Shown here: one piece after another, positions 1 through 60,923 of the stretch | Numbering within the stretch: the first letter of the stretch is position 1 | Layout of the letters: every line of letters starts with the position of its first letter | IMG/VR virus record: IMGVR_UViG_3300002835_000193 | Location: 1 to 60,923 of that record | Reading direction: 5' to 3' (one strand) | From: a virus | DNA length: 60,923 nucleotides | Translations under genes and position numbers: made by a program | Notes under the pieces: model-generated | Told to the model about the DNA's origin: nothing | Databases searched by the model: none | Seen by the model: the letters and a program-made list of their open reading frames with translations, nothing else

Positions 1-432
1 GTAGCCAGAACTAAGGTTATCAAAGCATTAGAAGTAAAAGTTCAAGAAATGCAAAATGCACAAATGAACTATGACTTATTGGTAAGTAAGCATGAGTCAG
101 ATTATACTGAGTGGAAAAACAAAGTAGCCCAGATTGCCTATGCTCATCTTGACTCAGTAAAAGATAAGCAAAAGACTATTTGTGTTAGAAATGCTTGGCA
201 CAATGACGACAATATCAGAGTTGATGTTGAAGTTGAAATCCCTAAAGACAAACTACCAGCAGAACCAGAAGCACCAAAAAATCCTTTCCAATCACAAGGA
301 TATGGTCGCAACTATATTGGTGGTTTTGAGGACAGACTTGCAGAAATACAAAATGCAATTCGTGTTCTTAGCATGTCAGATGAGGAAGTAGTTTCAACCT
401 CTACCTACCAATCTGTGAGTCGCTACTTATAG
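1..432 (+). CDS. hypothetical protein, 5' end outside the window
   Basis: The frame is open from base 1, so the gene begins before the window; at least 143 residues are visible and the ATG at 49 is probably internal. The visible N-terminal part is Lys/Glu-rich and likely helical or coiled-coil (KALEVKVQEMQNAQ). A Pro-rich linker (EPEAPKNPFQ) follows near residue 90, then a short tail with a helix (DRLAEIQNAIRVL). This layout resembles small phage virion or scaffold-like proteins, but I recognise no family. It is followed by a 109-base gap with a hairpin. Confidence 0.6.
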   Translation, partial: VARTKVIKALEVKVQEMQNAQMNYDLLVSKHESDYTEWKNKVAQIAYAHLDSVKDKQKTICVRNAWHNDDNIRVDVEVEIPKDKLPAEPEAPKNPFQSQGYGRNYIGGFEDRLAEIQNAIRVLSMSDEEVVSTSTYQSVSRYL

Positions 433-492
433 ATTTTGGCAAGAACCAAATACATGGATATTAGTTCCATACACTTGGTAGCCAAGACAACC

Positions 493-515
493 TGAGCATG
501 TTGATAAACTGCTCA
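493..515 (+). other. stem-loop, copy 1 of a recurrent intergenic hairpin
   Basis: A six-base stem TGAGCA/TGCTCA encloses an 11-base loop TGTTGATAAAC. It lies in the gap between the first gene and the gene at 542. The loop and the CCTG just before the stem recur at 2515 and 17242 with a different stem at 2515, which suggests a conserved RNA structure. Its role (attenuator, processing site or regulator target) is unknown. Confidence 0.5.
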
Positions 516-541
516 CACACCCTACTACTTAAGGAAAATAA

Positions 542-982
542 ATGGGATTAGATATGTACTTGAATGCTAGACAGTTTACTGCTAGACAATATGCTAAGCC
601 TGAACTATTTAACAAACTAGTTCAAGAAGCACCTTTTGCCGTTAAAGATTTTGCAACGCTAGAAGTGCAGGTAGCCTACTGGAGAAAAGCAAACCAGATT
701 CACGCATGGTTCGTAAAGCATGTTCAAGGTGGAGTAGACAACTGCGAAGAGTACTATGTGTCACGAGACCAACTACAGTTATTGTTAGATACTTGCAAAA
801 TAATAATGTTAGATAAAGATAGTGCTAAAGACTTGCTACCTGTACAAGAGGGTTTTTTCTTTGGTAACTATGAATATAACGAATACTATTTTTCAGATAT
901 TCAAGACACTATTGACCAACTTGAGTCAATACTAAAAGATGTACCAGCAGACTGGGAACTTAAGTATCAGTCTAGTTGGTAA
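542..982 (+). CDS. conserved phage protein of unknown function (MGLDMYL family)
   Basis: 146 residues. It begins MGLDMYLNAR and contains the block YWRKANQIHAWFVKHVQ, then a GFFFGNYEYNEYY segment and a C-terminal helix. I recognise this combination as a family seen in many phages, sometimes misannotated as phosphoglycerate kinase, with no established function. The start is supported by AAGGAAAAT just upstream. It lies in the rightward early-type block with other small genes. The family call is from recall of the motif, not a search. Confidence 0.75.
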   Translation: MGLDMYLNARQFTARQYAKPELFNKLVQEAPFAVKDFATLEVQVAYWRKANQIHAWFVKHVQGGVDNCEEYYVSRDQLQLLLDTCKIIMLDKDSAKDLLPVQEGFFFGNYEYNEYYFSDIQDTIDQLESILKDVPADWELKYQSSW

Positions 983-1011
983 TGCAATACCCCTACAACA
1001 AAAGGAAAAGA

Positions 1012-1194
1012 ATGAAAAAAGCAACAAAACCAAAAGCAAGAATGTACAAGATAGGCGATTGGTACACAAGCAACAAAGCAGGCGTAGTTGGACAAATTGA
1101 AAAAATTACTCCTATTCGTCCTGACTTAACTCGTGTTGCTATTCGTACACCATTCAACGAATACAGATTGCTAACAGTTAAAGTGACTGCTTAG
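1012..1194 (+). CDS. small basic protein
   Basis: 60 residues, strongly basic N-terminus (MKKATKPKARMYK), then a compact beta-rich segment. The ATG at 1012 is preferred to one 36 bases upstream because AAAGGAAAAG lies immediately before it. The small size and charge could fit a nucleic-acid-binding protein with an SH3-like barrel (GDWY...VGQIEKI...YRLLTVKV), but this is only a suggestion. Confidence 0.55.
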   Translation: MKKATKPKARMYKIGDWYTSNKAGVVGQIEKITPIRPDLTRVAIRTPFNEYRLLTVKVTA

Positions 1195-1407
1195 TTAATT
1201 AGATGTGGTGGGGGTTGGTTTGAACTGTGTAATCACCTAGGTTCCAACCCTCATCCAAAGCAGCGAGGATCTTAGAATTCAGCGGTACCGTCGATCGATT
1301 TGATAGGGGATATCAAAAAACCTGGCCACGTTTTAAAACTGGCCCTCACGCCCGAGCAGCCTGTGGATAACCTGTTAATTTACGATGACACCCAGGACCC
1401 CCCCTAG
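1195..1407 (+). other. non-coding leader region, visibly richer in G+C
   Basis: No convincing ORF. It holds a large imperfect hairpin: GGGTTGG near 1214 can pair with CCAACCC near 1243, around a loop of about 26 bases. Downstream is one copy of GCCCGAGCA at about 1347-1355, then a TTACGAT half-site at 1380-1386 just before the promoter at 1408. Base composition differs from the AT-rich surroundings, which suits a regulatory or structured RNA segment. Confidence 0.4.
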
Positions 1408-1436
1408 TTGACATTGTCAGAGCAAAATGCTATAGT
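1408..1436 (+). promoter_or_regulatory. sigma70-type promoter for the DUF932 gene
   Basis: TTGACA at 1408-1413, a 17-base spacer, and TATAGT at 1431-1436. It is followed by a short leader with an AAGGAG ribosome site before the ATG at 1468. Its 3' half (AAAATGCTA) is shared with the promoter at 2723. Confidence 0.8.
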
Positions 1437-1467
1437 TAAGTTAATCAAACAAAATAAGGAGATATAA

Positions 1468-2484
1468 ATGGCACATGAACTAGAAGAACAAAATGGCACA
1501 GCGTCATTCGCTTCATTCCGTGAACCAGCATGGCATGGACTAGGTACTGTATTCACAGAAGAAAAAAACACAACAGAAATGTTGCAAGCAGCAAACCTAG
1601 ATAACTGGAATGTTAGACTAGAAGAAATGAATATCCCTAATCACTTAAGTTGTGATAAGAATTATTCTTATGTGGTTAGAACAAACCCTACTAACCAAAC
1701 CCAGACAGACGTGCTAGGCGTAGTTGGTGAAAGATATGTTCCACTACAAAATGAGGACTTATTCTCATTTGGTGATAACATTCTTGATGGTGGTGGACGT
1801 TGGGAAACTGCTGGTTCAATTCGTGGTGGTCGTGTAGTATTTGGCTCATTAGCATTAGAGCGTGAAACTATCTTAGACCCTAATGGCGTGGCAGATAAAG
1901 TAAAGACTTACTTACTAATCAACACAAGCCATGATGGTTCAGTAGCGATTCAAGCGAGCATTACTCCTGTGCGTGTTGTGTGTGCTAACACACTAAACCT
2001 TGCACTAGGTGGTATTCGCAAAAAGAATGGTATCAAACAATCATTCAAGATTCGTCACACTCAAACTGCTAATGGTAAAGTGCAAATTGCAAGAGAGACT
2101 CTAGGTCTTGCAAATAAATACATGGACGCATTTGATACAATGGCTCATGCTATGATTGCTCAAGAAGTTACAGCAAAACAATTTAACGATATTTTGCTAA
2201 CTGCTTATCCAAAACCAGAATTGGATAAAAAGGCAAGTGTTACTAAGTGGACTAATAAAATAGATTCACTCAATGACATTTATACTGGCGAGTTCAATAA
2301 CATGATTGCTGGTACTGCTTGGGGTGCTTTCAATGCCCTGACAGAAAGACTAGATTGGTATCGTTCTGCTCGTGGTGAAAACACAGAGAACATGCTAATT
2401 GGTGCAAGTGGATTTGACCCTGCTATCAACGCAGAAAAGAATCGTTTGCTAAAAGTTGTGCAAGATGTAATGCAAATTGCATAG
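1468..2484 (+). CDS. DUF932 family protein (phage/plasmid-like protein)
   Basis: 338 residues, near the usual length of the DUF932 family (TIGR03299-like proteins of phages and plasmids). Typical features are the N-terminal EPAWHGLGT, the central ERYVPLQNEDLFSF block, and TPVRVVCANTLNLAL followed by the KIRHT segment. The biochemical role of the family is unknown. The start is set by AAGGAGATATAA directly upstream. It has its own consensus promoter and is followed by a hairpin and tRNA-Asp, so it looks like a strongly expressed single gene. Confidence 0.9.
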   Translation: MAHELEEQNGTASFASFREPAWHGLGTVFTEEKNTTEMLQAANLDNWNVRLEEMNIPNHLSCDKNYSYVVRTNPTNQTQTDVLGVVGERYVPLQNEDLFSFGDNILDGGGRWETAGSIRGGRVVFGSLALERETILDPNGVADKVKTYLLINTSHDGSVAIQASITPVRVVCANTLNLALGGIRKKNGIKQSFKIRHTQTANGKVQIARETLGLANKYMDAFDTMAHAMIAQEVTAKQFNDILLTAYPKPELDKKASVTKWTNKIDSLNDIYTGEFNNMIAGTAWGAFNALTERLDWYRSARGENTENMLIGASGFDPAINAEKNRLLKVVQDVMQIA

Positions 2485-2514
2485 TTAAAAATTGTCAATA
2501 AAAGACAACTGACC

Positions 2515-2539
2515 TGGACATGTCTGAGGAAACTGTCCA
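2515..2539 (+). other. stem-loop, copy 2 of the recurrent hairpin
   Basis: Stem TGGACA/TGTCCA with a 13-base loop TGTCTGAGGAAAC. Compared with copies at 493 and 17242, stem bases change on both sides (GAGCA/TGCTC against GGACA/TGTCC) while the loop stays similar, as expected of a conserved RNA fold. It lies between the DUF932 stop and tRNA-Asp, so it could act as a terminator or as a tRNA-processing signal. Confidence 0.5.
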
Positions 2540-2542
2540 CCT

Positions 2543-2616
2543 GGCTCTGTAGTTCAGTTGGTTAGAACGCCACCCTGTCACGGTGGAGGTCGACGGTTCA
2601 AGTCCGTTCAGAGTCG
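2543..2616 (+). tRNA. tRNA-Asp (GTC)
   Basis: A full cloverleaf can be folded. The acceptor stem GGCTCTG pairs with CAGAGTC (one G-T pair) with discriminator G. The D arm contains AGTTGGTTAGA, the anticodon stem CCACC/GGTGG carries loop CTGTCAC, and the T arm has the GGTTCAAGTCC consensus. No CCA is encoded. It is four bases downstream of a hairpin and is probably co-transcribed with the DUF932 gene. Confidence 0.93.
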
Positions 2617-2635
2617 CAAAGAAAAACGCCCGAGC

Positions 2636-2724
2636 AAAAATATCATTTTAAAAGATCATTACGTAAAAGTTAATGGATCCCCCTCGGCTAAAAATATCAT
2701 TTGTAAATTTGATTACGTAACGTT
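2636..2724 (+). repeat. imperfect direct repeat with TTACGTAA palindromes
   Basis: Two copies with a 54-base period: AAAAATATCATTT at 2636 and 2690, then ATTACGTAA at 2658 and 2712, then GTT. Each carries the palindrome TTACGTAA; the second abuts the -35 box of the promoter at 2723. This is the geometry of paired operator sites, but no binding protein is identified. A GCCCGAGCA word at 2628-2636 precedes the first copy. Confidence 0.6.
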
Positions 2725-2751
2725 GACAAACCCCTCCCAAAATGCTAGACT
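2723..2751 (+). promoter_or_regulatory. sigma70-type promoter for the small-gene operon
   Basis: TTGACA at 2723-2728, 17-base spacer, TAGACT at 2746-2751, then a short leader with AAAAGGAG before the ATG at 2773. It drives the close-packed operon that runs to about 4472. Two TTACGTAA palindromes lie directly upstream. Confidence 0.75.
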
Positions 2752-2772
2752 GATATTAGGAAAAGGAGTAAC

Positions 2773-2916
2773 ATGACAAAATGTCAAGAATGTAATTGGG
2801 AATGTTCAGATGTTCCAGGTTTGTTCTATTGTAATAACTGTGACAATGTGAGACAATGGAATAGATTTGCTCAGGCTTATTCTTATTATGTTAGAGAGGG
2901 TCACTATGGATTTTGA
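2773..2916 (+). CDS. small zinc-ribbon protein
   Basis: 47 residues. Two cysteine pairs, CQEC near residue 4 and CNNC near residue 20, with a third Cys in between (WEC), suggest a single zinc ribbon. First gene after the promoter at 2723, with a strong ribosome site (AAAAGGAGTAAC). It overlaps the next gene by 11 bases. Possible roles are DNA or protein binding; none is shown. Confidence 0.7.
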   Translation: MTKCQECNWECSDVPGLFYCNNCDNVRQWNRFAQAYSYYVREGHYGF

Positions 2917-3046
2917 TCTAGATACCCCCATTGAAAAAATACTTACAAATATGCTTGACAACGTAGAGGGTCACATAGTAAACTGTGATTGTGTTAATTG
3001 TAATAGTCTAGAAGTACTAGCCTATATGATTATGGAAAAGGAATAA
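2906..3046 (+). CDS. small acidic protein with a CDCVNC motif
   Basis: 46 residues, beginning MDFDLDTP, acidic overall, with a CDCVNC cluster near residue 27. The ATG lies inside the end of the previous gene and a GAGAGGG ribosome site precedes it. No family recognised; it may bind metal through the cysteines. Confidence 0.6.
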   Translation: MDFDLDTPIEKILTNMLDNVEGHIVNCDCVNCNSLEVLAYMIMEKE

Positions 3047-3047
3047 A

Positions 3048-3281
3048 ATGTCTCATCAAACTATAATAGCCAAGTTGCAAAAAATTATAGATAAAACCAG
3101 TACTGATTTACAAAAACTAGATAGTCAAGCAGTTGTTACTGGAGATATGCAAGGTGATTTTGAGAGATTGTTAAAGCAAGAATTTTATAAAGGATATATT
3201 AAAAGCATTATGGATATTTCAGAAATAGTAGTTAATGACTATAATCAATTAAATAATCAAACAAGTAAGGTAGGTTCCTAA
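3048..3281 (+). CDS. hypothetical protein
   Basis: 77 residues, mostly helical and Gln/Lys-rich, no recognised motif. AAAAGGAATAAA gives a good ribosome site, and the stop shares one base with the start of the next gene, so translation is probably coupled. Confidence 0.65.
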   Translation: MSHQTIIAKLQKIIDKTSTDLQKLDSQAVVTGDMQGDFERLLKQEFYKGYIKSIMDISEIVVNDYNQLNNQTSKVGS

Positions 3282-3553
3282 TGCCAACGTTTGATGTATT
3301 ATCAGGTACTTGGTACCATATCGTTGCACCTGATTTAGAAACAGCAGAGAAAGCCTATGACGCCTATTGGAGTTCAGGTGAAGAGCCTATGCCAGAGGGT
3401 TGTAAGATAGTAGAGGGTGAAGTAGACAGTCATTGGATTCCAATTGACTTAGACGCACCTCAAGTAAATGAAACTACTTACAAAGCAATGCAAGACGCTT
3501 ACAATGGCAAGACAACTCCAGAACCTCCTAGTGGTTGGACACCAGCATGGTAG
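3281..3553 (+). CDS. hypothetical protein
   Basis: 90 residues, acidic. The N-terminus (FDVLSGTWYHIVAPDLETAEKAYDAYW) has the beta-alpha pattern common in small phage proteins of unknown role. It is coupled to the preceding gene (TAATG) and overlaps the following one. Confidence 0.7.
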   Translation: MPTFDVLSGTWYHIVAPDLETAEKAYDAYWSSGEEPMPEGCKIVEGEVDSHWIPIDLDAPQVNETTYKAMQDAYNGKTTPEPPSGWTPAW

Positions 3554-3804
3554 AAGAAACACAAGATAAAGATATTGCACAGTTACACGCATTCTTTAAA
3601 TACAATATACCTACTGATGAAATACTATCAGGTAGATTAAAGATTCTTCTTGCTGACCTATCATGGCAAATGGATTTGCCTACTTGGACAAAAGAAGAAT
3701 TGGATGTCATGTGTGCAAGAATGGACGCACTTGTGGAAGTGTCTAACTTGCTGTATGATATTCAATGGCACAGACTAAATTGGGAGAAGAGAACAAATGG
3801 CTAA
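3547..3804 (+). CDS. hypothetical protein
   Basis: 85 residues from ATG 3547, which overlaps the previous stop; a TTG at 3535 is possible but has no ribosome site. The protein is helical (KDIAQLHAFFKYNIPTDEI...) with Trp and Met residues and no known motif. Confidence 0.6.
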   Translation: MVEETQDKDIAQLHAFFKYNIPTDEILSGRLKILLADLSWQMDLPTWTKEELDVMCARMDALVEVSNLLYDIQWHRLNWEKRTNG

Positions 3805-4045
3805 GTATATAGATAGTGTAGAACTAAACGTTCAGATGTGGTCTACTGTAGTTTTGTCTGCTGAAGAGATTCAGGATATTTATCCAGAGTTTGAAGACAT
3901 GACTGACTTTGAAGACACTGACGCATTAGAGCAAGCACTTCAAGACCATATGGATATGAATTACTTAGAACATATTCAATATGCAGATGGTGCAATGGAC
4001 GAATGCACAGTTCACTTTGTTTACGAGGATGATGGCAATGAGTGA
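3797..4045 (+). CDS. small acidic hypothetical protein
   Basis: 82 residues, very acidic (DFEDTDALEQALQDHMD). It overlaps genes on both sides by 8 bases. The charge could suit a DNA mimic or inhibitor, but nothing specific is visible. Confidence 0.6.
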   Translation: MAKYIDSVELNVQMWSTVVLSAEEIQDIYPEFEDMTDFEDTDALEQALQDHMDMNYLEHIQYADGAMDECTVHFVYEDDGNE

Positions 4046-4472
4046 TACTGTCATAGAACCATGTGATGAGTGTAGTTTCTTAGACGGTTGTGACTTCTGT
4101 GGTAACGAACTATGTAGTTGCCTAGATCCAGATATTAATCCAGACTCACCTAACTATGGATTAGTGATGCTTACTATGGAAGAGTGGGAGCACCACTTTA
4201 AACCAATTAAGAATCATTTAGATGAGAATGCTTCATTTAACGATGGCTCTGGAGGTCTAATGTTTGAAACCTACGGTGCTGAGTATGACAGCGTGGCTGC
4301 AGCAGGAGCAGAGAATCCTAACAAGATCTGGACACTAGTCGATGGTGAAGATGGGGAAACCATTATCATTAACGGTTGGGCCATGGTAAATAGAATAGGA
4401 TACTTTATCACTGAGGTGCCATATGATGACATGCTAGATATTGTAGTCTGCTTGGACCCAGACAGAGACTAA
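4038..4472 (+). CDS. Cys-rich acidic hypothetical protein
   Basis: 144 residues from ATG 4038, placed nine bases after GAGG; the longer reading from 3981 lacks a ribosome site and would overlap the previous gene by 65 bases. The N-terminus has a cysteine cluster (CDECSFLDGCDFCGNELCSC, residues 9-28) that could bind zinc or an Fe-S cluster. The rest is acidic with no known domain. Confidence 0.65.
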   Translation: MSDTVIEPCDECSFLDGCDFCGNELCSCLDPDINPDSPNYGLVMLTMEEWEHHFKPIKNHLDENASFNDGSGGLMFETYGAEYDSVAAAGAENPNKIWTLVDGEDGETIIINGWAMVNRIGYFITEVPYDDMLDIVVCLDPDRD

Positions 4473-4530
4473 TAGGATAGTTTTATATGAGAATGATCGT
4501 GGGACCTTTTCCCCTGCGATTATTGAATCC

Positions 4531-4561
4531 GTGGGGTCAGGTCTGGGTAACTTGACTCCAC
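4531..4561 (+). other. stem-loop in the 4473-4592 gap, possible divergent copy of the recurrent hairpin
   Basis: Nine-base stem GTGGGGTCA/TGACTCCAC (one G-T pair) with loop GGTCTGGGTAACT. The loop shares GTCTGG and AAC with the hairpins at 2515 and 17242. A second weaker hairpin built on ATCG...CGAT lies just upstream. It precedes the gene at 4593 and may end the upstream operon or structure the leader of the next. Confidence 0.4.
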
Positions 4562-4592
4562 AACCAAAAACTGATACCATTAAAGGACAACT

Positions 4593-4838
4593 ATGAAAAA
4601 ACTAACGATAGAGGAGAAAGTCGCAACAAAGATAAGTAGTTTATTATCTGATATGCGACTTAACCTAAAAATGATTGGCAGTTATATTGCTTTGCAACAG
4701 CCAATGCAGATACAAGAACGCATGACAGAAATAACTGAATATATGGAACAACAACTAGACCACCTTGACCAGCACTATGCTCATGGTGTAGAATCAGATA
4801 ACGATTGGGAAACGGAGAATGACGATGACAGAATATAA
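4593..4838 (+). CDS. hypothetical helical protein
   Basis: 81 residues, basic start (MKKLTIEEKVATKI) and acidic tail (ESDNDWETENDDDRI), two predicted helices. AAAGGACAACT precedes the ATG. No family recognised. Confidence 0.65.
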   Translation: MKKLTIEEKVATKISSLLSDMRLNLKMIGSYIALQQPMQIQERMTEITEYMEQQLDHLDQHYAHGVESDNDWETENDDDRI

Positions 4839-5112
4839 AACACCATATGAAAATAGATGCATTGTTTTGCATGATTTATGGAATGATTTTAAAGGTGACC
4901 CAGAGTTTGCTGAGTTTTTTGAGTACAATGATTTAGGGTTACCACTTGCTTTCATGATTAACTCTAACATAGTTGCTTCAACACCTATTGCAGAAACTTA
5001 TATCAACGAAACTTTTGATTTGTTATGCGAAGCAATGGAGTTAGATTCATCAGATGTAGAAGTTGATGGCCTAGATGACTTATTTGAATTAAGAGATGAG
5101 TTACACGAATAA
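4825..5112 (+). CDS. hypothetical acidic protein
   Basis: 95 residues from ATG 4825, seven bases after GGAG; the ATG at 4819 is too close to that site. Acidic throughout, with an internal hydrophobic stretch (GLPLAFMINSNIV). Overlaps the previous gene by 14 bases and shares one base with the next. Confidence 0.6.
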   Translation: MTEYKTPYENRCIVLHDLWNDFKGDPEFAEFFEYNDLGLPLAFMINSNIVASTPIAETYINETFDLLCEAMELDSSDVEVDGLDDLFELRDELHE

Positions 5113-5417
5113 TGTCTAAGAGACCAAGCATTAAAGACTACACCTGGAATGAGATATACAGTAAGACTGATTCTGAGGGTAAACACAGTATAGTTGTATT
5201 AGGTACTAACGATGAACCGTATGCTTACTTTCGTGTACAGGAATCAAGGTATGGTAACAAGGCACCACAAAAAATATTCTATGGTGAAACAGCATGGATG
5301 GATGTACAAAGATATGTACACGACCAGTCTATGGAGTATTGGGATTTTGATGTGGAGCAGTGCCATCTTGATCGTGCATTAAAAATTATTGAAGCATTCA
5401 GTAGGGTATCATCATGA
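5112..5417 (+). CDS. hypothetical protein
   Basis: 101 residues, start overlapping the preceding stop (TAATG). It has a beta-rich core (HSIVVLGTNDEPYAYFRVQESRYG) and a C-terminal helix. No domain recognised. It ends in an ATGA overlap with a membrane micro-gene. Confidence 0.65.
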   Translation: MSKRPSIKDYTWNEIYSKTDSEGKHSIVVLGTNDEPYAYFRVQESRYGNKAPQKIFYGETAWMDVQRYVHDQSMEYWDFDVEQCHLDRALKIIEAFSRVSS

Positions 5418-5533
5418 CCTTACTAAATACTATTCTTGCAGTAATAGCAGGATGTCTTATTCTCTTTGCCGCGACGGTAACGATCTTAGACTACACAAAC
5501 AAAGGTAAGCATATCAACAGGAGGAACTGGTAA
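5414..5533 (+). CDS. single-pass membrane micro-protein
   Basis: 39 residues: one hydrophobic helix (NTILAVIAGCLILFAATVTI) followed by a basic tail (KGKHINRRNW). It starts in an ATGA overlap. First of three consecutive tiny membrane genes at 5414-5768, a possible set of host-envelope effectors. Confidence 0.6.
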   Translation: MTLLNTILAVIAGCLILFAATVTILDYTNKGKHINRRNW

Positions 5534-5667
5534 TGTTATATTGGGGAGACTACTTAGCAATGGGAATCGTCTACACTGTGGCAGTGTTTCTAATAGGATA
5601 CACTTATGGTGCCTGGAGACAAATGGGTAAAGATGAAGTTCCACCACCACCAGGATGGCATGACTGA
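5533..5667 (+). CDS. single-pass membrane micro-protein
   Basis: 44 residues. A hydrophobic helix (LAMGIVYTVAVFLIGYTYG) is followed by a Pro-rich tail (EVPPPPGWHD). Preceded by AGGAGGAACTGGTA, a strong ribosome site inside the previous gene, and linked to it by TAATG. Confidence 0.65.
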   Translation: MLYWGDYLAMGIVYTVAVFLIGYTYGAWRQMGKDEVPPPPGWHD

Positions 5668-5768
5668 TGAACCTTGACTTTGATCAAACGCTTGCCTGGT
5701 TTACACTAGGATACTTTGGCATGTTGGTTACTGTGCTGTGGATATTGTTTAGACAATTAGGCAAGTAA
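5667..5768 (+). CDS. single-pass membrane micro-protein
   Basis: 33 residues, almost all one hydrophobic helix (AWFTLGYFGMLVTVLWILF) ending RQLGK. The ATG overlaps the previous stop by one base. Third of the tiny membrane genes; a GCCCGAGCA word starts right after its stop. Confidence 0.55.
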   Translation: MNLDFDQTLAWFTLGYFGMLVTVLWILFRQLGK

Positions 5769-5884
5769 GCCCGAGCAAACCTTTATATCTTAAAGACATT
5801 AAGAACGCCACTCTCCCTTCCCCCCTGAATGTTATTACGATACCAAACCTTTGTCTCCCAAACCTTTGTATCCTAACATTGGAG

Positions 5885-5896
5885 TATAATAAGTAT
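5885..5896 (+). promoter_or_regulatory. -10 box of a leaderless promoter
   Basis: TATAAT at 5885-5890, then exactly six bases (AAGTAT) and the ATG at 5897. No clear -35 hexamer. Initiation at the usual distance would begin the mRNA at the start codon. Confidence 0.55.
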
Positions 5897-6079
5897 ATGG
5901 GACATCATTGGGATTCATACTTTAGGTTTAACCCTAGAGATGCAAAGGCAGCAGAAGATAAGGTTTGGAATACCTTTGTTGTTGTTACCCATATGATTGG
6001 TTTGACATCTTTTAAATTTACCCCGACTTATTACGATCCCCGCAAAAAATCGGGCGGGCCCAAGAAAAACGTAGCATAA
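5897..6079 (+). CDS. small basic hypothetical protein, leaderless
   Basis: 60 residues from ATG 5897 (a TTG 18 bases upstream lies inside the -10 box and is unlikely). No ribosome site is present, which fits leaderless translation. The protein ends with a basic Gly/Pro tail (DPRKKSGGPKKNVA); the DNA there also carries an ATTACGATCCC motif repeated at 6310. No family recognised. Confidence 0.5.
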   Translation: MGHHWDSYFRFNPRDAKAAEDKVWNTFVVVTHMIGLTSFKFTPTYYDPRKKSGGPKKNVA

Positions 6080-6183
6080 TAACCCTATTATAAATAACAA
6101 ACCTTTTCTCCTGGTTTTCTTATTTTTTTAAAACATTTGATTATCTTTTGATTCTTTTTCTTTATTTTTTTTAATTTTTTCTA

Positions 6184-6212
6184 TTGACAAACCATCACAT
6201 CTGGTATATAAT
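6184..6212 (+). promoter_or_regulatory. near-perfect sigma70-type promoter
   Basis: TTGACA at 6184-6189, 17-base spacer, TATAAT at 6207-6212. Only very short ORFs follow (for example 12 codons from 6223), so it may make a small RNA or the leader of the gene at 6481. Confidence 0.75.
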
Positions 6213-6464
6213 ATGCCCTGATATGGGGGATATAAAGGTTTGGCAGGACACAAGGATATGAAGGTTTGTTAGGTGTGAAGGTTTGTATGTGTATTTTTTT
6301 GGGCAGACATTACGATCCCGCCATAAAATCTCGCCCCCTTACCCATAGCCCTCCACAATACTCCACTTTAACCCTATCTAGTTATATAATCAGTAACATA
6401 TATTTTCTACCAAACCACCACATCTAGTACCCTTTACACTAGATATAGACAACATTTTTTGGTG

Positions 6465-6470
6465 TATAAT
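6465..6470 (+). promoter_or_regulatory. -10 box before the 44-residue gene
   Basis: GTGTATAAT with TATAAT at 6465-6470; the ATG follows ten bases later with no ribosome site, so the leader would be only about three bases. No good -35 at 17 bases. Confidence 0.45.
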
Positions 6471-6480
6471 AGTATTAAGT

Positions 6481-6615
6481 ATGTCTCAGGAAGAAGAAAT
6501 TGCTAGAATTATTACTCCTCATTTGATGGGTAAGCATAAGAAAGATAAGGCTTTGGAGTTAGCCAAAGAGATCATTGATTATTTGAATAAGTCTATACCA
6601 AACCCTAATTCTTAA
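6481..6615 (+). CDS. small hypothetical protein
   Basis: 44 residues, two charged helices (MSQEEEIARIITPHLMGKHKKDKALELAKEI is the pattern, residues 1-31). The size and helix-turn pattern could suit a small regulator. It has a near-leaderless start after the -10 box at 6465. Confidence 0.5.
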   Translation: MSQEEEIARIITPHLMGKHKKDKALELAKEIIDYLNKSIPNPNS

Positions 6616-6673
6616 TTTTTGCAGGGTATACCAAACCTCGTATGTGGGATATAGGGTGTATAATGGATATAGA

Positions 6674-6744
6674 TTTGGGTTCGTCTAATGGTCGGACATC
6701 TGTCCCCGAAACAGACAATACAGGTTCGAATCCTTTACCCAAAA
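6674..6744 (+). tRNA. tRNA-like gene, anticodon CCG (Arg) if the fold is right
   Basis: Acceptor TTTGGGT pairs with ACCCAAA, discriminator A. The D arm is GTC...GAC. The anticodon stem TCTGT/ACAGA encloses loop CCCCGAA, giving CCG, but position 33 is then C instead of the near-universal U. The T stem has a C-T mismatch. A TATAAT box ends about ten bases upstream. It may be a specialised or degenerate tRNA. Confidence 0.7.
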
Positions 6745-6770
6745 CAAAGGTTTGTTACTATAAGGGTTTG

Positions 6771-7328
6771 TTATACTAGGGGTTGTGGAGTATCTTTTGA
6801 TATACCCCGCTTTATTCCCCAAAAATATAGATCACGAGTAGGACGATAATACTCAAAATAAACACCATAAAAACTAAGTTTATCAACCAATGGTCTGAAG
6901 TGTTCCTCTGTAAGGTTCCTATAATAATCATCAGTAAACGGTGAATCAGAGTTCTTAGTTCTAGAAGTACCATGCTCAGGTCTACCAGTAGAAGCACAAG
7001 TAAAGGTCACCAAACCACCTTTCTTGGTCAACCTATACATGTTCTCAAAGGTCTCAGCCCACTGAGGATTATGTTCAAAACATTCAGCACTAATAGCCAC
7101 ATCAAAAGACTCATCTGGGGCATCATACTCCTCACCCCTACAAACCACATCCACATCTTTACCTTCACCAAGGTCTATACCAACATAGTTGTTGGGGTTA
7201 TCAAACAATCTTCTGACACTACCATTGATATTTAATGAACCCATTTCTACCACAGACGTGTTAACAAAATGATTAGGGAATAATGTTTTTACTTCTTTAA
7301 AAAATACAAACTGTGAGTGATGAGCCAT
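6771..7328 (-). CDS. class I SAM-dependent methyltransferase
   Basis: 185 residues. Motif I is VVEMGSLNINGSV (around residue 27), motif II YVGIDLGEGKDVDVV (around 48), and motif IV FDVAISAECFEHNPQW (around 75), then KKGGLVTFTCAS. This is the methyltransferase type 11 arrangement, in which SAM binds the Gly-containing loop and the acidic residue in motif II. The substrate is unknown. It lies two bases after the glycosyltransferase gene in a leftward pair, so its target may be a sugar or a small molecule. Confidence 0.8.
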   Translation of the reverse strand: MAHHSQFVFFKEVKTLFPNHFVNTSVVEMGSLNINGSVRRLFDNPNNYVGIDLGEGKDVDVVCRGEEYDAPDESFDVAISAECFEHNPQWAETFENMYRLTKKGGLVTFTCASTGRPEHGTSRTKNSDSPFTDDYYRNLTEEHFRPLVDKLSFYGVYFEYYRPTRDLYFWGIKRGISKDTPQPLV

Positions 7329-7330
7329 TA

Positions 7331-8014
7331 TTAATGTGCCAAACCTTTATTAAGACCAAGTTTAATCAACAGACTATTTTGTGGAGTGTCTGCTATTACA
7401 CCTTTATTATTTGTTCTAACAAACCTTTTGGTCCACTTTTCTATAAAATATTTTTTATCTAATACTGTTAACTGTTGCAAATATTTGCTCTGTGCTGTAC
7501 CTACTACACCATGCAGATGCACTACTTCTGCTGGAACATACACAGCCTTTCCCAAACCTAAAACTTGAAGCAATAGATCATCGTCTCCAAAGTACCACCT
7601 ATAAGTTTCATCTGTCCTTAATCCAGAAGATAAATCAAGCACCCAACAGTATCCTGCTGACTTGGTAGCCCCATTGCCACTATGTGGATATGGATAACCC
7701 AATACTGCACCTTCTTCTTTCATGCCTTGCACTATCTTGTTAATAGGATTATCCTTTAATATAAGGTCATCGTTTAATACCGCGATATATTCCCCACCAT
7801 TTGCTCTGGCTATATCTATGCCTGTGTTCCACCATCTATGGATATTAGGGGGATCTAAATCCCAAACATTACGAACACCTTCTATTGGCTCTGATTCAAC
7901 TGTGTGGACAATAACAATCTGATCTAATGGCAACTGGCTGTCTTTAATAATATCTTCTAAATATTGACGTCTTGTCCCACTAGGAATTGTTAGCCAAACC
8001 TTTAAATCAGTCAT
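7331..8014 (-). CDS. glycosyltransferase family 2-like protein
   Basis: 227 residues. GT-A hallmarks: a beta-strand start (KVWLTIPSGTRRQYLEDII), NGGEYIAVLNDDLIL with the metal-binding NDD near residue 100, and YRWYFGDDDLLLQ plus EVVHLHG toward the C-terminus. It would transfer an activated sugar to an unknown acceptor. The gene opens six bases after a TATAAT box and has no ribosome site. Three CAAACCTTT words lie within its coding sequence. Confidence 0.8.
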   Translation of the reverse strand: MTDLKVWLTIPSGTRRQYLEDIIKDSQLPLDQIVIVHTVESEPIEGVRNVWDLDPPNIHRWWNTGIDIARANGGEYIAVLNDDLILKDNPINKIVQGMKEEGAVLGYPYPHSGNGATKSAGYCWVLDLSSGLRTDETYRWYFGDDDLLLQVLGLGKAVYVPAEVVHLHGVVGTAQSKYLQQLTVLDKKYFIEKWTKRFVRTNNKGVIADTPQNSLLIKLGLNKGLAH

Positions 8015-8020
8015 TTGTCA

Positions 8021-8026
8021 ATTATA
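8021..8026 (-). promoter_or_regulatory. -10 box of a leaderless promoter (minus strand)
   Basis: On the minus strand TATAAT, then six bases (TGACAA), then the ATG ending at 8014. No obvious -35. Same spacing as at 8334, 11560, 17286, 18824 and 39269. Confidence 0.55.
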
Positions 8027-8055
8027 CCAGCAGAGAGAATAATCTTACCGTTATT

Positions 8056-8069
8056 GCTGCGAAAGCAGC
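8056..8069 (+). other. GCTGC-GAAA-GCAGC hairpin
   Basis: Perfect five-base stem (six with the flanking T-A) closed by a GAAA tetraloop, in the gap between two leftward genes. The stable GNRA loop suggests an RNA structure, probably at the 3' end of the small membrane gene's mRNA, though no T tract follows. Confidence 0.45.
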
Positions 8070-8088
8070 ATAGGTAGGTATAATACTT

Positions 8089-8235
8089 CTACTTTTCGCC
8101 GAACTCTACGCCTTGATATAATTTATTTTTTAAATAAGACATTTCTTTTTTTAACGGTTTAAGCATATGTAGAACTAAAACAAAATCTAATGCTAGTCCT
8201 ACAATTAATCCAACAAAAAACCAAAGTACTTCCAT
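8089..8235 (-). CDS. small membrane protein
   Basis: 48 residues. One transmembrane helix (LWFFVGLIVGLALDFVLVL, residues 4-22) is followed by a charged amphipathic tail (KPLKKEMSYLKNKLY). AGGGGCAAAT precedes the ATG and two TATAAT-like boxes lie upstream. The layout resembles small phage membrane or spanin-like proteins; the function is unknown. Confidence 0.6.
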   Translation of the reverse strand: MEVLWFFVGLIVGLALDFVLVLHMLKPLKKEMSYLKNKLYQGVEFGEK

Positions 8236-8310
8236 ATTTGCCCCTAAGCCTATATTATATACAATACATTATACCGCATGAGATAATATATTGTTTTTTT
8301 TCGCCAAACT

Positions 8311-8339
8311 TTGACAAACCGTCGCACATATGATATGCT
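8311..8339 (+). promoter_or_regulatory. leaderless promoter for the 8346 operon
   Basis: TTGACA at 8311-8316, 17-base spacer, TATGCT at 8334-8339, six bases (AGATAC), then the ATG at 8346. This is a full consensus promoter whose start site should coincide with the start codon. Confidence 0.8.
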
Positions 8340-8345
8340 AGATAC

Positions 8346-8567
8346 ATGACAGATAAAACACATAGGTTGTCCTATTCAAAAGCGGATTGGGACCTAATTA
8401 ATGCACGACAGGAAATGAAGTGGGCCGCAATGGCTAGTGACGTTACTGTAATTAAACCAGACGGAACCAAAAAAATTATTAAAAATAACGTCAAACCAAT
8501 AAATGCCAAAAAAATAAAAAAAGAATCTAAACATAAACGACAACAAATGTTTGAAGGTGATATTTAA
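8346..8567 (+). CDS. small basic hypothetical protein, leaderless
   Basis: 73 residues, very basic C-terminal half (KKIIKNNVKPINAKKIKKESKHKRQQ, residues 42-67), so probably nucleic-acid binding. There is no ribosome site because the promoter abuts the ATG. First gene of a long rightward operon extending to 13456. Confidence 0.65.
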   Translation: MTDKTHRLSYSKADWDLINARQEMKWAAMASDVTVIKPDGTKKIIKNNVKPINAKKIKKESKHKRQQMFEGDI

Positions 8568-8701
8568 TGAAAAGGCTTATATCTTTAATAGTAGGCTTTG
8601 TATTATATATGTGGCATTATGATCCGTCTTTTGCTGGATGCCCCGCTGGAAAGCACGTATACTGGCATAAACTATGTAAGAAATGTGGGAGATACAGATG
8701 A
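8567..8701 (+). CDS. small exported or membrane-anchored Cys protein
   Basis: 44 residues. A short hydrophobic N-terminus (MKRLISLIVGFVLYMWHY) is followed by a Cys-containing segment with CKKCGRYR at the end. It starts one base inside the preceding stop. It could be a secreted or anchored zinc-binding peptide. Confidence 0.55.
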   Translation: MKRLISLIVGFVLYMWHYDPSFAGCPAGKHVYWHKLCKKCGRYR

Positions 8702-8796
8702 AAGAACCTTACGAATGGATTCTATTTTACTATATGATGGGTATATCCACAGGTATTTTGTTTTCCTTTATATTATTTAGAGCAAATAAAAGATAA
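8698..8796 (+). CDS. membrane micro-protein
   Basis: 32 residues: one hydrophobic helix (ILFYYMMGISTGILFSFILF) between MKEPYEW and RANKR. ATGA-type overlap with the previous gene and a one-base overlap with the next. Confidence 0.55.
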   Translation: MKEPYEWILFYYMMGISTGILFSFILFRANKR

Positions 8797-8894
8797 TGCC
8801 AGAGTTCTCAGACTTTGAAGCAGAGTTTTATGCTAAAGAAGGAAAGTATGAGATAATAGATGTAGAGAGATTTTATGGAGAAATCGATGAATGA
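8796..8894 (+). CDS. acidic micro-protein
   Basis: 32 residues, rich in Glu, Phe and Tyr (PEFSDFEAEFYAKEGKYEI). Coupled by TAATG to the previous gene. No motif recognised. Confidence 0.5.
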   Translation: MPEFSDFEAEFYAKEGKYEIIDVERFYGEIDE

Positions 8895-9048
8895 GACATA
8901 CGAACTTATAGAAACAATGCGTTTGGCTGAAAAAGATTTAAAAAACGAACAACTAAGCCCTGCCATGAAGAGTTATATGCAGTCAACAGATGCCCTTATT
9001 TGTTCTATGCAAGCATATATAGATTATTTAATACAGGATGATGAATGA
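8887..9048 (+). CDS. small helical hypothetical protein
   Basis: 53 residues, helical and acidic (NETYELIETMRLAEKDLKNE). GGAG lies ten bases before the ATG. It overlaps the methylase-like gene by four bases. Confidence 0.55.
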   Translation: MNETYELIETMRLAEKDLKNEQLSPAMKSYMQSTDALICSMQAYIDYLIQDDE

Positions 9049-9896
9049 TGTCTGACTTTGTAGCATGTGTTAAACACGACATGTACGACATGTTAACTTA
9101 TACCAAGTGCATCATTTGCGGATTTACTTTAAGACATGAAGAGCAAGGTAGAAAGCAAGGTAGATTAGTATTGCTTGGTACTGAAATTGGTAATCCTTTT
9201 GACATTACCCCCAGAGTTTTAGATGCTATTTTAACTGCAAACTATATTGTTTGTGAACATGCAGATAGTTTTGAAAAATTGTGTACTACTTTAGGAATAA
9301 CACCTAAAGGTGTTGTCTGCCCCTATAAAGACTTTTCTGATAAAGAAGATGAAGGCATTGAAAATTTACAATGGCTTTATGATGAGATTGAACTTGGTTT
9401 AAATGCAGTAATGATTGCTGATCAAGGTATGCCACTTATTATGGATCCTTGTGATTTTATAGTTAAAGGTGCAATTGAACGTAACATACCAGTTTCTATC
9501 TTTCCTGGACCTGATGCCCCAGTGACAGCATTAAACGTTTCTGGACTAAATGCTTGGGACTTTACATTTATAGGATCAATGCCACATGATACTTCAAAGC
9601 GTCAATTAATATTTAATCAAATGCTAAATGATAACAAGACACACATATATTTTGATCTAGATAATCATCTTATTGAAAATCTAACAAATCTGTCTGACGT
9701 TATTGGTGAAGAAAGAAAGATAGCAGTATGTTTTAATATGACAAAAAATGATCAAAACATAGTTAGAGGAACAATAAAAGAAGTAATATCTTGGTTATTA
9801 CAAAATGGCTACAACAGACCTAGACAAACTCCTGAATGGATGTTGCAAATGACGATTGTTGTTGAGGGAAATAATCCACAAAGGGCACATATATAA
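9045..9896 (+). CDS. tetrapyrrole-methylase-fold protein, RsmI-like
   Basis: 283 residues. After an N-terminal His/Cys segment (residues 5-25, CVKH...CIICGF, possibly zinc-binding) comes the RsmI pattern. LLGTEIGNPFDITPRVLDAILTA matches the ATPIGNLEDIT block, MIADQGMPLIMDP the SDAGTPLISDP block, and SIFPGPDAPVTALNVSGL the PGPSA block. RsmI uses SAM to 2'-O-methylate C1402 of 16S rRNA. Here the family resemblance is clear but the substrate is inferred only. A second family member lies at 12743. The start is ATG 9045 or 9048. Confidence 0.82.
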   Translation: MMSDFVACVKHDMYDMLTYTKCIICGFTLRHEEQGRKQGRLVLLGTEIGNPFDITPRVLDAILTANYIVCEHADSFEKLCTTLGITPKGVVCPYKDFSDKEDEGIENLQWLYDEIELGLNAVMIADQGMPLIMDPCDFIVKGAIERNIPVSIFPGPDAPVTALNVSGLNAWDFTFIGSMPHDTSKRQLIFNQMLNDNKTHIYFDLDNHLIENLTNLSDVIGEERKIAVCFNMTKNDQNIVRGTIKEVISWLLQNGYNRPRQTPEWMLQMTIVVEGNNPQRAHI

Positions 9897-10093
9897 TGGA
9901 TGCTAGAGGTATACCAACTCCACAATGTCCAAGTTGTGCATCAACATTGCTTAAACTAACTGTTAAGTTTGATCCTGAAACATATGAAATTGATTTATAT
10001 TTCTTAGGCGATGCTGAGTGTGCTGTATGCGGAACACTATTAACAGCACCAACTCCACTAGATTTACCAGGAGCAGAAGATGATTACATGTGA
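9896..10093 (+). CDS. small zinc-ribbon protein
   Basis: 65 residues with two cysteine pairs: CPSC (residues 11-14) and CAVC (near 44). This is typical of a zinc ribbon. It shares one base with the preceding methylase gene. A partner role for that enzyme is possible but unproven. Confidence 0.65.
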   Translation: MDARGIPTPQCPSCASTLLKLTVKFDPETYEIDLYFLGDAECAVCGTLLTAPTPLDLPGAEDDYM

Positions 10094-10208
10094 GAAATGT
10101 AAAGAAGAATTAACTGACAACACTTATGATATATTTTGGGAAAAACATCAAACTATTCCAGATGCATATAACTATGGTGATTTTAAAATTTGGTGTGTAA
10201 ATAAATGA
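10080..10208 (+). CDS. small Cys-containing protein
   Basis: 42 residues beginning MITCEKCKEELTD, with a third Cys near the end (WCVNK), resembling a half zinc finger. Overlaps the previous gene by 14 bases and the next by 4. Confidence 0.55.
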   Translation: MITCEKCKEELTDNTYDIFWEKHQTIPDAYNYGDFKIWCVNK

Positions 10209-10381
10209 GTTTAGAAAAAGATATCAAAAACATATTATTAGAAGTAGGACAAACCGTAAAGATACATAAAATTGATGCAAACAATAGTGCTATAGAACTA
10301 GATTATGACAAGCATACAATAAAACTATTAGAACTATTTAAAAAATATTTGGAAGAAGCAAAAAATGATAGCGTGGCATAG
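10205..10381 (+). CDS. small hypothetical protein
   Basis: 58 residues, mixed helix and strand (KDIKNILLEVGQTVKIHKIDA). Starts in an ATGA overlap and overlaps the next start by 17 bases. No family recognised. Confidence 0.55.
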   Translation: MSLEKDIKNILLEVGQTVKIHKIDANNSAIELDYDKHTIKLLELFKKYLEEAKNDSVA

Positions 10382-10595
10382 ACCAGACATGACTCCTGAA
10401 GAAATACAAGACTATCTACGTCAAAACAGGGTGACCAAAGACATGGCAGATGAAGACTTTGCATCATATATTAAAAGATATGTAAAAGAAAATGATGATA
10501 TCTTAAATAAACTAGGATCTGATTATGACAAGAACAACATACCATATTGGGATTCTTATAAAAACGAACAGATAGAGGGTAGGGATAATGTCTAG
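10365..10595 (+). CDS. hypothetical acidic protein
   Basis: 76 residues, helical, acidic, with TPEEIQDYLRQNRVTKDMADEDF. GGAAG lies nine bases before the ATG. Overlaps the following oxygenase gene by 8 bases, so it may be translated with it. Confidence 0.6.
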   Translation: MIAWHRPDMTPEEIQDYLRQNRVTKDMADEDFASYIKRYVKENDDILNKLGSDYDKNNIPYWDSYKNEQIEGRDNV

Positions 10596-11226
10596 TTTTA
10601 TTGATATTTTAGGCGATGATATAGAGAACATAAAATATGTATATGATTTTTTAGATAAAGAAGATCTTGAATATTTAATAGAAGTTGCTAAAAAAGCAGA
10701 ATCAAGATTTAGTGGAAGTCAATTACATGTTGCCGCTAATAATCATTTAGATGATGCTTCGTTAAGTGATTTTAGAAAGTTTGGTGAAAAGTTAAATAAT
10801 AAAATATTTGATGTTGCCAAAGAAGTATATAAACAAGACTTTTTAAAAGAAACGTTTAACTTTGGATTAAATATTCATAAAGTAAACTCTTTTACAGATG
10901 CACATGTGGACATCATAGAAGATTCTCCTGGATTTCAGGAGCCTGGATTTAAAGAACCAGTCTATTTAAACTGGAGAGATGCTTGGGATGGATATTTGGC
11001 ATGCAACCTATACTTAAATGATGATTATAGTGGAGGGCAAATATATTTTCCTGAAAGAGAATACCTAACAATCAAACCTAAAGCAAACTCACTAATTATG
11101 TGGCCTGGCAACAAATATTTTATTCATGGTATTAAGAAAACAAAAATAACCAGCAGATATGTGTATGGTATTTTTATGAAATTTGCAGAGTATGATAAAT
11201 ATAATCCTAAGCAAAAAGATTTATAA
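10588..11226 (+). CDS. 2OG-Fe(II) oxygenase, prolyl-4-hydroxylase type
   Basis: 212 residues. The double-stranded beta-helix carries the iron ligands H106-x-D108 (AHVD) and H180 (FIHG), and R190 (SRY) for 2-oxoglutarate. NLYLNDDYSGGQIYFPE is the signature strand of P4H-like phage oxygenases. Such enzymes hydroxylate a substrate using O2 and 2OG; P4Hs act on proline. It is close in sequence to the leftward gene at 13449 (IDILGDDIENIK against VDVLGNDISLIK), indicating duplication. The target is unknown. Confidence 0.85.
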   Translation: MSSFIDILGDDIENIKYVYDFLDKEDLEYLIEVAKKAESRFSGSQLHVAANNHLDDASLSDFRKFGEKLNNKIFDVAKEVYKQDFLKETFNFGLNIHKVNSFTDAHVDIIEDSPGFQEPGFKEPVYLNWRDAWDGYLACNLYLNDDYSGGQIYFPEREYLTIKPKANSLIMWPGNKYFIHGIKKTKITSRYVYGIFMKFAEYDKYNPKQKDL

Positions 11227-11553
11227 TAAATTTTTAATAACTCTATTAATAATAATCTTAACCCCTCTTGATGTTATTTTATCAGCATCAAAAGTTTCAG
11301 TATAGCCACCTTGAGGCATATCCTCTTTACTTACAAAACCTTCACTTTTTGTTTTACTCTTCATCTTAGATAAGACTATTCTTTCTACCTTACGTGCTAT
11401 CGTTATGCTATCAAAATACCAATACTCGACTATTTTCCAACCATTTGATCTATGGGTAGGGTATCTAGTATTACCTATGTCGTTTATTCCTACCTTAAAT
11501 GCCCCGAATTTTTCGTGGTAAATCAAATATAAAAGGGCTGGACCTCTATGCAT
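11221..11553 (-). CDS. GIY-YIG-like nuclease domain protein
   Basis: 110 residues from the ATG at 11553. LLYLIYHEKFGAFKVGI, then RYPTHRSNGW and ARKVERIVL, follow the order of GIY-YIG domains (first strand, KVG segment, conserved Arg/His, helix with Glu). Small free-standing GIY-YIG proteins in phages are often homing or restriction nucleases. The reading from 11571 would start inside the -10 box, so the leaderless ATG is preferred. It converges with the oxygenase at 10588, overlapping 6 bases. Confidence 0.6.
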   Translation of the reverse strand: MHRGPALLYLIYHEKFGAFKVGINDIGNTRYPTHRSNGWKIVEYWYFDSITIARKVERIVLSKMKSKTKSEGFVSKEDMPQGGYTETFDADKITSRGVKIIINRVIKNLL

Positions 11554-11559
11554 ATATAG

Positions 11560-11565
11560 ATTATA
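11560..11565 (-). promoter_or_regulatory. -10 box of a leaderless promoter (minus strand)
   Basis: TATAAT on the minus strand, then six bases (CTATAT), then the ATG ending at 11553. No clear -35. Confidence 0.55.
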
Positions 11566-11606
11566 TCGCACTATGGTATACTTAAATCCTAAGAGAAAGG
11601 TACTCT

Positions 11607-11900
11607 ATGTCATTTGAACAAGGAGTAGCACATATCAGCGAATGGTATGAAAACAATGATGGTCAAACAAGAAGAGACTTTGTAATCAGAGATTTTGGAA
11701 ACTATGTTTGGCACGTAAAACAATCAGCAGACAAAGGCTCAACAGTAGTTACTGAAAATGTAGCATACCAAAGTGATCCGAACTCAGGAGAAACAAACAA
11801 ACTAGATATCTCCTATTTCTGCAACAGATGTATTAATCCAGAACTATACCAAGAATTACAGTTTACGCATGAATGCCAATGCTGTAATTTTAAATGGTAA
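11607..11900 (+). CDS. hypothetical protein with C-terminal zinc finger
   Basis: 97 residues. A beta-rich N-terminus (RDFVIRDFGNYVWHVKQ) is followed by CNRC (residues 72-75) and CQCC near 92, likely one zinc site. AAAGG precedes the ATG; a TATACT box lies about 30 bases upstream. No known family. Confidence 0.65.
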   Translation: MSFEQGVAHISEWYENNDGQTRRDFVIRDFGNYVWHVKQSADKGSTVVTENVAYQSDPNSGETNKLDISYFCNRCINPELYQELQFTHECQCCNFKW

Positions 11901-11908
11901 AACTAGGA

Positions 11909-11936
11909 TATAATTGTATTGGATAGTACGCTATCC
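11909..11936 (+). promoter_or_regulatory. -10 box with a hairpin at the predicted mRNA 5' end
   Basis: TATAAT at 11909-11914. The predicted start at about 11921 is the first base of a perfect hairpin GGATAG-TACG-CTATCC (11921-11936). The -35 is weak. A 5'-terminal hairpin can protect mRNA from decay. Confidence 0.5.
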
Positions 11937-11951
11937 AGGAAGAGACAATAA

Positions 11952-12338
11952 ATGGGAATGTATATTCAAGAAAAAGATGACAAGGTAAAGCAATCATTTA
12001 AGCCTAAAAAATGGCAGCCTATGGTTCTTAATGGAAAAGATGCAATTGTTCCAACGCAAGAAGGTAAATGCTTTTGGGAAGCACAACTACACTTGACTCT
12101 ACCTAAAACAGGTAGACCAACATATGTAAAAATGAATTACTCAAGAGACTATAAAGGTAAAAACGATACCACTGGAACAAATACATACGCTATTCCTGCC
12201 GACATTGAATCTGTACAGTTTACACTTTCATGGTACTTTAATGCTAATCCAAGCACACCAATTTCGTGTATGGTTTATCACAATGGATCAACAGACATTG
12301 TTTCTGAAATAAGACAATTCAAAGGAATGATATTATAA
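11952..12338 (+). CDS. hypothetical beta-rich protein
   Basis: 128 residues. Mostly beta pattern with an HLTLPKTGRPTYVKMNYSRDY segment and IPADIESVQFTLSWYFNA. It resembles a small jelly-roll or carbohydrate-binding-like domain, common in phage particle or lysin-associated proteins. AGGAAGAGACAATAA precedes the ATG, and the stop overlaps the M23 peptidase start by one base. The coupling suggests a partner of the peptidase, which is an inference. Confidence 0.65.
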   Translation: MGMYIQEKDDKVKQSFKPKKWQPMVLNGKDAIVPTQEGKCFWEAQLHLTLPKTGRPTYVKMNYSRDYKGKNDTTGTNTYAIPADIESVQFTLSWYFNANPSTPISCMVYHNGSTDIVSEIRQFKGMIL

Positions 12339-12727
12339 TGGGATTACCAATCAAAGATGGAAAGATTACTACCGCTTACAAAAAGTTAGGCAAGATGTGG
12401 TCAAAAGGGTATCATACTGGGGTCGACTTTGCAGTTAAGACAGGTACACCAGTAATTGCAGTTGCAGATGGAAAAATTGAACCAGCAAACTGGGGAAAAT
12501 CATATGGAACTCAAGCAGTACAAAAAGTTGAAGGCGGATGGGTAATCTATGCACATCTTTCTAAACTAGATGTAAAAGCAGGAGATAAAGTAACTAAAGG
12601 ACAACAAATAGGATTAAGTGGAAACACAGGAAACTCTTCTGGTCCACACTTACATTTTGAAATGAGAGACAATATTCGTTGGTCTGCTGGTAAAGATTTA
12701 GATCCACAAGTAATATTAGATAAATAG
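12338..12727 (+). CDS. M23 (LytM-type) peptidase, probable endolysin or virion lysin
   Basis: 129 residues, a bare M23 domain. The zinc and catalytic residues are visible: H26-xxx-D30 (YHTGVDF), H73 (YAHLS), and H104-x-H106 (PHLHFE). The GDKVTKGQQIGLSGNTGNSSG segment is typical. M23 enzymes cut peptidoglycan cross-bridges. No signal peptide or binding domain is present, so it needs a holin or works from the virion. Holin candidates are at 19517 and 39863. Confidence 0.9.
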   Translation: MGLPIKDGKITTAYKKLGKMWSKGYHTGVDFAVKTGTPVIAVADGKIEPANWGKSYGTQAVQKVEGGWVIYAHLSKLDVKAGDKVTKGQQIGLSGNTGNSSGPHLHFEMRDNIRWSAGKDLDPQVILDK

Positions 12728-12742
12728 AAAAGGAATGATAAA

Positions 12743-13456
12743 ATGTCTGGCAAATTAATTGTAGGCTCAATGCCTATAGGTCACAACCAAGATTTAAGTC
12801 AAAGAATGATTGATGCTCTTCGTGATAGTCAAATTATATACACTGATTACATGCCAGACAATTTATATGCTATATTAGATTTTTACAAAATTCAGGCAGG
12901 CGAATGTGATATAAGAATATTAAAAAGCACTAACACAATGTTTGCAGACGAATATCAAATAAAAGAATGCATTGATTTTATAAAAGAAGGAAGAACAGTT
13001 CTATTAGTTGCTGGAGAAGGTCAAATAGGAATGGCAGATCCTGGACCTCAATTTATCCAAGCATGCATAGAAAATAATTTACTTTACACAGTATATCCTG
13101 GACCAAGTGCTTTTGCCACAGCGTTTGTTGCAAGTGGAATAACTAATGGAGATTGTTTTATATCTTGTAATATGGAATATCCAGAAAAAACTATTGAATA
13201 CTTTAAAGATCAAGATACTCCTTTAGTAATACCAATATGGCATTATAAACTAGACGGTGTCTTAAAGTTATTAGATGAAAAGTTTAAATTTACTAATGGT
13301 AAAACTAAAAAAGTTACACTCTGTATTGACATGACCACAAATGAAGAAATGTTTGTTACTGAGTATGTAGAGGATATTTTAAATAGTGAAAAACTTAAAC
13401 ACTTAAAAGAATATCCTAAGATAATGCTTGTAATTAGTGATTTTGTTACTAGATAG
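12743..13456 (+). CDS. second tetrapyrrole-methylase-fold protein, RsmI-like
   Basis: 237 residues. It keeps the family layout: IVGSMPIGHNQDLSQRMIDAL (first strand and loop), VLLVAGEGQIGMADPGPQFIQA (middle block), and YPGPSAFATAFVASGITNGD (PGPS block). It is more divergent than the protein at 9045, with GEGQIGMADP replacing the usual DAGTPLISDP. It may have lost or changed the SAM reaction. AAAAGGAATG precedes the start. It converges with the gene at 13449, overlapping 8 bases. Confidence 0.75.
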   Translation: MSGKLIVGSMPIGHNQDLSQRMIDALRDSQIIYTDYMPDNLYAILDFYKIQAGECDIRILKSTNTMFADEYQIKECIDFIKEGRTVLLVAGEGQIGMADPGPQFIQACIENNLLYTVYPGPSAFATAFVASGITNGDCFISCNMEYPEKTIEYFKDQDTPLVIPIWHYKLDGVLKLLDEKFKFTNGKTKKVTLCIDMTTNEEMFVTEYVEDILNSEKLKHLKEYPKIMLVISDFVTR

Positions 13457-14057
13457 TATACTTATCAAAATCTTTAAACTTTATTGATCTATAAACATTG
13501 TATCTATTACCATCTATTGGATCTTTAACACCATGAATAAAGTTTTTGTTACCAGCCCACATAACTAAAGAGTTGGCCTTTGGTTTAAATTCATAATTTC
13601 TTTCAGGGAAATATACTTGACCACCAGAATAATCATCATTAATATATATATTACAGGACAAGTATCCATCCCAAGCATTTTTCCAATCATGTAACTCTTC
13701 TTCTTTTGGCTTCTGCCTGTCAAGTCCTTCAATAATATCAGTATGAACAGGAGTAATTGCTCCTGGGGTTGCTATTGTTGCAGCAAGCATATGGGTATTA
13801 TCATCAACAAATTCCATACCATATAGTTCTGTTGCTGTCTCAATTATTTTTTTATTGTATTTATTTTGTATTTCAATAATCTCTGGAGTAATAACTTTAT
13901 CTATTTCTTCTTGAATATGTTGACCATCTTGTGGTTGTGCTGCTGATACCCAATCTAAAAACTTTAACATAATGTTATAGTCGTCAACATCCATAAAGTT
14001 TTCTTTAGTTTTAATTAAACTTATATCATTACCTAAAACATCTACAAAAGAGTTCAT
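13449..14057 (-). CDS. 2OG-Fe(II) oxygenase, prolyl-4-hydroxylase type
   Basis: 202 residues. Iron ligands H105-x-D107 (VHTD) and H175 (FIHG), 2OG-binding R185 (NRY), and the CNIYINDDYSGGQVYFPE signature strand. Close paralogue of the gene at 10588. It overlaps the upstream oxygenase at 14054 by 4 bases (ATGA), so the pair is co-translated. Predicted to hydroxylate an unknown, possibly prolyl, substrate. Confidence 0.85.
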   Translation of the reverse strand: MNSFVDVLGNDISLIKTKENFMDVDDYNIMLKFLDWVSAAQPQDGQHIQEEIDKVITPEIIEIQNKYNKKIIETATELYGMEFVDDNTHMLAATIATPGAITPVHTDIIEGLDRQKPKEEELHDWKNAWDGYLSCNIYINDDYSGGQVYFPERNYEFKPKANSLVMWAGNKNFIHGVKDPIDGNRYNVYRSIKFKDFDKYTI

Positions 14058-14770
14058 TTAGTGTGATAGTCTTTGTTAAGATCTTTTATGTATTGCAAGT
14101 TTGCTTTATATGGAAAAGGTATTTTTTCTAATCTTGTATCTAACTCTCTTTGGGTTATGTTAGAGAAAAATGCTACTATTGTATATCTTGGATTACCTGA
14201 ACCTATGTCATGTATTTTATGTTCATATATGTATGATGCTGGAAACATAAATAATTGTCTTGCTTTTGGTTTAATTTTTATTCCAAAGTTTATAAATTCT
14301 AATTCTCCACCAGCATAATCATCGTTTGGATAATATACCATTGCAACAGTTCTTGGTGTTCCGTATGAATCATCTGGATGCATACCAAAATAATCACCTT
14401 CAGTGTATTTACTTATTCTCCAGTATTCCCTACTTTGTGGGTCTAGATCATAGTGCCACAAATATGAATCAATAACTTCTTCAAAAACCTTGCATAGTTC
14501 TAAATCTTTTTCAGGTTCTTCAAAGGTAATCCAAGTACTTACACCTTTTTTACCAACCTCTTTGGGGATCTGATTTCCTTCTGAATCATGAATATAATCT
14601 TCTCTAATAAAACTGCCATCTTCATCAAGTTTTTTAATATAGTCTAGTCCTTCTGGCCAAACCTCGTTATATATGTGTATTCCTGGTGCTGGTTGTTCGT
14701 GTTGAAAGTTATTGCCTTTACGACTTTGTGTTATATTTAATTTGGCATTAGCCAATTTAATGGGATCCAA
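14054..14770 (-). CDS. 2OG-Fe(II) oxygenase, prolyl-4-hydroxylase type
   Basis: 238 residues. Ligands H131-x-D133 (MHPD), distal His at 184 or 187 (EHKIH), R195 (NPRY), and the strand YYPNDDYAGGELEF. A longer N-terminal region than its neighbours may bind substrate. The start is TTG at 14770, seven bases after AAAGG; the N-terminus MDPIKLANAK follows. It is more divergent than the 10588/13449 pair. Confidence 0.83.
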   Translation of the reverse strand: MDPIKLANAKLNITQSRKGNNFQHEQPAPGIHIYNEVWPEGLDYIKKLDEDGSFIREDYIHDSEGNQIPKEVGKKGVSTWITFEEPEKDLELCKVFEEVIDSYLWHYDLDPQSREYWRISKYTEGDYFGMHPDDSYGTPRTVAMVYYPNDDYAGGELEFINFGIKIKPKARQLFMFPASYIYEHKIHDIGSGNPRYTIVAFFSNITQRELDTRLEKIPFPYKANLQYIKDLNKDYHTK

Positions 14771-14800
14771 CCTTACACCTTTCTCTTAGTATTAATTATA

Positions 14801-15406
14801 TCATGCATCTTTTTTTATGTATATGTCAGAATACCCGCAATATCCCAGGGCATAACCAACAACAGACCAATCTGAATGAGTGTTTAAAAATTTATTTACA
14901 GCCTCTACACACTCATATTCTTGTTGCTCAAACCATCCCCAAAATGTATAATCGTTAATTCCTATTACTCCACCATCATTAATTATCTTATTAGACTCAA
15001 CTAAATAACTATATACTGATTCATAATCATGAGCAGCATCAACATATATGTAATCAAATTTTTGATCTAATGTTTTTATTGTGCTATCTATGTTGCCAGC
15101 CACGGTCATAACATTTTTATCTTTAAGCAAGTTTTTTACATATTGTTCATGATTTTCTGCAGTCCACCTACCGTATCTAGCACATGGCTCATTAAAAAAA
15201 TCTAACAAATATGAAACATTAAATTTTTTTCTATCTAGCAACCATTTAGAATAGTCTCCACCACCTGCTCCTAGTTCTAAATAAGAGCCTTCATTTGGTA
15301 AAATAGATAAAACATTATCATCAAATCTATCAGCAAACAGTCTTGCCTTAGTTAGTTTAGATGAATGTATATAATCAAATCTTTTATTTTCATTACGAAA
15401 GTCCAT
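14801..15406 (-). CDS. class I SAM-dependent methyltransferase
   Basis: 201 residues from the ATG at 15406 (MDFRNENKRF), preceded by AAAAGG; the longer frame to 15526 would run into the divergent gene. YLELGAGGGDYSKWLL is motif I, FDYIYVDAAHDYESV resembles the Methyltransf_24 metal-binding strand, and NDGGVIGINDYTFWG follows. This subfamily often methylates sugars or small O-acceptors in glycan clusters, which fits the glycosyltransferase and nucleotidyltransferase next to it. Confidence 0.8.
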   Translation of the reverse strand: MDFRNENKRFDYIHSSKLTKARLFADRFDDNVLSILPNEGSYLELGAGGGDYSKWLLDRKKFNVSYLLDFFNEPCARYGRWTAENHEQYVKNLLKDKNVMTVAGNIDSTIKTLDQKFDYIYVDAAHDYESVYSYLVESNKIINDGGVIGINDYTFWGWFEQQEYECVEAVNKFLNTHSDWSVVGYALGYCGYSDIYIKKDA

Positions 15407-15465
15407 ATATCCTTTTCTATTAATACTATTATAGCACTCGTGATACAATGGGATAAAGGATTTTT

Positions 15466-16098
15466 GTGAATAAGGTAGCCGTAATATCAATTGCTTGGGG
15501 CAACAAGTATAAGCACTTTGTGCCATCTTGGTACGATCACGTTCAGTCTCTTAAGATTAAACCAGACGAAATAATAATTGCATACCATCCAGATGATGAT
15601 ACTGGAGTAGAGAATTTAGATGTTAAATTAGTAAAATGTTATGAAAGATCATATTCTAAAATGTTAAATGCGGCTATAGAACAAGCCAACTCAGATTGGA
15701 TAATTCAGTGCCCACTTGATGACATGATGCTTCCTAACGCTTTAGATTTTGTTAATTTTGTAGAAAAAGATATAGATGTAGTCTTGACATCAAGAAGAAC
15801 TACCAAAGGTGACGTTCACATTGGAGACTGGAGTTCACTAACAAAAAAAATGGAAGATCACAGAGTTTGTCATACCAGTCCATTTAAAAAATCTTTATGG
15901 AAAAAAGTTAAAGGTTTTCCAGACTATATTCTTGCTGATTGGGCCTTCTTTTTGTTGGCTTACAAAGAAAATATAAAAGTAAAACATTGGGGAGAAATTA
16001 CAGTATTGTCGAATGTTAGTGATAGTTCTTTGGGTGCATCTGCTGGAGAAGATGAATGGAACAAGATAATTAAACTAAGACAGGAATTAAATATATGA
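15466..16098 (+). CDS. glycosyltransferase (GT-A fold, family 2-like)
   Basis: 210 residues. AVISIAWGNKYKHFVPSWYDHV at the start, IIIAYHPDDD, then SKMLNAAIEQANSDWIIQCPLDDMMLP with the DD metal motif near residue 84. GFPDYILADWAFFLLAYK near the C-terminus is typical of the acceptor helix. Starts at GTG after AAAGGATTTTT. The next gene overlaps by 4 bases, so the two form one operon for making and transferring a sugar. Confidence 0.8.
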   Translation: MNKVAVISIAWGNKYKHFVPSWYDHVQSLKIKPDEIIIAYHPDDDTGVENLDVKLVKCYERSYSKMLNAAIEQANSDWIIQCPLDDMMLPNALDFVNFVEKDIDVVLTSRRTTKGDVHIGDWSSLTKKMEDHRVCHTSPFKKSLWKKVKGFPDYILADWAFFLLAYKENIKVKHWGEITVLSNVSDSSLGASAGEDEWNKIIKLRQELNI

Positions 16099-16739
16099 TA
16101 GGTATATTACCAGCATCTGGAAAAGCAGAAAGATTAAAAGGAATACCTAAATTTGCAATACCAACAATGAATAATGAAACCCTTATACAAAGACATGTAA
16201 GAATGATGCGTGATCATGTTGATAGTATAAAAATTTGTACAACCAAAGATTGGTTTAGGTTAATAGAAACATTATGTCCCAACATAGAGTTGATAGAACT
16301 AGAGTCATCTACAATGAACCATGCAGTAAAAGTATTGGGAACTTCAGATAGTATTATTGGCATGCCTGATACATTTTATAAAGGAGAAAACCCATATAAA
16401 GAATTATCAAAAATTAATGATGATATTGGAGTTGCATTATGGAAATGTCCTACAAACCTTCGTGGTCGAGTAGGTCAAGTAAATATTAAAGATAACAAAA
16501 TTATAAACATGTCTGATAAAAACCCTATGTGTGATTATCCTTTTGTATGGGGTGCAATGAAACTTTCTAAAGATGCAATCAATAGTTTAGATCCAAACAC
16601 ATCTCATCCTGGTATATGCTTGCCAACCCTTATAGATAAGTTTTCCCACTCTACCTGTGTAATAGATGGAGAGTATATAGATTGTGGGACTCCTGAAGGC
16701 ATTAGAGACATGTTAATGTCAGATAGCGATATGATATAA
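16095..16739 (+). CDS. sugar-1-phosphate nucleotidyltransferase-like protein
   Basis: 214 residues. MIGILPASGKAERLKGIPKFAIP is the nucleotide-binding start of the NTP_transferase family (GxGxR-x-PK pattern in relaxed form), with IGMPDTFYKGENPY as the metal-binding Asp strand and a C-terminal YIDCGTPEGIRDML, as in glucose-1-phosphate thymidylyltransferases. It probably activates a sugar phosphate for the glycosyltransferase in front of it. The exact sugar is not predictable. Confidence 0.82.
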   Translation: MIGILPASGKAERLKGIPKFAIPTMNNETLIQRHVRMMRDHVDSIKICTTKDWFRLIETLCPNIELIELESSTMNHAVKVLGTSDSIIGMPDTFYKGENPYKELSKINDDIGVALWKCPTNLRGRVGQVNIKDNKIINMSDKNPMCDYPFVWGAMKLSKDAINSLDPNTSHPGICLPTLIDKFSHSTCVIDGEYIDCGTPEGIRDMLMSDSDMI

Positions 16740-16740
16740 T
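16735..16740 (+). promoter_or_regulatory. -10 box for the Hsp20 gene
   Basis: TATAAT at 16735-16740, with TTAATG 16 bases upstream (16713-16718), overlapping the end of the nucleotidyltransferase gene. The leader to 16795 holds TAGGAGGG and then AAGGAG next to the ATG. Confidence 0.5.
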
Positions 16741-16794
16741 TATATTGTCTGCTCTTAGGAGGGACAAAAATAACTCGCTGAAAAGGAGAAATAA

Positions 16795-17208
16795 ATGGTA
16801 ACATCTATGTTGGATCTTTTTCAAGATCCTTTTTTTGTTGGCTTTAACCGTGAGTTAGAGCGTTTCAAAAAGGTACAAACAAACAGCACAGGATATCCAC
16901 CATATGATCTAATTAAAATTGACGAAGATACATATCAGGTAGATATCGCCCTTGCTGGCTTTGCCAAAGATGATATTGAGGTAACTGTAGATAACGGCTC
17001 ACTCATCATTAAAGGTGAAAAGAAAGACAGCACTGACGGTTCTCAAACTGTCCATAAGGGAATCAGTTCTCGTAAATTTACCCGCATTTTTGCATTGGGT
17101 GAATATATGGAAGTAACTAATGCTGAATTGGTTGACGGATTATTATCTGTTAAGATTGAAAGAATCGTACCAGAAGATAAAAGACCTAAACAAATTAAGG
17201 TAAAATAG
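16795..17208 (+). CDS. small heat-shock protein, Hsp20 family
   Basis: 137 residues. Alpha-crystallin domain: YPPYDLIKIDEDTYQVDIALAGFAKDDIEVTV, LIIKGEKK, then KFTRIFALGEYMEV and GLLSVKIER. The C-terminal IxI-like anchor is weak (KQIKVK). Starts with an N-terminal MLDLFQDPFFVGFNREL segment like that of IbpA. Phage Hsp20 proteins are thought to protect virion assembly or host functions late in infection. AAGGAGAAATAA gives a strong ribosome site. Confidence 0.93.
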   Translation: MVTSMLDLFQDPFFVGFNRELERFKKVQTNSTGYPPYDLIKIDEDTYQVDIALAGFAKDDIEVTVDNGSLIIKGEKKDSTDGSQTVHKGISSRKFTRIFALGEYMEVTNAELVDGLLSVKIERIVPEDKRPKQIKVK

Positions 17209-17241
17209 ACTCATAGTTATTTATATTAACTAGAGGGACCT

Positions 17242-17262
17242 GAGCATGTCTGGAAACTGCTC
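17242..17262 (+). other. stem-loop, copy 3 of the recurrent hairpin
   Basis: Stem GAGCA/TGCTC with loop TGTCTGGAAAC, preceded by ACCT as at 490 and 2512. It lies after Hsp20 and ends one base before the -35 of the next promoter, so here it may act as a terminator, although there is no T tract immediately after it beyond CTTTACTTTTT. Confidence 0.5.
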
Positions 17263-17291
17263 TTTACTTTTTGACTACTGACTGGTATACT
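17263..17291 (+). promoter_or_regulatory. leaderless promoter
   Basis: TTTACT at 17263-17268, 17-base spacer, TATACT at 17286-17291, six bases (AGATAT), then the ATG at 17298. The -10 plus start sequence matches the one at 39262 exactly (TATACTAGATATATG). Confidence 0.7.
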
Positions 17292-17297
17292 AGATAT

Positions 17298-17504
17298 ATG
17301 TTTCCAAATGACGTGTTGTATCCTTTTGAAGAATTTGTGATGAACAAAAATAAAAGTCTTAAAGGTTTTATATATGATTATTTTAGTAAAGAATGGTATT
17401 ATCAATGCCCATCTTGTTTTACAGATATGTACGCTCCTACTAAAAAAACTATCAGAAAGACAACAAAACATCATTATAAAGAAATTTGTGGTGGTGGTTG
17501 GTAA
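17298..17504 (+). CDS. small hypothetical protein with zinc-finger-like Cys
   Basis: 68 residues from the leaderless ATG. Aromatic-rich N-terminus (FPNDVLYPFEEFV), then CPSC (residues 43-46), a basic stretch, HH and a final CGGGW; together these could make one zinc site. It shares one base with the next gene. Confidence 0.6.
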   Translation: MFPNDVLYPFEEFVMNKNKSLKGFIYDYFSKEWYYQCPSCFTDMYAPTKKTIRKTTKHHYKEICGGGW

Positions 17505-17989
17505 TGGCCAAACAATGTGGAACGTGTACAAAATGTTGTGATGGAACAACTAGTGTTGGTGGAGATATTTTTGGTCACATATATGGTAATGGAAAGCCTT
17601 GTCATTTTTTAAATTTAACTGAAAAAAAATGTGGCATATATAAAGATAGACCAAACGATCCGTGTAAAACATATAAATGTATGTGGTTAAAGTATGATGA
17701 TGTTCCAATATGGATGAAGCCAGAATATTCTAATATTATAGTATCTTCATATAGTTTTAAGGGTAGAGATTTTTTAATTCTTAGTGCTATGGGTCAAGAC
17801 TATTCTGCTAAGTATTTATCATATGTTATAAATTATACTAAAAATAATAATATACCTTTAATGTATGAAATAGGACATGGCATTGTATTTTTAAATGATT
17901 TAAAATTTTTTGAAAATGCTCTGCAAGAATCAGAAGTGTTTAATACAATGAGACAAATTTTAACTCATGGAAATACTGAAATAGTTTAA
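17504..17989 (+). CDS. YkgJ-like Cys-cluster (zinc or iron-chelating) protein
   Basis: 161 residues from ATG 17504. CGTCTKCCDG (residues 5-14) is the CxxCxxCC motif of the YkgJ/UPF0153 family, followed by PCHFL, KCGIYKDRPNDPCKTYKCMWL. These domains are proposed to bind zinc or an Fe-S cluster; the function is unsettled. It converges with a small leftward gene, overlapping 4 bases. Confidence 0.75.
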   Translation: MAKQCGTCTKCCDGTTSVGGDIFGHIYGNGKPCHFLNLTEKKCGIYKDRPNDPCKTYKCMWLKYDDVPIWMKPEYSNIIVSSYSFKGRDFLILSAMGQDYSAKYLSYVINYTKNNNIPLMYEIGHGIVFLNDLKFFENALQESEVFNTMRQILTHGNTEIV

Positions 17990-18138
17990 CTTTCTTTTTT
18001 GTGGTTAGCAACGTATCTTGAAAACTTTTCTCTAATTGTTCCATCTTTTCTGACACGAACAATCCAACCATCTTTTATTTGAATTTGATTGTGTGCGTAT
18101 TTTTTCTTTCTGTTTTTTCTTAATCTGTTATTGCTCAT
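17986..18138 (-). CDS. small basic protein
   Basis: 50 residues, extremely basic (NNRLRKNRKKKYAHNQ) with a beta-hairpin-like middle (GWIVRVRKDGTIREKF). Probably binds nucleic acid. It overlaps the upstream membrane peptide gene by 11 bases. Confidence 0.6.
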   Translation of the reverse strand: MSNNRLRKNRKKKYAHNQIQIKDGWIVRVRKDGTIREKFSRYVANHKKES

Positions 18139-18232
18139 TGATTTTTTCTTTCTGATAAGATCTGCCCCAAAAAAATGAGGATATCATTAATAAACCAATA
18201 ACCAATGAATGCCAAAAATAAAATATGTTCAT
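18128..18232 (-). CDS. membrane micro-protein
   Basis: 34 residues: hydrophobic helix (FYFWHSLVIGLLMISSFFWG) and a charged tail. Starts in an ATGA overlap with the gene at 18229, so it belongs to that operon. Confidence 0.55.
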   Translation of the reverse strand: MNIFYFWHSLVIGLLMISSFFWGRSYQKEKINEQ

Positions 18233-18795
18233 GACAAGATTATTCTATTTGATTTAGTGTAATCTTTTCCAAAATCAGCAAATAATGCTTTATCTTTTTC
18301 ACGATTAACTATTCCTCTTGACCATGCAAAACCAGCATCTCCACCCCATGCTAACCACATAATCTTTCCGTTAGAAGGATCTGTTGCATTATTAAAGTCT
18401 TTACCTTTTTTATCTACTTCGTGTCTTGAAAAATAAGAGTACATACGTTTAACTGTGCTTAAAGATATTGACTCTCCTCTAGCAAGTTGACCTGCACGAG
18501 TCCAACCAACTGATGTACCAGCACCTTTTGCTTTACCATTTTCTTTGTATTTAATTGCTCTACGTGCTGCTGATCTTACTCCTGCTGGTGGTGAGTAACC
18601 TTCTGCTTTTGATAAGTTATCTGTTTCATAAACAACTGTGTCATCATCTTCCCAAAGATCATCTGCTTTTGCTGCAGGTACACAATTAGGAACTGGTTTA
18701 CCATTTGCTCCTGGTTTCATACCACGTTGTACATACCCATCCCAACATGGTGCTTGTTTGTTTACATCTTCTGAATCCATTGGCTCACCTTTCAT
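18229..18795 (-). CDS. conserved phage protein (CWDGYVQRGMKPG family), unknown function
   Basis: 188 residues. CWDGYVQRGMKPGANGKPVPNC near the N-terminus, an acidic linker, then PPAGVRSAARRAIKYKENG, TSVGWTRAGQLARGE and LAWGGDAGFAWSR. I recognise this set as a widespread phage protein, sometimes fused to structural proteins, without an assigned role. The gene diverges from the oxygenase at 18836, and a TACAAT box lies seven bases before its ATG, so it may also be leaderless. Confidence 0.7.
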   Translation of the reverse strand: MKGEPMDSEDVNKQAPCWDGYVQRGMKPGANGKPVPNCVPAAKADDLWEDDDTVVYETDNLSKAEGYSPPAGVRSAARRAIKYKENGKAKGAGTSVGWTRAGQLARGESISLSTVKRMYSYFSRHEVDKKGKDFNNATDPSNGKIMWLAWGGDAGFAWSRGIVNREKDKALFADFGKDYTKSNRIILS

Positions 18796-18823
18796 GTCTA
18801 CTATTGTACCACCCTCTTAGTGA

Positions 18824-18829
18824 TATACT
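18824..18829 (+). promoter_or_regulatory. -10 box of a leaderless promoter
   Basis: TATACT, then six bases (TGTTTA), then the ATG at 18836. The -35 is not clear (CTATTG at 17 bases). The box lies in a 40-base divergent intergenic region. Confidence 0.55.
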
Positions 18830-18835
18830 TGTTTA

Positions 18836-19486
18836 ATGATATATGACAAATATGTAGAGCAATTTGACAAAATAGGATATTCTGAAGATAGGGTTGTTGT
18901 TGTCCCTAATTTTTTGACTAAGGATAAACTTGACTATATAACAAACTGGATTAAAGAATATAAAACTAAAGGTCCTATAGACAGATTAGATATAGATAAC
19001 CAAGATGTCCTCAATATACTAAAAAAATCAGAAAAAGATATATATAGTTTAATATGTAAAAACTATACAGATAAGTATGATGTTAAATTTGATGAAAACG
19101 TGCTAATTCCAACTCATTTGGTAAATTGGGATTTAGAACAAAACTCTCCTCTTCCAGTTCATGCTGATTGTGAAGGACCAGATGGCAATCCAGCAATGCA
19201 TAATGGCTATTATAGATATAACTTAGCAGCAATATGCTATTTAAATGAAGACTATGTTGGTGGAGAAATATTTTTTCCACACATTAATAAAAAAATTAAA
19301 CCAAGTGCTGGTGACTTGGTGATGTTTCCTGGAAAGTTTAAACACGGAGTGACTGGAGTAGAATCTGGAAATCGATATACAATGTTATCTTGGTTTAGAT
19401 TTGATATTGAAGACAATGTTAACTATGAAGATTTACCATATTCAAATACTGCTGTTGGTATATTGTTTAATGAGACAGGCAGTTAA
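18836..19486 (+). CDS. 2OG-Fe(II) oxygenase, prolyl-4-hydroxylase type
   Basis: 216 residues. H109-x-D111 (VHAD), H170 (KHGV), R180 (NRY), and ICYLNEDYVGGEIFFP as the signature strand. No ribosome site; the start is set by the leaderless -10 box. It stands alone between leftward genes and ends in a hairpin. Confidence 0.85.
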   Translation: MIYDKYVEQFDKIGYSEDRVVVVPNFLTKDKLDYITNWIKEYKTKGPIDRLDIDNQDVLNILKKSEKDIYSLICKNYTDKYDVKFDENVLIPTHLVNWDLEQNSPLPVHADCEGPDGNPAMHNGYYRYNLAAICYLNEDYVGGEIFFPHINKKIKPSAGDLVMFPGKFKHGVTGVESGNRYTMLSWFRFDIEDNVNYEDLPYSNTAVGILFNETGS

Positions 19487-19503
19487 TTAAAACCACCTGT
19501 CTC
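19472..19503. terminator. bidirectional terminator-like hairpin
   Basis: Eight-base stem GAGACAGG/CCTGTCTC around a 16-base loop that contains the stop codon of the oxygenase gene. It sits between convergent genes ending at 19486 and 19517. Confidence 0.55.
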
Positions 19504-19516
19504 TAATTACACCTGT

Positions 19517-19759
19517 TTATTTTTTAGCAGGTTTTTTTGCAGATTTCGCTGCTTTTTCAACTTCTGCTACATCTGGAAGTCTTCCAAATGCTGTATCGCT
19601 TGGATTAATTGCACGTAATGCTACTGGGGCAATCGCTGCCAATAGAGCATATGCTAGATCTTTTGGATCTGTTACGCCTGTCATGTACAATGCTAGTCCA
19701 GCACCTAGGACAGAGCGTCCGTATGATGCAAGAGCGGCCTTTAATTGTTCTTTATTCAT
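19517..19759 (-). CDS. small membrane protein, holin-like
   Basis: 80 residues from the ATG at 19759 (GGAG nine bases upstream); the longer frame to 19786 begins in a hairpin. Two hydrophobic segments (YGRSVLGAGLALYMTGV, residues 12-28, and LAYALLAAIAPVALRAI) are followed by a Lys/Ala-rich tail (AKSAKKPAKK), as in small class II holins. The M23 lysin is not adjacent. Confidence 0.6.
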   Translation of the reverse strand: MNKEQLKAALASYGRSVLGAGLALYMTGVTDPKDLAYALLAAIAPVALRAINPSDTAFGRLPDVAEVEKAAKSAKKPAKK

Positions 19760-19777
19760 TTTTATTTCTCCTTTTTC

Positions 19778-19800
19778 TTTGAGCATTTAATATGCTCAAA
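19778..19800 (-). terminator. perfect hairpin in the leader of the holin-like gene
   Basis: Nine-base stem TTTGAGCAT/ATGCTCAAA with a five-base loop, between the gene ending at 19802 and the start at 19759. On the minus strand it is followed by GAAAAAGGAG, so it may limit read-through or protect the downstream message. Confidence 0.55.
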
Positions 19801-19801
19801 C

Positions 19802-20524
19802 CTATGAGTAATTTTTTTTGGACCAAAAGTTTTTTTTGTATCCATTTTCCATTACCTTTTTAATACCGTAAGACATTTTTTTAAATTGTTTATCATTATA
19901 CTCTAATTCTTGAGAAGTCCAATCTTCTCTTTTAATAAATATCATTTGATATATTGGAGTTCCAGCAGGTATCAAACCTTCAAACCCTTTCTTTACCATA
20001 AAAGGTATTGGCCCATTAACTGACCATTTGTCTGTGTCTATAATACCATTCATTGTTAAAAATGGTAGATCTAATCTGTTTGCTGGATGAAAGTATAATG
20101 TGCTATACCCCGCTGGAGTCTGAGGTTCCCACTGAGTTATCCAATGAAATTCGTTAGTATAGTAGCCATCAAAGTTAGGAAACACTCTTCTAGAATCAGT
20201 GTCTTGTGCTCTTGTAGACAATGGTTTAATTGGACCAGCCCACTTATAATTTACAATATCATTACCTGTATTTGGATCAACACCAAGATTAATTATTTCA
20301 ACATCACATATTAATTCTTGTGTATACCCTGAAGTTAATGCATCTAAGAATGGTGGACATTTCTTTGCTGTACCGTCGTCCCTATTACCTCTTAAAGTTG
20401 GTTGAAGAGTAGGCATATCCTTAAACCATTTTGGCAAATAGTTTTTTGCAGACTGTGGTCTTGGGGTCATAAACTCTACATCCTGGCTAGATGGAATAAA
20501 GTTTACCTCTTGACTATTGGTCAT
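19802..20524 (-). CDS. DUF6065-like phage protein
   Basis: 240 residues. The sequence runs LPKWFKDMP, CPPFLDALTSGY, TPAGYSTLYFHPANRLDLPFLTMNGIIDTDKW, then KKGFEGLIPAGTPIYQMIFIKREDW. The same blocks occur in the proteins at 33839 and 34603, so this is a family with three copies here. I associate it with DUF6065, a cupin-like family of unknown activity; that name is from recall. ATGA overlap with the next gene upstream. Confidence 0.7.
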   Translation of the reverse strand: MTNSQEVNFIPSSQDVEFMTPRPQSAKNYLPKWFKDMPTLQPTLRGNRDDGTAKKCPPFLDALTSGYTQELICDVEIINLGVDPNTGNDIVNYKWAGPIKPLSTRAQDTDSRRVFPNFDGYYTNEFHWITQWEPQTPAGYSTLYFHPANRLDLPFLTMNGIIDTDKWSVNGPIPFMVKKGFEGLIPAGTPIYQMIFIKREDWTSQELEYNDKQFKKMSYGIKKVMENGYKKNFWSKKNYS

Positions 20525-20688
20525 GATATAAACATCCTTCTTTTTAATTGATCCATGTGTAAATCACACAAGTTTAATTCTCGTGGATAATCATTAAATA
20601 TTCGTGTTGCTTCTTCTTTACATGAATATTCTTCACACACCTTAAAAGCATTCCACGCTACCTCTGTTTGGTCTTTAAGCCTTATCAA
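20521..20688 (-). CDS. small hypothetical protein, TTG start
   Basis: 55 residues from TTG at 20688, six bases after GGAGG inside the end of the upstream gene; the stop overlaps the next ATG. Helical, with three Cys residues (VCEEYSC, LCDLHMDQL). The tight fit between neighbours supports it. Confidence 0.6.
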   Translation of the reverse strand: MIRLKDQTEVAWNAFKVCEEYSCKEEATRIFNDYPRELNLCDLHMDQLKRRMFIS

Positions 20689-21118
20689 GATCCACCTCCT
20701 CTGGAATTAACTTCTTTAATTCATGAAATGATTTAGATACAACCTGCATCTGATTTCTAGTATCAGTATCAAAAATAGCACCATACTTATCATGAAATTC
20801 TACAATTGGACCTAATTCTGTTACTACATTACCAAGAGTGTTTTGTACATTTTCTATATATTCAAAAGCAGACTCTCTCGATTGATTAAGAAAGTTTATA
20901 AAACCTTCTTGAACGTCTGTTTTTACAGAATCCTCTTTGTCTTTATTTTTTAATTTATCAAGTAAAAAACCATTAGTTGTAGTTGAGTCTATTTGCATCT
21001 GAAGCATTTTGTTTAAAGAGTCAGAGTATTGAAATTTTAACCATAAATTTTTTAGTACTGTTACTATAGACAACGCTGTAGTAAAAATTAATAAAAATAT
21101 TAACCAACTATTTTGCAT
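20675..21118 (-). CDS. membrane-anchored coiled-coil protein
   Basis: 147 residues. An N-terminal transmembrane helix (WLIFLLIFTTALSIVTVL, residues 4-21) is followed by long charged helices (DSLNKMLQMQIDS..., FLDKLKNKDKEDSVK). This is the layout of an i-spanin or a membrane-bound inhibitor, but no specific family is recognised. Confidence 0.65.
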   Translation of the reverse strand: MQNSWLIFLLIFTTALSIVTVLKNLWLKFQYSDSLNKMLQMQIDSTTTNGFLLDKLKNKDKEDSVKTDVQEGFINFLNQSRESAFEYIENVQNTLGNVVTELGPIVEFHDKYGAIFDTDTRNQMQVVSKSFHELKKLIPEEVDLDKA

Positions 21119-21347
21119 CTTTTATAGCCTCTCTTGTCAATAAAACAATAGCACCATTTTGCTCTAATGTTTTTTTAACTTTAATTATATACTCAACTGC
21201 TGCTATCTTTCCATCATGATCCAACCTGGCCAAAGACTTAGGATCCAGTTTAACAGACAAAAAATTATCATTATCTATGATCTGCACACCAAAGTTTTTA
21301 GGTGCAGTAATAGAACGAAAAGCCCTTTTCATATTGTCAGTATACAT
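21108..21347 (-). CDS. hypothetical protein
   Basis: 79 residues, alpha/beta, ending LTREAIKDAK. AAGGAAAAAA precedes the ATG. It overlaps the next gene by 11 bases. No family recognised. Confidence 0.65.
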   Translation of the reverse strand: MYTDNMKRAFRSITAPKNFGVQIIDNDNFLSVKLDPKSLARLDHDGKIAAVEYIIKVKKTLEQNGAIVLLTREAIKDAK

Positions 21348-21368
21348 TTTTTTCCTTATAAAAGTATA

Positions 21369-21812
21369 TCATAAGTATCCAATATAGTCGCTACAGATAC
21401 CGTATCCATTAAAATTATCAAGGTATTCTTGCGTTGGCCTTTCTAAATGAACAATAATAGATTGTTTTAATATATCTTTTTCAGGGTATGTCCAAATGTA
21501 ATTATTGCTTGTTAATGTAAAGTCATCTGTTTGATGCCAAAAAAATTTACAATTTGATAAATTTTCCTTAAAGAAAGTCAAAGATTCTAAATTTTTACAA
21601 TGAAACCAACCATTAAGCCCTATATCATCAATAATTTTTAAATCTACCTTATGTTCAGGCATATCATGTCCAAAATATAGAAAACCACCTATAACCCAAA
21701 CATCTATCTCTACCTCATAATTTTTATTTATTGCATTAAAAATACTATCTACAGTATTTTCTTTATCTAAATCAGGTCCATATAGATTACCACGGTGTGA
21801 TATTTTTATCAT
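21369..21812 (-). CDS. glycerophosphodiester phosphodiesterase-like protein (truncated barrel)
   Basis: 147 residues, well short of full GDPD enzymes (about 240). ISHRGN (residues 4-9), KENTVDSIFNAINKNYEVEIDVW (residues 17-39) and FGHDMPEH match the first half of the GDPD barrel, with His, Glu and Asp in place. It could hydrolyse a phosphodiester in a glycan or lipid, or be a binding remnant. It overlaps the cupin gene by 4 bases in a sugar-related operon. Confidence 0.7.
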   Translation of the reverse strand: MIKISHRGNLYGPDLDKENTVDSIFNAINKNYEVEIDVWVIGGFLYFGHDMPEHKVDLKIIDDIGLNGWFHCKNLESLTFFKENLSNCKFFWHQTDDFTLTSNNYIWTYPEKDILKQSIIVHLERPTQEYLDNFNGYGICSDYIGYL

Positions 21813-22138
21813 TGTTTTTCTACAACAATTTTATCATTTACAATCCCAGGAAGTTTTATACAAACAATTTCACAATCTTCTAAAAATTGTTGATCAGAAA
21901 TTTCATATGGATAAATAATAAAAATGTCTCCAGAGTTTAATTCTTTTCCATGCATGATCATTTTGCCATGTACTAATAAATTAACTTCAACAACTTTTGT
22001 TTGATAGTGTAGTTCATACTGTTCATCTTTTTTATGTATCCTAAAACCAACTTCAACATCAGATGTTTTAAAAGCGTTTGGTTCAAAATTTCCAATAAAC
22101 CAACCACGGATCATATCATCTATTTTATATGTTTTCAT
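21809..22138 (-). CDS. cupin-like protein
   Basis: 109 residues, beta-barrel pattern: VGFRIHKKDEQYELHYQTKVVEVNLLVHGKMIMHG, then LNSGDIFIIYPYEISDQQFLEDCEIVCIKLPG, which follows the two cupin motifs in relaxed form. It may be a sugar isomerase, epimerase or binding protein for the adjacent nucleotidyltransferase pathway. No catalytic set can be assigned. Confidence 0.65.
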   Translation of the reverse strand: MKTYKIDDMIRGWFIGNFEPNAFKTSDVEVGFRIHKKDEQYELHYQTKVVEVNLLVHGKMIMHGKELNSGDIFIIYPYEISDQQFLEDCEIVCIKLPGIVNDKIVVEKQ

Positions 22139-22145
22139 ATTTTTA

Positions 22146-22877
22146 TTATCTCAACTCTCTTTTATTATATATATCAATATCTTCTGGTGTTCCTAAGCAA
22201 ATAAACTCTTCATTTTTAATATAAAATGGAAGAATATCAATTTGATTTTCAATTAAGTAGTTATAAGTTTCTGATATATATGTTTCTAAGATATTATTTT
22301 GTTTAAAATTTTTAACCAACATGTTACCAGAATCAATAAATAACTTGCCATACTTCCAATAATGTATTCCCATTAAACAATCATCACTAATTGCTTTTTT
22401 TTCCTTTACTTGAATTATACGATTATTTTTAATTTTTGCAAAACTATGTTTTTCATTAGTTGATTTATGTAAAACCAATGCGGCATCTGGATCTTTATCT
22501 GCTATTTCATCTAAAAACAATTGTGAATTCCATTTCATAAGTTGGTCACAATTTGTAATAATTAAAGGATTGTATTGGTCTATATGTTCAAGAGCAAGCA
22601 AACATGTTTCGGTAGGCCCGCTTGTGCTTTTGTCTGATCTTATCTCTACATAATCTGTACAAAGTTTGTTAAATATATCTGTAAGTTTTTTATTATACTC
22701 TTGATTGTCATAATTTCTTGTTATAAAAATATACCTTCCTTTAATATTTAAAGATTCAATTGCATGTTCTATAAGTGTTTTTTCGTCAACCTGTATCAAT
22801 GGTTTTGGAACATTGGTTTGATCTTTAAATCTTTGACCTAAGCCCAACATGGGTATAATTATATTTATCTTACTCAC
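22146..22877 (-). CDS. sugar-phosphate nucleotidyltransferase-like protein
   Basis: 243 residues. INIIIPMLGLGQRFKDQTNVPKPLIQVDEKTLIEHAIESL is the NTP_transferase start with the GxGxRF-x-PKPL motif. ITNCDQLMKWN carries the metal-binding Asp, and CLGTPEDIDIYN closes the domain. It probably makes an NDP-sugar for the GT61 protein next to it (8-base overlap). It is distinct from the shorter relative at 16095. Confidence 0.85.
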   Translation of the reverse strand: MSKINIIIPMLGLGQRFKDQTNVPKPLIQVDEKTLIEHAIESLNIKGRYIFITRNYDNQEYNKKLTDIFNKLCTDYVEIRSDKSTSGPTETCLLALEHIDQYNPLIITNCDQLMKWNSQLFLDEIADKDPDAALVLHKSTNEKHSFAKIKNNRIIQVKEKKAISDDCLMGIHYWKYGKLFIDSGNMLVKNFKQNNILETYISETYNYLIENQIDILPFYIKNEEFICLGTPEDIDIYNKRELR

Positions 22878-23844
22878 TTATTAACTCCATAAGATATTTA
22901 TTATTTTTAAAAGATTTAATAATTTCTTCTGGATCTCTAGAGTGAGGAATGCTTATATATTGATGATTCATAACAACAGATAATTCAAGATAAAAAGACA
23001 TGACCTGATCGTTTCCGTTAGTTGCTATAGTGGTCATTAGTTCAATAACTTTTTGATTTTTTTGCATAAGCACACAGTTAGTTAATCCAGAACCACTTGC
23101 TGATATTAATAATTTAACCTTACTCATAAAATTTATTTGATCAAATAAAGATTCAAACTTTTCAGGATAAACTATTTCAAAACCATGTTCTTTAAAAAAA
23201 GTTTCTATCAAACTTTCATCATTAATTCGTTTGTCTGTTTTAAACTTTAATGGCAAAGATCCATTTTTAGGAGTGTTCATCTCTAAAAAGTTATCTCTTT
23301 CTAACACCATTGATCTACTCAAATAAACTTTTTTATTTGGAGGTAAACCATCTTTATTAATATATGCAGAAAGTGTTTCTACTAAATCATCAATTAATAT
23401 TTTATATTTACCATGTTCGACTGTTCTAACATAGGTAGCCTTGCTAAATATTGCAATCTTTTTATTATTTTTATTATAAATAATTTTATATTTTATTTTA
23501 AAATCTTTTAAAATATTAAAAAAATCTCTAAGGTAAGGCTGTCCTAAATGACCTGACTCATACTGATCTTGATCTACCTCTATTAAAAATAAACATGTTG
23601 GATCTTTTTTAAATAAATTAAATATAAATGCAACTTCGTCAATATAAAAATGATAAAAAGAATTAGACATTTTAAAATATGCGACAGTGTCTTCTTTAAA
23701 ATAGTGCACATCACAATTTTCAGAAATTTGTTTATCAATTTCAACTTTATTTCCTAAATTGTAGTTTTTATAAGTTGAGTTATTATAAATAAAAAGATTT
23801 TCTTTATTTATAAATTCAAAAAACTCTTCTTTGTTTAAAATCAT
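22870..23844 (-). CDS. glycosyltransferase family 61-like protein
   Basis: 324 residues. The C-terminal half has the GT61/DUF563 order: KKVYLSRSMVLERDNFLEM, a long insert, HGFEIVYPEKFESLFDQINFMSKVKLLISASGSGLTNCVLMQKNQKVIELM. GT61 includes xylosyl- and GlcNAc-transferases. Sequence in the N-terminal half is very AT-rich and Asn/Lys-rich. It overlaps the WhiB gene by 4 bases. Confidence 0.78.
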   Translation of the reverse strand: MILNKEEFFEFINKENLFIYNNSTYKNYNLGNKVEIDKQISENCDVHYFKEDTVAYFKMSNSFYHFYIDEVAFIFNLFKKDPTCLFLIEVDQDQYESGHLGQPYLRDFFNILKDFKIKYKIIYNKNNKKIAIFSKATYVRTVEHGKYKILIDDLVETLSAYINKDGLPPNKKVYLSRSMVLERDNFLEMNTPKNGSLPLKFKTDKRINDESLIETFFKEHGFEIVYPEKFESLFDQINFMSKVKLLISASGSGLTNCVLMQKNQKVIELMTTIATNGNDQVMSFYLELSVVMNHQYISIPHSRDPEEIIKSFKNNKYLMELISE

Positions 23845-24134
23845 GTCTTACCTGATCCCATAGTAAGTGTTTGCCAAATGTTTGCCCAGATTGGTTTTGT
23901 TTTGTGTTTATTAAACTCTCTAGATATTTCTCCTTGCTCAAGATAAATACCGCCCCAAACTCCCCATTCTTTTTGAGTAATACCAACAGAAAAACATTCT
24001 TTCATGACAGGACACTCTAAGCATAGTTTGTCTATGGCTGGCCTAAGCATTAAATCATTTTCATATTTTTCAAAAAAAATATTAGTATCATATTTATAAC
24101 ACGATGCCTTATCTTTCCATTCATGTTTTTTCAT
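23841..24134 (-). CDS. WhiB-family Fe-S transcription regulator
   Basis: 97 residues. Four Fe-S cluster cysteines at 12, 38, 41 and 47 (CxxC spacing CLEC, then MKEC), followed by the WhiB turn GVWGG at 58-62 and a basic C-terminal segment. WhiB proteins bind a [4Fe-4S] cluster and the host sigma factor and are restricted to actinobacteria and their phages (TM4 WhiB is one known phage case). This is the clearest pointer to the host phylum. It could reprogramme host transcription or superinfection response. Confidence 0.92.
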   Translation of the reverse strand: MKKHEWKDKASCYKYDTNIFFEKYENDLMLRPAIDKLCLECPVMKECFSVGITQKEWGVWGGIYLEQGEISREFNKHKTKPIWANIWQTLTMGSGKT

Positions 24135-24135
24135 A

Positions 24136-24345
24136 TTAACCTACATATTTAGTTGGCATATTCCAACCATCTCTTGATGGTGAAAATATTTTTTTAATAT
24201 ACCATGCTCCATTTACAAAAGCACCAGTAGTAGATAGACGTCCTTTATCTGATTGCGTCAGTTCTATTACATCCCAACCATCCCAAGATAGTTTTTTATT
24301 ATTTGCAACAATTGATTCCATAGTTTCTAGTTTATCAATTATCAT
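24136..24345 (-). CDS. hypothetical protein
   Basis: 69 residues, beta-rich C-terminus (GAFVNGAWYIKKIFSPSRDGW). It overlaps the SpeD-like gene by 4 bases. The composition suggests a small domain of the kind found at the ends of phage proteins; no family recognised. Confidence 0.6.
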   Translation of the reverse strand: MIIDKLETMESIVANNKKLSWDGWDVIELTQSDKGRLSTTGAFVNGAWYIKKIFSPSRDGWNMPTKYVG

Positions 24346-24722
24346 TTTGCACCACTATCAATTGCCTTAAACCCATCTTCTCTGTCAAACAAAACCCAGT
24401 CCATTGATTCTATTTGCATTTCTCTATTTATGTGTTCAAGAATAATATCTTTATCTAATTCTCCACATGTGTATAAATCAAATTGTAACATTGCAGGATC
24501 TTTTTCATCCCAAATATGAAATGCGATATGAGATGTTTCAATCATTACTATTGCTGTTAAGCCACGATTTCCTTCTGCTTCAACATAAGAAGCAAACGGT
24601 CCTTTAATAATTTTCATTTGTATTGCATAAACTAATCTTGTTAAAAACCCAACGCCATCTTCTGGAGTCTTTAATGGATTCTTTACTTTGGCATTAATTA
24701 ATATGTGCTTGTGTTGTAACAT
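24342..24722 (-). CDS. speD: S-adenosylmethionine decarboxylase-like protein (SpeD family)
   Basis: 126 residues, the normal length of the short bacterial SpeD. IETSHIAFHIWDEKDPAMLQFDLYTCG has the self-cleavage Ser64 with His65, His69, and catalytic Cys87 in TCG, matching the family key residues. SpeD autocleaves to a pyruvoyl enzyme and makes decarboxylated SAM for spermidine synthesis. No SpeE is visible in the window. Some SpeD homologues act on arginine or ornithine instead, so substrate is open. Confidence 0.85.
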   Translation of the reverse strand: MLQHKHILINAKVKNPLKTPEDGVGFLTRLVYAIQMKIIKGPFASYVEAEGNRGLTAIVMIETSHIAFHIWDEKDPAMLQFDLYTCGELDKDIILEHINREMQIESMDWVLFDREDGFKAIDSGAK

Positions 24723-24734
24723 TGTTTTCTTTCT

Positions 24735-25085
24735 CTAGTAGCGGAATATTCCAACTTCAACGTTGTGAAGTTCTGCTTCTGCAACTAATGCAGAAGGTTG
24801 ATCCTGTGGTGTACTTAAATAAGCAAAGTAACCAATTGAATCAAAATTTTCTTTTAGCCATGTTGGGGCAACCTTAAAGAATTTAATTTTTTTACCCCTT
24901 GCTCTTAATCCTCTTTCAGATAAATTTGAAAACTCTGAAACCATAGAATTAACTTTGGCTGGACCTGCTGAGTAGATGTGAAACTTATCATCATTTTCTG
25001 GTAAAGATGCTAGTGCCACACCCATAGCCCTGATGAATACACTATAGTCTTCAAAAGTTTTGCTGCCTTGAACTGCAACTATCAT
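24735..25085 (-). CDS. SLOG-like (DUF2493-type) nucleotide-binding protein
   Basis: 116 residues. MIVAVQGSKTFEDYSVFIRAMGVAL, then FHIYSAGPAKVNSMVSEFS and a closing ALVAEAELHNVEVGIFRY, suggest a short Rossmann fold of the SLOG/LOG type. These bind nucleotide-derived ligands and occur in phage and defence contexts. The activity is not predictable. Confidence 0.6.
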   Translation of the reverse strand: MIVAVQGSKTFEDYSVFIRAMGVALASLPENDDKFHIYSAGPAKVNSMVSEFSNLSERGLRARGKKIKFFKVAPTWLKENFDSIGYFAYLSTPQDQPSALVAEAELHNVEVGIFRY

Positions 25086-25087
25086 GC

Positions 25088-25489
25088 CTATTCACCCTTT
25101 CTAAGTTGATCTATGATAAAAAGCATCTTATCTAATTCTACCTTATTCATACCCATTGTGTCAACTACCTGTGCATTGTTTTTATCTATATCTCCATCAA
25201 CAATATTTGACACATAGAACACATTATTTTTAGTCCAATAGGCTTTGCCTTCTACAATGAGCACCCTAACGTTAGTATTTTTTAGGTGCTTACTTGATTG
25301 ATTGTCTTTATTGTTAATCTTACTTATTTGATCTACCTGCGGCAATAGGGGGGACAGGATACGGTGTATGTGGCTTTGACTATACCTTATTAAAAAAAAT
25401 GGCTCACGTTTATTTCTTTTATTTATTAAAAATACAAGAAAAATAAATAATATAAGCGTTGTTGTTACAGTACCAAGTAAAAAATCCAT
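25088..25489 (-). CDS. membrane-anchored hypothetical protein
   Basis: 133 residues. N-terminal transmembrane helix (LLGTVTTTLILFIFLVFLI, residues 4-22), a basic stop-transfer (NKRNKREP), then a soluble domain with VRVLIVEGKAYWTKNNVFYVSNI. Operon member between SLOG-like and a helical protein; function unknown. Confidence 0.65.
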   Translation of the reverse strand: MDFLLGTVTTTLILFIFLVFLINKRNKREPFFLIRYSQSHIHRILSPLLPQVDQISKINNKDNQSSKHLKNTNVRVLIVEGKAYWTKNNVFYVSNIVDGDIDKNNAQVVDTMGMNKVELDKMLFIIDQLRKGE

Positions 25490-25492
25490 CTA

Positions 25493-25828
25493 TTACGCCT
25501 GATCTTTCATTACAATTCTTATTATTTCTTTTAGACTATACTTGTTATTTTCTTCTAATTTTTCTACTTCTTTTTTATTAAATGCTTTTGGCAGCAATTT
25601 TATCTCTGGATCTTTTTGAGTTATATCCATTGCTATAAAACCATGTTGCCACAATGCCATCGTCTCTCTACTAAAATATGTAGACATTTCATTATGAAGA
25701 TCTGGACTAACATCCTGTAGTTTTGAAGTAAAATTATACAATGGTTCACCAGTGTCTATATCAATACCAGCAACCTCAAGTGCACCAAGCAAAATAAGAT
25801 TTGCTATAACGTCTTTGTCATCACTCAT
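25493..25828 (-). CDS. hypothetical helical protein
   Basis: 111 residues, helical, acidic, no recognised motif (DVIANLILLGALEVAGIDIDTGEPLYNF at the start). Lies between two operon genes with 3- and 10-base gaps. Confidence 0.65.
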   Translation of the reverse strand: MSDDKDVIANLILLGALEVAGIDIDTGEPLYNFTSKLQDVSPDLHNEMSTYFSRETMALWQHGFIAMDITQKDPEIKLLPKAFNKKEVEKLEENNKYSLKEIIRIVMKDQA

Positions 25829-25838
25829 TATTAACTTT

Positions 25839-26489
25839 CTATTTTATTGGTGTTATGGAAAATGCAGTTTTTTTACAAGGTTTTAATCCTGCTGTAATTG
25901 CATCTTTTTCTTTTTTATCAACAGACAATGACCATCTAACTTTAATTGATACCCAATTAGTTAAATACTCACAAACATATGCTTTGTTTGTTGGTAACCA
26001 ATCTGCTGGATCTCTATCTGATTTTGATCTATTAGATGCTCCAGTCACTGCAATTAAATGTCTTAAATCAGTTTGATCATTTGCATACATCTCACGTTTT
26101 TTTGCATCCCATTTACTTGCACCAGAATCCCATGACTCAGCCAAGGGAACCATATGATCTACATCAAGTTTTCCTGCTTCAGTTACAGTAGTATTATCGT
26201 AGATGCTTAACCACTTACCGCCTGTAATTGCACATTTTTTATCAACAGTTGGTTTTATAATTGCTTCTGAAATAATAACTGCTTTTCTAGAATCACAACC
26301 TTTGCCTACTCCAACCCAATGTTTAAACTGTTCTCTCTTATATCCTGTACGAACTTCATCAGCAACCTTTAGAGTGTTTAATGCTGTTAAGGCATCTTTG
26401 TACTTAGTATCTACAGCATTTGCTGAGATAGTGTTTAAAGATAAAACTGCTGCACAAACCATAGTGAGTGCTGTTTTTTTATTAATCAT
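25839..26489 (-). CDS. secreted HNH-type nuclease (DUF1524/GmrSD C-terminal-like)
   Basis: 216 residues. A Sec signal peptide (KKTALTMVCAAVLSLNTISANA, cleavage near residue 25) precedes a domain with LDVDHMVPLAESW (D111-H112) and LIAVTGASNRSKSDRDPADW (N153), the HNH pattern of DUF1524 proteins; cysteines at 65, 86, 173 and 204 may form disulfides. Extracellular nucleases of this type are common in actinobacteria. A phage copy may degrade released DNA, or come from the host. Starts six bases after GGGAG. Confidence 0.85.
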   Translation of the reverse strand: MINKKTALTMVCAAVLSLNTISANAVDTKYKDALTALNTLKVADEVRTGYKREQFKHWVGVGKGCDSRKAVIISEAIIKPTVDKKCAITGGKWLSIYDNTTVTEAGKLDVDHMVPLAESWDSGASKWDAKKREMYANDQTDLRHLIAVTGASNRSKSDRDPADWLPTNKAYVCEYLTNWVSIKVRWSLSVDKKEKDAITAGLKPCKKTAFSITPIK

Positions 26490-27174
26490 ACATGTCTCCC
26501 ATTTTCTCTACTTCAAAACTACTTTTATTGGTATAAACTATGTTAGTAATGTTTGGTAATTTAATTATTTTAGCATCTGGAATACTATTTTTAATTAACT
26601 CACTTACTTGTTCAAAATGTAACGGATCGTTTTCAGTCATTCCAGAAACATGCTTAACGCCAATAACTACTTGAGGGTTTGTGTGCAAAGTATCAACATA
26701 CTGTTTTAAATTTTTTTCATTCCATGATTGATAAGTATCTGTCATTAAAGTAGTTTCTTTTTTCCAATCAAAAAGCCTAAACTTTCTTATAACATTTATG
26801 GCTCGCGTTGGCAGAGCATCTTCGTGCTCATCGCCAGTATTAACTATCTTATGATGAAAAAACTCTGGATCTTCCCATGCTCTGGCAGATGTGTTTTCTT
26901 TTGTATCTACCCAAACCACTATATCTGCTTTTCCAAATATTTTTCTGTACTGCTCTATGTTAAAAACGGCATCAACTATAACTGGCTTATCTTGTTTAGA
27001 TTCTAAAATTCTTGCCAATGTTCCTAGTTTTTGATAGTACACTAACTCATTAGAACCTGAAAAAAAATCAGTAAATATTTCTTTGTCTAAATGTAGACCA
27101 TTTATTCTATCTCTTACAGCATCTGCAATCTCAGTTGCTCCAGATCCAGGTAGTCCTATAAATTGAATTATCAT
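26482..27174 (-). CDS. P-loop kinase-like protein with altered Walker A, fused to a second domain
   Basis: 230 residues from the ATG at 27174, two bases after the upstream stop. IIQFIGLPGSGATEIADAV aligns with GLPGSGKTT of small-molecule kinases but has Ala instead of the catalytic Lys. A C-terminal domain has VVIGVKHVSGMTENDPLHFEQVSELIKNS, resembling a nucleotidyltransferase fold. It pairs with a related gene at 27176. It may bind nucleotide without hydrolysis or be a modified enzyme. Confidence 0.65.
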   Translation of the reverse strand: MIIQFIGLPGSGATEIADAVRDRINGLHLDKEIFTDFFSGSNELVYYQKLGTLARILESKQDKPVIVDAVFNIEQYRKIFGKADIVVWVDTKENTSARAWEDPEFFHHKIVNTGDEHEDALPTRAINVIRKFRLFDWKKETTLMTDTYQSWNEKNLKQYVDTLHTNPQVVIGVKHVSGMTENDPLHFEQVSELIKNSIPDAKIIKLPNITNIVYTNKSSFEVEKMGDMYD

Positions 27175-27175
27175 T

Positions 27176-27628
27176 TTAACTAAAGTACCTGTCGTATTGT
27201 AATACAACCTCAACAAGCATGCTATCAATAGAGCCAATGGACTTAGTTATCATAAGATCATATTCATCTTCTGATGGTGCTTCCCATTTAAAATCAGATG
27301 GAGCACCTTGAGGAGGAATTGGAACGACTGCATCTTGTTCATCAATTGTGTTTACCCAAACAGTGAACGTATCGTACGCATATGGAGAATCTTTAAACTG
27401 TTCTCTTGCCTCTTTTGTTGGAAAATATCCACTTGGAACATACAGGTCTACGTTGTTTCTTGATGCCACGGTACCAATTGTTCGTAGCCATCTAGCATAT
27501 GGGGATTCTGTGCTTGCTGTAGGCAACTCCCTGTCTGTACAAAAATATCCACCCATTTTATCTGAAAAATCTTTTGCAAGTTTATTTCTAATTTCTGGGT
27601 CTAACCCAAAAAACTGAACGGTACGCAT
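27176..27628 (-). CDS. degenerate P-loop kinase-like protein
   Basis: 150 residues. The start RTVQFFGLDPEIRNKLAKDFSDKMGGYFCTDRELP parallels the first strand and helix of the neighbour at 26482 (IIQFIGLPGSGATEIADAV), but the phosphate loop is lost entirely. The remainder keeps a kinase-like order (VDLYVPSGYFPTKEARE, TFTVWVNTIDE). The pair could form a heterodimer in which one partner is structural. Confidence 0.6.
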   Translation of the reverse strand: MRTVQFFGLDPEIRNKLAKDFSDKMGGYFCTDRELPTASTESPYARWLRTIGTVASRNNVDLYVPSGYFPTKEAREQFKDSPYAYDTFTVWVNTIDEQDAVVPIPPQGAPSDFKWEAPSEDEYDLMITKSIGSIDSMLVEVVLQYDRYFS

Positions 27629-27631
27629 TTT

Positions 27632-27874
27632 TTAGTCCTTTCCTTTCAACTTATTCTCAATCAATCTATCTCTTTCGTCTACAATATTAATAGCAAACTT
27701 CATAATTTTATCATAACCCACAGCATTATCAACAATCTTATTATAATGATGTGCACAAAACAATAGATCTCCATCTAAGCCCACAGCCTTTACATAGGCC
27801 TGTGCATTACACCTATCACATCTATCGTTTAATGTCAATAGATATTCGTTTACGTCTGGAGTTGTTTTAGTCAT
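27632..27874 (-). CDS. small zinc-finger protein
   Basis: 80 residues from the second ATG (27874); the first, at 27880, is possible. CDRC (residues 17-20) and CAHHYNK give a CxxC...CxxH site, similar to a family of phage zinc-ribbon proteins. A TATAAT box lies seven bases before ATG 27874, with TTGGTA 17 bases further up, so the start may be leaderless. Confidence 0.65.
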   Translation of the reverse strand: MTKTTPDVNEYLLTLNDRCDRCNAQAYVKAVGLDGDLLFCAHHYNKIVDNAVGYDKIMKFAINIVDERDRLIENKLKGKD

Positions 27875-27943
27875 TAACATAATTATACCTTTGTTTAGTA
27901 GTTATACCAATTTTAGCACATACCTTGAACTTTGTCTAGTATG

Positions 27944-28129
27944 TTATTTTTTTCTTTTATCTGTTGAGTAAAAACCATCACCGTTAAAAACACTAGCGAC
28001 TGAATCATATTTTCGAACCAGGGATATGTTGCATTTTTCACAATCATACCCTGGATCGTTTTCCCTAATTGAGCGAACTTTTACGTATTCTGTTTGACAT
28101 TTTTTACATATATATTCATAGATGGGCAT
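27944..28129 (-). CDS. FmdB-type zinc ribbon protein
   Basis: 61 residues. MPIYEYICKKCQTEYVKVRSI followed by CEKCN, exactly the FmdB putative regulatory protein layout (CxxC...CxxC with an MPxYEYxC start), then a short tail. Its role is unknown; it overlaps the gene upstream by one base. Confidence 0.85.
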   Translation of the reverse strand: MPIYEYICKKCQTEYVKVRSIRENDPGYDCEKCNISLVRKYDSVASVFNGDGFYSTDKRKK

Positions 28130-28353
28130 TAGGCCACCTTTTTACCAAACCTTGACCAGGCTCTTTCATGTAAGAAAAATCCAAGCATTTCACATGCTGT
28201 ATAGATTATTGCAAAAGATCCAGCATATTCCCAGTGTGCTTCACCAGTAATTGCCTTTTCAAAAAAATATACTAACGTACCAACAAAACCTATGTGAACA
28301 ATAGGCCAACTAACTGTCTTATATAAACTTTTTTTCTTTGAATCTTGTGTCAT
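28129..28353 (-). CDS. DUF2061-like membrane protein
   Basis: 74 residues. KTVSWPIVHIGFVGTLVYFF is the first membrane helix, AGSFAIIYTACEMLGFFLHERAWSRF the second with the conserved E...HERxW end, as in DUF2061. AAGGAGATAT precedes the ATG and a TATAAT box is upstream. Function of the family is unknown. Confidence 0.75.
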   Translation of the reverse strand: MTQDSKKKSLYKTVSWPIVHIGFVGTLVYFFEKAITGEAHWEYAGSFAIIYTACEMLGFFLHERAWSRFGKKVA

Positions 28354-28386
28354 ATATCTCCTTAATATATTATATCACAAAAAATG

Positions 28387-29331
28387 CTAATTACCTATTA
28401 TGCTTTTTCTTATTGTCCAATAACTTTCTATCATATCTATCTCTTCATAAAAATCTATAATGCTTCTTGTATATTCCAAAAAGGTAAAATATTTGTTTCT
28501 ACCAAGTATCATTATTTTTTTAACTTCTTTTGTCATATCGTCATCATCAAGAACCCATATCCTAGTCCAATGGTTTGGATTGTTGCGATCAGTACCAACA
28601 AACTTCCACCATCTTTCATCATATGGAAATGAATACTTAATATCGTTACCAGCATAATGAACGATAGCATCAGCATATGGTGCAACCACATCATAGTCTT
28701 GACAATATACTGCTATAGATTGCTCTGGTTCTTCAAAAGGAAATCTGTGATATGAAGGAAATTCTATTGCTTTAATGTCAGAACATTTTGCAAAAATAAA
28801 ATTACAAGAAATATAATAATTTTTAAAATATTTATCATTAACCTTATCTTTATCTAGTGCTACGTCAAACTCAACTACCTCTCCATGTAAATCTAATTCA
28901 TTAAAAGTTCCATCTACAACCCACCTTGTTTTCCAATTACGTTTACCTTGAACTTTGGCTGTAGCCTGTCTAGATATAATTCTTTTTTCATTATTTTTTG
29001 TTAACTCTTCTATGTCATCCATTAGAGTAGTATCCCAGTTAAGTTCAAAATCTGCGTGGGCATCTATACCTAAAAAGTACTGCTCATCCTCTATTAGACC
29101 CCTTATAGCCTCTCTAATGCCTACTATGCCTGGCTTTCCATCTGCTATGTCTTGATCTCTAACTATCCTTACATTGTTAAACATTGATAGATCTGGCTCT
29201 TCTTTATAGTTTAAACCAAGTCCAAATACAATATTTTCAGGGTAGTATGCAGTGTCTAAAATATGATTCATAGTATCTACCAAATGCACATCTTCCCATG
29301 CTGGTATAGATACAAATATTTTTTTATTCAT
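28387..29331 (-). CDS. GT60-like GlcNAc-transferase (pfam11397-type)
   Basis: 314 residues from the ATG at 29331 (AAGGATAATAAG upstream; ATGA overlap with the carbamoyltransferase). KKIFVSIPAWEDVHLVDTMNHIL starts the GT-A fold; FLGIDAHADFELNWD (D90-A-H92, WD at 99-100) matches the DxH metal motif and following WD of GT60 enzymes. In Dictyostelium and other protists GT60 (Gnt1) adds GlcNAc to hydroxyproline of Skp1. The acceptor here is unknown, but six P4H-type oxygenases in the window make a hydroxyproline acceptor worth testing. Confidence 0.72.
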   Translation of the reverse strand: MNKKIFVSIPAWEDVHLVDTMNHILDTAYYPENIVFGLGLNYKEEPDLSMFNNVRIVRDQDIADGKPGIVGIREAIRGLIEDEQYFLGIDAHADFELNWDTTLMDDIEELTKNNEKRIISRQATAKVQGKRNWKTRWVVDGTFNELDLHGEVVEFDVALDKDKVNDKYFKNYYISCNFIFAKCSDIKAIEFPSYHRFPFEEPEQSIAVYCQDYDVVAPYADAIVHYAGNDIKYSFPYDERWWKFVGTDRNNPNHWTRIWVLDDDDMTKEVKKIMILGRNKYFTFLEYTRSIIDFYEEIDMIESYWTIRKSIIGN

Positions 29332-30761
29332 CTTATTATCCTTGCTCCGTATGTTTGTTCCCAATTAATTATATCACTCTCGTCATTAAGCAATGGTTGA
29401 CCCTTAATATTTAAACTGGTATTAAGCAAAACTGGTACCTTTGATATTTTGTACCATCTGGATAACAGGTCGTATAGTCCAGGATGCTGATCTTTATTTA
29501 CAGTCTGAACCCTAGAGGTACCATCTTTATGAACAACGGACGGTATCAAATCTGGCTTTAAACACTTAACTGCATACTGCATATAAGGACTTGTAAAATT
29601 CATATCAAACCATTTACTTGCATGCTCTTCCATCACAACTGGTGCAAAGGGTCTAAAGAGTTCACGCTTTTTAATATTATTAACCTTATCTTTAATGTTT
29701 GGATCTCTAGGGTCTGCCAATATACTTCTATTACCTAATGCTCTTGGTCCATATTCTGCTCTTCCACTTGCTATCGCCGCAATTCCACCATTCACTATTT
29801 CATTTAATGCTGAATCTACTGGATATTTATCTCCTAAATCATAACCAAGAAACGGTGTCTTAAAGTCAACATGCTTTCCATACAAGGCTGCCGCAGCACC
29901 CAAAGAACTTCCAGCATCTCCAGGGTTTGGCATAATCCATATATCATCAAATATATTCCACAACAATGTATTAGCAGAACAATTAAGAGCACACCCACCC
30001 ATAAAAACTAATTTATTTTTCTTAGTTAATCTTTTTGCCATATACATAAAATCTATTAACTTTATTTGATAAACTTCTTGTACTGCTGCGGCAATATCAA
30101 ACCTATCTTGCTCAGTTATTTCTGATCCCCAATCAAAAATTCCTTTATGAAAATTATATTTTTGATATCCAATTGATGGAAAGTATTCTAAAACCTTTTT
30201 AAGATATTTTTGTTTATCTCCATAGGCAGCCATGCCCATCATTATGTACTCTTCTTGGTTTGGTATCAGACCAATAAGTTGAGTAAACGCAGAATAAAAT
30301 AAACCAAAACTAAAGGGATAATTATCTTTGTACATTAACTTAATATCATTTCCTTCTCCAGCCCAAATGGTAGAGGTATTAAATTCTCCAATTGAATCAA
30401 GTACTACTATCACTGCATCGTCAAACTTGCTAGTATAGTACCCTGCTGCTGCATGCGAGTAGTGATGTTTAAAATTAGTTCTTGGTATTGCATTAAGATA
30501 AGTATGTTCAAACCAAGGCTTACCGCCACCAAAACCACCACAAGTTTTAACTCTTAGTTTTTTTAAAAATGGATTTTCATAGTAGGCTATTTGATCTGGA
30601 ATCCCATACTCCAATGCATTATCTATTAAACCCTTGTTGGTAAACCAATCATTTTTAACTTTGCTATATCTTTCTGCGTGTCCAGAAAATAACACCTTAT
30701 CATCTTTAATTAAAGATATAGAAGCATCATGTGTTGTTTCATTAATTCCCATTATCAACAT
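29328..30761 (-). CDS. carbamoyltransferase (NodU/CmcH family)
   Basis: 477 residues, near full length for the family. MGINETTHDASISLIKDD opens the ASKHA-type domain, FKHHYSHAAAGYY is the conserved His cluster, VVLDSIGE and MGMAAYGDKQKYLKK follow, and the C-terminal YrdC-like half has AEYGPRALGNRSILADPRD and FRPFAPVV. These enzymes make an O-carbamoyl group from carbamoyl phosphate and ATP on sugars, antibiotics or, in some phages, hydroxymethylcytosine. AGGAGG precedes the start. Neighbours are a GT60-like protein and an SGNH hydrolase. Confidence 0.93.
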   Translation of the reverse strand: MLIMGINETTHDASISLIKDDKVLFSGHAERYSKVKNDWFTNKGLIDNALEYGIPDQIAYYENPFLKKLRVKTCGGFGGGKPWFEHTYLNAIPRTNFKHHYSHAAAGYYTSKFDDAVIVVLDSIGEFNTSTIWAGEGNDIKLMYKDNYPFSFGLFYSAFTQLIGLIPNQEEYIMMGMAAYGDKQKYLKKVLEYFPSIGYQKYNFHKGIFDWGSEITEQDRFDIAAAVQEVYQIKLIDFMYMAKRLTKKNKLVFMGGCALNCSANTLLWNIFDDIWIMPNPGDAGSSLGAAAALYGKHVDFKTPFLGYDLGDKYPVDSALNEIVNGGIAAIASGRAEYGPRALGNRSILADPRDPNIKDKVNNIKKRELFRPFAPVVMEEHASKWFDMNFTSPYMQYAVKCLKPDLIPSVVHKDGTSRVQTVNKDQHPGLYDLLSRWYKISKVPVLLNTSLNIKGQPLLNDESDIINWEQTYGARIIR

Positions 30762-31572
30762 TTATAGCCTCCTGTAACTGAAACTCAGCCTCTTTAAACC
30801 AAGCATAATGAACTGCTTCGCTTGGATGGGTACCGTCATTTCCTATGATTGTCATGTTTTTTTCTTTATTTTGTATAAACCAAAATACATTTTTTGAAAA
30901 TCGTTCTTTATCTACATCATAATAACTATCAAATGATTCTTTCATTGTTTTATTCATATATGTTTCAAACTTTTGTAGATCAACATTTATAAAATCAGTT
31001 ATTCCAGGAATTGGATCAGACCAACTAGTAGAAAAAATTTTAGCATTATTAGTTTTACAGATATCTTCCAAAATACTATACAGATTAAAAACAAAAATAT
31101 CTAATATTTCTCCATTTTTAATATCGTCCATTGATTTGTGACTAGTATTGAACTTATGCCAATCCCTTCCCCAATTTGGAAAAAGAATAAAAATAAAATC
31201 TGGACAACCATATTTAGCAATATACTTTAACACGTTTATCATTATTTCTATTGAAGAGAATCCAGAACAGCCAATATTAAAATAACCAGAACATTCATTA
31301 TCCTTGTTCATTTTATTATAAAGTTTGTATGACCAACTTTTTTTAATATCATTTACACCACACCCAACAGTAATTGAGCATCCAGCAAACAGTATGTTTG
31401 TTTTTCTAGGATCTACTGTTTTTAGTTTGTCTGAAATATAATTATTATGATCTTTTTTATTTAAATTCGAATCAAGAAATGGTCCAATTATATCTTTATT
31501 CTTGTGTAACAAGTATTTAAAATGTTGAGGTCTTGTTGTTTTATCATTATCCATGATATCTTTATAATTCAT
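30742..31572 (-). CDS. SGNH/GDSL-like hydrolase
   Basis: 276 residues. LFAGCSITVGCGVNDIKKSWSYKL is block I with the nucleophile Ser, YFNIGCSGFSSIEIMINVLKYI block II, and NDGTHPSEAVHYAWF the D-x-x-H block V. The family removes or adds acyl groups on glycans and lipids. It overlaps the carbamoyltransferase by 20 bases. A relative lies at 44494. No clear ribosome site before the ATG; upstream DNA is nearly all A/T. Confidence 0.8.
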   Translation of the reverse strand: MNYKDIMDNDKTTRPQHFKYLLHKNKDIIGPFLDSNLNKKDHNNYISDKLKTVDPRKTNILFAGCSITVGCGVNDIKKSWSYKLYNKMNKDNECSGYFNIGCSGFSSIEIMINVLKYIAKYGCPDFIFILFPNWGRDWHKFNTSHKSMDDIKNGEILDIFVFNLYSILEDICKTNNAKIFSTSWSDPIPGITDFINVDLQKFETYMNKTMKESFDSYYDVDKERFSKNVFWFIQNKEKNMTIIGNDGTHPSEAVHYAWFKEAEFQLQEAINVDNGN

Positions 31573-31656
31573 ATTAATATATAAAATCTCTTTTTTTAAA
31601 ATGTTTTTTATTTTTTCTTAACCAAAAATAAAACTTAATTTTATATATTATTTGTT

Positions 31657-32331
31657 TCATTCTTGACCAGTAGAGTTTCTAATCATGTGAGATGGCACAT
31701 TATGAAACCAAGTTGGTAATGCATATCTTGGTCCTTTTAAAACAGAATCAACTTCGTGAACATATAAAAAGTTGGATGGAAAAAACACAATGCTACCTGC
31801 TGATGGCTTAATGGTTACATTTGATTGTTTAAAGGTTATCTCTCCGCCAACGTAATCATCATTAAGGTATAACAATACAGATAAAACTCTGGTACTCACC
31901 CCCTGGTCTTGATGTGGTGGTAGATATCCAGACTTATCATATCTTAATAAACTAGTTGCGTGTTCTTTTGCTTTAACATTTTTTTGTGCAAATGGATATA
32001 ACTTTGTTGAATAGTGCAATAGTGCTTCATCAATTGATCCATGTATTCTAGAAGATATGTTTCTTTGTTCATCTTTAAAAGCATCATCTTCTGATATCTG
32101 TTCCATAGTTGGAATAAATTTTTGCCAACAAAATATTTCGTTTGTTCCAGCACTATCATTAATCCAAGGAGACCACGGTTGAACAACTGTTCTTTGTTTA
32201 ATATCTGGGGAACTATTTAAAAACCTTTCTTCTAAGTCTTCTATGTTTCTTATAATCTGATCAGTATTTTTTACAATATTTTTATAATATACCAAACCTA
32301 AATCTAATACTTCATGATCTATTGAAGTCAC
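31657..32331 (-). CDS. 2OG-Fe(II) oxygenase, prolyl-4-hydroxylase type
   Basis: 224 residues. H140-x-D142 (PHQD), H192 (YVHE), R202 (PRY); VLLYLNDDYVGGEITF is the signature strand. It overlaps the upstream oxygenase at 32312 by 20 bases, giving a tandem pair beside the GT60-like genes. Probable hydroxylase of an unknown protein or small-molecule substrate. Confidence 0.85.
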   Translation of the reverse strand: MTSIDHEVLDLGLVYYKNIVKNTDQIIRNIEDLEERFLNSSPDIKQRTVVQPWSPWINDSAGTNEIFCWQKFIPTMEQISEDDAFKDEQRNISSRIHGSIDEALLHYSTKLYPFAQKNVKAKEHATSLLRYDKSGYLPPHQDQGVSTRVLSVLLYLNDDYVGGEITFKQSNVTIKPSAGSIVFFPSNFLYVHEVDSVLKGPRYALPTWFHNVPSHMIRNSTGQE

Positions 32332-32938
32332 GCTCTGCAGCCTCTCTTTCTAATGGATACTGTACGGCTTGCCAAGTTGGATTCTTATCTTCCCCCAAGA
32401 AATCTGGATCTGCATGTTCTGGAAGTGATGTGTGCATATATAGTGCAGTGTATCTATGACCTTCAGTTACTTCAGTAATACCGTGAATATATTCTGTACC
32501 AGAACTTGGAAAGAATACTGCAGAATATTTTTTAGGCTGGTATACAAAATCTTGATTAGGAAAAAATATTTTACCACCCTGGTATTCTGGAGTTTCATTT
32601 AAATAAATTATTGTACTAAATTCTATAAATGGTTCTGGTCCTTGTGCATCTAAGTGTAGTCCACCTCTTGTACCTTTTGTCCAATGTGATCCAAAACCTT
32701 TAAACACATATATTGGATTAAGGAACCCATTATAGGATCTGTGTATTTCGTTAGACTTATTGCCATACTTAATCATAATATCCATGACCGTTTTATTGTA
32801 TGGTAATGATGTGCCACCATATCTTTTACTATAGTATTCTGGATACGGATTAACTTCTGATGGGTTGTGTTGTTCCCTTATTAGGGTATCTGCGTCTTCC
32901 TTGGTTATGAAATTATCCACTACCGCGATTCTATGCAT
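32312..32938 (-). CDS. 2OG-Fe(II) oxygenase, prolyl-4-hydroxylase type
   Basis: 208 residues. H95-x-D97 (LHLD), H152 (YIHG), R162 (HRY); IIYLNETPEYQGGKIFFPNQDF is the core strand pair. TGGVHxD-like spacing of the first metal pair is as in collagen-type P4H domains. Tandem with the oxygenase at 31657. Confidence 0.85.
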   Translation of the reverse strand: MHRIAVVDNFITKEDADTLIREQHNPSEVNPYPEYYSKRYGGTSLPYNKTVMDIMIKYGNKSNEIHRSYNGFLNPIYVFKGFGSHWTKGTRGGLHLDAQGPEPFIEFSTIIYLNETPEYQGGKIFFPNQDFVYQPKKYSAVFFPSSGTEYIHGITEVTEGHRYTALYMHTSLPEHADPDFLGEDKNPTWQAVQYPLEREAAERDFNRS

Positions 32939-32967
32939 ACTGTTCCTGTCTTTTCTCTATTATATCA

Positions 32968-33852
32968 TTAATCAATATAATTTATTTTGGTCATAAATCT
33001 TTTAGAGTCTATACCGTCAAACTCTGAATCTGTTGGGTTATAAAAAACATCGTTAATTTCAAAGGGCAGGGGGTGTGTTTTTTCTATATCCAAGCCATTG
33101 ATGTTATAAAAATCTGAAATAGGAGACATGAGGGGAAGACCTATATCTATATAATCATTTTTTTCATTTTTAATTAACTTAATCATTTGATTGTAATTGT
33201 GATATTTAGAAAAAACTGTATAAAGCGTTTCAAGGTTATTCAGCCCTTCCTTTTTATAAAAATTATCTGGACAACAGAATACTTTTATATTATTAGCGTG
33301 ATACATTAAAGACAGGACTTCTTCCTCTCCATAGTATTTTAAATATGAGGGGTATCCAATGTTGCGTAACGTTTCGGTATGTCCAAATATAAGATCTCTG
33401 CCAACAAACTTACTACTAGTAAACTTATCCACTACCTCTTCTTCTTTTTTAAAATAAAATATTCCATCTTGTTTTAATTTATTTTTATTTTTAATAGATA
33501 TTATCGACCCAGAGTTTGGCAAAGCATTAATAAGTTCTTCATCCCAATTATCTTTTAAAAATATATTATCAGACATAAACATAGTATATGTAAACTTAGA
33601 CTGTTCTAATAATTGATTTTTGTAAAAACATGGGCCAAGAATACTATCCCAAAGTATATGCTGATAACCACAATTCTCTATCTTATCAAAATAATCTTGC
33701 CTTGTAAGGGTATGTTGATCAAAGATATGTAAATATATTGCATTTTTTTTAGATGACTTTTCTAATAAATTTTCTACAACTTCCTTTAACATTTTATTTT
33801 TATATGAATATATTACTACATCAATTGGATTTGGAAGATCAGTCTTGCTCAT
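32968..33852 (-). CDS. GT60-like glycosyltransferase, second copy
   Basis: 294 residues from the ATG at 33852 (MSKTDLPNP); the longer frame would overlap the upstream gene by 120 bases. IDVVIYSYKNKMLKEVVENLL, YLHIFDQHTLT, ILWDSILGPCFYKNQLLEQ, MFMSDNIFLKDNWDEEL follow the GT60 order, with SDN replacing the usual DxH at residues 94-96 and WD at 103-104. GYPSYLKYYGEEEVLSL is the C-terminal acceptor region. Less certain than the copy at 28387. Confidence 0.6.
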   Translation of the reverse strand: MSKTDLPNPIDVVIYSYKNKMLKEVVENLLEKSSKKNAIYLHIFDQHTLTRQDYFDKIENCGYQHILWDSILGPCFYKNQLLEQSKFTYTMFMSDNIFLKDNWDEELINALPNSGSIISIKNKNKLKQDGIFYFKKEEEVVDKFTSSKFVGRDLIFGHTETLRNIGYPSYLKYYGEEEVLSLMYHANNIKVFCCPDNFYKKEGLNNLETLYTVFSKYHNYNQMIKLIKNEKNDYIDIGLPLMSPISDFYNINGLDIEKTHPLPFEINDVFYNPTDSEFDGIDSKRFMTKINYID

Positions 33853-34603
33853 CTTGATTTTCTTTTCCCTTAATGCCAAATATTTTTTTACGCCATGCTG
33901 TTTTTTTATAATACCCATACAACATTGACCTTCTATTCTCTGCCTTAAACTCATGATCATCTATTTTTTTTATACTTGCATCTACCTCTAATTCCCAGTT
34001 ATCTCTTTTAAATGGCAAGATTTGAAATATTGGAGTTCCCTTTTTTATTATTCCTTGAAAACCTTTCTTTAAAAAGAAAGCCGTAAATACTGGTAAGCCC
34101 CAAATATCAGATTCAACAATACCAGACATAGTATAAAATGGTAAATCATGTCTATTCATAGGATGAGTAATTAAAACAGAATAGCCTGGAGGTGTTTCGT
34201 AATACCAGTTCATTCTCCATCCATAATGTATTGGATGACAGTTATCTGGTACTGGCAAATCAATTGTTGGTCTTTTGTCAACAATCATAACTTCACTATC
34301 CCAAGATAATTTTGGTTTTCCATTTTTGTCTAACTCTACCAATAGATCATGTTCTAATAAATAAAAATATCCAGCAGTTAAAGAATCAAGAAAAGGCATA
34401 CACATTTTTGTTGCAACTCTAGCACCATCTCCACCAATGTTATTAACTGGATTTAAAAACTTGTCATCATTCCACACTTCATGTCTGGCTAAACTTTTGT
34501 ACCACTCTGGAACATGTTTAATTGCAGGCTCTGGAGGTGTGTACAAACCTTCATAGTTAGTTCCACCACCTGGTGTAAAAGATATTTTTAGCGGTTCGTT
34601 CAT
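33839..34603 (-). CDS. DUF6065-like phage protein
   Basis: 254 residues. HVPEWYKSLARHE, CMPFLDSLTAGYFYLLEHD, TPPGYSVLITHPMNRHDLPFYTMSGIVESD and KKGFQGIIKKGTPIFQILPFKRDNW match block for block the proteins at 19802 and 34603. It ends one base into the glycosyltransferase overlap region and shares one base with the next gene upstream. The conserved HPxNR segment could be a metal or ligand site; no activity is known. Confidence 0.72.
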   Translation of the reverse strand: MNEPLKISFTPGGGTNYEGLYTPPEPAIKHVPEWYKSLARHEVWNDDKFLNPVNNIGGDGARVATKMCMPFLDSLTAGYFYLLEHDLLVELDKNGKPKLSWDSEVMIVDKRPTIDLPVPDNCHPIHYGWRMNWYYETPPGYSVLITHPMNRHDLPFYTMSGIVESDIWGLPVFTAFFLKKGFQGIIKKGTPIFQILPFKRDNWELEVDASIKKIDDHEFKAENRRSMLYGYYKKTAWRKKIFGIKGKENQDEQD

Positions 34604-35331
34604 TACTTATATTCTTTTTTTTGTCTAAACTTTTCTTTATAAGAATTTCTAAAACTACTTCTAACCATTAGTCTTTGTTTTTCTATCTCATCTTTACCGA
34701 TTGAGTATGCCACACACTCTGATTCCCATGATTCTCTTTTGACTGGTATGGCCTGGATCAATGGCGTACCCTGCTTTATAATACCCTTAAAATCTTTTTT
34801 AATATACATAGAAAAGTGTCCATCTGATGCAAACCTATCTGTATCAACAAATGCTTCAAACGCTTTAAATGGAACTGCATCTTGATGAAATGGATGAGTA
34901 AATATAGTACTATATCCTTTTGGTGTCATGATAGACCAAAATGGTAAAATTCTAAAAATTTGTTTATGATACACGTTATCGTCAACAGGATAATTAGATA
35001 TTTGTTCTGCTGTGTGTGTTGCAACCATGTCATTACCAACAAATTTAAGTTCATTAGGAACACTCCATGTTATTTTTTCTGGGTTGGTAGCATCTACGTA
35101 CACGTCCATAGGAAACTTAATAATGTATCCAGCAGTCATTAAATCAAAAATTGGCATACATCTTTTTATGGTTCCGCTACTACCACCTTTAGAAATAAAA
35201 TCTTTATATTCATCACCTATAAAACCTGGTTGTTGTCTATACCACTCTGGAATAAATTTTGATGCTGGTTCTGGTTGTGGTGCAAACATTGCTGTCTTAT
35301 CGTTAAAAGGATAAAACTGAACTTTATTCAT
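34603..35331 (-). CDS. DUF6065-like phage protein
   Basis: 242 residues. FIPEWYRQQPGF, CMPIFDLMTAGYIIKFPMD, TPKGYSTIFTHPFHQDAVPFKAFEAFVDTDRF, KKDFKGIIKQGTPLIQAIPVKRESW. The HPFHQD block departs from the HPxNRxD of the two paralogues, so one copy may have diverged in function. AAGGA lies seven bases before the ATG. Tandem duplicate of 33839. Confidence 0.72.
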   Translation of the reverse strand: MNKVQFYPFNDKTAMFAPQPEPASKFIPEWYRQQPGFIGDEYKDFISKGGSSGTIKRCMPIFDLMTAGYIIKFPMDVYVDATNPEKITWSVPNELKFVGNDMVATHTAEQISNYPVDDNVYHKQIFRILPFWSIMTPKGYSTIFTHPFHQDAVPFKAFEAFVDTDRFASDGHFSMYIKKDFKGIIKQGTPLIQAIPVKRESWESECVAYSIGKDEIEKQRLMVRSSFRNSYKEKFRQKKEYK

Positions 35332-35983
35332 ACATCTTCCTTACTCTCTCTATCATTATATCACTTGCTTGAAATCTAAGGTTATACATTGGGGCATACC
35401 TTGGTATTTTACCAAATTCATTGTCAACCATATGGTTGCCTTTATCTTTAAAATGAAAGTATACAAAGTCAGTCTCAATCATTGTTGTACCTTTAGGTAT
35501 TTTTTTAAAATTCATAACTTTTGGATATATAACAAAAGGAGAATCCTCTGGCTGCTCTATAAAAGCCTTAATTTCTTCATCAATAAGCCATGGCATATAA
35601 AATCTAAAAACATCAGTAAAACAATCTTTGGGCAACTCAGGAGGCTCTTGATCTGATAAGTAGTACTGTCTAATCCATGGTCTATCTAAACTATACAAAC
35701 CATCTTCCTTTTGAAGTAAAAATATTTCAGCATGATTTGTTTGTTGCAGCGTTACTTCACTACCTTTAATACTTAATAGTTTAGGTTTTGGATATAGTTT
35801 ACTAGCATATAAATTTATTGGTTTTATAATACTGTCAGTATACTGATCTTTAATTCCTTCTTGATAAGAAAGCCATCTTGAAGTAACCCTAGATCTTTCA
35901 TTTATATACAAGAAAGATTCAGATTTAGATTTATACCAGATGTTAAAATCTAAACTTAGTGGATCAAGTATTTCTTTACTCAC
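35324..35983 (-). CDS. hypothetical protein, GTG start
   Basis: 219 residues from GTG at 35983, which overlaps the upstream stop (GTGA); a TTG five codons upstream is less likely. FNIWYKSKSESFLYINERSRVTSRW at the start, DVFRFYMPWLIDEEI and PRYAPMYNLRF later. It may be a distant relation of the adjacent DUF6065-like proteins (same size and place) but I cannot align the key blocks. Confidence 0.6.
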   Translation of the reverse strand: MSKEILDPLSLDFNIWYKSKSESFLYINERSRVTSRWLSYQEGIKDQYTDSIIKPINLYASKLYPKPKLLSIKGSEVTLQQTNHAEIFLLQKEDGLYSLDRPWIRQYYLSDQEPPELPKDCFTDVFRFYMPWLIDEEIKAFIEQPEDSPFVIYPKVMNFKKIPKGTTMIETDFVYFHFKDKGNHMVDNEFGKIPRYAPMYNLRFQASDIMIERVRKMYE

Positions 35984-36462
35984 TCTTCTTCTGACCAATC
36001 TTTATTTAATAATTCTTTTGGTATAACCTTGTACCCACTTCTATCAATACCAATTTCATATCCTTTTTCAGCCTCTATCCAACCCAACAAATTAACTGTT
36101 CTATATTCTGAGTCTGATAGTTCTGCACCCCAAATAATTAAACCACGATTAAGATCTTTTTCACGCACTGCTGGACCAGACTGTGTTCTTACTCTTCTTA
36201 CTTCTATGTTTGTTCCTACGTCTGGCATATCTTTATACTTCTTATGCTTTCTACCGTCCCAAACTGAGGCATGCCAATACTGGTTTGTATATTTAGCAAC
36301 TGCTAGTTCACAAATTGCTGATGCTGGTTGAGCGTTTCTATCTTCTTCCATACTAGATCTATTGTAGTATGAAGCATCTACCTTATTCCAATTTTCTGTA
36401 TATCTTCGCATACCTACCATATAGGCGTGTTCATATTCCCATGGTTCTAATTCAATTATCAA
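35980..36462 (-). CDS. hypothetical protein, possible PD-(D/E)XK fold
   Basis: 160 residues from TTG at 36462 (AGGA six bases upstream). CELAVAKYTNQYWHASVWDG, then MPDVGTNIEVRRVRTQ and DLNRGLIIWG, has the helix, D...ExR and following strand order of restriction-like nucleases, but the catalytic K is replaced by R. It precedes the tRNA cluster in the direction of transcription after it. Confidence 0.5.
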   Translation of the reverse strand: MIIELEPWEYEHAYMVGMRRYTENWNKVDASYYNRSSMEEDRNAQPASAICELAVAKYTNQYWHASVWDGRKHKKYKDMPDVGTNIEVRRVRTQSGPAVREKDLNRGLIIWGAELSDSEYRTVNLLGWIEAEKGYEIGIDRSGYKVIPKELLNKDWSEEE

Positions 36463-36489
36463 TTGCTTTCCTATTCTGTTAGTGTTGCG

Positions 36490-36561
36490 AGCCTCGACTC
36501 AGGATTGAACTGAGGACCTTCCGCTTACAAGGCGGACGCACTGCCACTGTGCTATCGAGGC
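36490..36561 (-). tRNA. tRNA-Thr (TGT)
   Basis: Acceptor GCCTCGA pairs with TCGAGGC; anticodon stem CCGC/GCGG with loop CTTGTAA; T arm CTCAGTTCAATCCTGAG. One of three tRNAs in tandem with 1- and 5-base gaps. No encoded CCA. Confidence 0.93.
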
Positions 36562-36562
36562 G

Positions 36563-36636
36563 TGGGAGTAACAGGACTTGAACCTGTGATAGCCGAATTA
36601 TGAGTTCGGTGCCTTAACCTACTTGGCTATACTCCC
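36563..36636 (-). tRNA. tRNA-Met (CAT)
   Basis: Acceptor GGGAGTA pairs with TACTCCC, discriminator A; anticodon stem CCGAA/TTCGG with loop CTCATAA; T arm ACAGGTTCAAGTCCTGT. The fully paired first base pair argues against an initiator tRNA; a CAT anticodon modified to read isoleucine cannot be excluded. Confidence 0.92.
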
Positions 36637-36641
36637 TTTGG

Positions 36642-36714
36642 CTGGCGTGGTAGGTCTCGATCCTACGACTTCGAAATTAACAGTTTCGCACTCTGCCAAC
36701 TGAGTTACACGCCA
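36642..36714 (-). tRNA. tRNA-Asn (GTT)
   Basis: Acceptor TGGCGTG pairs with CACGCCA, discriminator G; anticodon stem CGAAA/TTTCG with loop CTGTTAA; T arm GTAGGATCGAGACCTAC. First transcribed of the tRNA trio. AAC is frequent in these Asn-rich phage genes. Confidence 0.93.
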
Positions 36715-36720
36715 TTGTTT

Positions 36721-38145
36721 TTAATTACCTGGTTCTATTTTTATTACATCTCCAAAGTCTCCTGCTTCAACAACAGTTATCTTGACACCACCATAACTAA
36801 CGCTGTCGCCTTTTATAAGTGCTCCCTTTTCAGAAATACTTTGTCCAGGACATTTCTTCTTTGGCGTAGTGGAAGGAACGTGAATAGTTTTTTCATTCCA
36901 GCCTTGACCATATCTTGAAGCAACGTAAACAAGTGCTCCTTGTTGACACTTTGGAATCTTGTAACTGTAACCGTAGGGCCTTACTGATTCAACGGCTATA
37001 TAATCTGAACCTGAAAGTGGCACCATCAGTAATTTCTCATAACCACCTTTAATAGTTGATGGTTTTAGCCAATGAGTAGTCACTTTGTCTTTCGGGGCAC
37101 ATCTAACTTGATCTTCACTAATCATTTGTAGAATCCATTTGTGTAATGCCAACCAGTCGCTATCTTTCTCAAACATGATTGACCACTTCATTGATTCATT
37201 TGGTTGGCCAAATACCTGATTGAAAGTAGTAAACGTGCCAGAAGAATGTCCCCATTCGTGCATTTGACCTAATGCCCCTGAGCCATTAAATTTGTAATTT
37301 GCTACCCAGTTTCCATATTTCTTTTTATTTTGTTCACGACTTCCAACATCAAAATTGTATGGATGATCTGTTACATAAAGTCGTCTCACAAGTTTTTCTT
37401 GTGTCTGGATAGTGGAATCAAAAAGATTAAAATTCATTAAGTCTTTTCTTTTGGTGTTAGGAGGCCCTACAACCCACATATGGTTTGACTTAGAAAAATC
37501 GATAGCAGGATCTGCAACCGCAACAACATCTTGAACCAATCTCAAGTAATTTGGAATTGCTTCATCAGGGTGCGTATTCTGGCCAGAAGTAGATCCAGTT
37601 GAGAGCCAATGATCTCCAACATCATATGATTTTAAAGTATTTGGAATCATGAAATATTTATCTGGCACAATAATCTTGAAATTAAATGGAAGATCACTTT
37701 GCTTATTCATCACATCTTCCATTGCTTTAATCCAGTCTTTGTAGTCTTTTTGAGGATTGGATTTAACTTTGTAGTCAGGTGTTTGGAATGGAACAAATTG
37801 CAAAGTGTAATTAGGACCTAAAATTTCACCTCGTGCCTGTTTTCCTCTTTGCGAACCCCAATAATTAGCGATCATGCATTGATCAGCACCAAGTAATTCT
37901 GCTCTATCACTTTGAGCAGTTTTAGGAGTTTTAGAAGTTAATTTCCCACTGACATATCTATAAGGAATTGGACAGGCTGGATAGTTCCAGGTGAAGTCTT
38001 GATATTTCTTCCAAGCAGCAGGAACCTTTGGATCTTTTTCACATCTATCGCCCACACGAGCATCAGTTGGAATTTGAGTTAAGGCAGAAGTTGGAACTGA
38101 AATGCTAGATAACACTAAAGACAAAGCAATAATTATTTTTTTCAT
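36721..38145 (-). CDS. secreted protein with HEWGH metallopeptidase motif
   Basis: 474 residues. Signal peptide (KKIIIALSLVLSSISVPTSA, cleavage near residue 21), then a large Cys-containing extracellular domain. HEWGH at 296-300 fits the zincin HExxH motif, inside ALGQMHEWGHSSGTF. The C-terminal region (VGDSVSYGGVKITVVEAGD) looks like a small beta domain. The overall family is one I associate with secreted actinobacterial proteins. It lies between the tRNA trio and a secreted subtilase-like gene. Confidence 0.68.
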   Translation of the reverse strand: MKKIIIALSLVLSSISVPTSALTQIPTDARVGDRCEKDPKVPAAWKKYQDFTWNYPACPIPYRYVSGKLTSKTPKTAQSDRAELLGADQCMIANYWGSQRGKQARGEILGPNYTLQFVPFQTPDYKVKSNPQKDYKDWIKAMEDVMNKQSDLPFNFKIIVPDKYFMIPNTLKSYDVGDHWLSTGSTSGQNTHPDEAIPNYLRLVQDVVAVADPAIDFSKSNHMWVVGPPNTKRKDLMNFNLFDSTIQTQEKLVRRLYVTDHPYNFDVGSREQNKKKYGNWVANYKFNGSGALGQMHEWGHSSGTFTTFNQVFGQPNESMKWSIMFEKDSDWLALHKWILQMISEDQVRCAPKDKVTTHWLKPSTIKGGYEKLLMVPLSGSDYIAVESVRPYGYSYKIPKCQQGALVYVASRYGQGWNEKTIHVPSTTPKKKCPGQSISEKGALIKGDSVSYGGVKITVVEAGDFGDVIKIEPGN

Positions 38146-38165
38146 TTTATTATAACTCCATCTAC

Positions 38166-39086
38166 TTATTCTGTAACTTTTACTATTTTATCAGTAACGA
38201 TCAGACCTTTTTGCCATTGTGTTGCAACAGCAACATTTGCAGAAGATGTTGTTTGAGGAATTAAACCAAACAGCACTGAGCCATAATTAAACTTACCTGT
38301 TGGTAATACTCCAAAATAATCTGTATTTTGATCATGATTTCCTACTGGAAATGTAGAAACAGAAACTGTATCAGTGATACATGCTGGATATGCTACTGGT
38401 TTTCTGTTTGAATCATTACCTGTAGAAACAAATACTGGAATACCTTTATTTTTTAAACTGGCAACTGTTGCTCTAATTGCTGGATCAACAATTTTAACAT
38501 TAACTAATCCAGTTGGAGAAAGTTTACAATCGCCTGGCTTTTTCATATTTCCACTTAATCCGTAAGAAAATGACACAGCAGATACATTTGATGAATTAGC
38601 ATCTACCCATTTTAATGCTGCAAGAAAATCATTACCATTTAATATTCCAACTGCACCTTTGTTTGATACTGTTGCAGATCTAACTAATATAAGTGGAACA
38701 TCTGGATTATTTCTACGAGCAACTTCAACCATAGCCATACCATGATTTACTGGATCAGAAACTCTTTTTGAAGGTTTTGGTGTATTTACACACTTATCTG
38801 TTGCAATACAAACAATAGTTGTGTTAGCAACTCTTGTATCAAAGTAACTATCAATAATTATAATTGGTTTAGTATTAACTGCTGGTGTTGGAGTTGGTGT
38901 AACAACTGGTGTTGGTGTAACAACTGGTGTTGGAACAACAACTGGTGTTGGACTCTCAACTATAGGTGTTGGAGTTGGTGTAACAACTGGTGTTGGAACA
39001 ACAACTGGTGTTGGACTCTCAACTGCATTTGCTGGAACTGCTAGTACTGAAAATAAAACAGATAAAACAATAAACATTTTTTTCAT
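38166..39086 (-). CDS. secreted subtilisin-family (S8) peptidase with Pro/Thr linker
   Basis: 306 residues. Signal peptide (residues 1-21), a Thr-Pro-Val repeat linker (23-68), then an S8-like domain: D79 in IIIIDSYFD, H115 in VNHGMAMVEVA, the oxyanion N224 in STGNDS, and S281 in TTSSANVAVA (equivalent of GTSMAAP). All three catalytic residues are in order. The fold is shorter than typical. It may cleave host or competing-cell surface proteins; a small gene is fused upstream by one base. Confidence 0.78.
   Translation of the reverse strand: MKKMFIVLSVLFSVLAVPANAVESPTPVVVPTPVVTPTPTPIVESPTPVVVPTPVVTPTPVVTPTPTPAVNTKPIIIIDSYFDTRVANTTIVCIATDKCVNTPKPSKRVSDPVNHGMAMVEVARRNNPDVPLILVRSATVSNKGAVGILNGNDFLAALKWVDANSSNVSAVSFSYGLSGNMKKPGDCKLSPTGLVNVKIVDPAIRATVASLKNKGIPVFVSTGNDSNRKPVAYPACITDTVSVSTFPVGNHDQNTDYFGVLPTGKFNYGSVLFGLIPQTTSSANVAVATQWQKGLIVTDKIVKVTE
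38877..39020 (-). repeat. tandem repeat encoding a Thr-Pro-Val linker
   Basis: A unit of about 57 bases encoding ESPTPVVVPTPVVTPTP occurs twice, with shorter PTPVVT units between. It follows the signal peptide of the subtilase-like gene. Pro-rich linkers like this are candidate substrates of the P4H-type enzymes. Confidence 0.75.
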
Positions 39087-39262
39087 TAAGATAACTCCAT
39101 TAATCTAATTACATAACAACATGGGTCGCCGCCTTGGTCCCACTCTTCTTGCTCTTCTTCGCTCATGTATTGAAAACCACCATCATGAGTACTACAAAAT
39201 GGCTCAGTTATCCAGCCTTTGTCAATGCCTTGTAACAGCCAAATCTCAAATTCTGTATTCAT
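39086..39262 (-). CDS. small acidic protein, leaderless
   Basis: 58 residues (MNTEFEIWLLQGIDKGW at the start; EEEQEEWDQGGDPCC later). The ATG at 39262 lies six bases after a TATACT box with TTGACA 17 bases upstream; no ribosome site. The stop overlaps the subtilase ATG (TAATG), so the two are co-translated from this promoter. Confidence 0.65.
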   Translation of the reverse strand: MNTEFEIWLLQGIDKGWITEPFCSTHDGGFQYMSEEEQEEWDQGGDPCCYVIRLMELS

Positions 39263-39268
39263 ATATCT

Positions 39269-39297
39269 AGTATAGACCTAGATGCTTACCGTGTCAA
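39269..39297 (-). promoter_or_regulatory. consensus leaderless promoter (minus strand)
   Basis: TTGACA (39297-39292), 17-base spacer, TATACT (39274-39269), six bases AGATAT, ATG at 39262. The clearest example of the leaderless class: -35, spacer and -10 all fit the consensus. It lies inside the end of the proteasome-like gene. Confidence 0.8.
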
Positions 39298-39799
39298 TAG
39301 GACCAGTGCAAGATGTTGAAAAATTAATAGCAGCACCTACTGCTTGAATAACTCTGTTTCTTCCATTCTTTTGTTTTTGAGTAGAGTAAAGTGATCCTAA
39401 TGCAAACTCTGATGCTGAGCCCATTGCTAAATAATCTAAATCATATTCTGTTAGTGACATATCTAAAGCACTGTGTTCAAACATTCTACCTTTAACACAA
39501 ATTATCATTCCAAAGTCTGAGTCTTTAGAAACGTCAACCCACCATTTGTCATAGAAATCTCTTAGTGATATTAAAAATTTTGTATACATAAACTTATCTA
39601 TGTTACCTTCTGGTACAGGTGGTTTAAAGTTTAACCTTATTCTTTCACCATCCATGGTGCCAGCATATCCTATTAGATATTGACCAGTCTTCCAAACTTT
39701 AGGTGCTTTTAAAGTAAGCATGCTGTTTTCATCTGATGCACCTCTGTCACCAGCCATATAAATCTTATTTTCTTGTCTAACTACTGCAATGCAGGTCAA
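39278..39799 (-). CDS. proteasome-beta/HslV-like Ntn hydrolase
   Basis: 173 residues from TTG at 39799. The sequence begins M-TCIAVV, so removal of Met exposes Thr as the N-terminal nucleophile. IYMAGDRGAS supplies the conserved Asp, and LKAPKVWKTGQYLIGYAG the Lys-containing strand, as in HslV and 20S beta subunits; DYLAMGSASEFALGSLYS is the later GSG-like block. AGAGAGGG precedes the TTG. Phage proteins of this type are known; their substrate is not. It may mature or degrade proteins. Confidence 0.8.
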   Translation of the reverse strand: MTCIAVVRQENKIYMAGDRGASDENSMLTLKAPKVWKTGQYLIGYAGTMDGERIRLNFKPPVPEGNIDKFMYTKFLISLRDFYDKWWVDVSKDSDFGMIICVKGRMFEHSALDMSLTEYDLDYLAMGSASEFALGSLYSTQKQKNGRNRVIQAVGAAINFSTSCTGPIDTVSI

Positions 39800-39829
39800 A
39801 TGAAACCCTCTCTAGATATGGTTATTTCA

Positions 39830-39858
39830 AGTATACCATTACCCAGGGAGGGTGTCAA
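39830..39858 (-). promoter_or_regulatory. consensus promoter for the HslV-like gene
   Basis: TTGACA (39858-39853), 17-base spacer, TATACT (39835-39830), then a 30-base leader with AGAGAGGG before the TTG at 39799. Confidence 0.8.
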
Positions 39859-39862
39859 ATAC

Positions 39863-40147
39863 CTACTTAGATTTCTTGTCTACTGAGTTAAATGCACTAT
39901 TGATTTCTTCGATGCTTAGTCTTCCATCATCGATAAATCCTCGTGCTAGTTTTTCAACTACTGTGGCAACTCCTAGAGTTCCTGCAAGAATTATTGCACT
40001 CACAGTATCGATACCGATAATTGCACCAGCACCAATAACCCCAAGTCCATTGGCTGCAAATACAGCGATTATTCTAAGTAGAATATTTTTAATACCGCTT
40101 ATTGCTCCCATTGCCTTTTCGTCATCTAATTTTGTTTCTTTTGCCAT
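39863..40147 (-). CDS. holin-like membrane protein
   Basis: 94 residues. Two hydrophobic helices (NILLRIIAVFAANGLGVIGAGAII, residues 20-43, and DTVSAIILAGTLGVATVVEKLA) followed by FIDDGRLSIEEINSAF. A DG-L-(T/S)-xxEI end is usual in r1t-type actinophage holins. GGAGGAATAAC precedes the ATG. It could pair with the M23 lysin at 12338. Confidence 0.7.
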   Translation of the reverse strand: MAKETKLDDEKAMGAISGIKNILLRIIAVFAANGLGVIGAGAIIGIDTVSAIILAGTLGVATVVEKLARGFIDDGRLSIEEINSAFNSVDKKSK

Positions 40148-40148
40148 G

Positions 40149-40631
40149 TTATTCCTCCCCTCTAACTCTTATTGTCACTAACCAGACAACAAGAACTATG
40201 ATGATTGCATAACCAACAGTGATCTTTGCAGATCCTTCAAGCACTAGCCATGCTGCGAACATACCTAGTAATGTCCACAATTGATTTAATGTTTCTACAA
40301 ATGCTTCTACTAGCCATGCCCATACAAACTTAACTGCTTTCCATACTTTTTGAAACATCCATACAATTAATTTCCAGGTACTAACAAATACCCATTTAAT
40401 TGCATTGTATATACTTGTGATAATCCAGGTAACAAATTCAATACCTTCTTTGACTACCGCTACTACTGCTTTATATATACCTTTTATGATCTTCCAAACA
40501 AGATTAAGAACATAATTAACTACCGCCCAAACCTTGATCAGAATAAACTTAACTAGGTTTATAGGTAACATAACTACGAACTTAACTGCTTTGAAGATAA
40601 ATTTAAAAGGTTTTAATATTGCTTTTATCAT
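40149..40631 (-). CDS. multi-helix amphipathic membrane protein
   Basis: 160 residues. A series of Trp, Val, Ile and Lys-rich segments with about 11-residue spacing (FKFIFKAVKFVVMLPINLVK; VWKIIKGIYKAVVAVVKEG; IKWVFVSTWKLIVWMF; VWKAVKFVWAW), ending in a true transmembrane helix (ITVGYAIIIVLVVWLVTI) and RVRGEE. The lysines sit on one face. It suggests a pore or membrane-perturbing protein; no family is recognised. Its stop-side partner is the holin-like gene. Confidence 0.65.
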   Translation of the reverse strand: MIKAILKPFKFIFKAVKFVVMLPINLVKFILIKVWAVVNYVLNLVWKIIKGIYKAVVAVVKEGIEFVTWIITSIYNAIKWVFVSTWKLIVWMFQKVWKAVKFVWAWLVEAFVETLNQLWTLLGMFAAWLVLEGSAKITVGYAIIIVLVVWLVTIRVRGEE

Positions 40632-42151
40632 TTTATCCTCCTTGTATTTCTACGATTCTTAAGTTTAGGCTTACGCTTTACCTTAAGTTTTTTCTTTTTG
40701 CTGTCGCTGCCTTCGCCACCGCCGCCAGCGTCTCCCCCACCACTACTTCCACCAGATCCTGATGGACCAGATGTACTACCAGTTGGTGCACTTGAGGTTG
40801 GTGGTATTGCTGCCATTGCTGCACCTACTGCTTGAACAGCAATAACTGATGCAATAACTACATCTTCTGAGTCTTCTCTTTCTTCTTCTGTCATATCAGC
40901 ACCCAATTGTCCAAGTGCTTCAAATGTTTGACTTGGGTCTGAAAATAACTCTCCTATTAAGGCTGTAGGGTCAGACAGTTGTTCAAAAATAACTGCAACA
41001 CCTGCCTCTATCTCAACACCTTCACGGTATTCAATTATTTGATTCTCATCTAACTGTTCTAAAAGTTCTAACACCTGCTCATCGTTTAACTCTTCTAATA
41101 ATTCAGTAATAGGCATTGCTTCATCAACTTCATAGTTATCCAACAATAAGTCTGTAATGTCTTGCAATTGTTCATCTGAAATTTCTTCTTCATTAACTAT
41201 TAGTTCATCAATAGCATTGTTAATTTCTTCTTCTACTGGTATAATTTCTTCTATAGGAGTTGGTTCAAGTGAAGGTTCGATTACAGGTTCTGGTTGTAAC
41301 TCTTCTATCACTATTGGTTCTGGTTCCTCTATCACTACTGGCTCTGGTTCGAATGTTGGCTGAGGGTTTGGGTCTGGTTGAACTGGATCAGGAGTTGGAC
41401 TTGGAGTTGGATCAGGACTAGGTGTTTCTGTAGGCGTAGGAGTAGGGCTAGGGCTTTCTGTAGGTGTTTCTGTAGGTGTTGGTGTAGGACTTGGAGTTTC
41501 TGTAGGTGTTTCGGTAGGTGTTGGGGTAGGGCTTGGTGTAGCACCACCAGTTGACTCATAGATATATCTTGTATATTCATTTGAACTATTTAATCCAACT
41601 ACAGTTCCTACTCTCCATCCACCACAAATCTGTCCATCTCCACAATGACCAGTATGCCAAGATAAACGAAGTGAGCCATCATCTAAATTTCCACCCCATG
41701 CAGCATAAGTATCTGCAGAAGTTTGTTGGATAGTACTATTTGGAGCAAACCCCATAGAGCCATAGCCTGTATTAAAATACCAATAGGAACCGTTTTCTAA
41801 TAGAGTTTGATTAGACATGTTTGGTTGAATGGTAAATACCATTTCTCTTTTACCAGCAGCAAGAAGCATTAAGTTTGAGTTATTGGTTAATCCACCAGCA
41901 TATAGAATATAGTCTTGATCACAAGCAGTGGTTATATTTGATAATAAATCAGTACCTCCATAAGTTCCAGACCAACACAGAGCCCATCCACCAGATTCAA
42001 CTACAGATTTATCAACATTTTGTTGTGGTCCAGATGGGTAATAGGTTGGAGGATTAGCAATTGATTTAACTAATGGAATACAAGAAAGTAATAGTATGCA
42101 GGATACTATAAAGACAAAGAATGCTCTGCGAAGAGTCCTAAAGTTATTAAT
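40628..42151 (-). CDS. secreted or surface protein with Thr-Pro-Glu stalk, ATT start
   Basis: 507 residues. The frame runs open from a TAA directly before ATT at 42151; GGAGG lies ten bases upstream. The first ATG (41869) would remove the signal peptide encoded from the ATT (RTLRRAFFVFIVSCILLLSC). An N-terminal Cys-containing beta domain (about 30-200) is followed by a Thr-Pro-rich stalk (204-264), a long Glu/Pro/Leu acidic region, a Ser/Gly stretch and a basic tail (KKKKLKVKRKPKLKNRR). It could be anchored in the envelope or virion. The stalk is a possible hydroxylation or glycosylation target. Confidence 0.7.
   Translation of the reverse strand: MNNFRTLRRAFFVFIVSCILLLSCIPLVKSIANPPTYYPSGPQQNVDKSVVESGGWALCWSGTYGGTDLLSNITTACDQDYILYAGGLTNNSNLMLLAAGKREMVFTIQPNMSNQTLLENGSYWYFNTGYGSMGFAPNSTIQQTSADTYAAWGGNLDDGSLRLSWHTGHCGDGQICGGWRVGTVVGLNSSNEYTRYIYESTGGATPSPTPTPTETPTETPSPTPTPTETPTESPSPTPTPTETPSPDPTPSPTPDPVQPDPNPQPTFEPEPVVIEEPEPIVIEELQPEPVIEPSLEPTPIEEIIPVEEEINNAIDELIVNEEEISDEQLQDITDLLLDNYEVDEAMPITELLEELNDEQVLELLEQLDENQIIEYREGVEIEAGVAVIFEQLSDPTALIGELFSDPSQTFEALGQLGADMTEEEREDSEDVVIASVIAVQAVGAAMAAIPPTSSAPTGSTSGPSGSGGSSGGGDAGGGGEGSDSKKKKLKVKRKPKLKNRRNTRRIK
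41354..41539 (-). repeat. tandem repeats encoding TPTPTETP units
   Basis: Several near-identical copies of a short word (about 24 bases, reading SPTPTPTETPTE) in the 40628 gene, on the plus strand seen as TGTAGGTGTTTCTGTAGG-type repeats. Such repeats expand and shrink easily. Confidence 0.75.
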
Positions 42152-42182
42152 TTAATAACTACCTCCAATGTGAGATAGTACT

Positions 42183-42211
42183 ATTATAACATTTTATTAG
42201 ATTAGTTTAAA
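42183..42211 (-). promoter_or_regulatory. promoter for the ATT-start gene
   Basis: TTTAAA (42211-42206), 17-base spacer, TATAAT (42188-42183), then a leader with GGAGG before ATT 42151. The -35 overlaps the end of the terminase gene. Confidence 0.6.
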
Positions 42212-43981
42212 CTGATCTAGGTATTCAAGTGCTTCTTTTGGTGGTTCTGGTCTAATCACATTGTTGTTAACAAACAGTTCTTTTGATCTATCTGATTTAG
42301 GTCTATCTGCAAAAGTATGAACTTCAACTTCTAAATCAATATCTTTTGGAGTGTTAGCAATTGAACCAAATACAGCACCACAAACTGCGTCCGCTAAGTC
42401 TTTAGACTTTTTACGAGGATGATCAACTCTATCATTCTTCATAATTTTTAACTCAGTTAACTCTTCAAACAATAATTCAATTGAAGGCATTACTAATCTT
42501 TCTTCATAAATAAGCATTGCCATATCTTCATAATGCTTTTTAGCAACTGAAACAGTATCCGTTCTCATTCCAACTGCCTTTAGTTCATTTTGAATATCAA
42601 ATGATTGCCAACGATCAAATGTTACCAAACCTATATTAAAACCAGTTCTTCTTAAGTTTTGAATCCATTGCTTTACTTCTGATAGGTTTACTGGACCTTC
42701 TACTTTAGGTTCCCACCAAACCACTGCATCCACAACAACAATAGGAGCAACCTGTTCGTAATCTTTGATTACTTGAACGTTAACCCACTTTTCTACGTGA
42801 GCAATGGCTACAGCACACTTGTCATGCTTTTGTGCCAAGTCAGCGTGAACATAATAGGTCTTATCTGGATCAGGTTTAAAGGCTTCATCAAATCTTTTAA
42901 AATTATCTATAGGGTTTCTACCAGTCATACAGGCTCTAACTTTTTCTGCCTGCTTGAAAAACGCATCTGATGAATAGGTTGGAACGCATGCAAAACGCAT
43001 CATTGCATCCCCAAGATCTGTATAGAAGGCTAACTTAAAGTCATCAATCTTTCTAGTTGGGTTAACTTCCCATGTTGGTCTTTTTAATGCAAATACTCCA
43101 GGATACTTATATGAAACAATTTCATCTTCTTCCCACGAAATCTCAAATGTGTTTCCTACTTCATCTTCTGGTAATGCTGGATTTAAAATAAACTTATGAT
43201 TTTTTTCAATAACATCTTTTTCTAAAACAACATCATCATATCTTTGAGATATAAAATCTCCTACATACCTTGGAAAAGATAACAATACAACTTTCCCTAA
43301 ATCTGGAAAACGAGAATCTACTGAGCCGCGAAATGCTTTATAAATATTTTCTGCAGTCTTACCTTGTTCATTTCCTGTGCCAACTTCAGAAACAAAACCA
43401 GAAATCTCATCAAGCACTGCAAGCAAAAGGTTTAAACCCTCATGTGATTCTCTTTCTGAATGTCCAGAATAAACTGTAATAGATTTATTAAACTCTACGC
43501 TATCTGCCTTTGCATAAAACTTTCCTATAAACCATGGAGACTTTTCAATCTTAGTTTTAAAACCTTTAAAGAAAACGTTCTTAGCCTGTTGTGCGTTAAT
43601 AGCAACGTTAATTAAATCAATAGCATCTCCTGATGGTTTACCAAAATATTTAGCGGGATCTTTTAAACAAAGTAACTTATAAACAATATAAGAACAAGCA
43701 ACTGTAGAAGTAAAATCCTTACCACTACCCTTACCTAACTGAAGAATGATTTCATTTTTAGTATACTTATTATAATATTCTGTACCTTCTTTTTCACCCA
43801 ACAAATCTATCAAATCTTCTTTTCTATAAATTTGACTCATAGCCTCAACTATGTCATACTGAATTTTAGATAGTGCAGGTTGTCCCAAATAGTCTTCGTG
43901 CTCAATAAATGTTTTAGCGTCTACTGGAATTTCTTCAAATGGATTATCTTTTAATACTTCTAAAAAATCATCAAACATCAT
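42197..43981 (-). CDS. terL: terminase large subunit
   Basis: 594 residues from the ATG at 43981; a TTG 11 codons upstream is possible. Walker A is LGKGSGKD (residues 82-89), Walker B LLLAVLDEISGF, with FPRYVGDFISQRYDD as the coupling region. The nuclease half has YVHADLAQKHDKCAVAIAH, VTFDRWQS and SKDLADAVCGAVFG, supplying Asp residues of the RNase H-like site. It pumps DNA into proheads and cuts the concatemer. It overlaps the small-subunit gene by 11 bases. Confidence 0.93.
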   Translation of the reverse strand: MMFDDFLEVLKDNPFEEIPVDAKTFIEHEDYLGQPALSKIQYDIVEAMSQIYRKEDLIDLLGEKEGTEYYNKYTKNEIILQLGKGSGKDFTSTVACSYIVYKLLCLKDPAKYFGKPSGDAIDLINVAINAQQAKNVFFKGFKTKIEKSPWFIGKFYAKADSVEFNKSITVYSGHSERESHEGLNLLLAVLDEISGFVSEVGTGNEQGKTAENIYKAFRGSVDSRFPDLGKVVLLSFPRYVGDFISQRYDDVVLEKDVIEKNHKFILNPALPEDEVGNTFEISWEEDEIVSYKYPGVFALKRPTWEVNPTRKIDDFKLAFYTDLGDAMMRFACVPTYSSDAFFKQAEKVRACMTGRNPIDNFKRFDEAFKPDPDKTYYVHADLAQKHDKCAVAIAHVEKWVNVQVIKDYEQVAPIVVVDAVVWWEPKVEGPVNLSEVKQWIQNLRRTGFNIGLVTFDRWQSFDIQNELKAVGMRTDTVSVAKKHYEDMAMLIYEERLVMPSIELLFEELTELKIMKNDRVDHPRKKSKDLADAVCGAVFGSIANTPKDIDLEVEVHTFADRPKSDRSKELFVNNNVIRPEPPKEALEYLDQFKLI

Positions 43982-44504
43982 GGACAACTGTAACCACTTC
44001 GCTTTCCCTGGCAATGCTTGAAAGTCGTCTCATGATTTCATCACGAACTTGTGGATACTCAGAAGCAACATCTTTTAATATGTTCATAAGTACTTCTTGC
44101 TTTCTTTCTATTTGTACCATTTCTTCTGCTAGTTCTTTATTTTCTAAAAGCCCTGCTTTTTGCAACATATCAATTCTTCTAGATTCAATATCCAATACCA
44201 ACTTAATTCCCTGACTTTTGGCATTTAGGTTAGCACTTGTTGTTGCATCCTCAATAACCTCATAAGCCTTTGTAATTAATTTGCTATAGTGAGTATCTGC
44301 AGCAACCAGTGCTTCTTTTGCTCTAGCACGAATTGCATCATTAGCGGAAGCCATAACCTTCCACTCATTAATTAAACTAACTACCTGTTGTCTTGGTATT
44401 GCAAGTTGTTTAGATATTCTTGTAGGATCATTTCCTTTAAGATATTCTTCAACAACTTTATTTACTTGATCTAAGTGTTGTACTAAATCTTGTTCAGTTG
44501 ACAC
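43971..44504 (-). CDS. terS: terminase small subunit
   Basis: 177 residues from GTG at 44504, eight bases after AAGGA; the longer frame to 44606 overlaps the upstream gene. An N-terminal helix-turn-helix (DPTRISKQLAIPRQQVVSLINEWK, about residues 24-47) would bind DNA, followed by long helices for oligomerisation. Its place just before terL and the HTH make the call. Confidence 0.8.
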   Translation of the reverse strand: MSTEQDLVQHLDQVNKVVEEYLKGNDPTRISKQLAIPRQQVVSLINEWKVMASANDAIRARAKEALVAADTHYSKLITKAYEVIEDATTSANLNAKSQGIKLVLDIESRRIDMLQKAGLLENKELAEEMVQIERKQEVLMNILKDVASEYPQVRDEIMRRLSSIARESEVVTVVHDV

Positions 44505-45546
44505 TATTTTTTTCCTTATACATCTTATATAACATATTTGCCCATACGTGATGAAATGCTGTGCCGTAATGTCTGCCATCTCTTGCAACCATTGTAAATG
44601 TATCATCCTTATGGTTATTGCTATATTCGAACACCTCTTGTTCTATTTTGTTCATCGTATTTGGATCAGTAGTAATATAGTAGTTGTCTAAATTACATAA
44701 ACTTAAAAATGCATCTGTTCCTCTAACATAAGAAAATATAAATAACTGTATGTTGTGAGACTTACAATATATTTCTAAAAACATTAAATATTGATATAAA
44801 TATATTGATAGAGTTGAAGTAAACATTGCTAAGGTTGAATTTTGTTTTACTAAAGAATGTCTATAGTTTTCGTTCAAAGAATAAAACAAATCTATTGGAT
44901 CCATTGGTCTATCTAGTTCATCAGCATTATCTGAATTTAAAGCGTAGAATCTGTTTAAATCTGGCAAGTCTAAAAATATTACATCTGGATTACCATACTT
45001 ATCTATGTATTTAAAAGTGCTTGCAACAATGTCAAAAACACCTTTTCCAGGAGTACCTATGTTGTAGTATCCAGAAACCTCTTCGTCTTTTCCAATTAAT
45101 TTGTGCAATAAGTATGACCAAGTTTCTTTTGTATACAATCCTTGTCCGTAGGTTACTGAACAACCATTAAAAAATATGTGCTTGCCCTTATGTTCTTTTG
45201 TAAATTCATCTGATCTAAAGCCCTGCTTGTTTGGAACAAACTCATCTTCTGGAAAATCAACCCACAACTGAGTTGTATCTAATTTTTTAGAATCTTTATA
45301 TAGTCCTTCTATTAAATTATTCCACCCAGTTAACTGTCTTGCAAATGGTAGTTCTACTTTTTCATTTTGTAATAAAGCCTTATAACTTTGTTTAGAAACT
45401 TTTGAAAACTGTTTGTTCAAAGTTTCATACATATTTATTCCATCTTGTCTATCTAAAGGATGGTATTCGGCTGCTGCTGGTGTACTAAAAGCAATTTCTT
45501 TCATGTCCTCATCTGTTCTTGTTTTATCTATGTCGTGACCTTCCAT
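44494..45546 (-). CDS. SGNH/GDSL-like hydrolase, second copy
   Basis: 350 residues from the ATG at 45546 (GGGAG nine bases upstream). FFNGCSVTYGQGLYTKETWSYLL is block I with Ser, YYNIGTPGKGVFDIVASTFKYI block II, and RDGRHYGTAFHHVWANMLY the Asp/His block. Same architecture as the gene at 30742. In phages such proteins may trim acyl groups from host glycans or particle sugars; one sits in the glycosylation cluster and this one beside the terminase. Confidence 0.78.
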   Translation of the reverse strand: MEGHDIDKTRTDEDMKEIAFSTPAAAEYHPLDRQDGINMYETLNKQFSKVSKQSYKALLQNEKVELPFARQLTGWNNLIEGLYKDSKKLDTTQLWVDFPEDEFVPNKQGFRSDEFTKEHKGKHIFFNGCSVTYGQGLYTKETWSYLLHKLIGKDEEVSGYYNIGTPGKGVFDIVASTFKYIDKYGNPDVIFLDLPDLNRFYALNSDNADELDRPMDPIDLFYSLNENYRHSLVKQNSTLAMFTSTLSIYLYQYLMFLEIYCKSHNIQLFIFSYVRGTDAFLSLCNLDNYYITTDPNTMNKIEQEVFEYSNNHKDDTFTMVARDGRHYGTAFHHVWANMLYKMYKEKNSVN

Positions 45547-45547
45547 T

Positions 45548-45823
45548 TTACACATCTCCCTTTTTATAAACTTTTGAAACCTTAAGTAAAATTAAATATC
45601 CAATTAAATCATCTAAATCATTGTCCCCATAAAACTCAGAACCTCTTGATATCCTAGACAACTTGTCATCAATTCTTATTTTTATCTGCTCATCTGAACT
45701 TGCTTTAGAAAATACTCTAATTGGATCAAGTGCAGAATCACCATATGATTTGTTTTTTTCAATAAGCATGCTCTTTATATTATCGCAAATATTAGCAATT
45801 GTATCTTGAGTTAAGTTGTTCAC
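45548..45823 (-). CDS. Nmad1/DUF1599-like protein
   Basis: 91 residues. ICDNIKSMLIEKNKSYGDSALDPIRVFSK, IRIDDKLSRISRG and DLDDLIGYLILLK match the DUF1599 pattern (KNxxYG, RxxDKlxRI, nExxxDtlxDlxxYl). The family has been called nucleotide modification associated domain 1 because it recurs with DNA-base-modifying enzymes. The name is recalled; the activity is unknown. It overlaps the HTH gene by 4 bases. Confidence 0.75.
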   Translation of the reverse strand: MNNLTQDTIANICDNIKSMLIEKNKSYGDSALDPIRVFSKASSDEQIKIRIDDKLSRISRGSEFYGDNDLDDLIGYLILLKVSKVYKKGDV

Positions 45824-45978
45824 CTTTTTGATTTCCTTAATCTAAACTTAGCCAAATAAACGTATACTGTTTCAACACTACATCCACACTCCTTGGCAAT
45901 TTCTTCTGGTGATTTTCTATCCATAAGATATCTCTTACGCATAAAAACTTCGCTACTATACATTTTACCAGAAGCCAT
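45820..45978 (-). CDS. small helix-turn-helix protein
   Basis: 52 residues from the ATG at 45978, placed just after the upstream stop; earlier in-frame ATGs overlap it. DRKSPEEIAKECGCSVETVYVYLAKFRLRKSKR is a clear HTH with a basic C-terminus. It may be a regulator, or a DNA-binding accessory of the terminase region. Confidence 0.7.
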   Translation of the reverse strand: MASGKMYSSEVFMRKRYLMDRKSPEEIAKECGCSVETVYVYLAKFRLRKSKR

Positions 45979-45979
45979 A

Positions 45980-46624
45980 CTATTCATCATCCTCTGTATC
46001 AATAATATCATAGTTATAGGAGTTAGAGTCTTCTGTAGTCCATTTGCTGTACCCTTCGACATCCCAAGCATTTGTATTGATCAATCTATCAATTACTAAT
46101 GATTTTTTAGTAACAAATGATGGCTCGTATAAACGAACCCTATTATTTGGCTGTATAGCAAAATTACCATCATCGCGTTGAATAACATGCCCACACTTAT
46201 GCTGCCCTGGGTTTTCGGAGTATCCATCATCTAGTATATTGCTATCTGGACTGTGCCAGTCTAAAGTAAACAAGTACTTTCCAAATATATTTTGTTTAGT
46301 TCTGTCTAAATATGACATCTTCATATTACTTAAATTTTCAAACTTAGTTACTGATATATGTGAACTAAAAGAATTCCAAAGAACTAAATTATACAATGGT
46401 TGTTCTGGGGTATCTGGCTTAGTACAAAAAGCATTAATTGGCATTCTCCACCAAAGGCCACCATCCTCCATCAAGAAATGAAACAACGGACTTCTTGATT
46501 TTACACTTGACACACCAAAAATTACCACAGGAAAATATTGATCATGAGAGTCTTGTTGATCTCTTAAAAAATTACCTCTAACATAACATTCTATTGGTGG
46601 AATGTTTGCATTTAACTCTGGCAT
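45980..46624 (-). CDS. hypothetical phage protein
   Basis: 214 residues, beta-rich N-terminus (PIECYVRGNFLRDQQDSHDQYFPVVIFGVSSVKSRSPLFHFLMEDGGLWWRMPINAFC) and acidic C-terminus. I recognise the opening blocks as typical of a conserved phage protein found near replication genes, without a function. It shares one base with the RuvC-like gene. Confidence 0.65.
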   Translation of the reverse strand: MPELNANIPPIECYVRGNFLRDQQDSHDQYFPVVIFGVSSVKSRSPLFHFLMEDGGLWWRMPINAFCTKPDTPEQPLYNLVLWNSFSSHISVTKFENLSNMKMSYLDRTKQNIFGKYLFTLDWHSPDSNILDDGYSENPGQHKCGHVIQRDDGNFAIQPNNRVRLYEPSFVTKKSLVIDRLINTNAWDVEGYSKWTTEDSNSYNYDIIDTEDDE

Positions 46625-47211
46625 TATTCCTCAATCCTCATGGCCTTGTTCCAATTGTTAATAGCCCAATGACCTATAGCACAGGCATCAGCAACATCAT
46701 TATCACTTATATTTTTATCATATATAGTATTGACAAACCTTATAGTTCTTTCTTTCCTTAAATTTCTTTCATATGTTTTGTACCAAGACTCTGACTTGCC
46801 AGGGTTTTGACTTGCAATTAATATTCTTTCTTCTTTTGATATCTTCTTATTACCTATAAAGTTTTGCCATGTGATTGGTGATACTGATCCTATTGTTGAT
46901 ACCCCGCAAACTTTTAAAGCACCTATAATGGCACCCTGTACAAGGGCTAGATCTGCAGCAGTTTTTGGACTATTCATAAATACTGTATGCTCTATAACCA
47001 CAGCATCTATATCATAAAGATCAAATAATGCCTGAGTCTTTATGCAAGCATCCCCAACCTTTTCATATGTTGTATTACCAGTAAAATTAATCTTTCCAAA
47101 AAAACCAAGTTGTTTGTTATTATAAACAGAAAAAGCCAAACTATTTGTGCTTGCATCCATTGCACAAATATTATTAGGCATAATCTCTAGGCCCCACTTA
47201 TTCTTTGTCAT
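46624..47211 (-). CDS. RuvC-like Holliday-junction resolvase
   Basis: 195 residues (start 47211 with GAGG ten bases upstream; MPNNICAMD at 47181 is an alternative). ICAMDASTNSLAFSVY carries the first Asp, DAVVIEHTVF the Glu, and DNDVADACAIGHWA the C-terminal Asp pair, in RNase H-like order. It resolves branched DNA before packaging. It overlaps the zinc-finger gene by 14 bases. Confidence 0.85.
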   Translation of the reverse strand: MTKNKWGLEIMPNNICAMDASTNSLAFSVYNNKQLGFFGKINFTGNTTYEKVGDACIKTQALFDLYDIDAVVIEHTVFMNSPKTAADLALVQGAIIGALKVCGVSTIGSVSPITWQNFIGNKKISKEERILIASQNPGKSESWYKTYERNLRKERTIRFVNTIYDKNISDNDVADACAIGHWAINNWNKAMRIEE

Positions 47212-47485
47212 TAATAATAATCCTCATTTTCTTTAAAGCCTTAACAACTTCTACTGGATTAATTAAACAAAAAGTACATATTGGTTCATCATTATATATT
47301 GACAAATCATTGCCACAGTTTTTGCACTTTCTAGCCTTACCAATTCTTTTTTGTCTACGTGAAATAACATATCTTTCAGCAATTTTTTCTTTAGTTGCAG
47401 CCTCTCTGCATTCCTCAGAACAATATATCTGATATGTTACTTTTGCTTTAAATTTATTTTCACACCATTTACAGTTCTTCACCAA
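47198..47485 (-). CDS. zinc-finger protein
   Basis: 95 residues. Two Cys sets: CKWCENKF...YCSEEC (residues 5-26) and CKNCGNDL...CTFC (near 53-72), with a basic linker (RRQKRIGKARKCKN). Likely nucleic-acid binding; it lies between two nuclease genes. Confidence 0.75.
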   Translation of the reverse strand: MVKNCKWCENKFKAKVTYQIYCSEECREAATKEKIAERYVISRRQKRIGKARKCKNCGNDLSIYNDEPICTFCLINPVEVVKALKKMRIIINDKE

Positions 47486-48308
47486 GGTTCTCCAAGGAAT
47501 CTATTTTAATAGTTCCCGCCTCTGCTTCAGAACATGCTTTTTGAATTGGACATCTTGCACAAATTTTTGAGTTAGATCTATAATTCCTTTTAGGAATAGT
47601 TTGATCAACCCATGCTTTGCGAACTGTTCTCATCCAATCAAATGCCTGGTTAACCCACCTGCGGTAATGATCGTTTAGTTCAATAGGAAGTGTAAGCAAT
47701 TCATGATTATTTTTATTTTCATAAATCAATACACCCTTATCTTTTTTAAATACTTTCATATAAATAAGAACTTGTTTTAAATGATCCATCTTTGGTTTTC
47801 TATGCATTTTTCTATATTCAAAACCTTCATTTGGCACAGTTTTAATTTCGCCAACAATGTCAGTTCCGTTGTAATGCAACATAGCGTCTGCAAATCCATT
47901 GATAGGAGGATCTTCAGATCTTACAGCCAACTCCATTGCTGGATGTATTTGTTTATTATACTTTCTTGGCTCTGGATCCATTTCTAAATCTTCAGCAAGA
48001 ACACCAGATTTTAATAAAGCATCTTGAATTCTACCGTGACTTAGATTACCACCTGTTCTGTTAGCAACACCGTAAGCATCTGCGTTATCTTCCCACACAG
48101 TTCCTTCAAAGGCTAAATACCAAAATCTTGCACACTCACCATGGTTCCATACTAATGTTGATGGAGAAAAACTATATTTTTTTGCATACTTAGGTTTTAA
48201 GTTTGCAGTATATCCTTTTTCAATTGATTCAATTAGACCTTTAGTAAAGTCTACATCGCCATTATGTATTTCTTTTTTAATCATAACTTGCTGTAATAAA
48301 TTTTTCAT
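47469..48308 (-). CDS. Cas4-like PD-(D/E)XK nuclease (RecB family)
   Basis: 279 residues. Catalytic pattern: GGNLSHGRIQD (His), NGFADAMLHYN (Asp), DIVGEIKTV (E-x-K) and HLKQVLIYMKVF (Gln). Cysteines before the domain (GECARF) and after it (CARCPIQKAC) match the Fe-S cluster of Cas4-type 5'-3' exonucleases. AAGGACAAAC precedes the start. Probably processes DNA ends with the RecA-like protein. Confidence 0.85.
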   Translation of the reverse strand: MKNLLQQVMIKKEIHNGDVDFTKGLIESIEKGYTANLKPKYAKKYSFSPSTLVWNHGECARFWYLAFEGTVWEDNADAYGVANRTGGNLSHGRIQDALLKSGVLAEDLEMDPEPRKYNKQIHPAMELAVRSEDPPINGFADAMLHYNGTDIVGEIKTVPNEGFEYRKMHRKPKMDHLKQVLIYMKVFKKDKGVLIYENKNNHELLTLPIELNDHYRRWVNQAFDWMRTVRKAWVDQTIPKRNYRSNSKICARCPIQKACSEAEAGTIKIDSLENLGEEL

Positions 48309-48336
48309 GTTTGTCCTTTTAATATAGTATAGCAGA

Positions 48337-48669
48337 CTATCGCGTAATGTACTTAAGAGCAGAAACTAAATCATTAATTGACTCTGCAGCAGTATAATAT
48401 ATATTCTTTTTTGCTCTATCGTTTTTATCAACATTGGTCATCCAAGTTGCTTTAAAGGACATCTTTGCTGCAATTGCTTGCAGTCTAACAATTTCTATAG
48501 TTGCAACATTCATTGGTATATCTGGCTTAATAATAACCTTTGCAATAAATGTTAATGCTGTAGTTAATTCTTCATCTTGCATATACTCTGCTATTTCAGC
48601 AAGACCGTTAACCATCTCTAATGTTGTTTTACTGTTTTCAGTTTCCAAGACCAAATCCTCCGTTGTCAT
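48337..48669 (-). CDS. hypothetical helical protein
   Basis: 110 residues, all-helical pattern (LEMVNGLAEIAEYMQDEELTTALTFIAKVI). It overlaps the oxygenase at 48638 by 32 bases. I do not recognise a family. Confidence 0.65.
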   Translation of the reverse strand: MTTEDLVLETENSKTTLEMVNGLAEIAEYMQDEELTTALTFIAKVIIKPDIPMNVATIEIVRLQAIAAKMSFKATWMTNVDKNDRAKKNIYYTAAESINDLVSALKYITR

Positions 48670-49414
48670 TATCTGCTATTCCTAGTTTGTTTCCTTCTTC
48701 GTGATACTGTGTCCAACTTTGTTGAAATCTTGGATGTTGATTTAACTCATCAATATATTTTTGTCTTAATTCAGGGTGGTGTTGATTATCTATTGGGTTT
48801 TCATCTCCTAAAAATCTATAATTATCTGGAGGACAATAATCAAAACTAACTATCTCAACATATTCTCCAGGCTTCCAGTGTCTCTTAGGTCTCCAATGAA
48901 CTTGATTAACTGCACTAAACACCATAGCGTCACCGTTTTTAAGATCATAATGTTCACCATCAATAACTAGTTGCCAGTCATCAACGTTGCCACCAATTTG
49001 ATAATTAAAAGTAACTAGGTTCTCATCAGCATCAATATGTGGCGGAAGCGATGGTGCATACTTTCCGTCTCCATACTGCATATCATATTTAATATAATTG
49101 TAGTGACATAGTTTTATTTCTTCTTTATATACTGGTTTTGCATACGAGTCCATAATATCTTCTATTTCTTTTGGACATTCAAATTCGATTAACTCTCTAG
49201 ACATGATTGTAATTTTTTTAGGATAAAACCTATTCATGGCTGATATAGTTGCATCATCTGATTTAATTAAATCATCTACTACAATGTTTCTATTTTCTTC
49301 AATAGTGCTTCTTAACAAATCTGCTTGTTGTTGTGTAAAAGGTTTTTCAATATAAAATGGAAGTTTTTTATTATATTTATTAAAATCAGTTAAAAACTTG
49401 TGCATCTCTGTCAT
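48638..49414 (-). CDS. 2OG-Fe(II) oxygenase, HWR type
   Basis: 258 residues from the ATG at 49414 (TAATG with the upstream gene); GAGGG lies about ten bases before. H126-x-D128 (PHID) and H173 in NQVHWRP. The longest member of a run of five; the C-terminal extension (residues 180-258, GDENPIDNQHHPELRQKYID) is not shared. Substrate unknown. Confidence 0.78.
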   Translation of the reverse strand: MTEMHKFLTDFNKYNKKLPFYIEKPFTQQQADLLRSTIEENRNIVVDDLIKSDDATISAMNRFYPKKITIMSRELIEFECPKEIEDIMDSYAKPVYKEEIKLCHYNYIKYDMQYGDGKYAPSLPPHIDADENLVTFNYQIGGNVDDWQLVIDGEHYDLKNGDAMVFSAVNQVHWRPKRHWKPGEYVEIVSFDYCPPDNYRFLGDENPIDNQHHPELRQKYIDELNQHPRFQQSWTQYHEEGNKLGIADNDNGGFGLGN

Positions 49415-50049
49415 TAGTATGATCCCTCTGTTGGGTTTGAACTGATACCTGGTGTTTGCTCCCACACATTATATTGGTAATCTCTTTTACCAATAATCTC
49501 TTCTTTTTCTTCTGTGGATTTAAAATTATTAAATTTAGGAACAAAATGTAAAAATAAGGCCTCTAAAAATTCTTCATCTTTAAATTCTTTTTTAGGTCTC
49601 CAGTGAACTTGATGTGTTCCAGAAAATGTTAGTGCTTGGTTGTCATTAAGTTTAAATGTTTGTTCAGACTTCCAATTATCAACAACTATGTCCCAATCAA
49701 CATTAGATTTTAATTGCACATCAACTGTAAATCTTCTGCCATCAAAAGCATCATCTATGTGTGGAAATAGTAATGGATTAAACCATAACTTTTTACAGTC
49801 AGATATTGTTTTTTGATATCTAGAAAAATTATATTCTGCAAGAACTAACCCTTCGCCAACAATATCTTCAGCAATTTTAGTAACTTTGTCTACAATGTCT
49901 TGTGGCAACTCAATGTGCCAACTTACATAACTTAGGTATTGTTGAAAGTCTGTACGATCAGTGTTTTGCACTATATCGTATATTCTTTTTATTTCACCTT
50001 CTGTAAAAAAGTTATCTACAACTTTATTTGGAGCATCCTTATAATTCAT
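49414..50049 (-). CDS. 2OG-Fe(II) oxygenase, HWR type
   Basis: 211 residues. H97-x-D99 (FPHID), then FDGRRFTVDVQLKSNVDWDIVVD and H149 in FSGTHQVHWRPKKEF. Same blocks as the next three genes, indicating repeated tandem duplication. A usual 2OG-binding Arg about ten residues after the distal His is not obvious; the Arg two residues after His could serve. Confidence 0.8.
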   Translation of the reverse strand: MNYKDAPNKVVDNFFTEGEIKRIYDIVQNTDRTDFQQYLSYVSWHIELPQDIVDKVTKIAEDIVGEGLVLAEYNFSRYQKTISDCKKLWFNPLLFPHIDDAFDGRRFTVDVQLKSNVDWDIVVDNWKSEQTFKLNDNQALTFSGTHQVHWRPKKEFKDEEFLEALFLHFVPKFNNFKSTEEKEEIIGKRDYQYNVWEQTPGISSNPTEGSY

Positions 50050-50053
50050 TTGT

Positions 50054-50701
50054 TTACTTTGCTTCTACTGGTACTGGTTGTCTTTCTATGCCAGTTTTTT
50101 CTCTAAACCTGTGAGACCAATATTCTAAAATTAACTTTTGATCTTTGCTCCAAGGTCTATGATCAGCATATTTAAAATGAACAAATAACATATCTACTTT
50201 ATCTGTATCTGACAATGTTTTATTTTCTCTCCAATGTACTTGCTGAGTTCCAGCAAAAACTAAACCATCGTTATTTTCTAAATTAAAAGACTCACCTTCT
50301 ACTACAACTGCCCAAGGTGTAGTAGCATTTAATTGTATGTCAAGGGTTATTCTTTGTCCATCTTTTTCATGAGTATCAAAATGTGGAAATAGTTTTGGTT
50401 CATAACCATACTCGCGAGAATATCTTGCAAAAGATAATTCACTTAAAATCATTTGTTCACCCAAAAGATTGCTTATCCAGGTAGTTAAATATTTTTGTAA
50501 CTCTTCATTATAAAAATTCCAAGCCCTGTGTCCAACAAAATCTTGAGTAATAAAGTTATTCTTTACTCTTTCAACTTCCTGATAGATAATTTTATTATGT
50601 TCTTCAGTAATCATATTTTTGTAAACAAATACTTCAAAATCTCTATTTGGTACAATTCCTTTTTCTAACTCTTCATTATATATTGCTGGATCAAATGACA
50701 T
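50054..50701 (-). CDS. 2OG-Fe(II) oxygenase, HWR type
   Basis: 215 residues. FPHFDTHEKDGQRITLDIQLN (H107, D109), WAVVVEGESFNLENNDGLVFAGTQQVHWRENK (H156). Shares a one-base overlap with the gene upstream. Closest to 50701. Confidence 0.82.
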   Translation of the reverse strand: MSFDPAIYNEELEKGIVPNRDFEVFVYKNMITEEHNKIIYQEVERVKNNFITQDFVGHRAWNFYNEELQKYLTTWISNLLGEQMILSELSFARYSREYGYEPKLFPHFDTHEKDGQRITLDIQLNATTPWAVVVEGESFNLENNDGLVFAGTQQVHWRENKTLSDTDKVDMLFVHFKYADHRPWSKDQKLILEYWSHRFREKTGIERQPVPVEAK

Positions 50702-51408
50702 TATTGTTCTCCCTGAAAAAAATTATCACTAGCAGTTTGAATCCATTCGTCCTTACGTGCCCAGTTTCCTGCTGTTGGATCGATAGGTAATGGATCAAGA
50801 TGAATACCAGTTTCTTCTTGATATTTTGTTTCCCAATAGTCCATTATTGCTTTTTGGTTTGGACTTTGAGGTTTATTGTTTTTATATTTAAAGTGACCAA
50901 ATACTGCTGCCACAAAATCACCTTTTTTAAACTTTAAGTTATCTCTCCAATGTATTTGTTGAGTACCAGAAAAGACTAAACCCTTGTTGTTGCTGGTCTT
51001 GTATCTTTTATTTTCAACAAATAAATCCCAATCAACATTTGAATCAATCTGTACAGAAACAGTTAACCTTTGTCCTTCTGTTGAATGATTATCATAATGA
51101 GGATATAGTTTTGGTTCATAGCCAAAGTCTGGTGTATAAATGCATAATTCTAATTCTGTTAAAACAACTTCGTCTCCAAGTTTTTTACTAACTAGTTCTT
51201 CTAGTCTTTTAGAAATTTCTGGATATCCCATGCCCCATTTTCTTTGACCAGCATAACCAGTTGTAGTGTAATAGTGTTGAAATCTTTTATAATGATGCTT
51301 GATTGTAAACAAGTGATGTTCATCAAAAACATCTTCTATTTCTAATGCCTCAAAATCTTTATTGTCTACAAAACCTTTTTCTAACTCTTCTTTTGATAAA
51401 GTATTCAC
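50701..51408 (-). CDS. 2OG-Fe(II) oxygenase, HWR type
   Basis: 235 residues. YPHYDNHSTEGQRLTVSVQID (H104, D106), NNKGLVFSGTQQIHWRDNLKF (H153), NKPQSPNQKAIMDYWE near the end as in 50054 (KDQKLILEYWS). AGGGATTAAGT lies upstream of the ATG. Confidence 0.82.
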   Translation of the reverse strand: MNTLSKEELEKGFVDNKDFEALEIEDVFDEHHLFTIKHHYKRFQHYYTTTGYAGQRKWGMGYPEISKRLEELVSKKLGDEVVLTELELCIYTPDFGYEPKLYPHYDNHSTEGQRLTVSVQIDSNVDWDLFVENKRYKTSNNKGLVFSGTQQIHWRDNLKFKKGDFVAAVFGHFKYKNNKPQSPNQKAIMDYWETKYQEETGIHLDPLPIDPTAGNWARKDEWIQTASDNFFQGEQ

Positions 51409-51948
51409 TTAATCCCTATCTGTTGGTTTTTGAAAGAAAAAGAATAGCATATTTACAAACTCATCTTTTTTAAAATTCTTTTGTGGTCTACCATGAAATT
51501 GTTTTAGTGGTCTAAGGATTACTCCTTGGTTATCGGCTAGTTCATAGTTTATGTTATCAATTGTGATTGGCCAAACTGTGTTTGAATGTAACTGATAGTC
51601 TAATAAAGTCGTGTCATTTTTTTGATCAAAGTGACCATTTAATTTTGGGCTTCCAGTGTTAGAGGAATATTCTGCATACACTGTGCTAATGTACTCACAT
51701 GATCCATAGTTATCTTTCATAACCTTTTTTAACTTTTCAATAATATGTTCTGGAGTTGGAAGTATTTCTGCCATCAATCTTCCGTTTTCTCTATCTATCA
51801 TTACAACATCATCTTGATTAATAAGTGATCCATTTTCGTCATGTACAATATCAACGTGTGGCCTGTTTGTCATTTCAGATTGAACCATAAGGTGCAACTC
51901 AATGCACTCTTCTTTAGTAAACAAATCATTCAATACTATATTTTCCAT
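51409..51948 (-). CDS. 2OG-Fe(II) oxygenase-like, divergent first gene of the run
   Basis: 179 residues. NGHFDQKNDTTLLDYQLHSNTVWPITIDN (H106, D108) and PLKQFHGRPQKNF (H152), with HGR in place of HWR. The most divergent of the five and slightly shorter. First transcribed of the run. Confidence 0.75.
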   Translation of the reverse strand: MENIVLNDLFTKEECIELHLMVQSEMTNRPHVDIVHDENGSLINQDDVVMIDRENGRLMAEILPTPEHIIEKLKKVMKDNYGSCEYISTVYAEYSSNTGSPKLNGHFDQKNDTTLLDYQLHSNTVWPITIDNINYELADNQGVILRPLKQFHGRPQKNFKKDEFVNMLFFFFQKPTDRD

Positions 51949-51955
51949 ATTACTA

Positions 51956-52240
51956 TTATACCCTATCTGTTAATTGTTCTAGTATATCCATTTCAATAAT
52001 GGCTAGTCTTGTCTTGTTATTACCCTGTCCTAAAACCACAACTATTGCTGGATCCATGTTTTTCTTAAGAGCATCTGTTACAGCCTTAGCCCAAACCTCT
52101 TTGTTTAAAGTAAAAGACTTAGACACTTCCTTAAAATCAATTACAAAGTTATTCCAAGAAGCATCACCCTTTACGGTGTTTCTTCCTGAGTTCTTGTGCT
52201 GCGTAGCACCTATTCTTTTACTTTCGCTCTTCTCGCTCAT
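51956..52240 (-). CDS. small PD-(D/E)XK nuclease-like protein (resolvase type)
   Basis: 94 residues. GRNTVKGDASWNNFVIDFKEVSKSFTL has the KGD and D-x-K order of phage Holliday-junction or VRR-NUC-like nucleases, followed by a helix (KEVWAKAVTDALKKN) and a strand (PAIVVVLGQGN). With the RuvC-like protein the phage would have two resolving nucleases. Confidence 0.65.
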   Translation of the reverse strand: MSEKSESKRIGATQHKNSGRNTVKGDASWNNFVIDFKEVSKSFTLNKEVWAKAVTDALKKNMDPAIVVVLGQGNNKTRLAIIEMDILEQLTDRV

Positions 52241-52400
52241 AATCCTTCTTTCGTTTATGTACCAGCGTTACTTTACTTAAATGCTTTTCTTTGCACATCC
52301 ACGTTAACTCTTTAGTCTCTGTGTAAGATCTTAAGGTTGCTACTATAGCCTTGCAGGTATGACAAACAAACTTGCCATTATAAAGAGTATAGTTAGACAC
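52218..52400 (-). CDS. small zinc-ribbon phage protein
   Basis: 60 residues. GKFVCHTCKAIVATLRSY then LTWMCKEKHLSKVTLVHKRKKDYERE. Cys and His pairs (CxxC, CxxxH) give one zinc site. I recognise the pattern as conserved in T4-like and other large phages near recA, function unknown. Confidence 0.75.
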   Translation of the reverse strand: MSNYTLYNGKFVCHTCKAIVATLRSYTETKELTWMCKEKHLSKVTLVHKRKKDYEREERK

Positions 52401-53400
52401 TAAGTTTTTTCTTAATCATATCTTGAAGATCAAGGTCCTCTCTTACTCTATCAATGAATCCTTCTCTACCTTGAACTTTTGTACCGTCTTCAAGTTGATA
52501 CCACGCACCAGTTCTGTTAATTATACCTACAGACTCTGCTGTATCTACAAGGTCACCTATGGCGTCTATGCCAAGGCTGTCTCCTCTAAAGTAAAAATCA
52601 TATTCACCAGATTGAAAACCTGGAGATGTTTTTGAAAATTGTAGTTCCCACTTTATCTTTCTTCCAATTTTTTCTTCTATTAACTTATCCCCAATTTGAA
52701 TCTTTCCTTTGAGTGCTTGATTGTCTGACTCTGAAGAAAAAAGTTTAACAATGCAAGAAGAATAAAACTTTGTAGCCTGACCACCTGATGGTTGTTGACT
52801 GGTGTACATTGCATTAATATTATTTCTTGATTGAGAAATAAGTACTAACAATGTTGGCTTTACTTTATTGTTTGCGTAATTTAACATTTTCCAAGCATTA
52901 CTAAAGTCACGAGATTCGGCACCAATTTGTTTTGTATTTTCTAATGCTTTCATTTCATCAGTATCTTTTTCAAAATAGATTGCAGGAAGCATTGATGTTA
53001 TTGAATCAACAACAATCAAATCAACTCCAGCATTCATTAATCCAACACCTACATCAACCATGTCGCTGATGGTTCTTGCCTGTGAATAAATAAGTTTTTC
53101 TGGATCAACACCAAGTGATTTAGCCCAATCCTCAGAGTATGACATTTCAGAATCAATCCAAGCACAAACCTTTCCTTCTTTTTGTGCAAGAGCAATCATC
53201 TGTAAACACATTGAAGATTTTGCAGAAGACTTACTTCCCCAAATTAAAACCTGCCTACCATATGGAAGTCCTCCACCAAGTGCACGATTTAATCCAAAAC
53301 TAGGTGTAGGTTGATATTCAAAATTTATCCCCACTCCATTACCAAGTCTTTTACGTAACTTAGGATCTAACTGTGATAATACTTCTTCTACGCTAACCAT
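52393..53400 (-). CDS. RecA/UvsX-type recombinase
   Basis: 335 residues. Walker A GSKSSAKS (55-62), Walker B VDLIVVDSI (D132), then QIGAESRDFSNAW and LLVLISQSRNNI, the loop-2 region, and a Gln-rich ATP-sensing block. It lacks the C-terminal domain of full RecA partly. It forms filaments on single-stranded DNA and exchanges strands in recombination-dependent replication. It overlaps the polymerase gene by 8 bases. Confidence 0.9.
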   Translation of the reverse strand: MVSVEEVLSQLDPKLRKRLGNGVGINFEYQPTPSFGLNRALGGGLPYGRQVLIWGSKSSAKSSMCLQMIALAQKEGKVCAWIDSEMSYSEDWAKSLGVDPEKLIYSQARTISDMVDVGVGLMNAGVDLIVVDSITSMLPAIYFEKDTDEMKALENTKQIGAESRDFSNAWKMLNYANNKVKPTLLVLISQSRNNINAMYTSQQPSGGQATKFYSSCIVKLFSSESDNQALKGKIQIGDKLIEEKIGRKIKWELQFSKTSPGFQSGEYDFYFRGDSLGIDAIGDLVDTAESVGIINRTGAWYQLEDGTKVQGREGFIDRVREDLDLQDMIKKKLSV

Positions 53401-56400
53401 TGATATCCTCCAAGATTACGGTTCCGTCTTTTGTTTTGCCCAAAGTAAATTTATAAGCATGTCCCTCTTCTAATTTCATATAAGCCTGTGCAAATGATGT
53501 TGGAAATACCATAACTGAATGTAGGTCTCTTGATGTATCTGCCAAAGTTAGTGATGCCATTTTTTTGCCTGCTTTTGTTATTCTAGGTTTAAATGATACC
53601 ACATACATCTCTTCATTTGTAAACGGTAATTGCTTATAGTTTAAAAACTTAACCAAGGCACTTGATGATCCTTTAATTTGATCAACTGGTATTGCAGAAA
53701 GAATTCTATTATCATTAACAAGAATCAAATATGTTTGTCCAGTTTCAATAGTTGTTTGTTCTTCATCAAATATTCCAACACTACCAGTTTTATCTAGCAC
53801 TTCAACTCTAGACCAACCCTTACTTCTTTTAATACTTTTTACCATGCCCATAATAACAAATGAACCCTTTTCATCATAATCTTCTATTTCTTTTATAAAG
53901 GCATGATAATGTGCGGGAAGACTAACATTAAATTCTGGTAAGTTTAAAACTTCATATAAGTTTTGACGAATGTCTTCATCGTTTCTAGGGTTATCAGAAA
54001 ATGTAGCAGCACCAATAAGTTTCAGTGCATTAAGTGCTCTACTGTTTACACCATTACCTTTAGTAAAAGTAAACTCTTCTAACTCTTTATATGAATTAAA
54101 TGGTCTGGCATCAATATACTTTTTAGCAATATTGTCAGATATATACTTAATAGCAGAAAGACCAAACCTAATTCCTTTACCTTCAATTTTAAAATCTATA
54201 TCAGAGTCATTAATATGTGGTAACTTAACTGGAATACCCATTCTTTTTGCTTCAATTAAATATTCAGTACGAGTATCCTTATTGCTTTCATTTTTAAGCA
54301 AAGCAAACATAAACTCAAGTGGATAATAATACTTTAACCACGCTGTCCAATACGAGAGCGTAGAGTAAGCAACTGCATGAGACTTGTTGAACGAATATCC
54401 CGCATGTGCCTCAAAGTCATGCCAAAGATCACGAGCAACGTTGGGAGCAACATACTTAGAAGCACCCTCAACAAACTTTTCTTTAAAAACATCAAACTCC
54501 CTCGCATCTTTCTTTTTACCAATAATCTTTCTAACCTTATCTGCATCGGCCATTGTCATGCCACCAAGGTGCACGCAAGCCTGCATAACTTGTTCCTGAT
54601 ACAAAACACATCCATAAGTATCAGATGTAAATTCTTTCATTACTTGATGCACATAAGATACATTTTGTTTACCATGCTTACGAGCCAAATAATCTTTACC
54701 AATAGTATTCATTGCACCTGGTCTAACTAGTGCGTTAGATGCAGCAAGTTCATTTAGATTTTTAACACCCATCTTAACCAATAAGTTTGTGTATGGTGTT
54801 GCTTCACATTGAAACACACCTTTTGTATATCCATCAGAAAGCATTTCATAAACTTTAGGATCTTCCATATTAATTTTTAATGGATCTATATCTACATAGT
54901 GATTTTCTTTAATCATACTTATAGCATCTTTAATAACACTTAAAGTTTTCAAACCAAGTGCATCTATTTTAATTAAACCAATTCTTTCGGCTTCTTCCAT
55001 ATCAATACCAACTACTGGAATTCTTTCATCGCTTCCAGGTGATGACCTTGTTTCTAGTGGTGCATATCTAAAAATAGGATTCTTACTTGTTACAACACCT
55101 GCGGCATGAATACCAGTTCCACGAATTCTTCCACGTAGTTGTTCTCCATAAACTTGTACTTCTGGATATTTTTCTCTAAACCAATCTGTTGATCTTGAAC
55201 TACAGTATTCTTCCCATGTGTCCACTAACTTTAAAACTTTGTTAACATCTGACAAAGGAATATTTAAAACTCTTGATACGTCTCTAACAACACCTTTATC
55301 TTTAAATTGTAAAAATGTAGCAATAGATGCAACGTGTCTATACTGTCTAACTAGATAATCTTTTACCTCATCACGACGTGAGTCTTGAATATCTGTATCA
55401 ATATCTGGAAAATCATTACGTTCTGGATTAATAAATCTAAAGAAAAGTAAACCATGTTTAATTGGATCAATATCTGTAATATTTAAAGCATAGCATAAAA
55501 GTGATCCAGCAGAAGATCCTCGACCAGGACCAACCATGATTCCTTCTTTTTTAGCCCAGTTAATCATGCTTTGCACAACTAGAAAATATGGACCAAACTT
55601 TTTATCTTTAATTACCTTTAACTCATCATTAAGTCTTTCTACATATACAGGATCTTCTAACAAACCTTTATCTTTTAAACCCTGCATTGCAATGTCTTTT
55701 AATTCTTTATCTGGGTTTCTATATTGAACTGGTAATAAGTCCAAGCCTTCTTGTAAGTCATAGTCTTCTACCTTATTGGCAATCTCTATAGTATTAGAGT
55801 ATATGTCTTCTCTGAATATACCCTGCTTTTCCATGGCAGATTTAATTTCTTCGTAACTTAACAAATGTATGTCAAATTTATTAAATGTTATCTGTCTATC
55901 CTTGCCGTACAGATAATCTAAACGCTCCATCATATCTTTATGCTTTTTAGACTTATCGTATGTATGATCTTTTTCTACTTTAGCATGTGTGTTTAACAGC
56001 AGTTTAAATTCTTGCACTTCTCTTTGTTCTTTGCAACTATGGTGACAGTCTGGGGTAACAACTACTTTTACACCAAATTCGTCAGCAAGAGCAATAAGTT
56101 GTTTGTTTATCTCAGCAGGATTATGTGGCATTACTTCAATATAATAATCATCTTTAAAAGTATCTTTAAACCATTCAATGTATTTTTTTGCTACTGCAAA
56201 TGCATTTTCTTCCAAGGCTTTAACAAGCACACTACTTGGACAAGCAGATGTAACTATAATACCTTCTGAATATTGTTTTAATATTTCAAAATCAAATCTT
56301 GGTTTTTTAAAATATCCTTCAGTCCAAGCAATTTCATTTATTTTATTTAAGTTTTCTAAACCAATCTTATTTTTAGCGAGAAGGACTATATGGTTATAGA

Positions 56401-56665
56401 CTAAATCAAGTTGACCGTCTCTCTCAGACTTGTCTCTTGTATCAAATCTATCTTGACACATATAGCCCTCTACGCCAAGAATAGGCTTAACGTTCTTTGC
56501 TTTTGCACCTCGATACAGTTCTCTATGCCCAGATAAGGTTCCGTGATCTGTGATTGCAATTGCTTGCATACCCAAATCAACTGCACGGTCTATATATTCT
56601 TCTGGAGTAGCAACACCATCAAATAATGAATAGTGTGTGTGAACGTGTAAGCCTACATAACTCAT
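53393..56665 (-). CDS. dnaE: DNA polymerase III alpha subunit (DnaE type, family C)
   Basis: 1090 residues. The PHP domain has HVHTHYS (H7, H9) and TDHGTLSG (39-46). The palm has GPGRGSSAGS (379-388) and the catalytic PDIDTD (420-425), then a tail with the helix-hairpin-helix, and an OB-type domain (FVIMGMVKSIKR). It is close to full-length bacterial DnaE. A family C polymerase in a phage replaces the usual A or B type. No phage clamp or loader is visible, so it probably uses the host clamp. Confidence 0.95.
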   Translation of the reverse strand: MSYVGLHVHTHYSLFDGVATPEEYIDRAVDLGMQAIAITDHGTLSGHRELYRGAKAKNVKPILGVEGYMCQDRFDTRDKSERDGQLDLVYNHIVLLAKNKIGLENLNKINEIAWTEGYFKKPRFDFEILKQYSEGIIVTSACPSSVLVKALEENAFAVAKKYIEWFKDTFKDDYYIEVMPHNPAEINKQLIALADEFGVKVVVTPDCHHSCKEQREVQEFKLLLNTHAKVEKDHTYDKSKKHKDMMERLDYLYGKDRQITFNKFDIHLLSYEEIKSAMEKQGIFREDIYSNTIEIANKVEDYDLQEGLDLLPVQYRNPDKELKDIAMQGLKDKGLLEDPVYVERLNDELKVIKDKKFGPYFLVVQSMINWAKKEGIMVGPGRGSSAGSLLCYALNITDIDPIKHGLLFFRFINPERNDFPDIDTDIQDSRRDEVKDYLVRQYRHVASIATFLQFKDKGVVRDVSRVLNIPLSDVNKVLKLVDTWEEYCSSRSTDWFREKYPEVQVYGEQLRGRIRGTGIHAAGVVTSKNPIFRYAPLETRSSPGSDERIPVVGIDMEEAERIGLIKIDALGLKTLSVIKDAISMIKENHYVDIDPLKINMEDPKVYEMLSDGYTKGVFQCEATPYTNLLVKMGVKNLNELAASNALVRPGAMNTIGKDYLARKHGKQNVSYVHQVMKEFTSDTYGCVLYQEQVMQACVHLGGMTMADADKVRKIIGKKKDAREFDVFKEKFVEGASKYVAPNVARDLWHDFEAHAGYSFNKSHAVAYSTLSYWTAWLKYYYPLEFMFALLKNESNKDTRTEYLIEAKRMGIPVKLPHINDSDIDFKIEGKGIRFGLSAIKYISDNIAKKYIDARPFNSYKELEEFTFTKGNGVNSRALNALKLIGAATFSDNPRNDEDIRQNLYEVLNLPEFNVSLPAHYHAFIKEIEDYDEKGSFVIMGMVKSIKRSKGWSRVEVLDKTGSVGIFDEEQTTIETGQTYLILVNDNRILSAIPVDQIKGSSSALVKFLNYKQLPFTNEEMYVVSFKPRITKAGKKMASLTLADTSRDLHSVMVFPTSFAQAYMKLEEGHAYKFTLGKTKDGTVILEDING

Positions 56666-56668
56666 CTA

Positions 56669-57325
56669 TTACCAGTCAGTGTTTGTTGACGAAGTAGTAG
56701 ATGGAGAATCAAACCCCAAGTAGAAAGCCTCTTGTTCTGCATAAGGAACTTTCTTAAGAGCCAATTCTAATGGATGAGGTTCAATACCTTCCCAATTAAA
56801 CGGTTCTGTATCTGGAGCAGATGGAATAAGAGTGTAACTAGTTTCAGTTCCCTGACCGTTACGCTTTAACTTCCATGTAATATTTGAAATGCTTCCTGTT
56901 TCTAAAGCATATTCACGAATTGTATTAAAGGATGATTGCTTGCTTAGCCCCATAGACCAAATTGCAACATATGGTGCTTCAATGCCATCGTCTACAAGAA
57001 CGTTGCAGTAGAAACGAAGACGGCCTCTCCAGCCAGCCTTTGGATCTTTACGATGCATTTCTTCAGCCCAATCGCGGCCTTCTGTTTCCATTGTATCTAC
57101 AGCACGACGCTTGTAGTCTTTTGGATTTACGTGTTCCCTAACAACTAGTGCTAGTCCACGTTTTTCATTATAGTTAGCAGAATCTTCATCAAGTTCTTCA
57201 ATGAATCTGATTTTTGCTGATTGACCATCTGCAAGTTTTAACCACTTTACTTTTGATCCTGTACCTTCATATTTTGGTTTGTCGAGCAGGGCGTTGATAT
57301 TTTTTAATCCCTTTACTACGCTCAT
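56669..57325 (-). CDS. probable single-stranded DNA-binding protein
   Basis: 218 residues. An N-terminal LDKPKYEGTGSKVKWLKLADGQSAKIRFIEELDED, RLRFYCNVLVDDGIEAPYVAIWSMGLSKQSSFNTI and a Ser/Thr/Asp-rich tail (SPSTTSSTNTDW). This fits phage SSB-like proteins of the gp32-analogue kind placed between primase and polymerase. No search backs it. AAAGGAGAACGA gives a strong start. Confidence 0.65.
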   Translation of the reverse strand: MSVVKGLKNINALLDKPKYEGTGSKVKWLKLADGQSAKIRFIEELDEDSANYNEKRGLALVVREHVNPKDYKRRAVDTMETEGRDWAEEMHRKDPKAGWRGRLRFYCNVLVDDGIEAPYVAIWSMGLSKQSSFNTIREYALETGSISNITWKLKRNGQGTETSYTLIPSAPDTEPFNWEGIEPHPLELALKKVPYAEQEAFYLGFDSPSTTSSTNTDW

Positions 57326-57349
57326 TCGTTCTCCTTTGTTTGTTCTATT

Positions 57350-58294
57350 CTATTTTAGCATAGCGATTATAGAGTTGTCAAATCTAAATTCAAGTTTCTT
57401 TATAGATTCGTCATCCATGTCGCCAATATCTTTGTACTGCTTTTCTAACTTTATTACACCAACACGAGAGCCAAGTTTTTCCATAAGCCTGTCTTTCATG
57501 TTATTTCCTGCTTCATCATTGTCTGCAATAACAATAATATCATTAAAATATTTTTTAAGCAACTCTACCTGTTGACTAGATATTGTTGCCCCAAGTGTTG
57601 CAACTGCTGGAAATCCAACTTGATCTAATCTTATAACATCAAAAGAAGATTCTACCACATAAACTTTATTAGCAGCCTTAACTCTATTAAGATTAAATAA
57701 TGTTTTAGATTTTGGCATACCTGGAGTATTTTTAAATTCTTTTCCATCAATAGATCTTCCAACAAAACCTATCATCATTCCGTCTGGTGAGTGAACTGGT
57801 ATTGTTACCATATCTTGTTTTTCAGAATAACCCAAATTAAACTTAACTATTGATTCTTGAGTTACTTTTCTTTTAGCATAATATTCTATTGCCCTTGAAG
57901 ACTCTAAAGCCTGATTATTTAATCTTTTAATTATTAACTCGTCAAACTGAACAAAATCTGGTTTAACAGATAACTTTTTATTAATCTGTTTTTCAATATC
58001 CATATTCTGTTCTTTGTCTTTAATAAATCTCACGGATTCAAAATATGTTCTACCTGTAATATGCATTACAAACTCAATTAAATCTGCTATTTTATTACAA
58101 GAGAAACAAAAAAACATTCCAGTGTTCATGTTAACTTCGCCTGCTGGAGTTCTATGATTATTATGAAACGGACAAAATACAATAAATTCAGAGCCTACTT
58201 GTGACTCAATGTTTAAACCTGATCCTTCAATGACTCTTTCAATTTGTTCTTTCGTGTATATATTGGTGTTGCCTGACTTATTCCGTCTATCCAT
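57350..58294 (-). CDS. DnaG-type primase
   Basis: 314 residues. A CHC2 zinc finger (FCPFHNNHRTPAG...MFFCFSCNKIADL, residues 36-68) and a Toprim domain with VYVVESSFDVIRL (Glu) and FNDIIVIADNDEAGNNMKDRL (DxD). It is about half the length of DnaG and lacks the helicase-binding domain. The gene overlaps the upstream small gene by 82 bases. Confidence 0.9.
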   Translation of the reverse strand: MDRRNKSGNTNIYTKEQIERVIEGSGLNIESQVGSEFIVFCPFHNNHRTPAGEVNMNTGMFFCFSCNKIADLIEFVMHITGRTYFESVRFIKDKEQNMDIEKQINKKLSVKPDFVQFDELIIKRLNNQALESSRAIEYYAKRKVTQESIVKFNLGYSEKQDMVTIPVHSPDGMMIGFVGRSIDGKEFKNTPGMPKSKTLFNLNRVKAANKVYVVESSFDVIRLDQVGFPAVATLGATISSQQVELLKKYFNDIIVIADNDEAGNNMKDRLMEKLGSRVGVIKLEKQYKDIGDMDDESIKKLEFRFDNSIIAMLK

Positions 58295-58539
58295 TCACTC
58301 TTTCTCTTTCCTACATATATTCCGTATATTGTTATTTCAAACTCAAAACTTTTTGTCTTTAGATTATAGTCTATCGTAAAGTCAGGTTCTATGTCAAATT
58401 TTGGCACATAACCAGATAGCCTCATCTCTGATACTAGCAGTTTTACATATTCAGATTTAAGCCTTTCAATGGCTGAATCATCGTGTATGGTTCCACTGAG
58501 GTTAAAGTTCTTGATAGGTTTATGATGATAATTGTCCAC
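58213..58539 (-). CDS. hypothetical protein
   Basis: 108 residues from GTG at 58539. Helix, then beta-rich (FTIDYNLKTKSFEFEITIYGIYVGKRK). It lies between helicase and primase and shares 82 bases with the primase start in another frame, which is unusual even here. Confidence 0.6.
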   Translation of the reverse strand: MDNYHHKPIKNFNLSGTIHDDSAIERLKSEYVKLLVSEMRLSGYVPKFDIEPDFTIDYNLKTKSFEFEITIYGIYVGKRKSEWIDGISQATPIYTRKNKLKESLKDQV

Positions 58540-58545
58540 ATACTA

Positions 58546-59772
58546 TTATAACTGCTTATCTTCATAATCTTTGTATCTGTAATACCCTTTATCAAAGTCT
58601 ACCTGAACAAGGAACTCACCCATAAATCCATTTCTGTTCTTTCTGAAAGCACATTCGATAATGTCACTATTGGATGCACGACCAAGTGCCATTACCCAAT
58701 CAGCATCATATGCAATCTGTCTAGACCATGCAGTTTGACCCAATGTTGGGACACTGCTCAAATCGTTTACATCGTCTGGAGTTGCAGAAGATATTGCAAT
58801 AATAGGAATCTCTTCACCAATAGCCATAAGTTTAAGTTCTCTTGAAAGGTTTTTCATTCGTACCGTTTCGTTGTCAGACCTTTGGTTTGGACTCATAAGT
58901 TGTAAATAATCAACAATAACAAAGTCTGGTTTATACTGATCTATCTTTCCACGAAGTACTGATGGATTAATCTCTCCACCATTGTCATTTGAGATAATAT
59001 GAAATTCTGGTTTCCCTGAAATTTTATTTGCATGCCACTTATTAAACATGTCAAGTTCAATTTCACCCTTGCTTAATTTTCTGTGTGACCAAAGTCCTTC
59101 TCCCATGATCGTGTAGACACGATTTCTGACTTCTGCTTCACCCATTTCTAAAGATATGATCAGTGGAGATTTGCCTTGTTTCCAGGCCTGTACGGCAAAA
59201 TAAAGGGCTAACCAAGACTTACCTATACCTGGGTATGCAAGAAACACTCCCAGTTGCCCTGGCATGATTCCTGACGGTAAGTAGTTATCAAACCCTGGAA
59301 GCCCAGTGGTAATTCCTACCAAACCAAGTTCTTGTTGTTTTTTAAGATTTTCAAAATATGCAATAGCAGACTGTAGGTCAGTGACATCAATATCACGGAT
59401 GGCGGAAGTGTTCTTTTTTAATTCTGAGGTTTTTGTAATAAGATTATTTAATGCTTCTGTACCTTTGTTTTCTGAAACATTAGATGCGGCAGATCTTAAT
59501 ATATCTTTAAGGCTATCATTTAAATATTCAACTTGTAGTTCTTCTAAATGATGTTTTGTTGATCCTACATTTTCTACTGGCTTAAAGTCTCTAAATTTTT
59601 CTACGACAAGGGATACTGGTGGAACTGTAGAGTTTTGTTCAAAGTATATTCTAATAAAGTTCCAAATATCATTATGGGTTTTTAACAGATTGTCAACATT
59701 GTTTTGAAGCAGAACATGTAATTGTTTGTCTTGTAGTACTGCAGAAATTACCTTTGCTTCAACATTATTCAC
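58546..59772 (-). CDS. DnaB-type replicative helicase
   Basis: 408 residues. N-terminal helical domain, then the RecA-like core: AYPGIGKS (179-186) is Walker A, ISLEMGEAEV the H1a motif, DFVIVDYLQLMSP Walker B, and AISSATPDDVN the H3 region. RxxxD-type ending (RKNRNGFMGEFLVQVDFD). It unwinds DNA ahead of DnaE. It overlaps the next gene upstream by 8 bases, which could encode a loader. Confidence 0.92.
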   Translation of the reverse strand: MNNVEAKVISAVLQDKQLHVLLQNNVDNLLKTHNDIWNFIRIYFEQNSTVPPVSLVVEKFRDFKPVENVGSTKHHLEELQVEYLNDSLKDILRSAASNVSENKGTEALNNLITKTSELKKNTSAIRDIDVTDLQSAIAYFENLKKQQELGLVGITTGLPGFDNYLPSGIMPGQLGVFLAYPGIGKSWLALYFAVQAWKQGKSPLIISLEMGEAEVRNRVYTIMGEGLWSHRKLSKGEIELDMFNKWHANKISGKPEFHIISNDNGGEINPSVLRGKIDQYKPDFVIVDYLQLMSPNQRSDNETVRMKNLSRELKLMAIGEEIPIIAISSATPDDVNDLSSVPTLGQTAWSRQIAYDADWVMALGRASNSDIIECAFRKNRNGFMGEFLVQVDFDKGYYRYKDYEDKQL

Positions 59773-60073
59773 TTAGCCACTCCTTTGCTTTTTTTCGTCT
59801 TTCTAATCTTTCAAAGTTATCTTTTTCTTTATCTATTTTAGCATTCCAAATTTTTTCAGCATTGTATGAAAAATAATTCCAACTAGGACTTTGTGCTACC
59901 TTAAAATAATATTCAAGTAAATCATAGCATGTACCTAATCCGTATGATTCTATAAGGGCATCAGCAGACCACTGCTCTGTCCATTTATTTATTGATGGCT
60001 GTTGCCCATACTTAACCTTATGGTGTTTAGCGTATGTTCCTAGCAAAGCCATTCGGTCTTTGCGTTCAGCCAC
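59765..60073 (-). CDS. hypothetical protein, candidate helicase loader
   Basis: 102 residues, basic, Trp/Tyr-rich (SINKWTEQWSADALIESYGLGTCYDLLEYYFKVAQSPSWNYF). The position directly before dnaB and the small helical design recall phage helicase loaders, but no motif proves it. ATGGC overlap with the next gene. Confidence 0.45.
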   Translation of the reverse strand: MAERKDRMALLGTYAKHHKVKYGQQPSINKWTEQWSADALIESYGLGTCYDLLEYYFKVAQSPSWNYFSYNAEKIWNAKIDKEKDNFERLERRKKAKEWLSE

Positions 60074-60288
60074 TAATCGATTATTTCTGCTTTTGCTTCG
60101 TTAATTTTTTCAGTAAGTTTACTTTCAACAAAACCATAAACTCTTTCAAATGCTTCGCTAGTAGTTTCTCCGTCTTTCTTAGAATCTACCACACCAAGAT
60201 CTAATCTTAGTGATTGAAAATTACCTAGATTTAATGTATAACCAAGAGTAATAGAAACCTTGGTATTATCGTTTTCTTGCATACCCAC
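60073..60288 (-). CDS. hypothetical protein
   Basis: 71 residues, beta-hairpin start (VSITLGYTLNLGNFQSLRLDLGVV) and an acidic helix (AFERVYGFVESKLTEKINEAKAE). It has a family resemblance to small phage proteins of unknown role; the stop overlaps the next ATG. Confidence 0.6.
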   Translation of the reverse strand: MGMQENDNTKVSITLGYTLNLGNFQSLRLDLGVVDSKKDGETTSEAFERVYGFVESKLTEKINEAKAEIID

Positions 60289-60297
60289 TCCTTATTG

Positions 60298-60843
60298 CTA
60301 GTTAATCGATTCGTTCCAAATTGGAATAAATCTACCGTCTTCTGTCTTCGTATATTTAAGTATACCATCACCCATTCTTCTAGTCAACTCTTGCGTACTA
60401 GGAGTAATATCATTTGTAATTAAATTATCTTTCCTTGGTCTACCTATATGGTACGAAGCAAGTATATCACGTATGTCTTTTACTTGTGATTCTGAATAAT
60501 ATGATCTTACTTGCCATCCTCGTGCCCCGCCTTTTTGTGATCCAGTAGGGAATGGTATAATCCCTCGTCTCATTAAAGAAGGCATATATTTTTTATGTCT
60601 ATTTACTAATTCAGCCGTTTCTCTAACTGTATATGCACGTTCTCTTTTATTTTTAAAATCAGAAATTAAACAACTTTCAATTCTATCTTTATTAATATTA
60701 TATACAGACATGATTCCGTTGGATTTATTAAAATGGTGAATCCTTACTAACTCACCGTTTAAGAACCAAACCTTTTTATTGCCAGGTATTACAGGGGCGA
60801 GATTGTATGCTTCGCTCTCAAGATTTCCTTTTCTAACAGCCAT
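60298..60843 (-). CDS. helix-turn-helix (excisionase/MerR-like) DNA-binding protein
   Basis: 181 residues from the ATG at 60843 (AGGAGG three bases upstream); the frame to 60903 adds 20 residues but lacks a ribosome site. YTVRETAELVNRHKKYMPSLMRRGIIPFPTGSQKGGARGWQVRSYYSESQVKDI is a winged HTH with the wing after the Gly-rich turn. It may regulate the leftward replication operon, of which it is the first gene in view. Confidence 0.7.
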   Translation of the reverse strand: MAVRKGNLESEAYNLAPVIPGNKKVWFLNGELVRIHHFNKSNGIMSVYNINKDRIESCLISDFKNKRERAYTVRETAELVNRHKKYMPSLMRRGIIPFPTGSQKGGARGWQVRSYYSESQVKDIRDILASYHIGRPRKDNLITNDITPSTQELTRRMGDGILKYTKTEDGRFIPIWNESIN

Positions 60844-60923
60844 GATCCTCCTATGACGCTCTGTGGTGGGTTCATAAACTCTCTTGTCCCACAAGACATG
60901 CAATATAATTCTAGATGAAGACG

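Follow-up and report, generated by a model that had tools for sequence, protein, structure and literature searches.

A conserved phage cassette of prolyl-hydroxylase-type oxygenases, GT60-related glycosyltransferases, and a carbamoyltransferase with a possible role in protein modification

Pathways that hydroxylate a target and then glycosylate it are best known from amoebae and plants; in the Skp1 pathway of Dictyostelium and Toxoplasma, the oxygenase PhyA is paired with Gnt1, a glycosyltransferase of family GT60. For viruses, the available part of PMC9301287 states that the use of prolyl 4-hydroxylase (P4H) "remains cryptic," and that of PMC9602691 describes cyanophages as rich in 2OG oxygenase genes whose viral role was not specifically investigated. 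Among the matches listed in the open PMC literature (titles and starts of abstracts), there was no phage system of the hydroxylate-then-glycosylate kind. The DNA analyzed here (the window) is a stretch of 60,923 nucleotides, IMG/VR record IMGVR_UViG_3300002835_000193, from an uncultured phage whose host is probably among the actinobacteria. An earlier note had read six P4H-type oxygenases and two GT60-like transferases in this window as one hydroxyproline glycosylation system. The conserved unit that we find is the following gene run:

28387..29331, minus strand: GT60a, PF11397 glycosyltransferase (49.5 bits, E 5.8e-13, cut-off 21; DxH at D90 and H92, EE at 200-201)
29328..30761, minus strand: NolO-like O-carbamoyltransferase, cassette core (PF16861 and PF02543; PHROG 1601, E 5.1e-107)
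30742..31572, minus strand: SGNH/GDSL-like protein (sub-threshold PF13472, 15.9 bits against a cut-off of 32.9; synteny)
31657..32331, minus strand: P4H5, prolyl-hydroxylase-type 2OG oxygenase (PF13640, 61.6 bits; H140-x-D142, H192, R202)
32312..32938, minus strand: P4H6, prolyl-hydroxylase-type 2OG oxygenase (PF13640, 34.8 bits; H95-x-D97, H152, R162)
32968..33852, minus strand: GT60b, diverged GT60 relative without DxH, cassette core (ORF open to 33960)
33839..34603, minus strand: DUF6065a, cassette core (PF19541, 22.8 bits, below the cut-off of 26.6)
34603..35331, minus strand: DUF6065b, paralogue of DUF6065a (alignment; synteny)
35324..35998, minus strand: conserved gene at the upstream cassette border (synteny)

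The conserved order runs from the DUF6065 pair through GT60b, P4H6, P4H5, the SGNH-like gene, and the carbamoyltransferase to GT60a (28387-35331). Adjacent cassette genes in the window overlap or almost touch, and, as already noticed, both cassette P4Hs (31657 and 32312) and both glycosyltransferases (28387 and 32968) fall within 6 kb. We counted co-occurrence across 54 well-covered phage loci with P4H6, which group into 35 clusters when P4H6 sequences are joined at 90% identity and into 18 at 80%. P4H5 was present in all 54, GT60b in 51, at least one DUF6065 gene in 51, and the carbamoyltransferase in 46; GT60a was found in only 13 and was absent from 41. Three P4H6 cassettes (L343, L365, and L368) had neither GT60a nor GT60b, and synteny was kept in L021, L063, and L069 at GT60a identities down to 26-50%. 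The cassette core includes the carbamoyltransferase and the DUF6065 pair, both unmentioned in the earlier note, and GT60a is an accessory member. The SGNH-like gene occurs as several diverged copies in some relatives. A dUTPase-like fold is possible for DUF6065a, whose low-confidence model (mean pLDDT 52.9) gave dUTPase-like matches (Foldseek best E 2e-3; VIA best Z 7.6).

The metal triad HxD...H and the basic 2OG ligand are invariant across 15 P4H5 and P4H6 rows, and the distal His and the Arg are ten residues apart in both enzymes, the same spacing as in DdPhyA, whose active site is given as H191/D193/H266/R276 in the accessible text of PMC7864055. The predicted model of P4H5 (pLDDT 89.1) retrieved mostly prolyl hydroxylases in the top Foldseek rows; the first PDB match, 6t8m (Dictyostelium PHD), was nearly level with PHD2, EF-Tu P4H, and P3H1. 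All of the best 50 VIA rows were prolyl hydroxylases (Z 16.1), with rmsd values of 3.1-3.5 over 179-190 residues for PHD2 and ties with P3H1 and others. Since 6t8m ranked first in Foldseek but lay outside the best 50 VIA rows, PhyA is not singled out among the prolyl hydroxylases. A P4H5/6 profile run against PDB sequences matched P3H1 (8e-11), followed by bacterial P4H, PKHD, and EGLN1. We consider it likely that P4H5 and P4H6 hydroxylate proline in a protein.

Four further oxygenases are encoded in the window:

10588..11226, plus strand: 2OG oxygenase outside the cassette (PF13640, 30.9 bits)
13449..14057, minus strand: 2OG oxygenase outside the cassette (PF13640, 25.4 bits, below cut-off)
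14054..14770, minus strand: 2OG oxygenase outside the cassette (PF13640, 42.4 bits)
18836..19486, plus strand: 2OG oxygenase outside the cassette (PF13640, 40.9 bits)

The six P4H-type oxygenases proposed earlier are present as PF13640 (2OG-FeII_Oxy_3) ORFs; both His residues, the Asp, and the Arg are invariant in a six-row alignment (H106, D108, H180, and R190 in the first row), and five of the six exceed the Pfam cut-off of 27 bits, the exception being 13449. Only 31657 and 32312 belong to the conserved cassette; in the synteny comparison the other four lie outside the conserved gene order. Collagen-type P4Hs have Lys as the 2OG ligand, and assignment to that type, with Lys about ten residues past the distal His, was rejected because all six window enzymes have Arg. 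The two cassette oxygenases share Arg with PhyA and differ in this from the Lys-bearing P4Hs of the other phages.

By sequence, GT60a (ORF 28387-29364, with a likely ATG at 29331) is a member of the PF11397/GT60 family; its DxH and other motif residues are invariant in 20 rows, and GT60 has DxH instead of DxD according to the available part of PMC7185993. GT60b, for which most aligned orthologues begin at the equivalent of 33852, scores only 15.7 bits over 38 residues against PF11397, below the cut-off, although its orthologue L069:3472-4338 is narrowly above it (21.5 bits). DxH is missing from the GT60b family alignment, which has SD[DN] or other letters at that place. Profile-profile comparison in hhalign (probability 97.3) indicates that GT60b is a distant homologue of GT60a; because it lacks DxH and falls under the PF11397 cut-off, it may have no activity or work elsewhere. 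The suggestion that both transferases follow the GT60 order, with a PF11397 search as the check, was borne out for 28387, whereas 32968 failed the search and is left as a relative by hhalign. The pairing of P4H with a GT60-like enzyme is real and conserved, and is backed by other phage and bacterial systems, but its near-constant partner is GT60b and not the true GT60. Polypeptide acceptors are described for GT60 members in the accessible parts of PMC7185993 and PMC6939170.

As the earlier note had it, two Pro/Thr-rich ORFs are present as candidate substrates:

38166..39086, minus strand: protein with an apparent signal peptide and a Pro/Thr linker, the other candidate substrate (several cassette loci carry orthologues; Pro content inspected in G007 only)
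40628..41869, minus strand: Thr-Pro-rich stalk protein, candidate substrate (Pro-rich in the window, G007, and G002)

The positional orthologue of the stalk in the cassette-bearing phage G003 is not Pro-rich but a Pro-poor coiled coil. Pro-richness of the stalk is thus not conserved. The stalk is a possible but non-obligatory acceptor, and a host protein may be the one modified.

Linkage of P4H to glycosyltransferases is also found in other phages and in bacteria. In cluster B, by which we mean other uncultured phages whose O-FucT/GT60-type transferase has an HPAT-like N-terminus, a P4H gene ends less than 400 bases upstream of the transferase gene in 39/45 loci, and the same arrangement holds in 29/34 of those HPAT-like loci showing a GT60 match. 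Three bacterial proteins from three genomes are single-chain HPAT-GT60-P4H fusions, and P4H accompanies 11/79 bacterial GT60 loci against 0.43 expected. These separate phage and bacterial systems support the order "hydroxylate, then glycosylate." All eight cluster-B P4Hs inspected carry Lys (some placements were made by eye), versus Arg in the window enzymes, and the strongest P4H-transferase linkage belongs to this Lys type. Of 141 GT60 loci from phages, comprising 99 distinct GT60 sequences, 134 contain no P4H, so P4H is dispensable for a viral GT60; only 1/17 contigs of the P4H-free kind has a PF13640 match.

We propose that 28387-35331 is one phage cassette for post-translational protein modification. 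PHD-type P4H5 and P4H6 would, judging from fold and active-site residues, hydroxylate one or more proline residues of a protein; a transferase of GT-A type (in most cassettes GT60b, with GT60a in addition here) would add a sugar, by analogy GlcNAc, to the resulting hydroxyproline hydroxyl; and the NolO-like carbamoyltransferase, perhaps with the SGNH protein, would then modify the sugar. The DUF6065 pair may have some auxiliary or acceptor role, and the acceptor would be some phage or host protein, possibly the TP-rich stalk. Behind this proposal stand the observed genes and their conserved order, the family matches, and one predicted fold of good quality, that of P4H5. We give this reading as a whole an even chance, and the evidence is just as balanced on whether one cassette transferase acts on the hydroxyl made by P4H5/6; placement of the carbamoyl group on that sugar is more tentative.

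The carbamoyltransferase family includes the sugar-modifying enzymes NodU and NolO, and sugar-type genes lie outside the cassette (GT61 at 22870 and an NTP-transferase at 22146, above cut-off; sub-threshold genes at 16095, 15466, and 7331; an MTase at 14801), all of which would suit remodeling of cell-surface glycans, in which the cassette alters host envelope polysaccharide or lipid, e.g., against superinfecting phages. The 2OG genes of S-SCSM1 likewise sit among GDP-sugar genes, classed by its authors as cell-wall genes in the available text of PMC9602691. However, both the fold and the sequence of P4H5 resemble those of prolyl hydroxylases that act on proteins, and no polymerase, flippase, or nucleotide-sugar synthesis family appeared in the 8/9 cassette genes scanned (all but 35324); we regard this explanation as unlikely. 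It is rather improbable that P4H5/6 target a translation factor or ribosomal protein of the host, as the Pseudomonas P4H in its complex with EF-Tu would, with the transferases and carbamoyltransferase serving separately: that complex (4iw3) is among the P4H5 structural matches, and the two oxygenases are paired in every P4H6 locus where the other genes are found in fewer, but the tight packing of the window genes and the frequency of GT60b and the carbamoyltransferase alongside P4H5/6 argue against it. A 2OG oxygenase, a glycosyltransferase, and an O-carbamoyltransferase also make up a natural-product tailoring set, e.g., with TobZ-type enzymes, which the cassette resembles, but no scaffold-building family turned up among 40 window proteins in a scan not aimed at such families, and there seems to be hardly any chance that a small secreted or peptide product is what is hydroxylated, glycosylated, and carbamoylated.

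Direct mucin-type O-glycosylation, with the GT60s acting on Thr/Ser in TP-rich proteins, either of the virion or secreted, and the oxygenases unrelated, would fit a Thr-acceptor member of GT60, the T. cruzi polypeptide alpha-GlcNAcT (accessible part of PMC6939170), and the TP-rich ORF in 54/134 P4H-free phage GT60 loci versus 0/7 with P4H (GT60-bearing loci only). We find it decidedly improbable, as GT60b, and here also GT60a, share one gene run with P4H5/6, and G003 has the cassette yet a Pro-poor stalk. DNA hypermodification, in which a base hydroxylated by the oxygenases is then glycosylated or carbamoylated, like 5-carbamoyloxymethyl-dC, would agree with a phage-type carbamoyltransferase that acts on 5hmC and has thymidylate synthase as its co-occurring partner; the same available text of PMC8670742 reports GT-flanked carbamoyltransferases in unmodified contigs. 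PF12851 (Tet_JBP) is sub-threshold on two window oxygenases, as is PF20691 (TAGT) on three cluster-B transferases, and XacN1 and RAS14, with GT60 and carbamoyltransferase, encode thymidylate synthase elsewhere in the genome; nevertheless, PF00303 (thymidylate synthase) was found in 0/8 cassette or cluster-B records, several of which are fragments, and this reading is very unlikely.

Taking the protein-modification cassette and cluster B together, we tentatively suggest, as one joint claim, that phages encode at least two separate hydroxyproline-glycosylation systems and that bacteria have a single-polypeptide HPAT-GT60-P4H version. System A, in actinophage-like viruses, would use a PHD-type double oxygenase, a GT60-derived transferase, and a carbamoyltransferase to produce a carbamoylated sugar on hydroxyproline. 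System B, that of the cluster-B phages, would join a Lys-type P4H to a multidomain HPAT-like/O-FucT/GT60 transferase. If so, the protist Skp1 pathway has prokaryotic and viral counterparts, and hydroxyproline glycosylation, best known from eukaryotes, reaches phages and bacteria. The fixed order of two PHD-type oxygenases, transferase, and carbamoyltransferase offers a concrete, testable role for viral 2OG oxygenases, and the cassette and fusions offer compact or single-polypeptide enzymes for biochemistry.

Among described systems, the MetaGPA 5hmC carbamoyltransferase shares the PF16861/PF02543 family, but a search of the cassette records, several of them fragmentary, turned up no thymidylate synthase partner. 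The phrog_61 2OG oxygenases of cyanophages, with many copies in S-SCSM1, belong to the same broad family, whereas here two oxygenases stand in fixed order with transferase and carbamoyltransferase. Paramecium bursaria chlorella virus 1 also encodes a prolyl 4-hydroxylase (cited in the available part of PMC9301287), but is a virus of an alga. The plant-type pair of P4H and HPAT likewise places a hydroxyproline transferase after P4H, and cluster B and the bacterial fusions have P4H, HPAT-like, and GT60 domains; a search of the window gave no HPAT match, and the window oxygenases are of the Arg type. The cassette differs from the Skp1 pathway in having two oxygenases, a most tightly linked transferase (GT60b) without DxH, an added carbamoyltransferase and DUF6065 genes, and a viral origin, and a PF01466 (Skp1) search matched 0/5 records, the control genomes likewise being without a match. 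What it has in common with that pathway is a PHD-type oxygenase with HxD...H-x9-R spacing, a PhyA-type structure as the first Foldseek match of the P4H5 model, and, in GT60a, a PF11397/GT60 partner with DxH.

The six P4H-type oxygenases and two glycosyltransferases that the earlier note had placed in the window were confirmed at their positions, and the metal- and 2OG-binding residues claimed for the oxygenases (H-x-D, H and Arg) are present in all six, five of which pass the PF13640 cut-off. The window, an IMG/VR virus record of 60,923 bases, has a G+C content of 33.6%. Its DNA polymerase is nearest to those of Streptomyces phages, Ankus and BillNye among them (full-length identity 54-55%); it is therefore likely that the host is actinobacterial. 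The window also holds two TP_methylase genes (9045-9896 and 12743-13456) and, at 25839-26489, a GmrSD C-terminal domain protein with, by eye, an apparent signal peptide.

Searching the sequences of solved structures with a profile of two of the oxygenases, P4H5 (31657..32331) and P4H6 (32312..32938), returned prolyl 3-hydroxylase 1 (8e-11) and a bacterial P4H (7.5e-7), with further matches to PKHD enzymes, EGLN1 and, more weakly, Tet-like enzymes. The top Foldseek match of the predicted P4H5 model (pLDDT 89.1, pTM 0.87) was 6t8m, a hypoxia-sensing prolyl hydroxylase from Dictyostelium (E 4.0e-9, TM 0.55-0.60), with PHD2 all but level; among the 50 Foldseek rows listed, four are 2OG enzymes not named prolyl hydroxylases (3dkq, 6n1f). 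VIA aligned 179-190 residues of the model to PHD2 and P3H1 (Z 16.1, rmsd 3.1-3.5); all 50 VIA rows listed are prolyl hydroxylases, which does not imply a fold difference from other families, and 6t8m is absent from these 50, which likewise implies no fold difference.

Both glycosyltransferases had been described as GT60-like; in a PF11397 HMM search GT60a (at 28387) scored above the cut-off and GT60b (at 32968) below it. GT60a carries DxH, given as a hallmark of GT27 and GT60 in the available text of PMC7185993, and D90, H92, W99, D100, E200 and E201 are invariant in 20 diverse rows. GT60b is distantly related to GT60a (hhalign 97.3), and many rows of its family have SD[DN] at the motif position; we regard it as a putative transferase of uncertain activity. 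No match to GT60a was obtained in 50,697 annotated phage records (tblastn, 1e-5), where the GT60 of another phage locus, L061, had three matches, and neither GT60a (one row, E 0.33) nor profile A6 gave a significant sequence match to solved structures. Since GT60 also includes a Thr-acceptor enzyme, as described in the accessible parts of PMC6939170 and PMC3769586, hydroxyproline is not the sole possible acceptor.

Relatives of GT60a were retrieved from 19 viral loci. The order DUF6065b-DUF6065a-GT60b-P4H6-P4H5-SGNH-CarbT-GT60a (SGNH, SGNH/GDSL-like gene; CarbT, NolO-like carbamoyltransferase) is conserved in 16 of them up to the limits of each locus, with additional SGNH-like ORFs in some; the contigs of the other three (L014, L016 and L018) end before P4H5. 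Among the 16 is the diverged L021 (GT60a 46% identical), which has a second, closer GT60a copy at the opposite end. L063 and L069, from the best 80 of 151 relatives, have identical gene order; another search used the best 80 of 136 relatives. By their coordinates, the cassette genes in the window overlap or lie at most 84 bases apart.

A reverse test was run from P4H6 with the best 80 of 177 relatives, counting the 54 loci with at least 2 kb upstream and at least 5 kb downstream and excluding 26 with short flanks; clustering of these 54 P4H6 proteins gives 35 groups at 90% identity and 18 at 80%. P4H5 was present in 54/54 of these loci, a GT60b-family gene in 51/54, at least one DUF6065 in 51/54, the carbamoyltransferase in 46/54 and GT60a in only 13/54, which rules out GT60a as a core gene. 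On these frequencies, the cassette core is DUF6065, GT60b, P4H6, P4H5 and CarbT, and GT60a and SGNH are accessory. Three of the 54 loci (L343, L365 and L368) have neither GT60a nor GT60b and carry a methyltransferase-like gene upstream of P4H6.

DUF6065 has three paralogues in the window (33839-34603, 34603-35331 and 19802-20524), and searches of solved structures gave no significant sequence match; for the first, a low-confidence model resembles dUTPase/dCTP deaminase folds, and a dUTPase-like G-[IV]-x-[DE]-x-D ... KGTPI.Q motif is visible by eye. A conserved gene neighbouring the cassette in many loci (39278-39799 in the window) has, by eye, an Ntn-hydrolase/proteasome-like N-terminus, without a Pfam match.

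Linkage of P4H to GT60 was also seen in bacteria. A profile A8 search of genome contigs (best 80 of 178 relatives) gave 79 bacterial GT60 loci; a profile A2 search of genome contigs found none. P4H occurs in 11 of the 79, where the density of PF13640 would predict 0.43 (Poisson 1.5e-12), with the density taken from 30 of the 79 genomes, including 10 of the 11 positive loci, which raises the expectation, and with lineages that are not independent (the three fusions below are alike, as are L301 and L305). The positives were called by an HMM/phmmer set other than that used for the density, and the genome of one, L259, has no PF13640 match. Three MAG proteins, two from MAGs titled Gammaproteobacteria, join HPAT (hydroxyproline arabinosyltransferase), GT60 and P4H in a single chain, with all domains over cut-off.

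Single-chain HPAT-GT60-P4H proteins
L240:7149-10673, HPAT-GT60-P4H protein
L241:7161-10763, HPAT-GT60-P4H protein
L247:625-4449, HPAT-GT60-P4H protein

By eye, L240 and L247 have an apparent further C-terminal 2OG domain.

A second group, cluster B, comprises 49 loci of uncultured phages (L065, L072 and relatives). Four were excluded for short upstream sequence; the other 45 have over 1.5 kb there. In 39 of these 45, fewer than 400 bases separate the end of a P4H ORF from the transferase gene downstream of it, and in six this P4H is missing (L385, L387, L409, L411, L413 and L426); at 90% identity the 39 P4Hs fall into 12 clusters. Of the 45 loci, 34 show a GT60 match, 29 of these with P4H, and the 11 without a match are mostly cut by the contig end. 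Eight of the transferases were scanned, and O-FucT and PF11397 domains were present in each. Three have an N-terminus over the HPAT cut-off (L065, L381 and L385, the last without an upstream P4H); that of L401 is marginally below it, that of L412 scores weakly, and those of L072, L388 and L406 have no HPAT match. Searched against solved structures, the P4H of L072 finds P4Hs at E 1e-21, and a PLOD-type GT (PF25342) is also encoded close by in that locus. The genes around L065 look, by eye, like those for tail sheath and tube.

The jumbo phages XacN1 and RAS14 have a carbamoyltransferase gene immediately after that for GT60.

GT60 and carbamoyltransferase genes in jumbo phages XacN1 and RAS14
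L206:6992-10709, GT60 then carbamoyltransferase
L208:6995-10812, GT60 then carbamoyltransferase

Other phage GT60 loci hold nine distinct CarbT ORFs, and two of the 79 bacterial loci (best 80 of 178 relatives) hold one each. NodU and NolO act on GlcNAc. Because the linkage recurs beyond the cassette, the simplest role for the carbamoyltransferase would be carbamoylation of the sugar. In cyanophage S-SCSM1, a 2OG oxygenase, an O-fucosyltransferase and a 2OG oxygenase are consecutive (L207:6433-8850), near carbamoyltransferase and GDP-fucose genes.

A wider survey of phage GT60 covered 141 loci (L060-L200, some sharing a contig; 99 distinct GT60 sequences). P4H was found in seven, all cassette or cluster B, and in none of the other 134 loci, which include two cut cassette relatives; of 17 contigs of the remaining GT60 kind (G008-G024, 28-272 kb), one has a PF13640 match. 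A TP-rich ORF is present in 54 of the 134 loci without P4H and in 0 of the 7 with it. The P4H-less loci are consistent with direct Thr glycosylation, and their TP-repeat proteins, whose genes lie near GT60 in the uncultured phages of L060, L061, L098, L101 and other loci, are possibly Thr-glycosylated virion proteins. The window's own TP-rich stalk (40628..41869), put forward earlier as a candidate substrate, is Pro-rich in genomes G007 and G002, but its counterpart in cassette-bearing G003 is a Pro-poor coiled coil (orthologues in G002 and G003 assigned from their position and bit scores of 16 and 45), which rules it out as an obligate substrate. Five cassette records were searched for HPAT and Skp1 without a match; control genomes were equally silent, so absence is not implied. 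That the cassette modifies DNA instead is very improbable: thymidylate synthase was found in 0/8 cassette or cluster B records, and we put the probability no lower because several of the eight are fragments. XacN1 and RAS14 do encode thymidylate synthase and have no PF13640 match.

The most likely reading, to which we give about even chances, is a protein-modification role for the cassette, in which PHD-type prolyl hydroxylation of a phage or host protein would be followed by glycosylation and carbamoylation. Cluster B (L065:373-4796; L381-L427) is a cleaner candidate for hydroxyproline glycosylation than the window. Its P4Hs and those of the bacterial fusions are of the Lys type, and the two systems support the proposed course of the reactions rather than the particular enzymes of the window. 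Hydroxyproline glycosylation is already a known kind of modification; the papers listed in searches of the open PMC library include no virus-encoded form that combines it with a carbamoyltransferase and a diverged GT60. According to the available text of PMC6939170, Skp1 is hydroxylated by PhyA, and GlcNAc is then added by Gnt1 of GT60. In DdPhyA, the metal ligands are H191, D193 and H266 and the 2OG ligand is R276 (PMC7864055, available portion); the residues in P4H5 are H140, D142, H192 and R202 and in P4H6 H95, D97, H152 and R162, so that the spacing from distal His to Arg is equal in all three.
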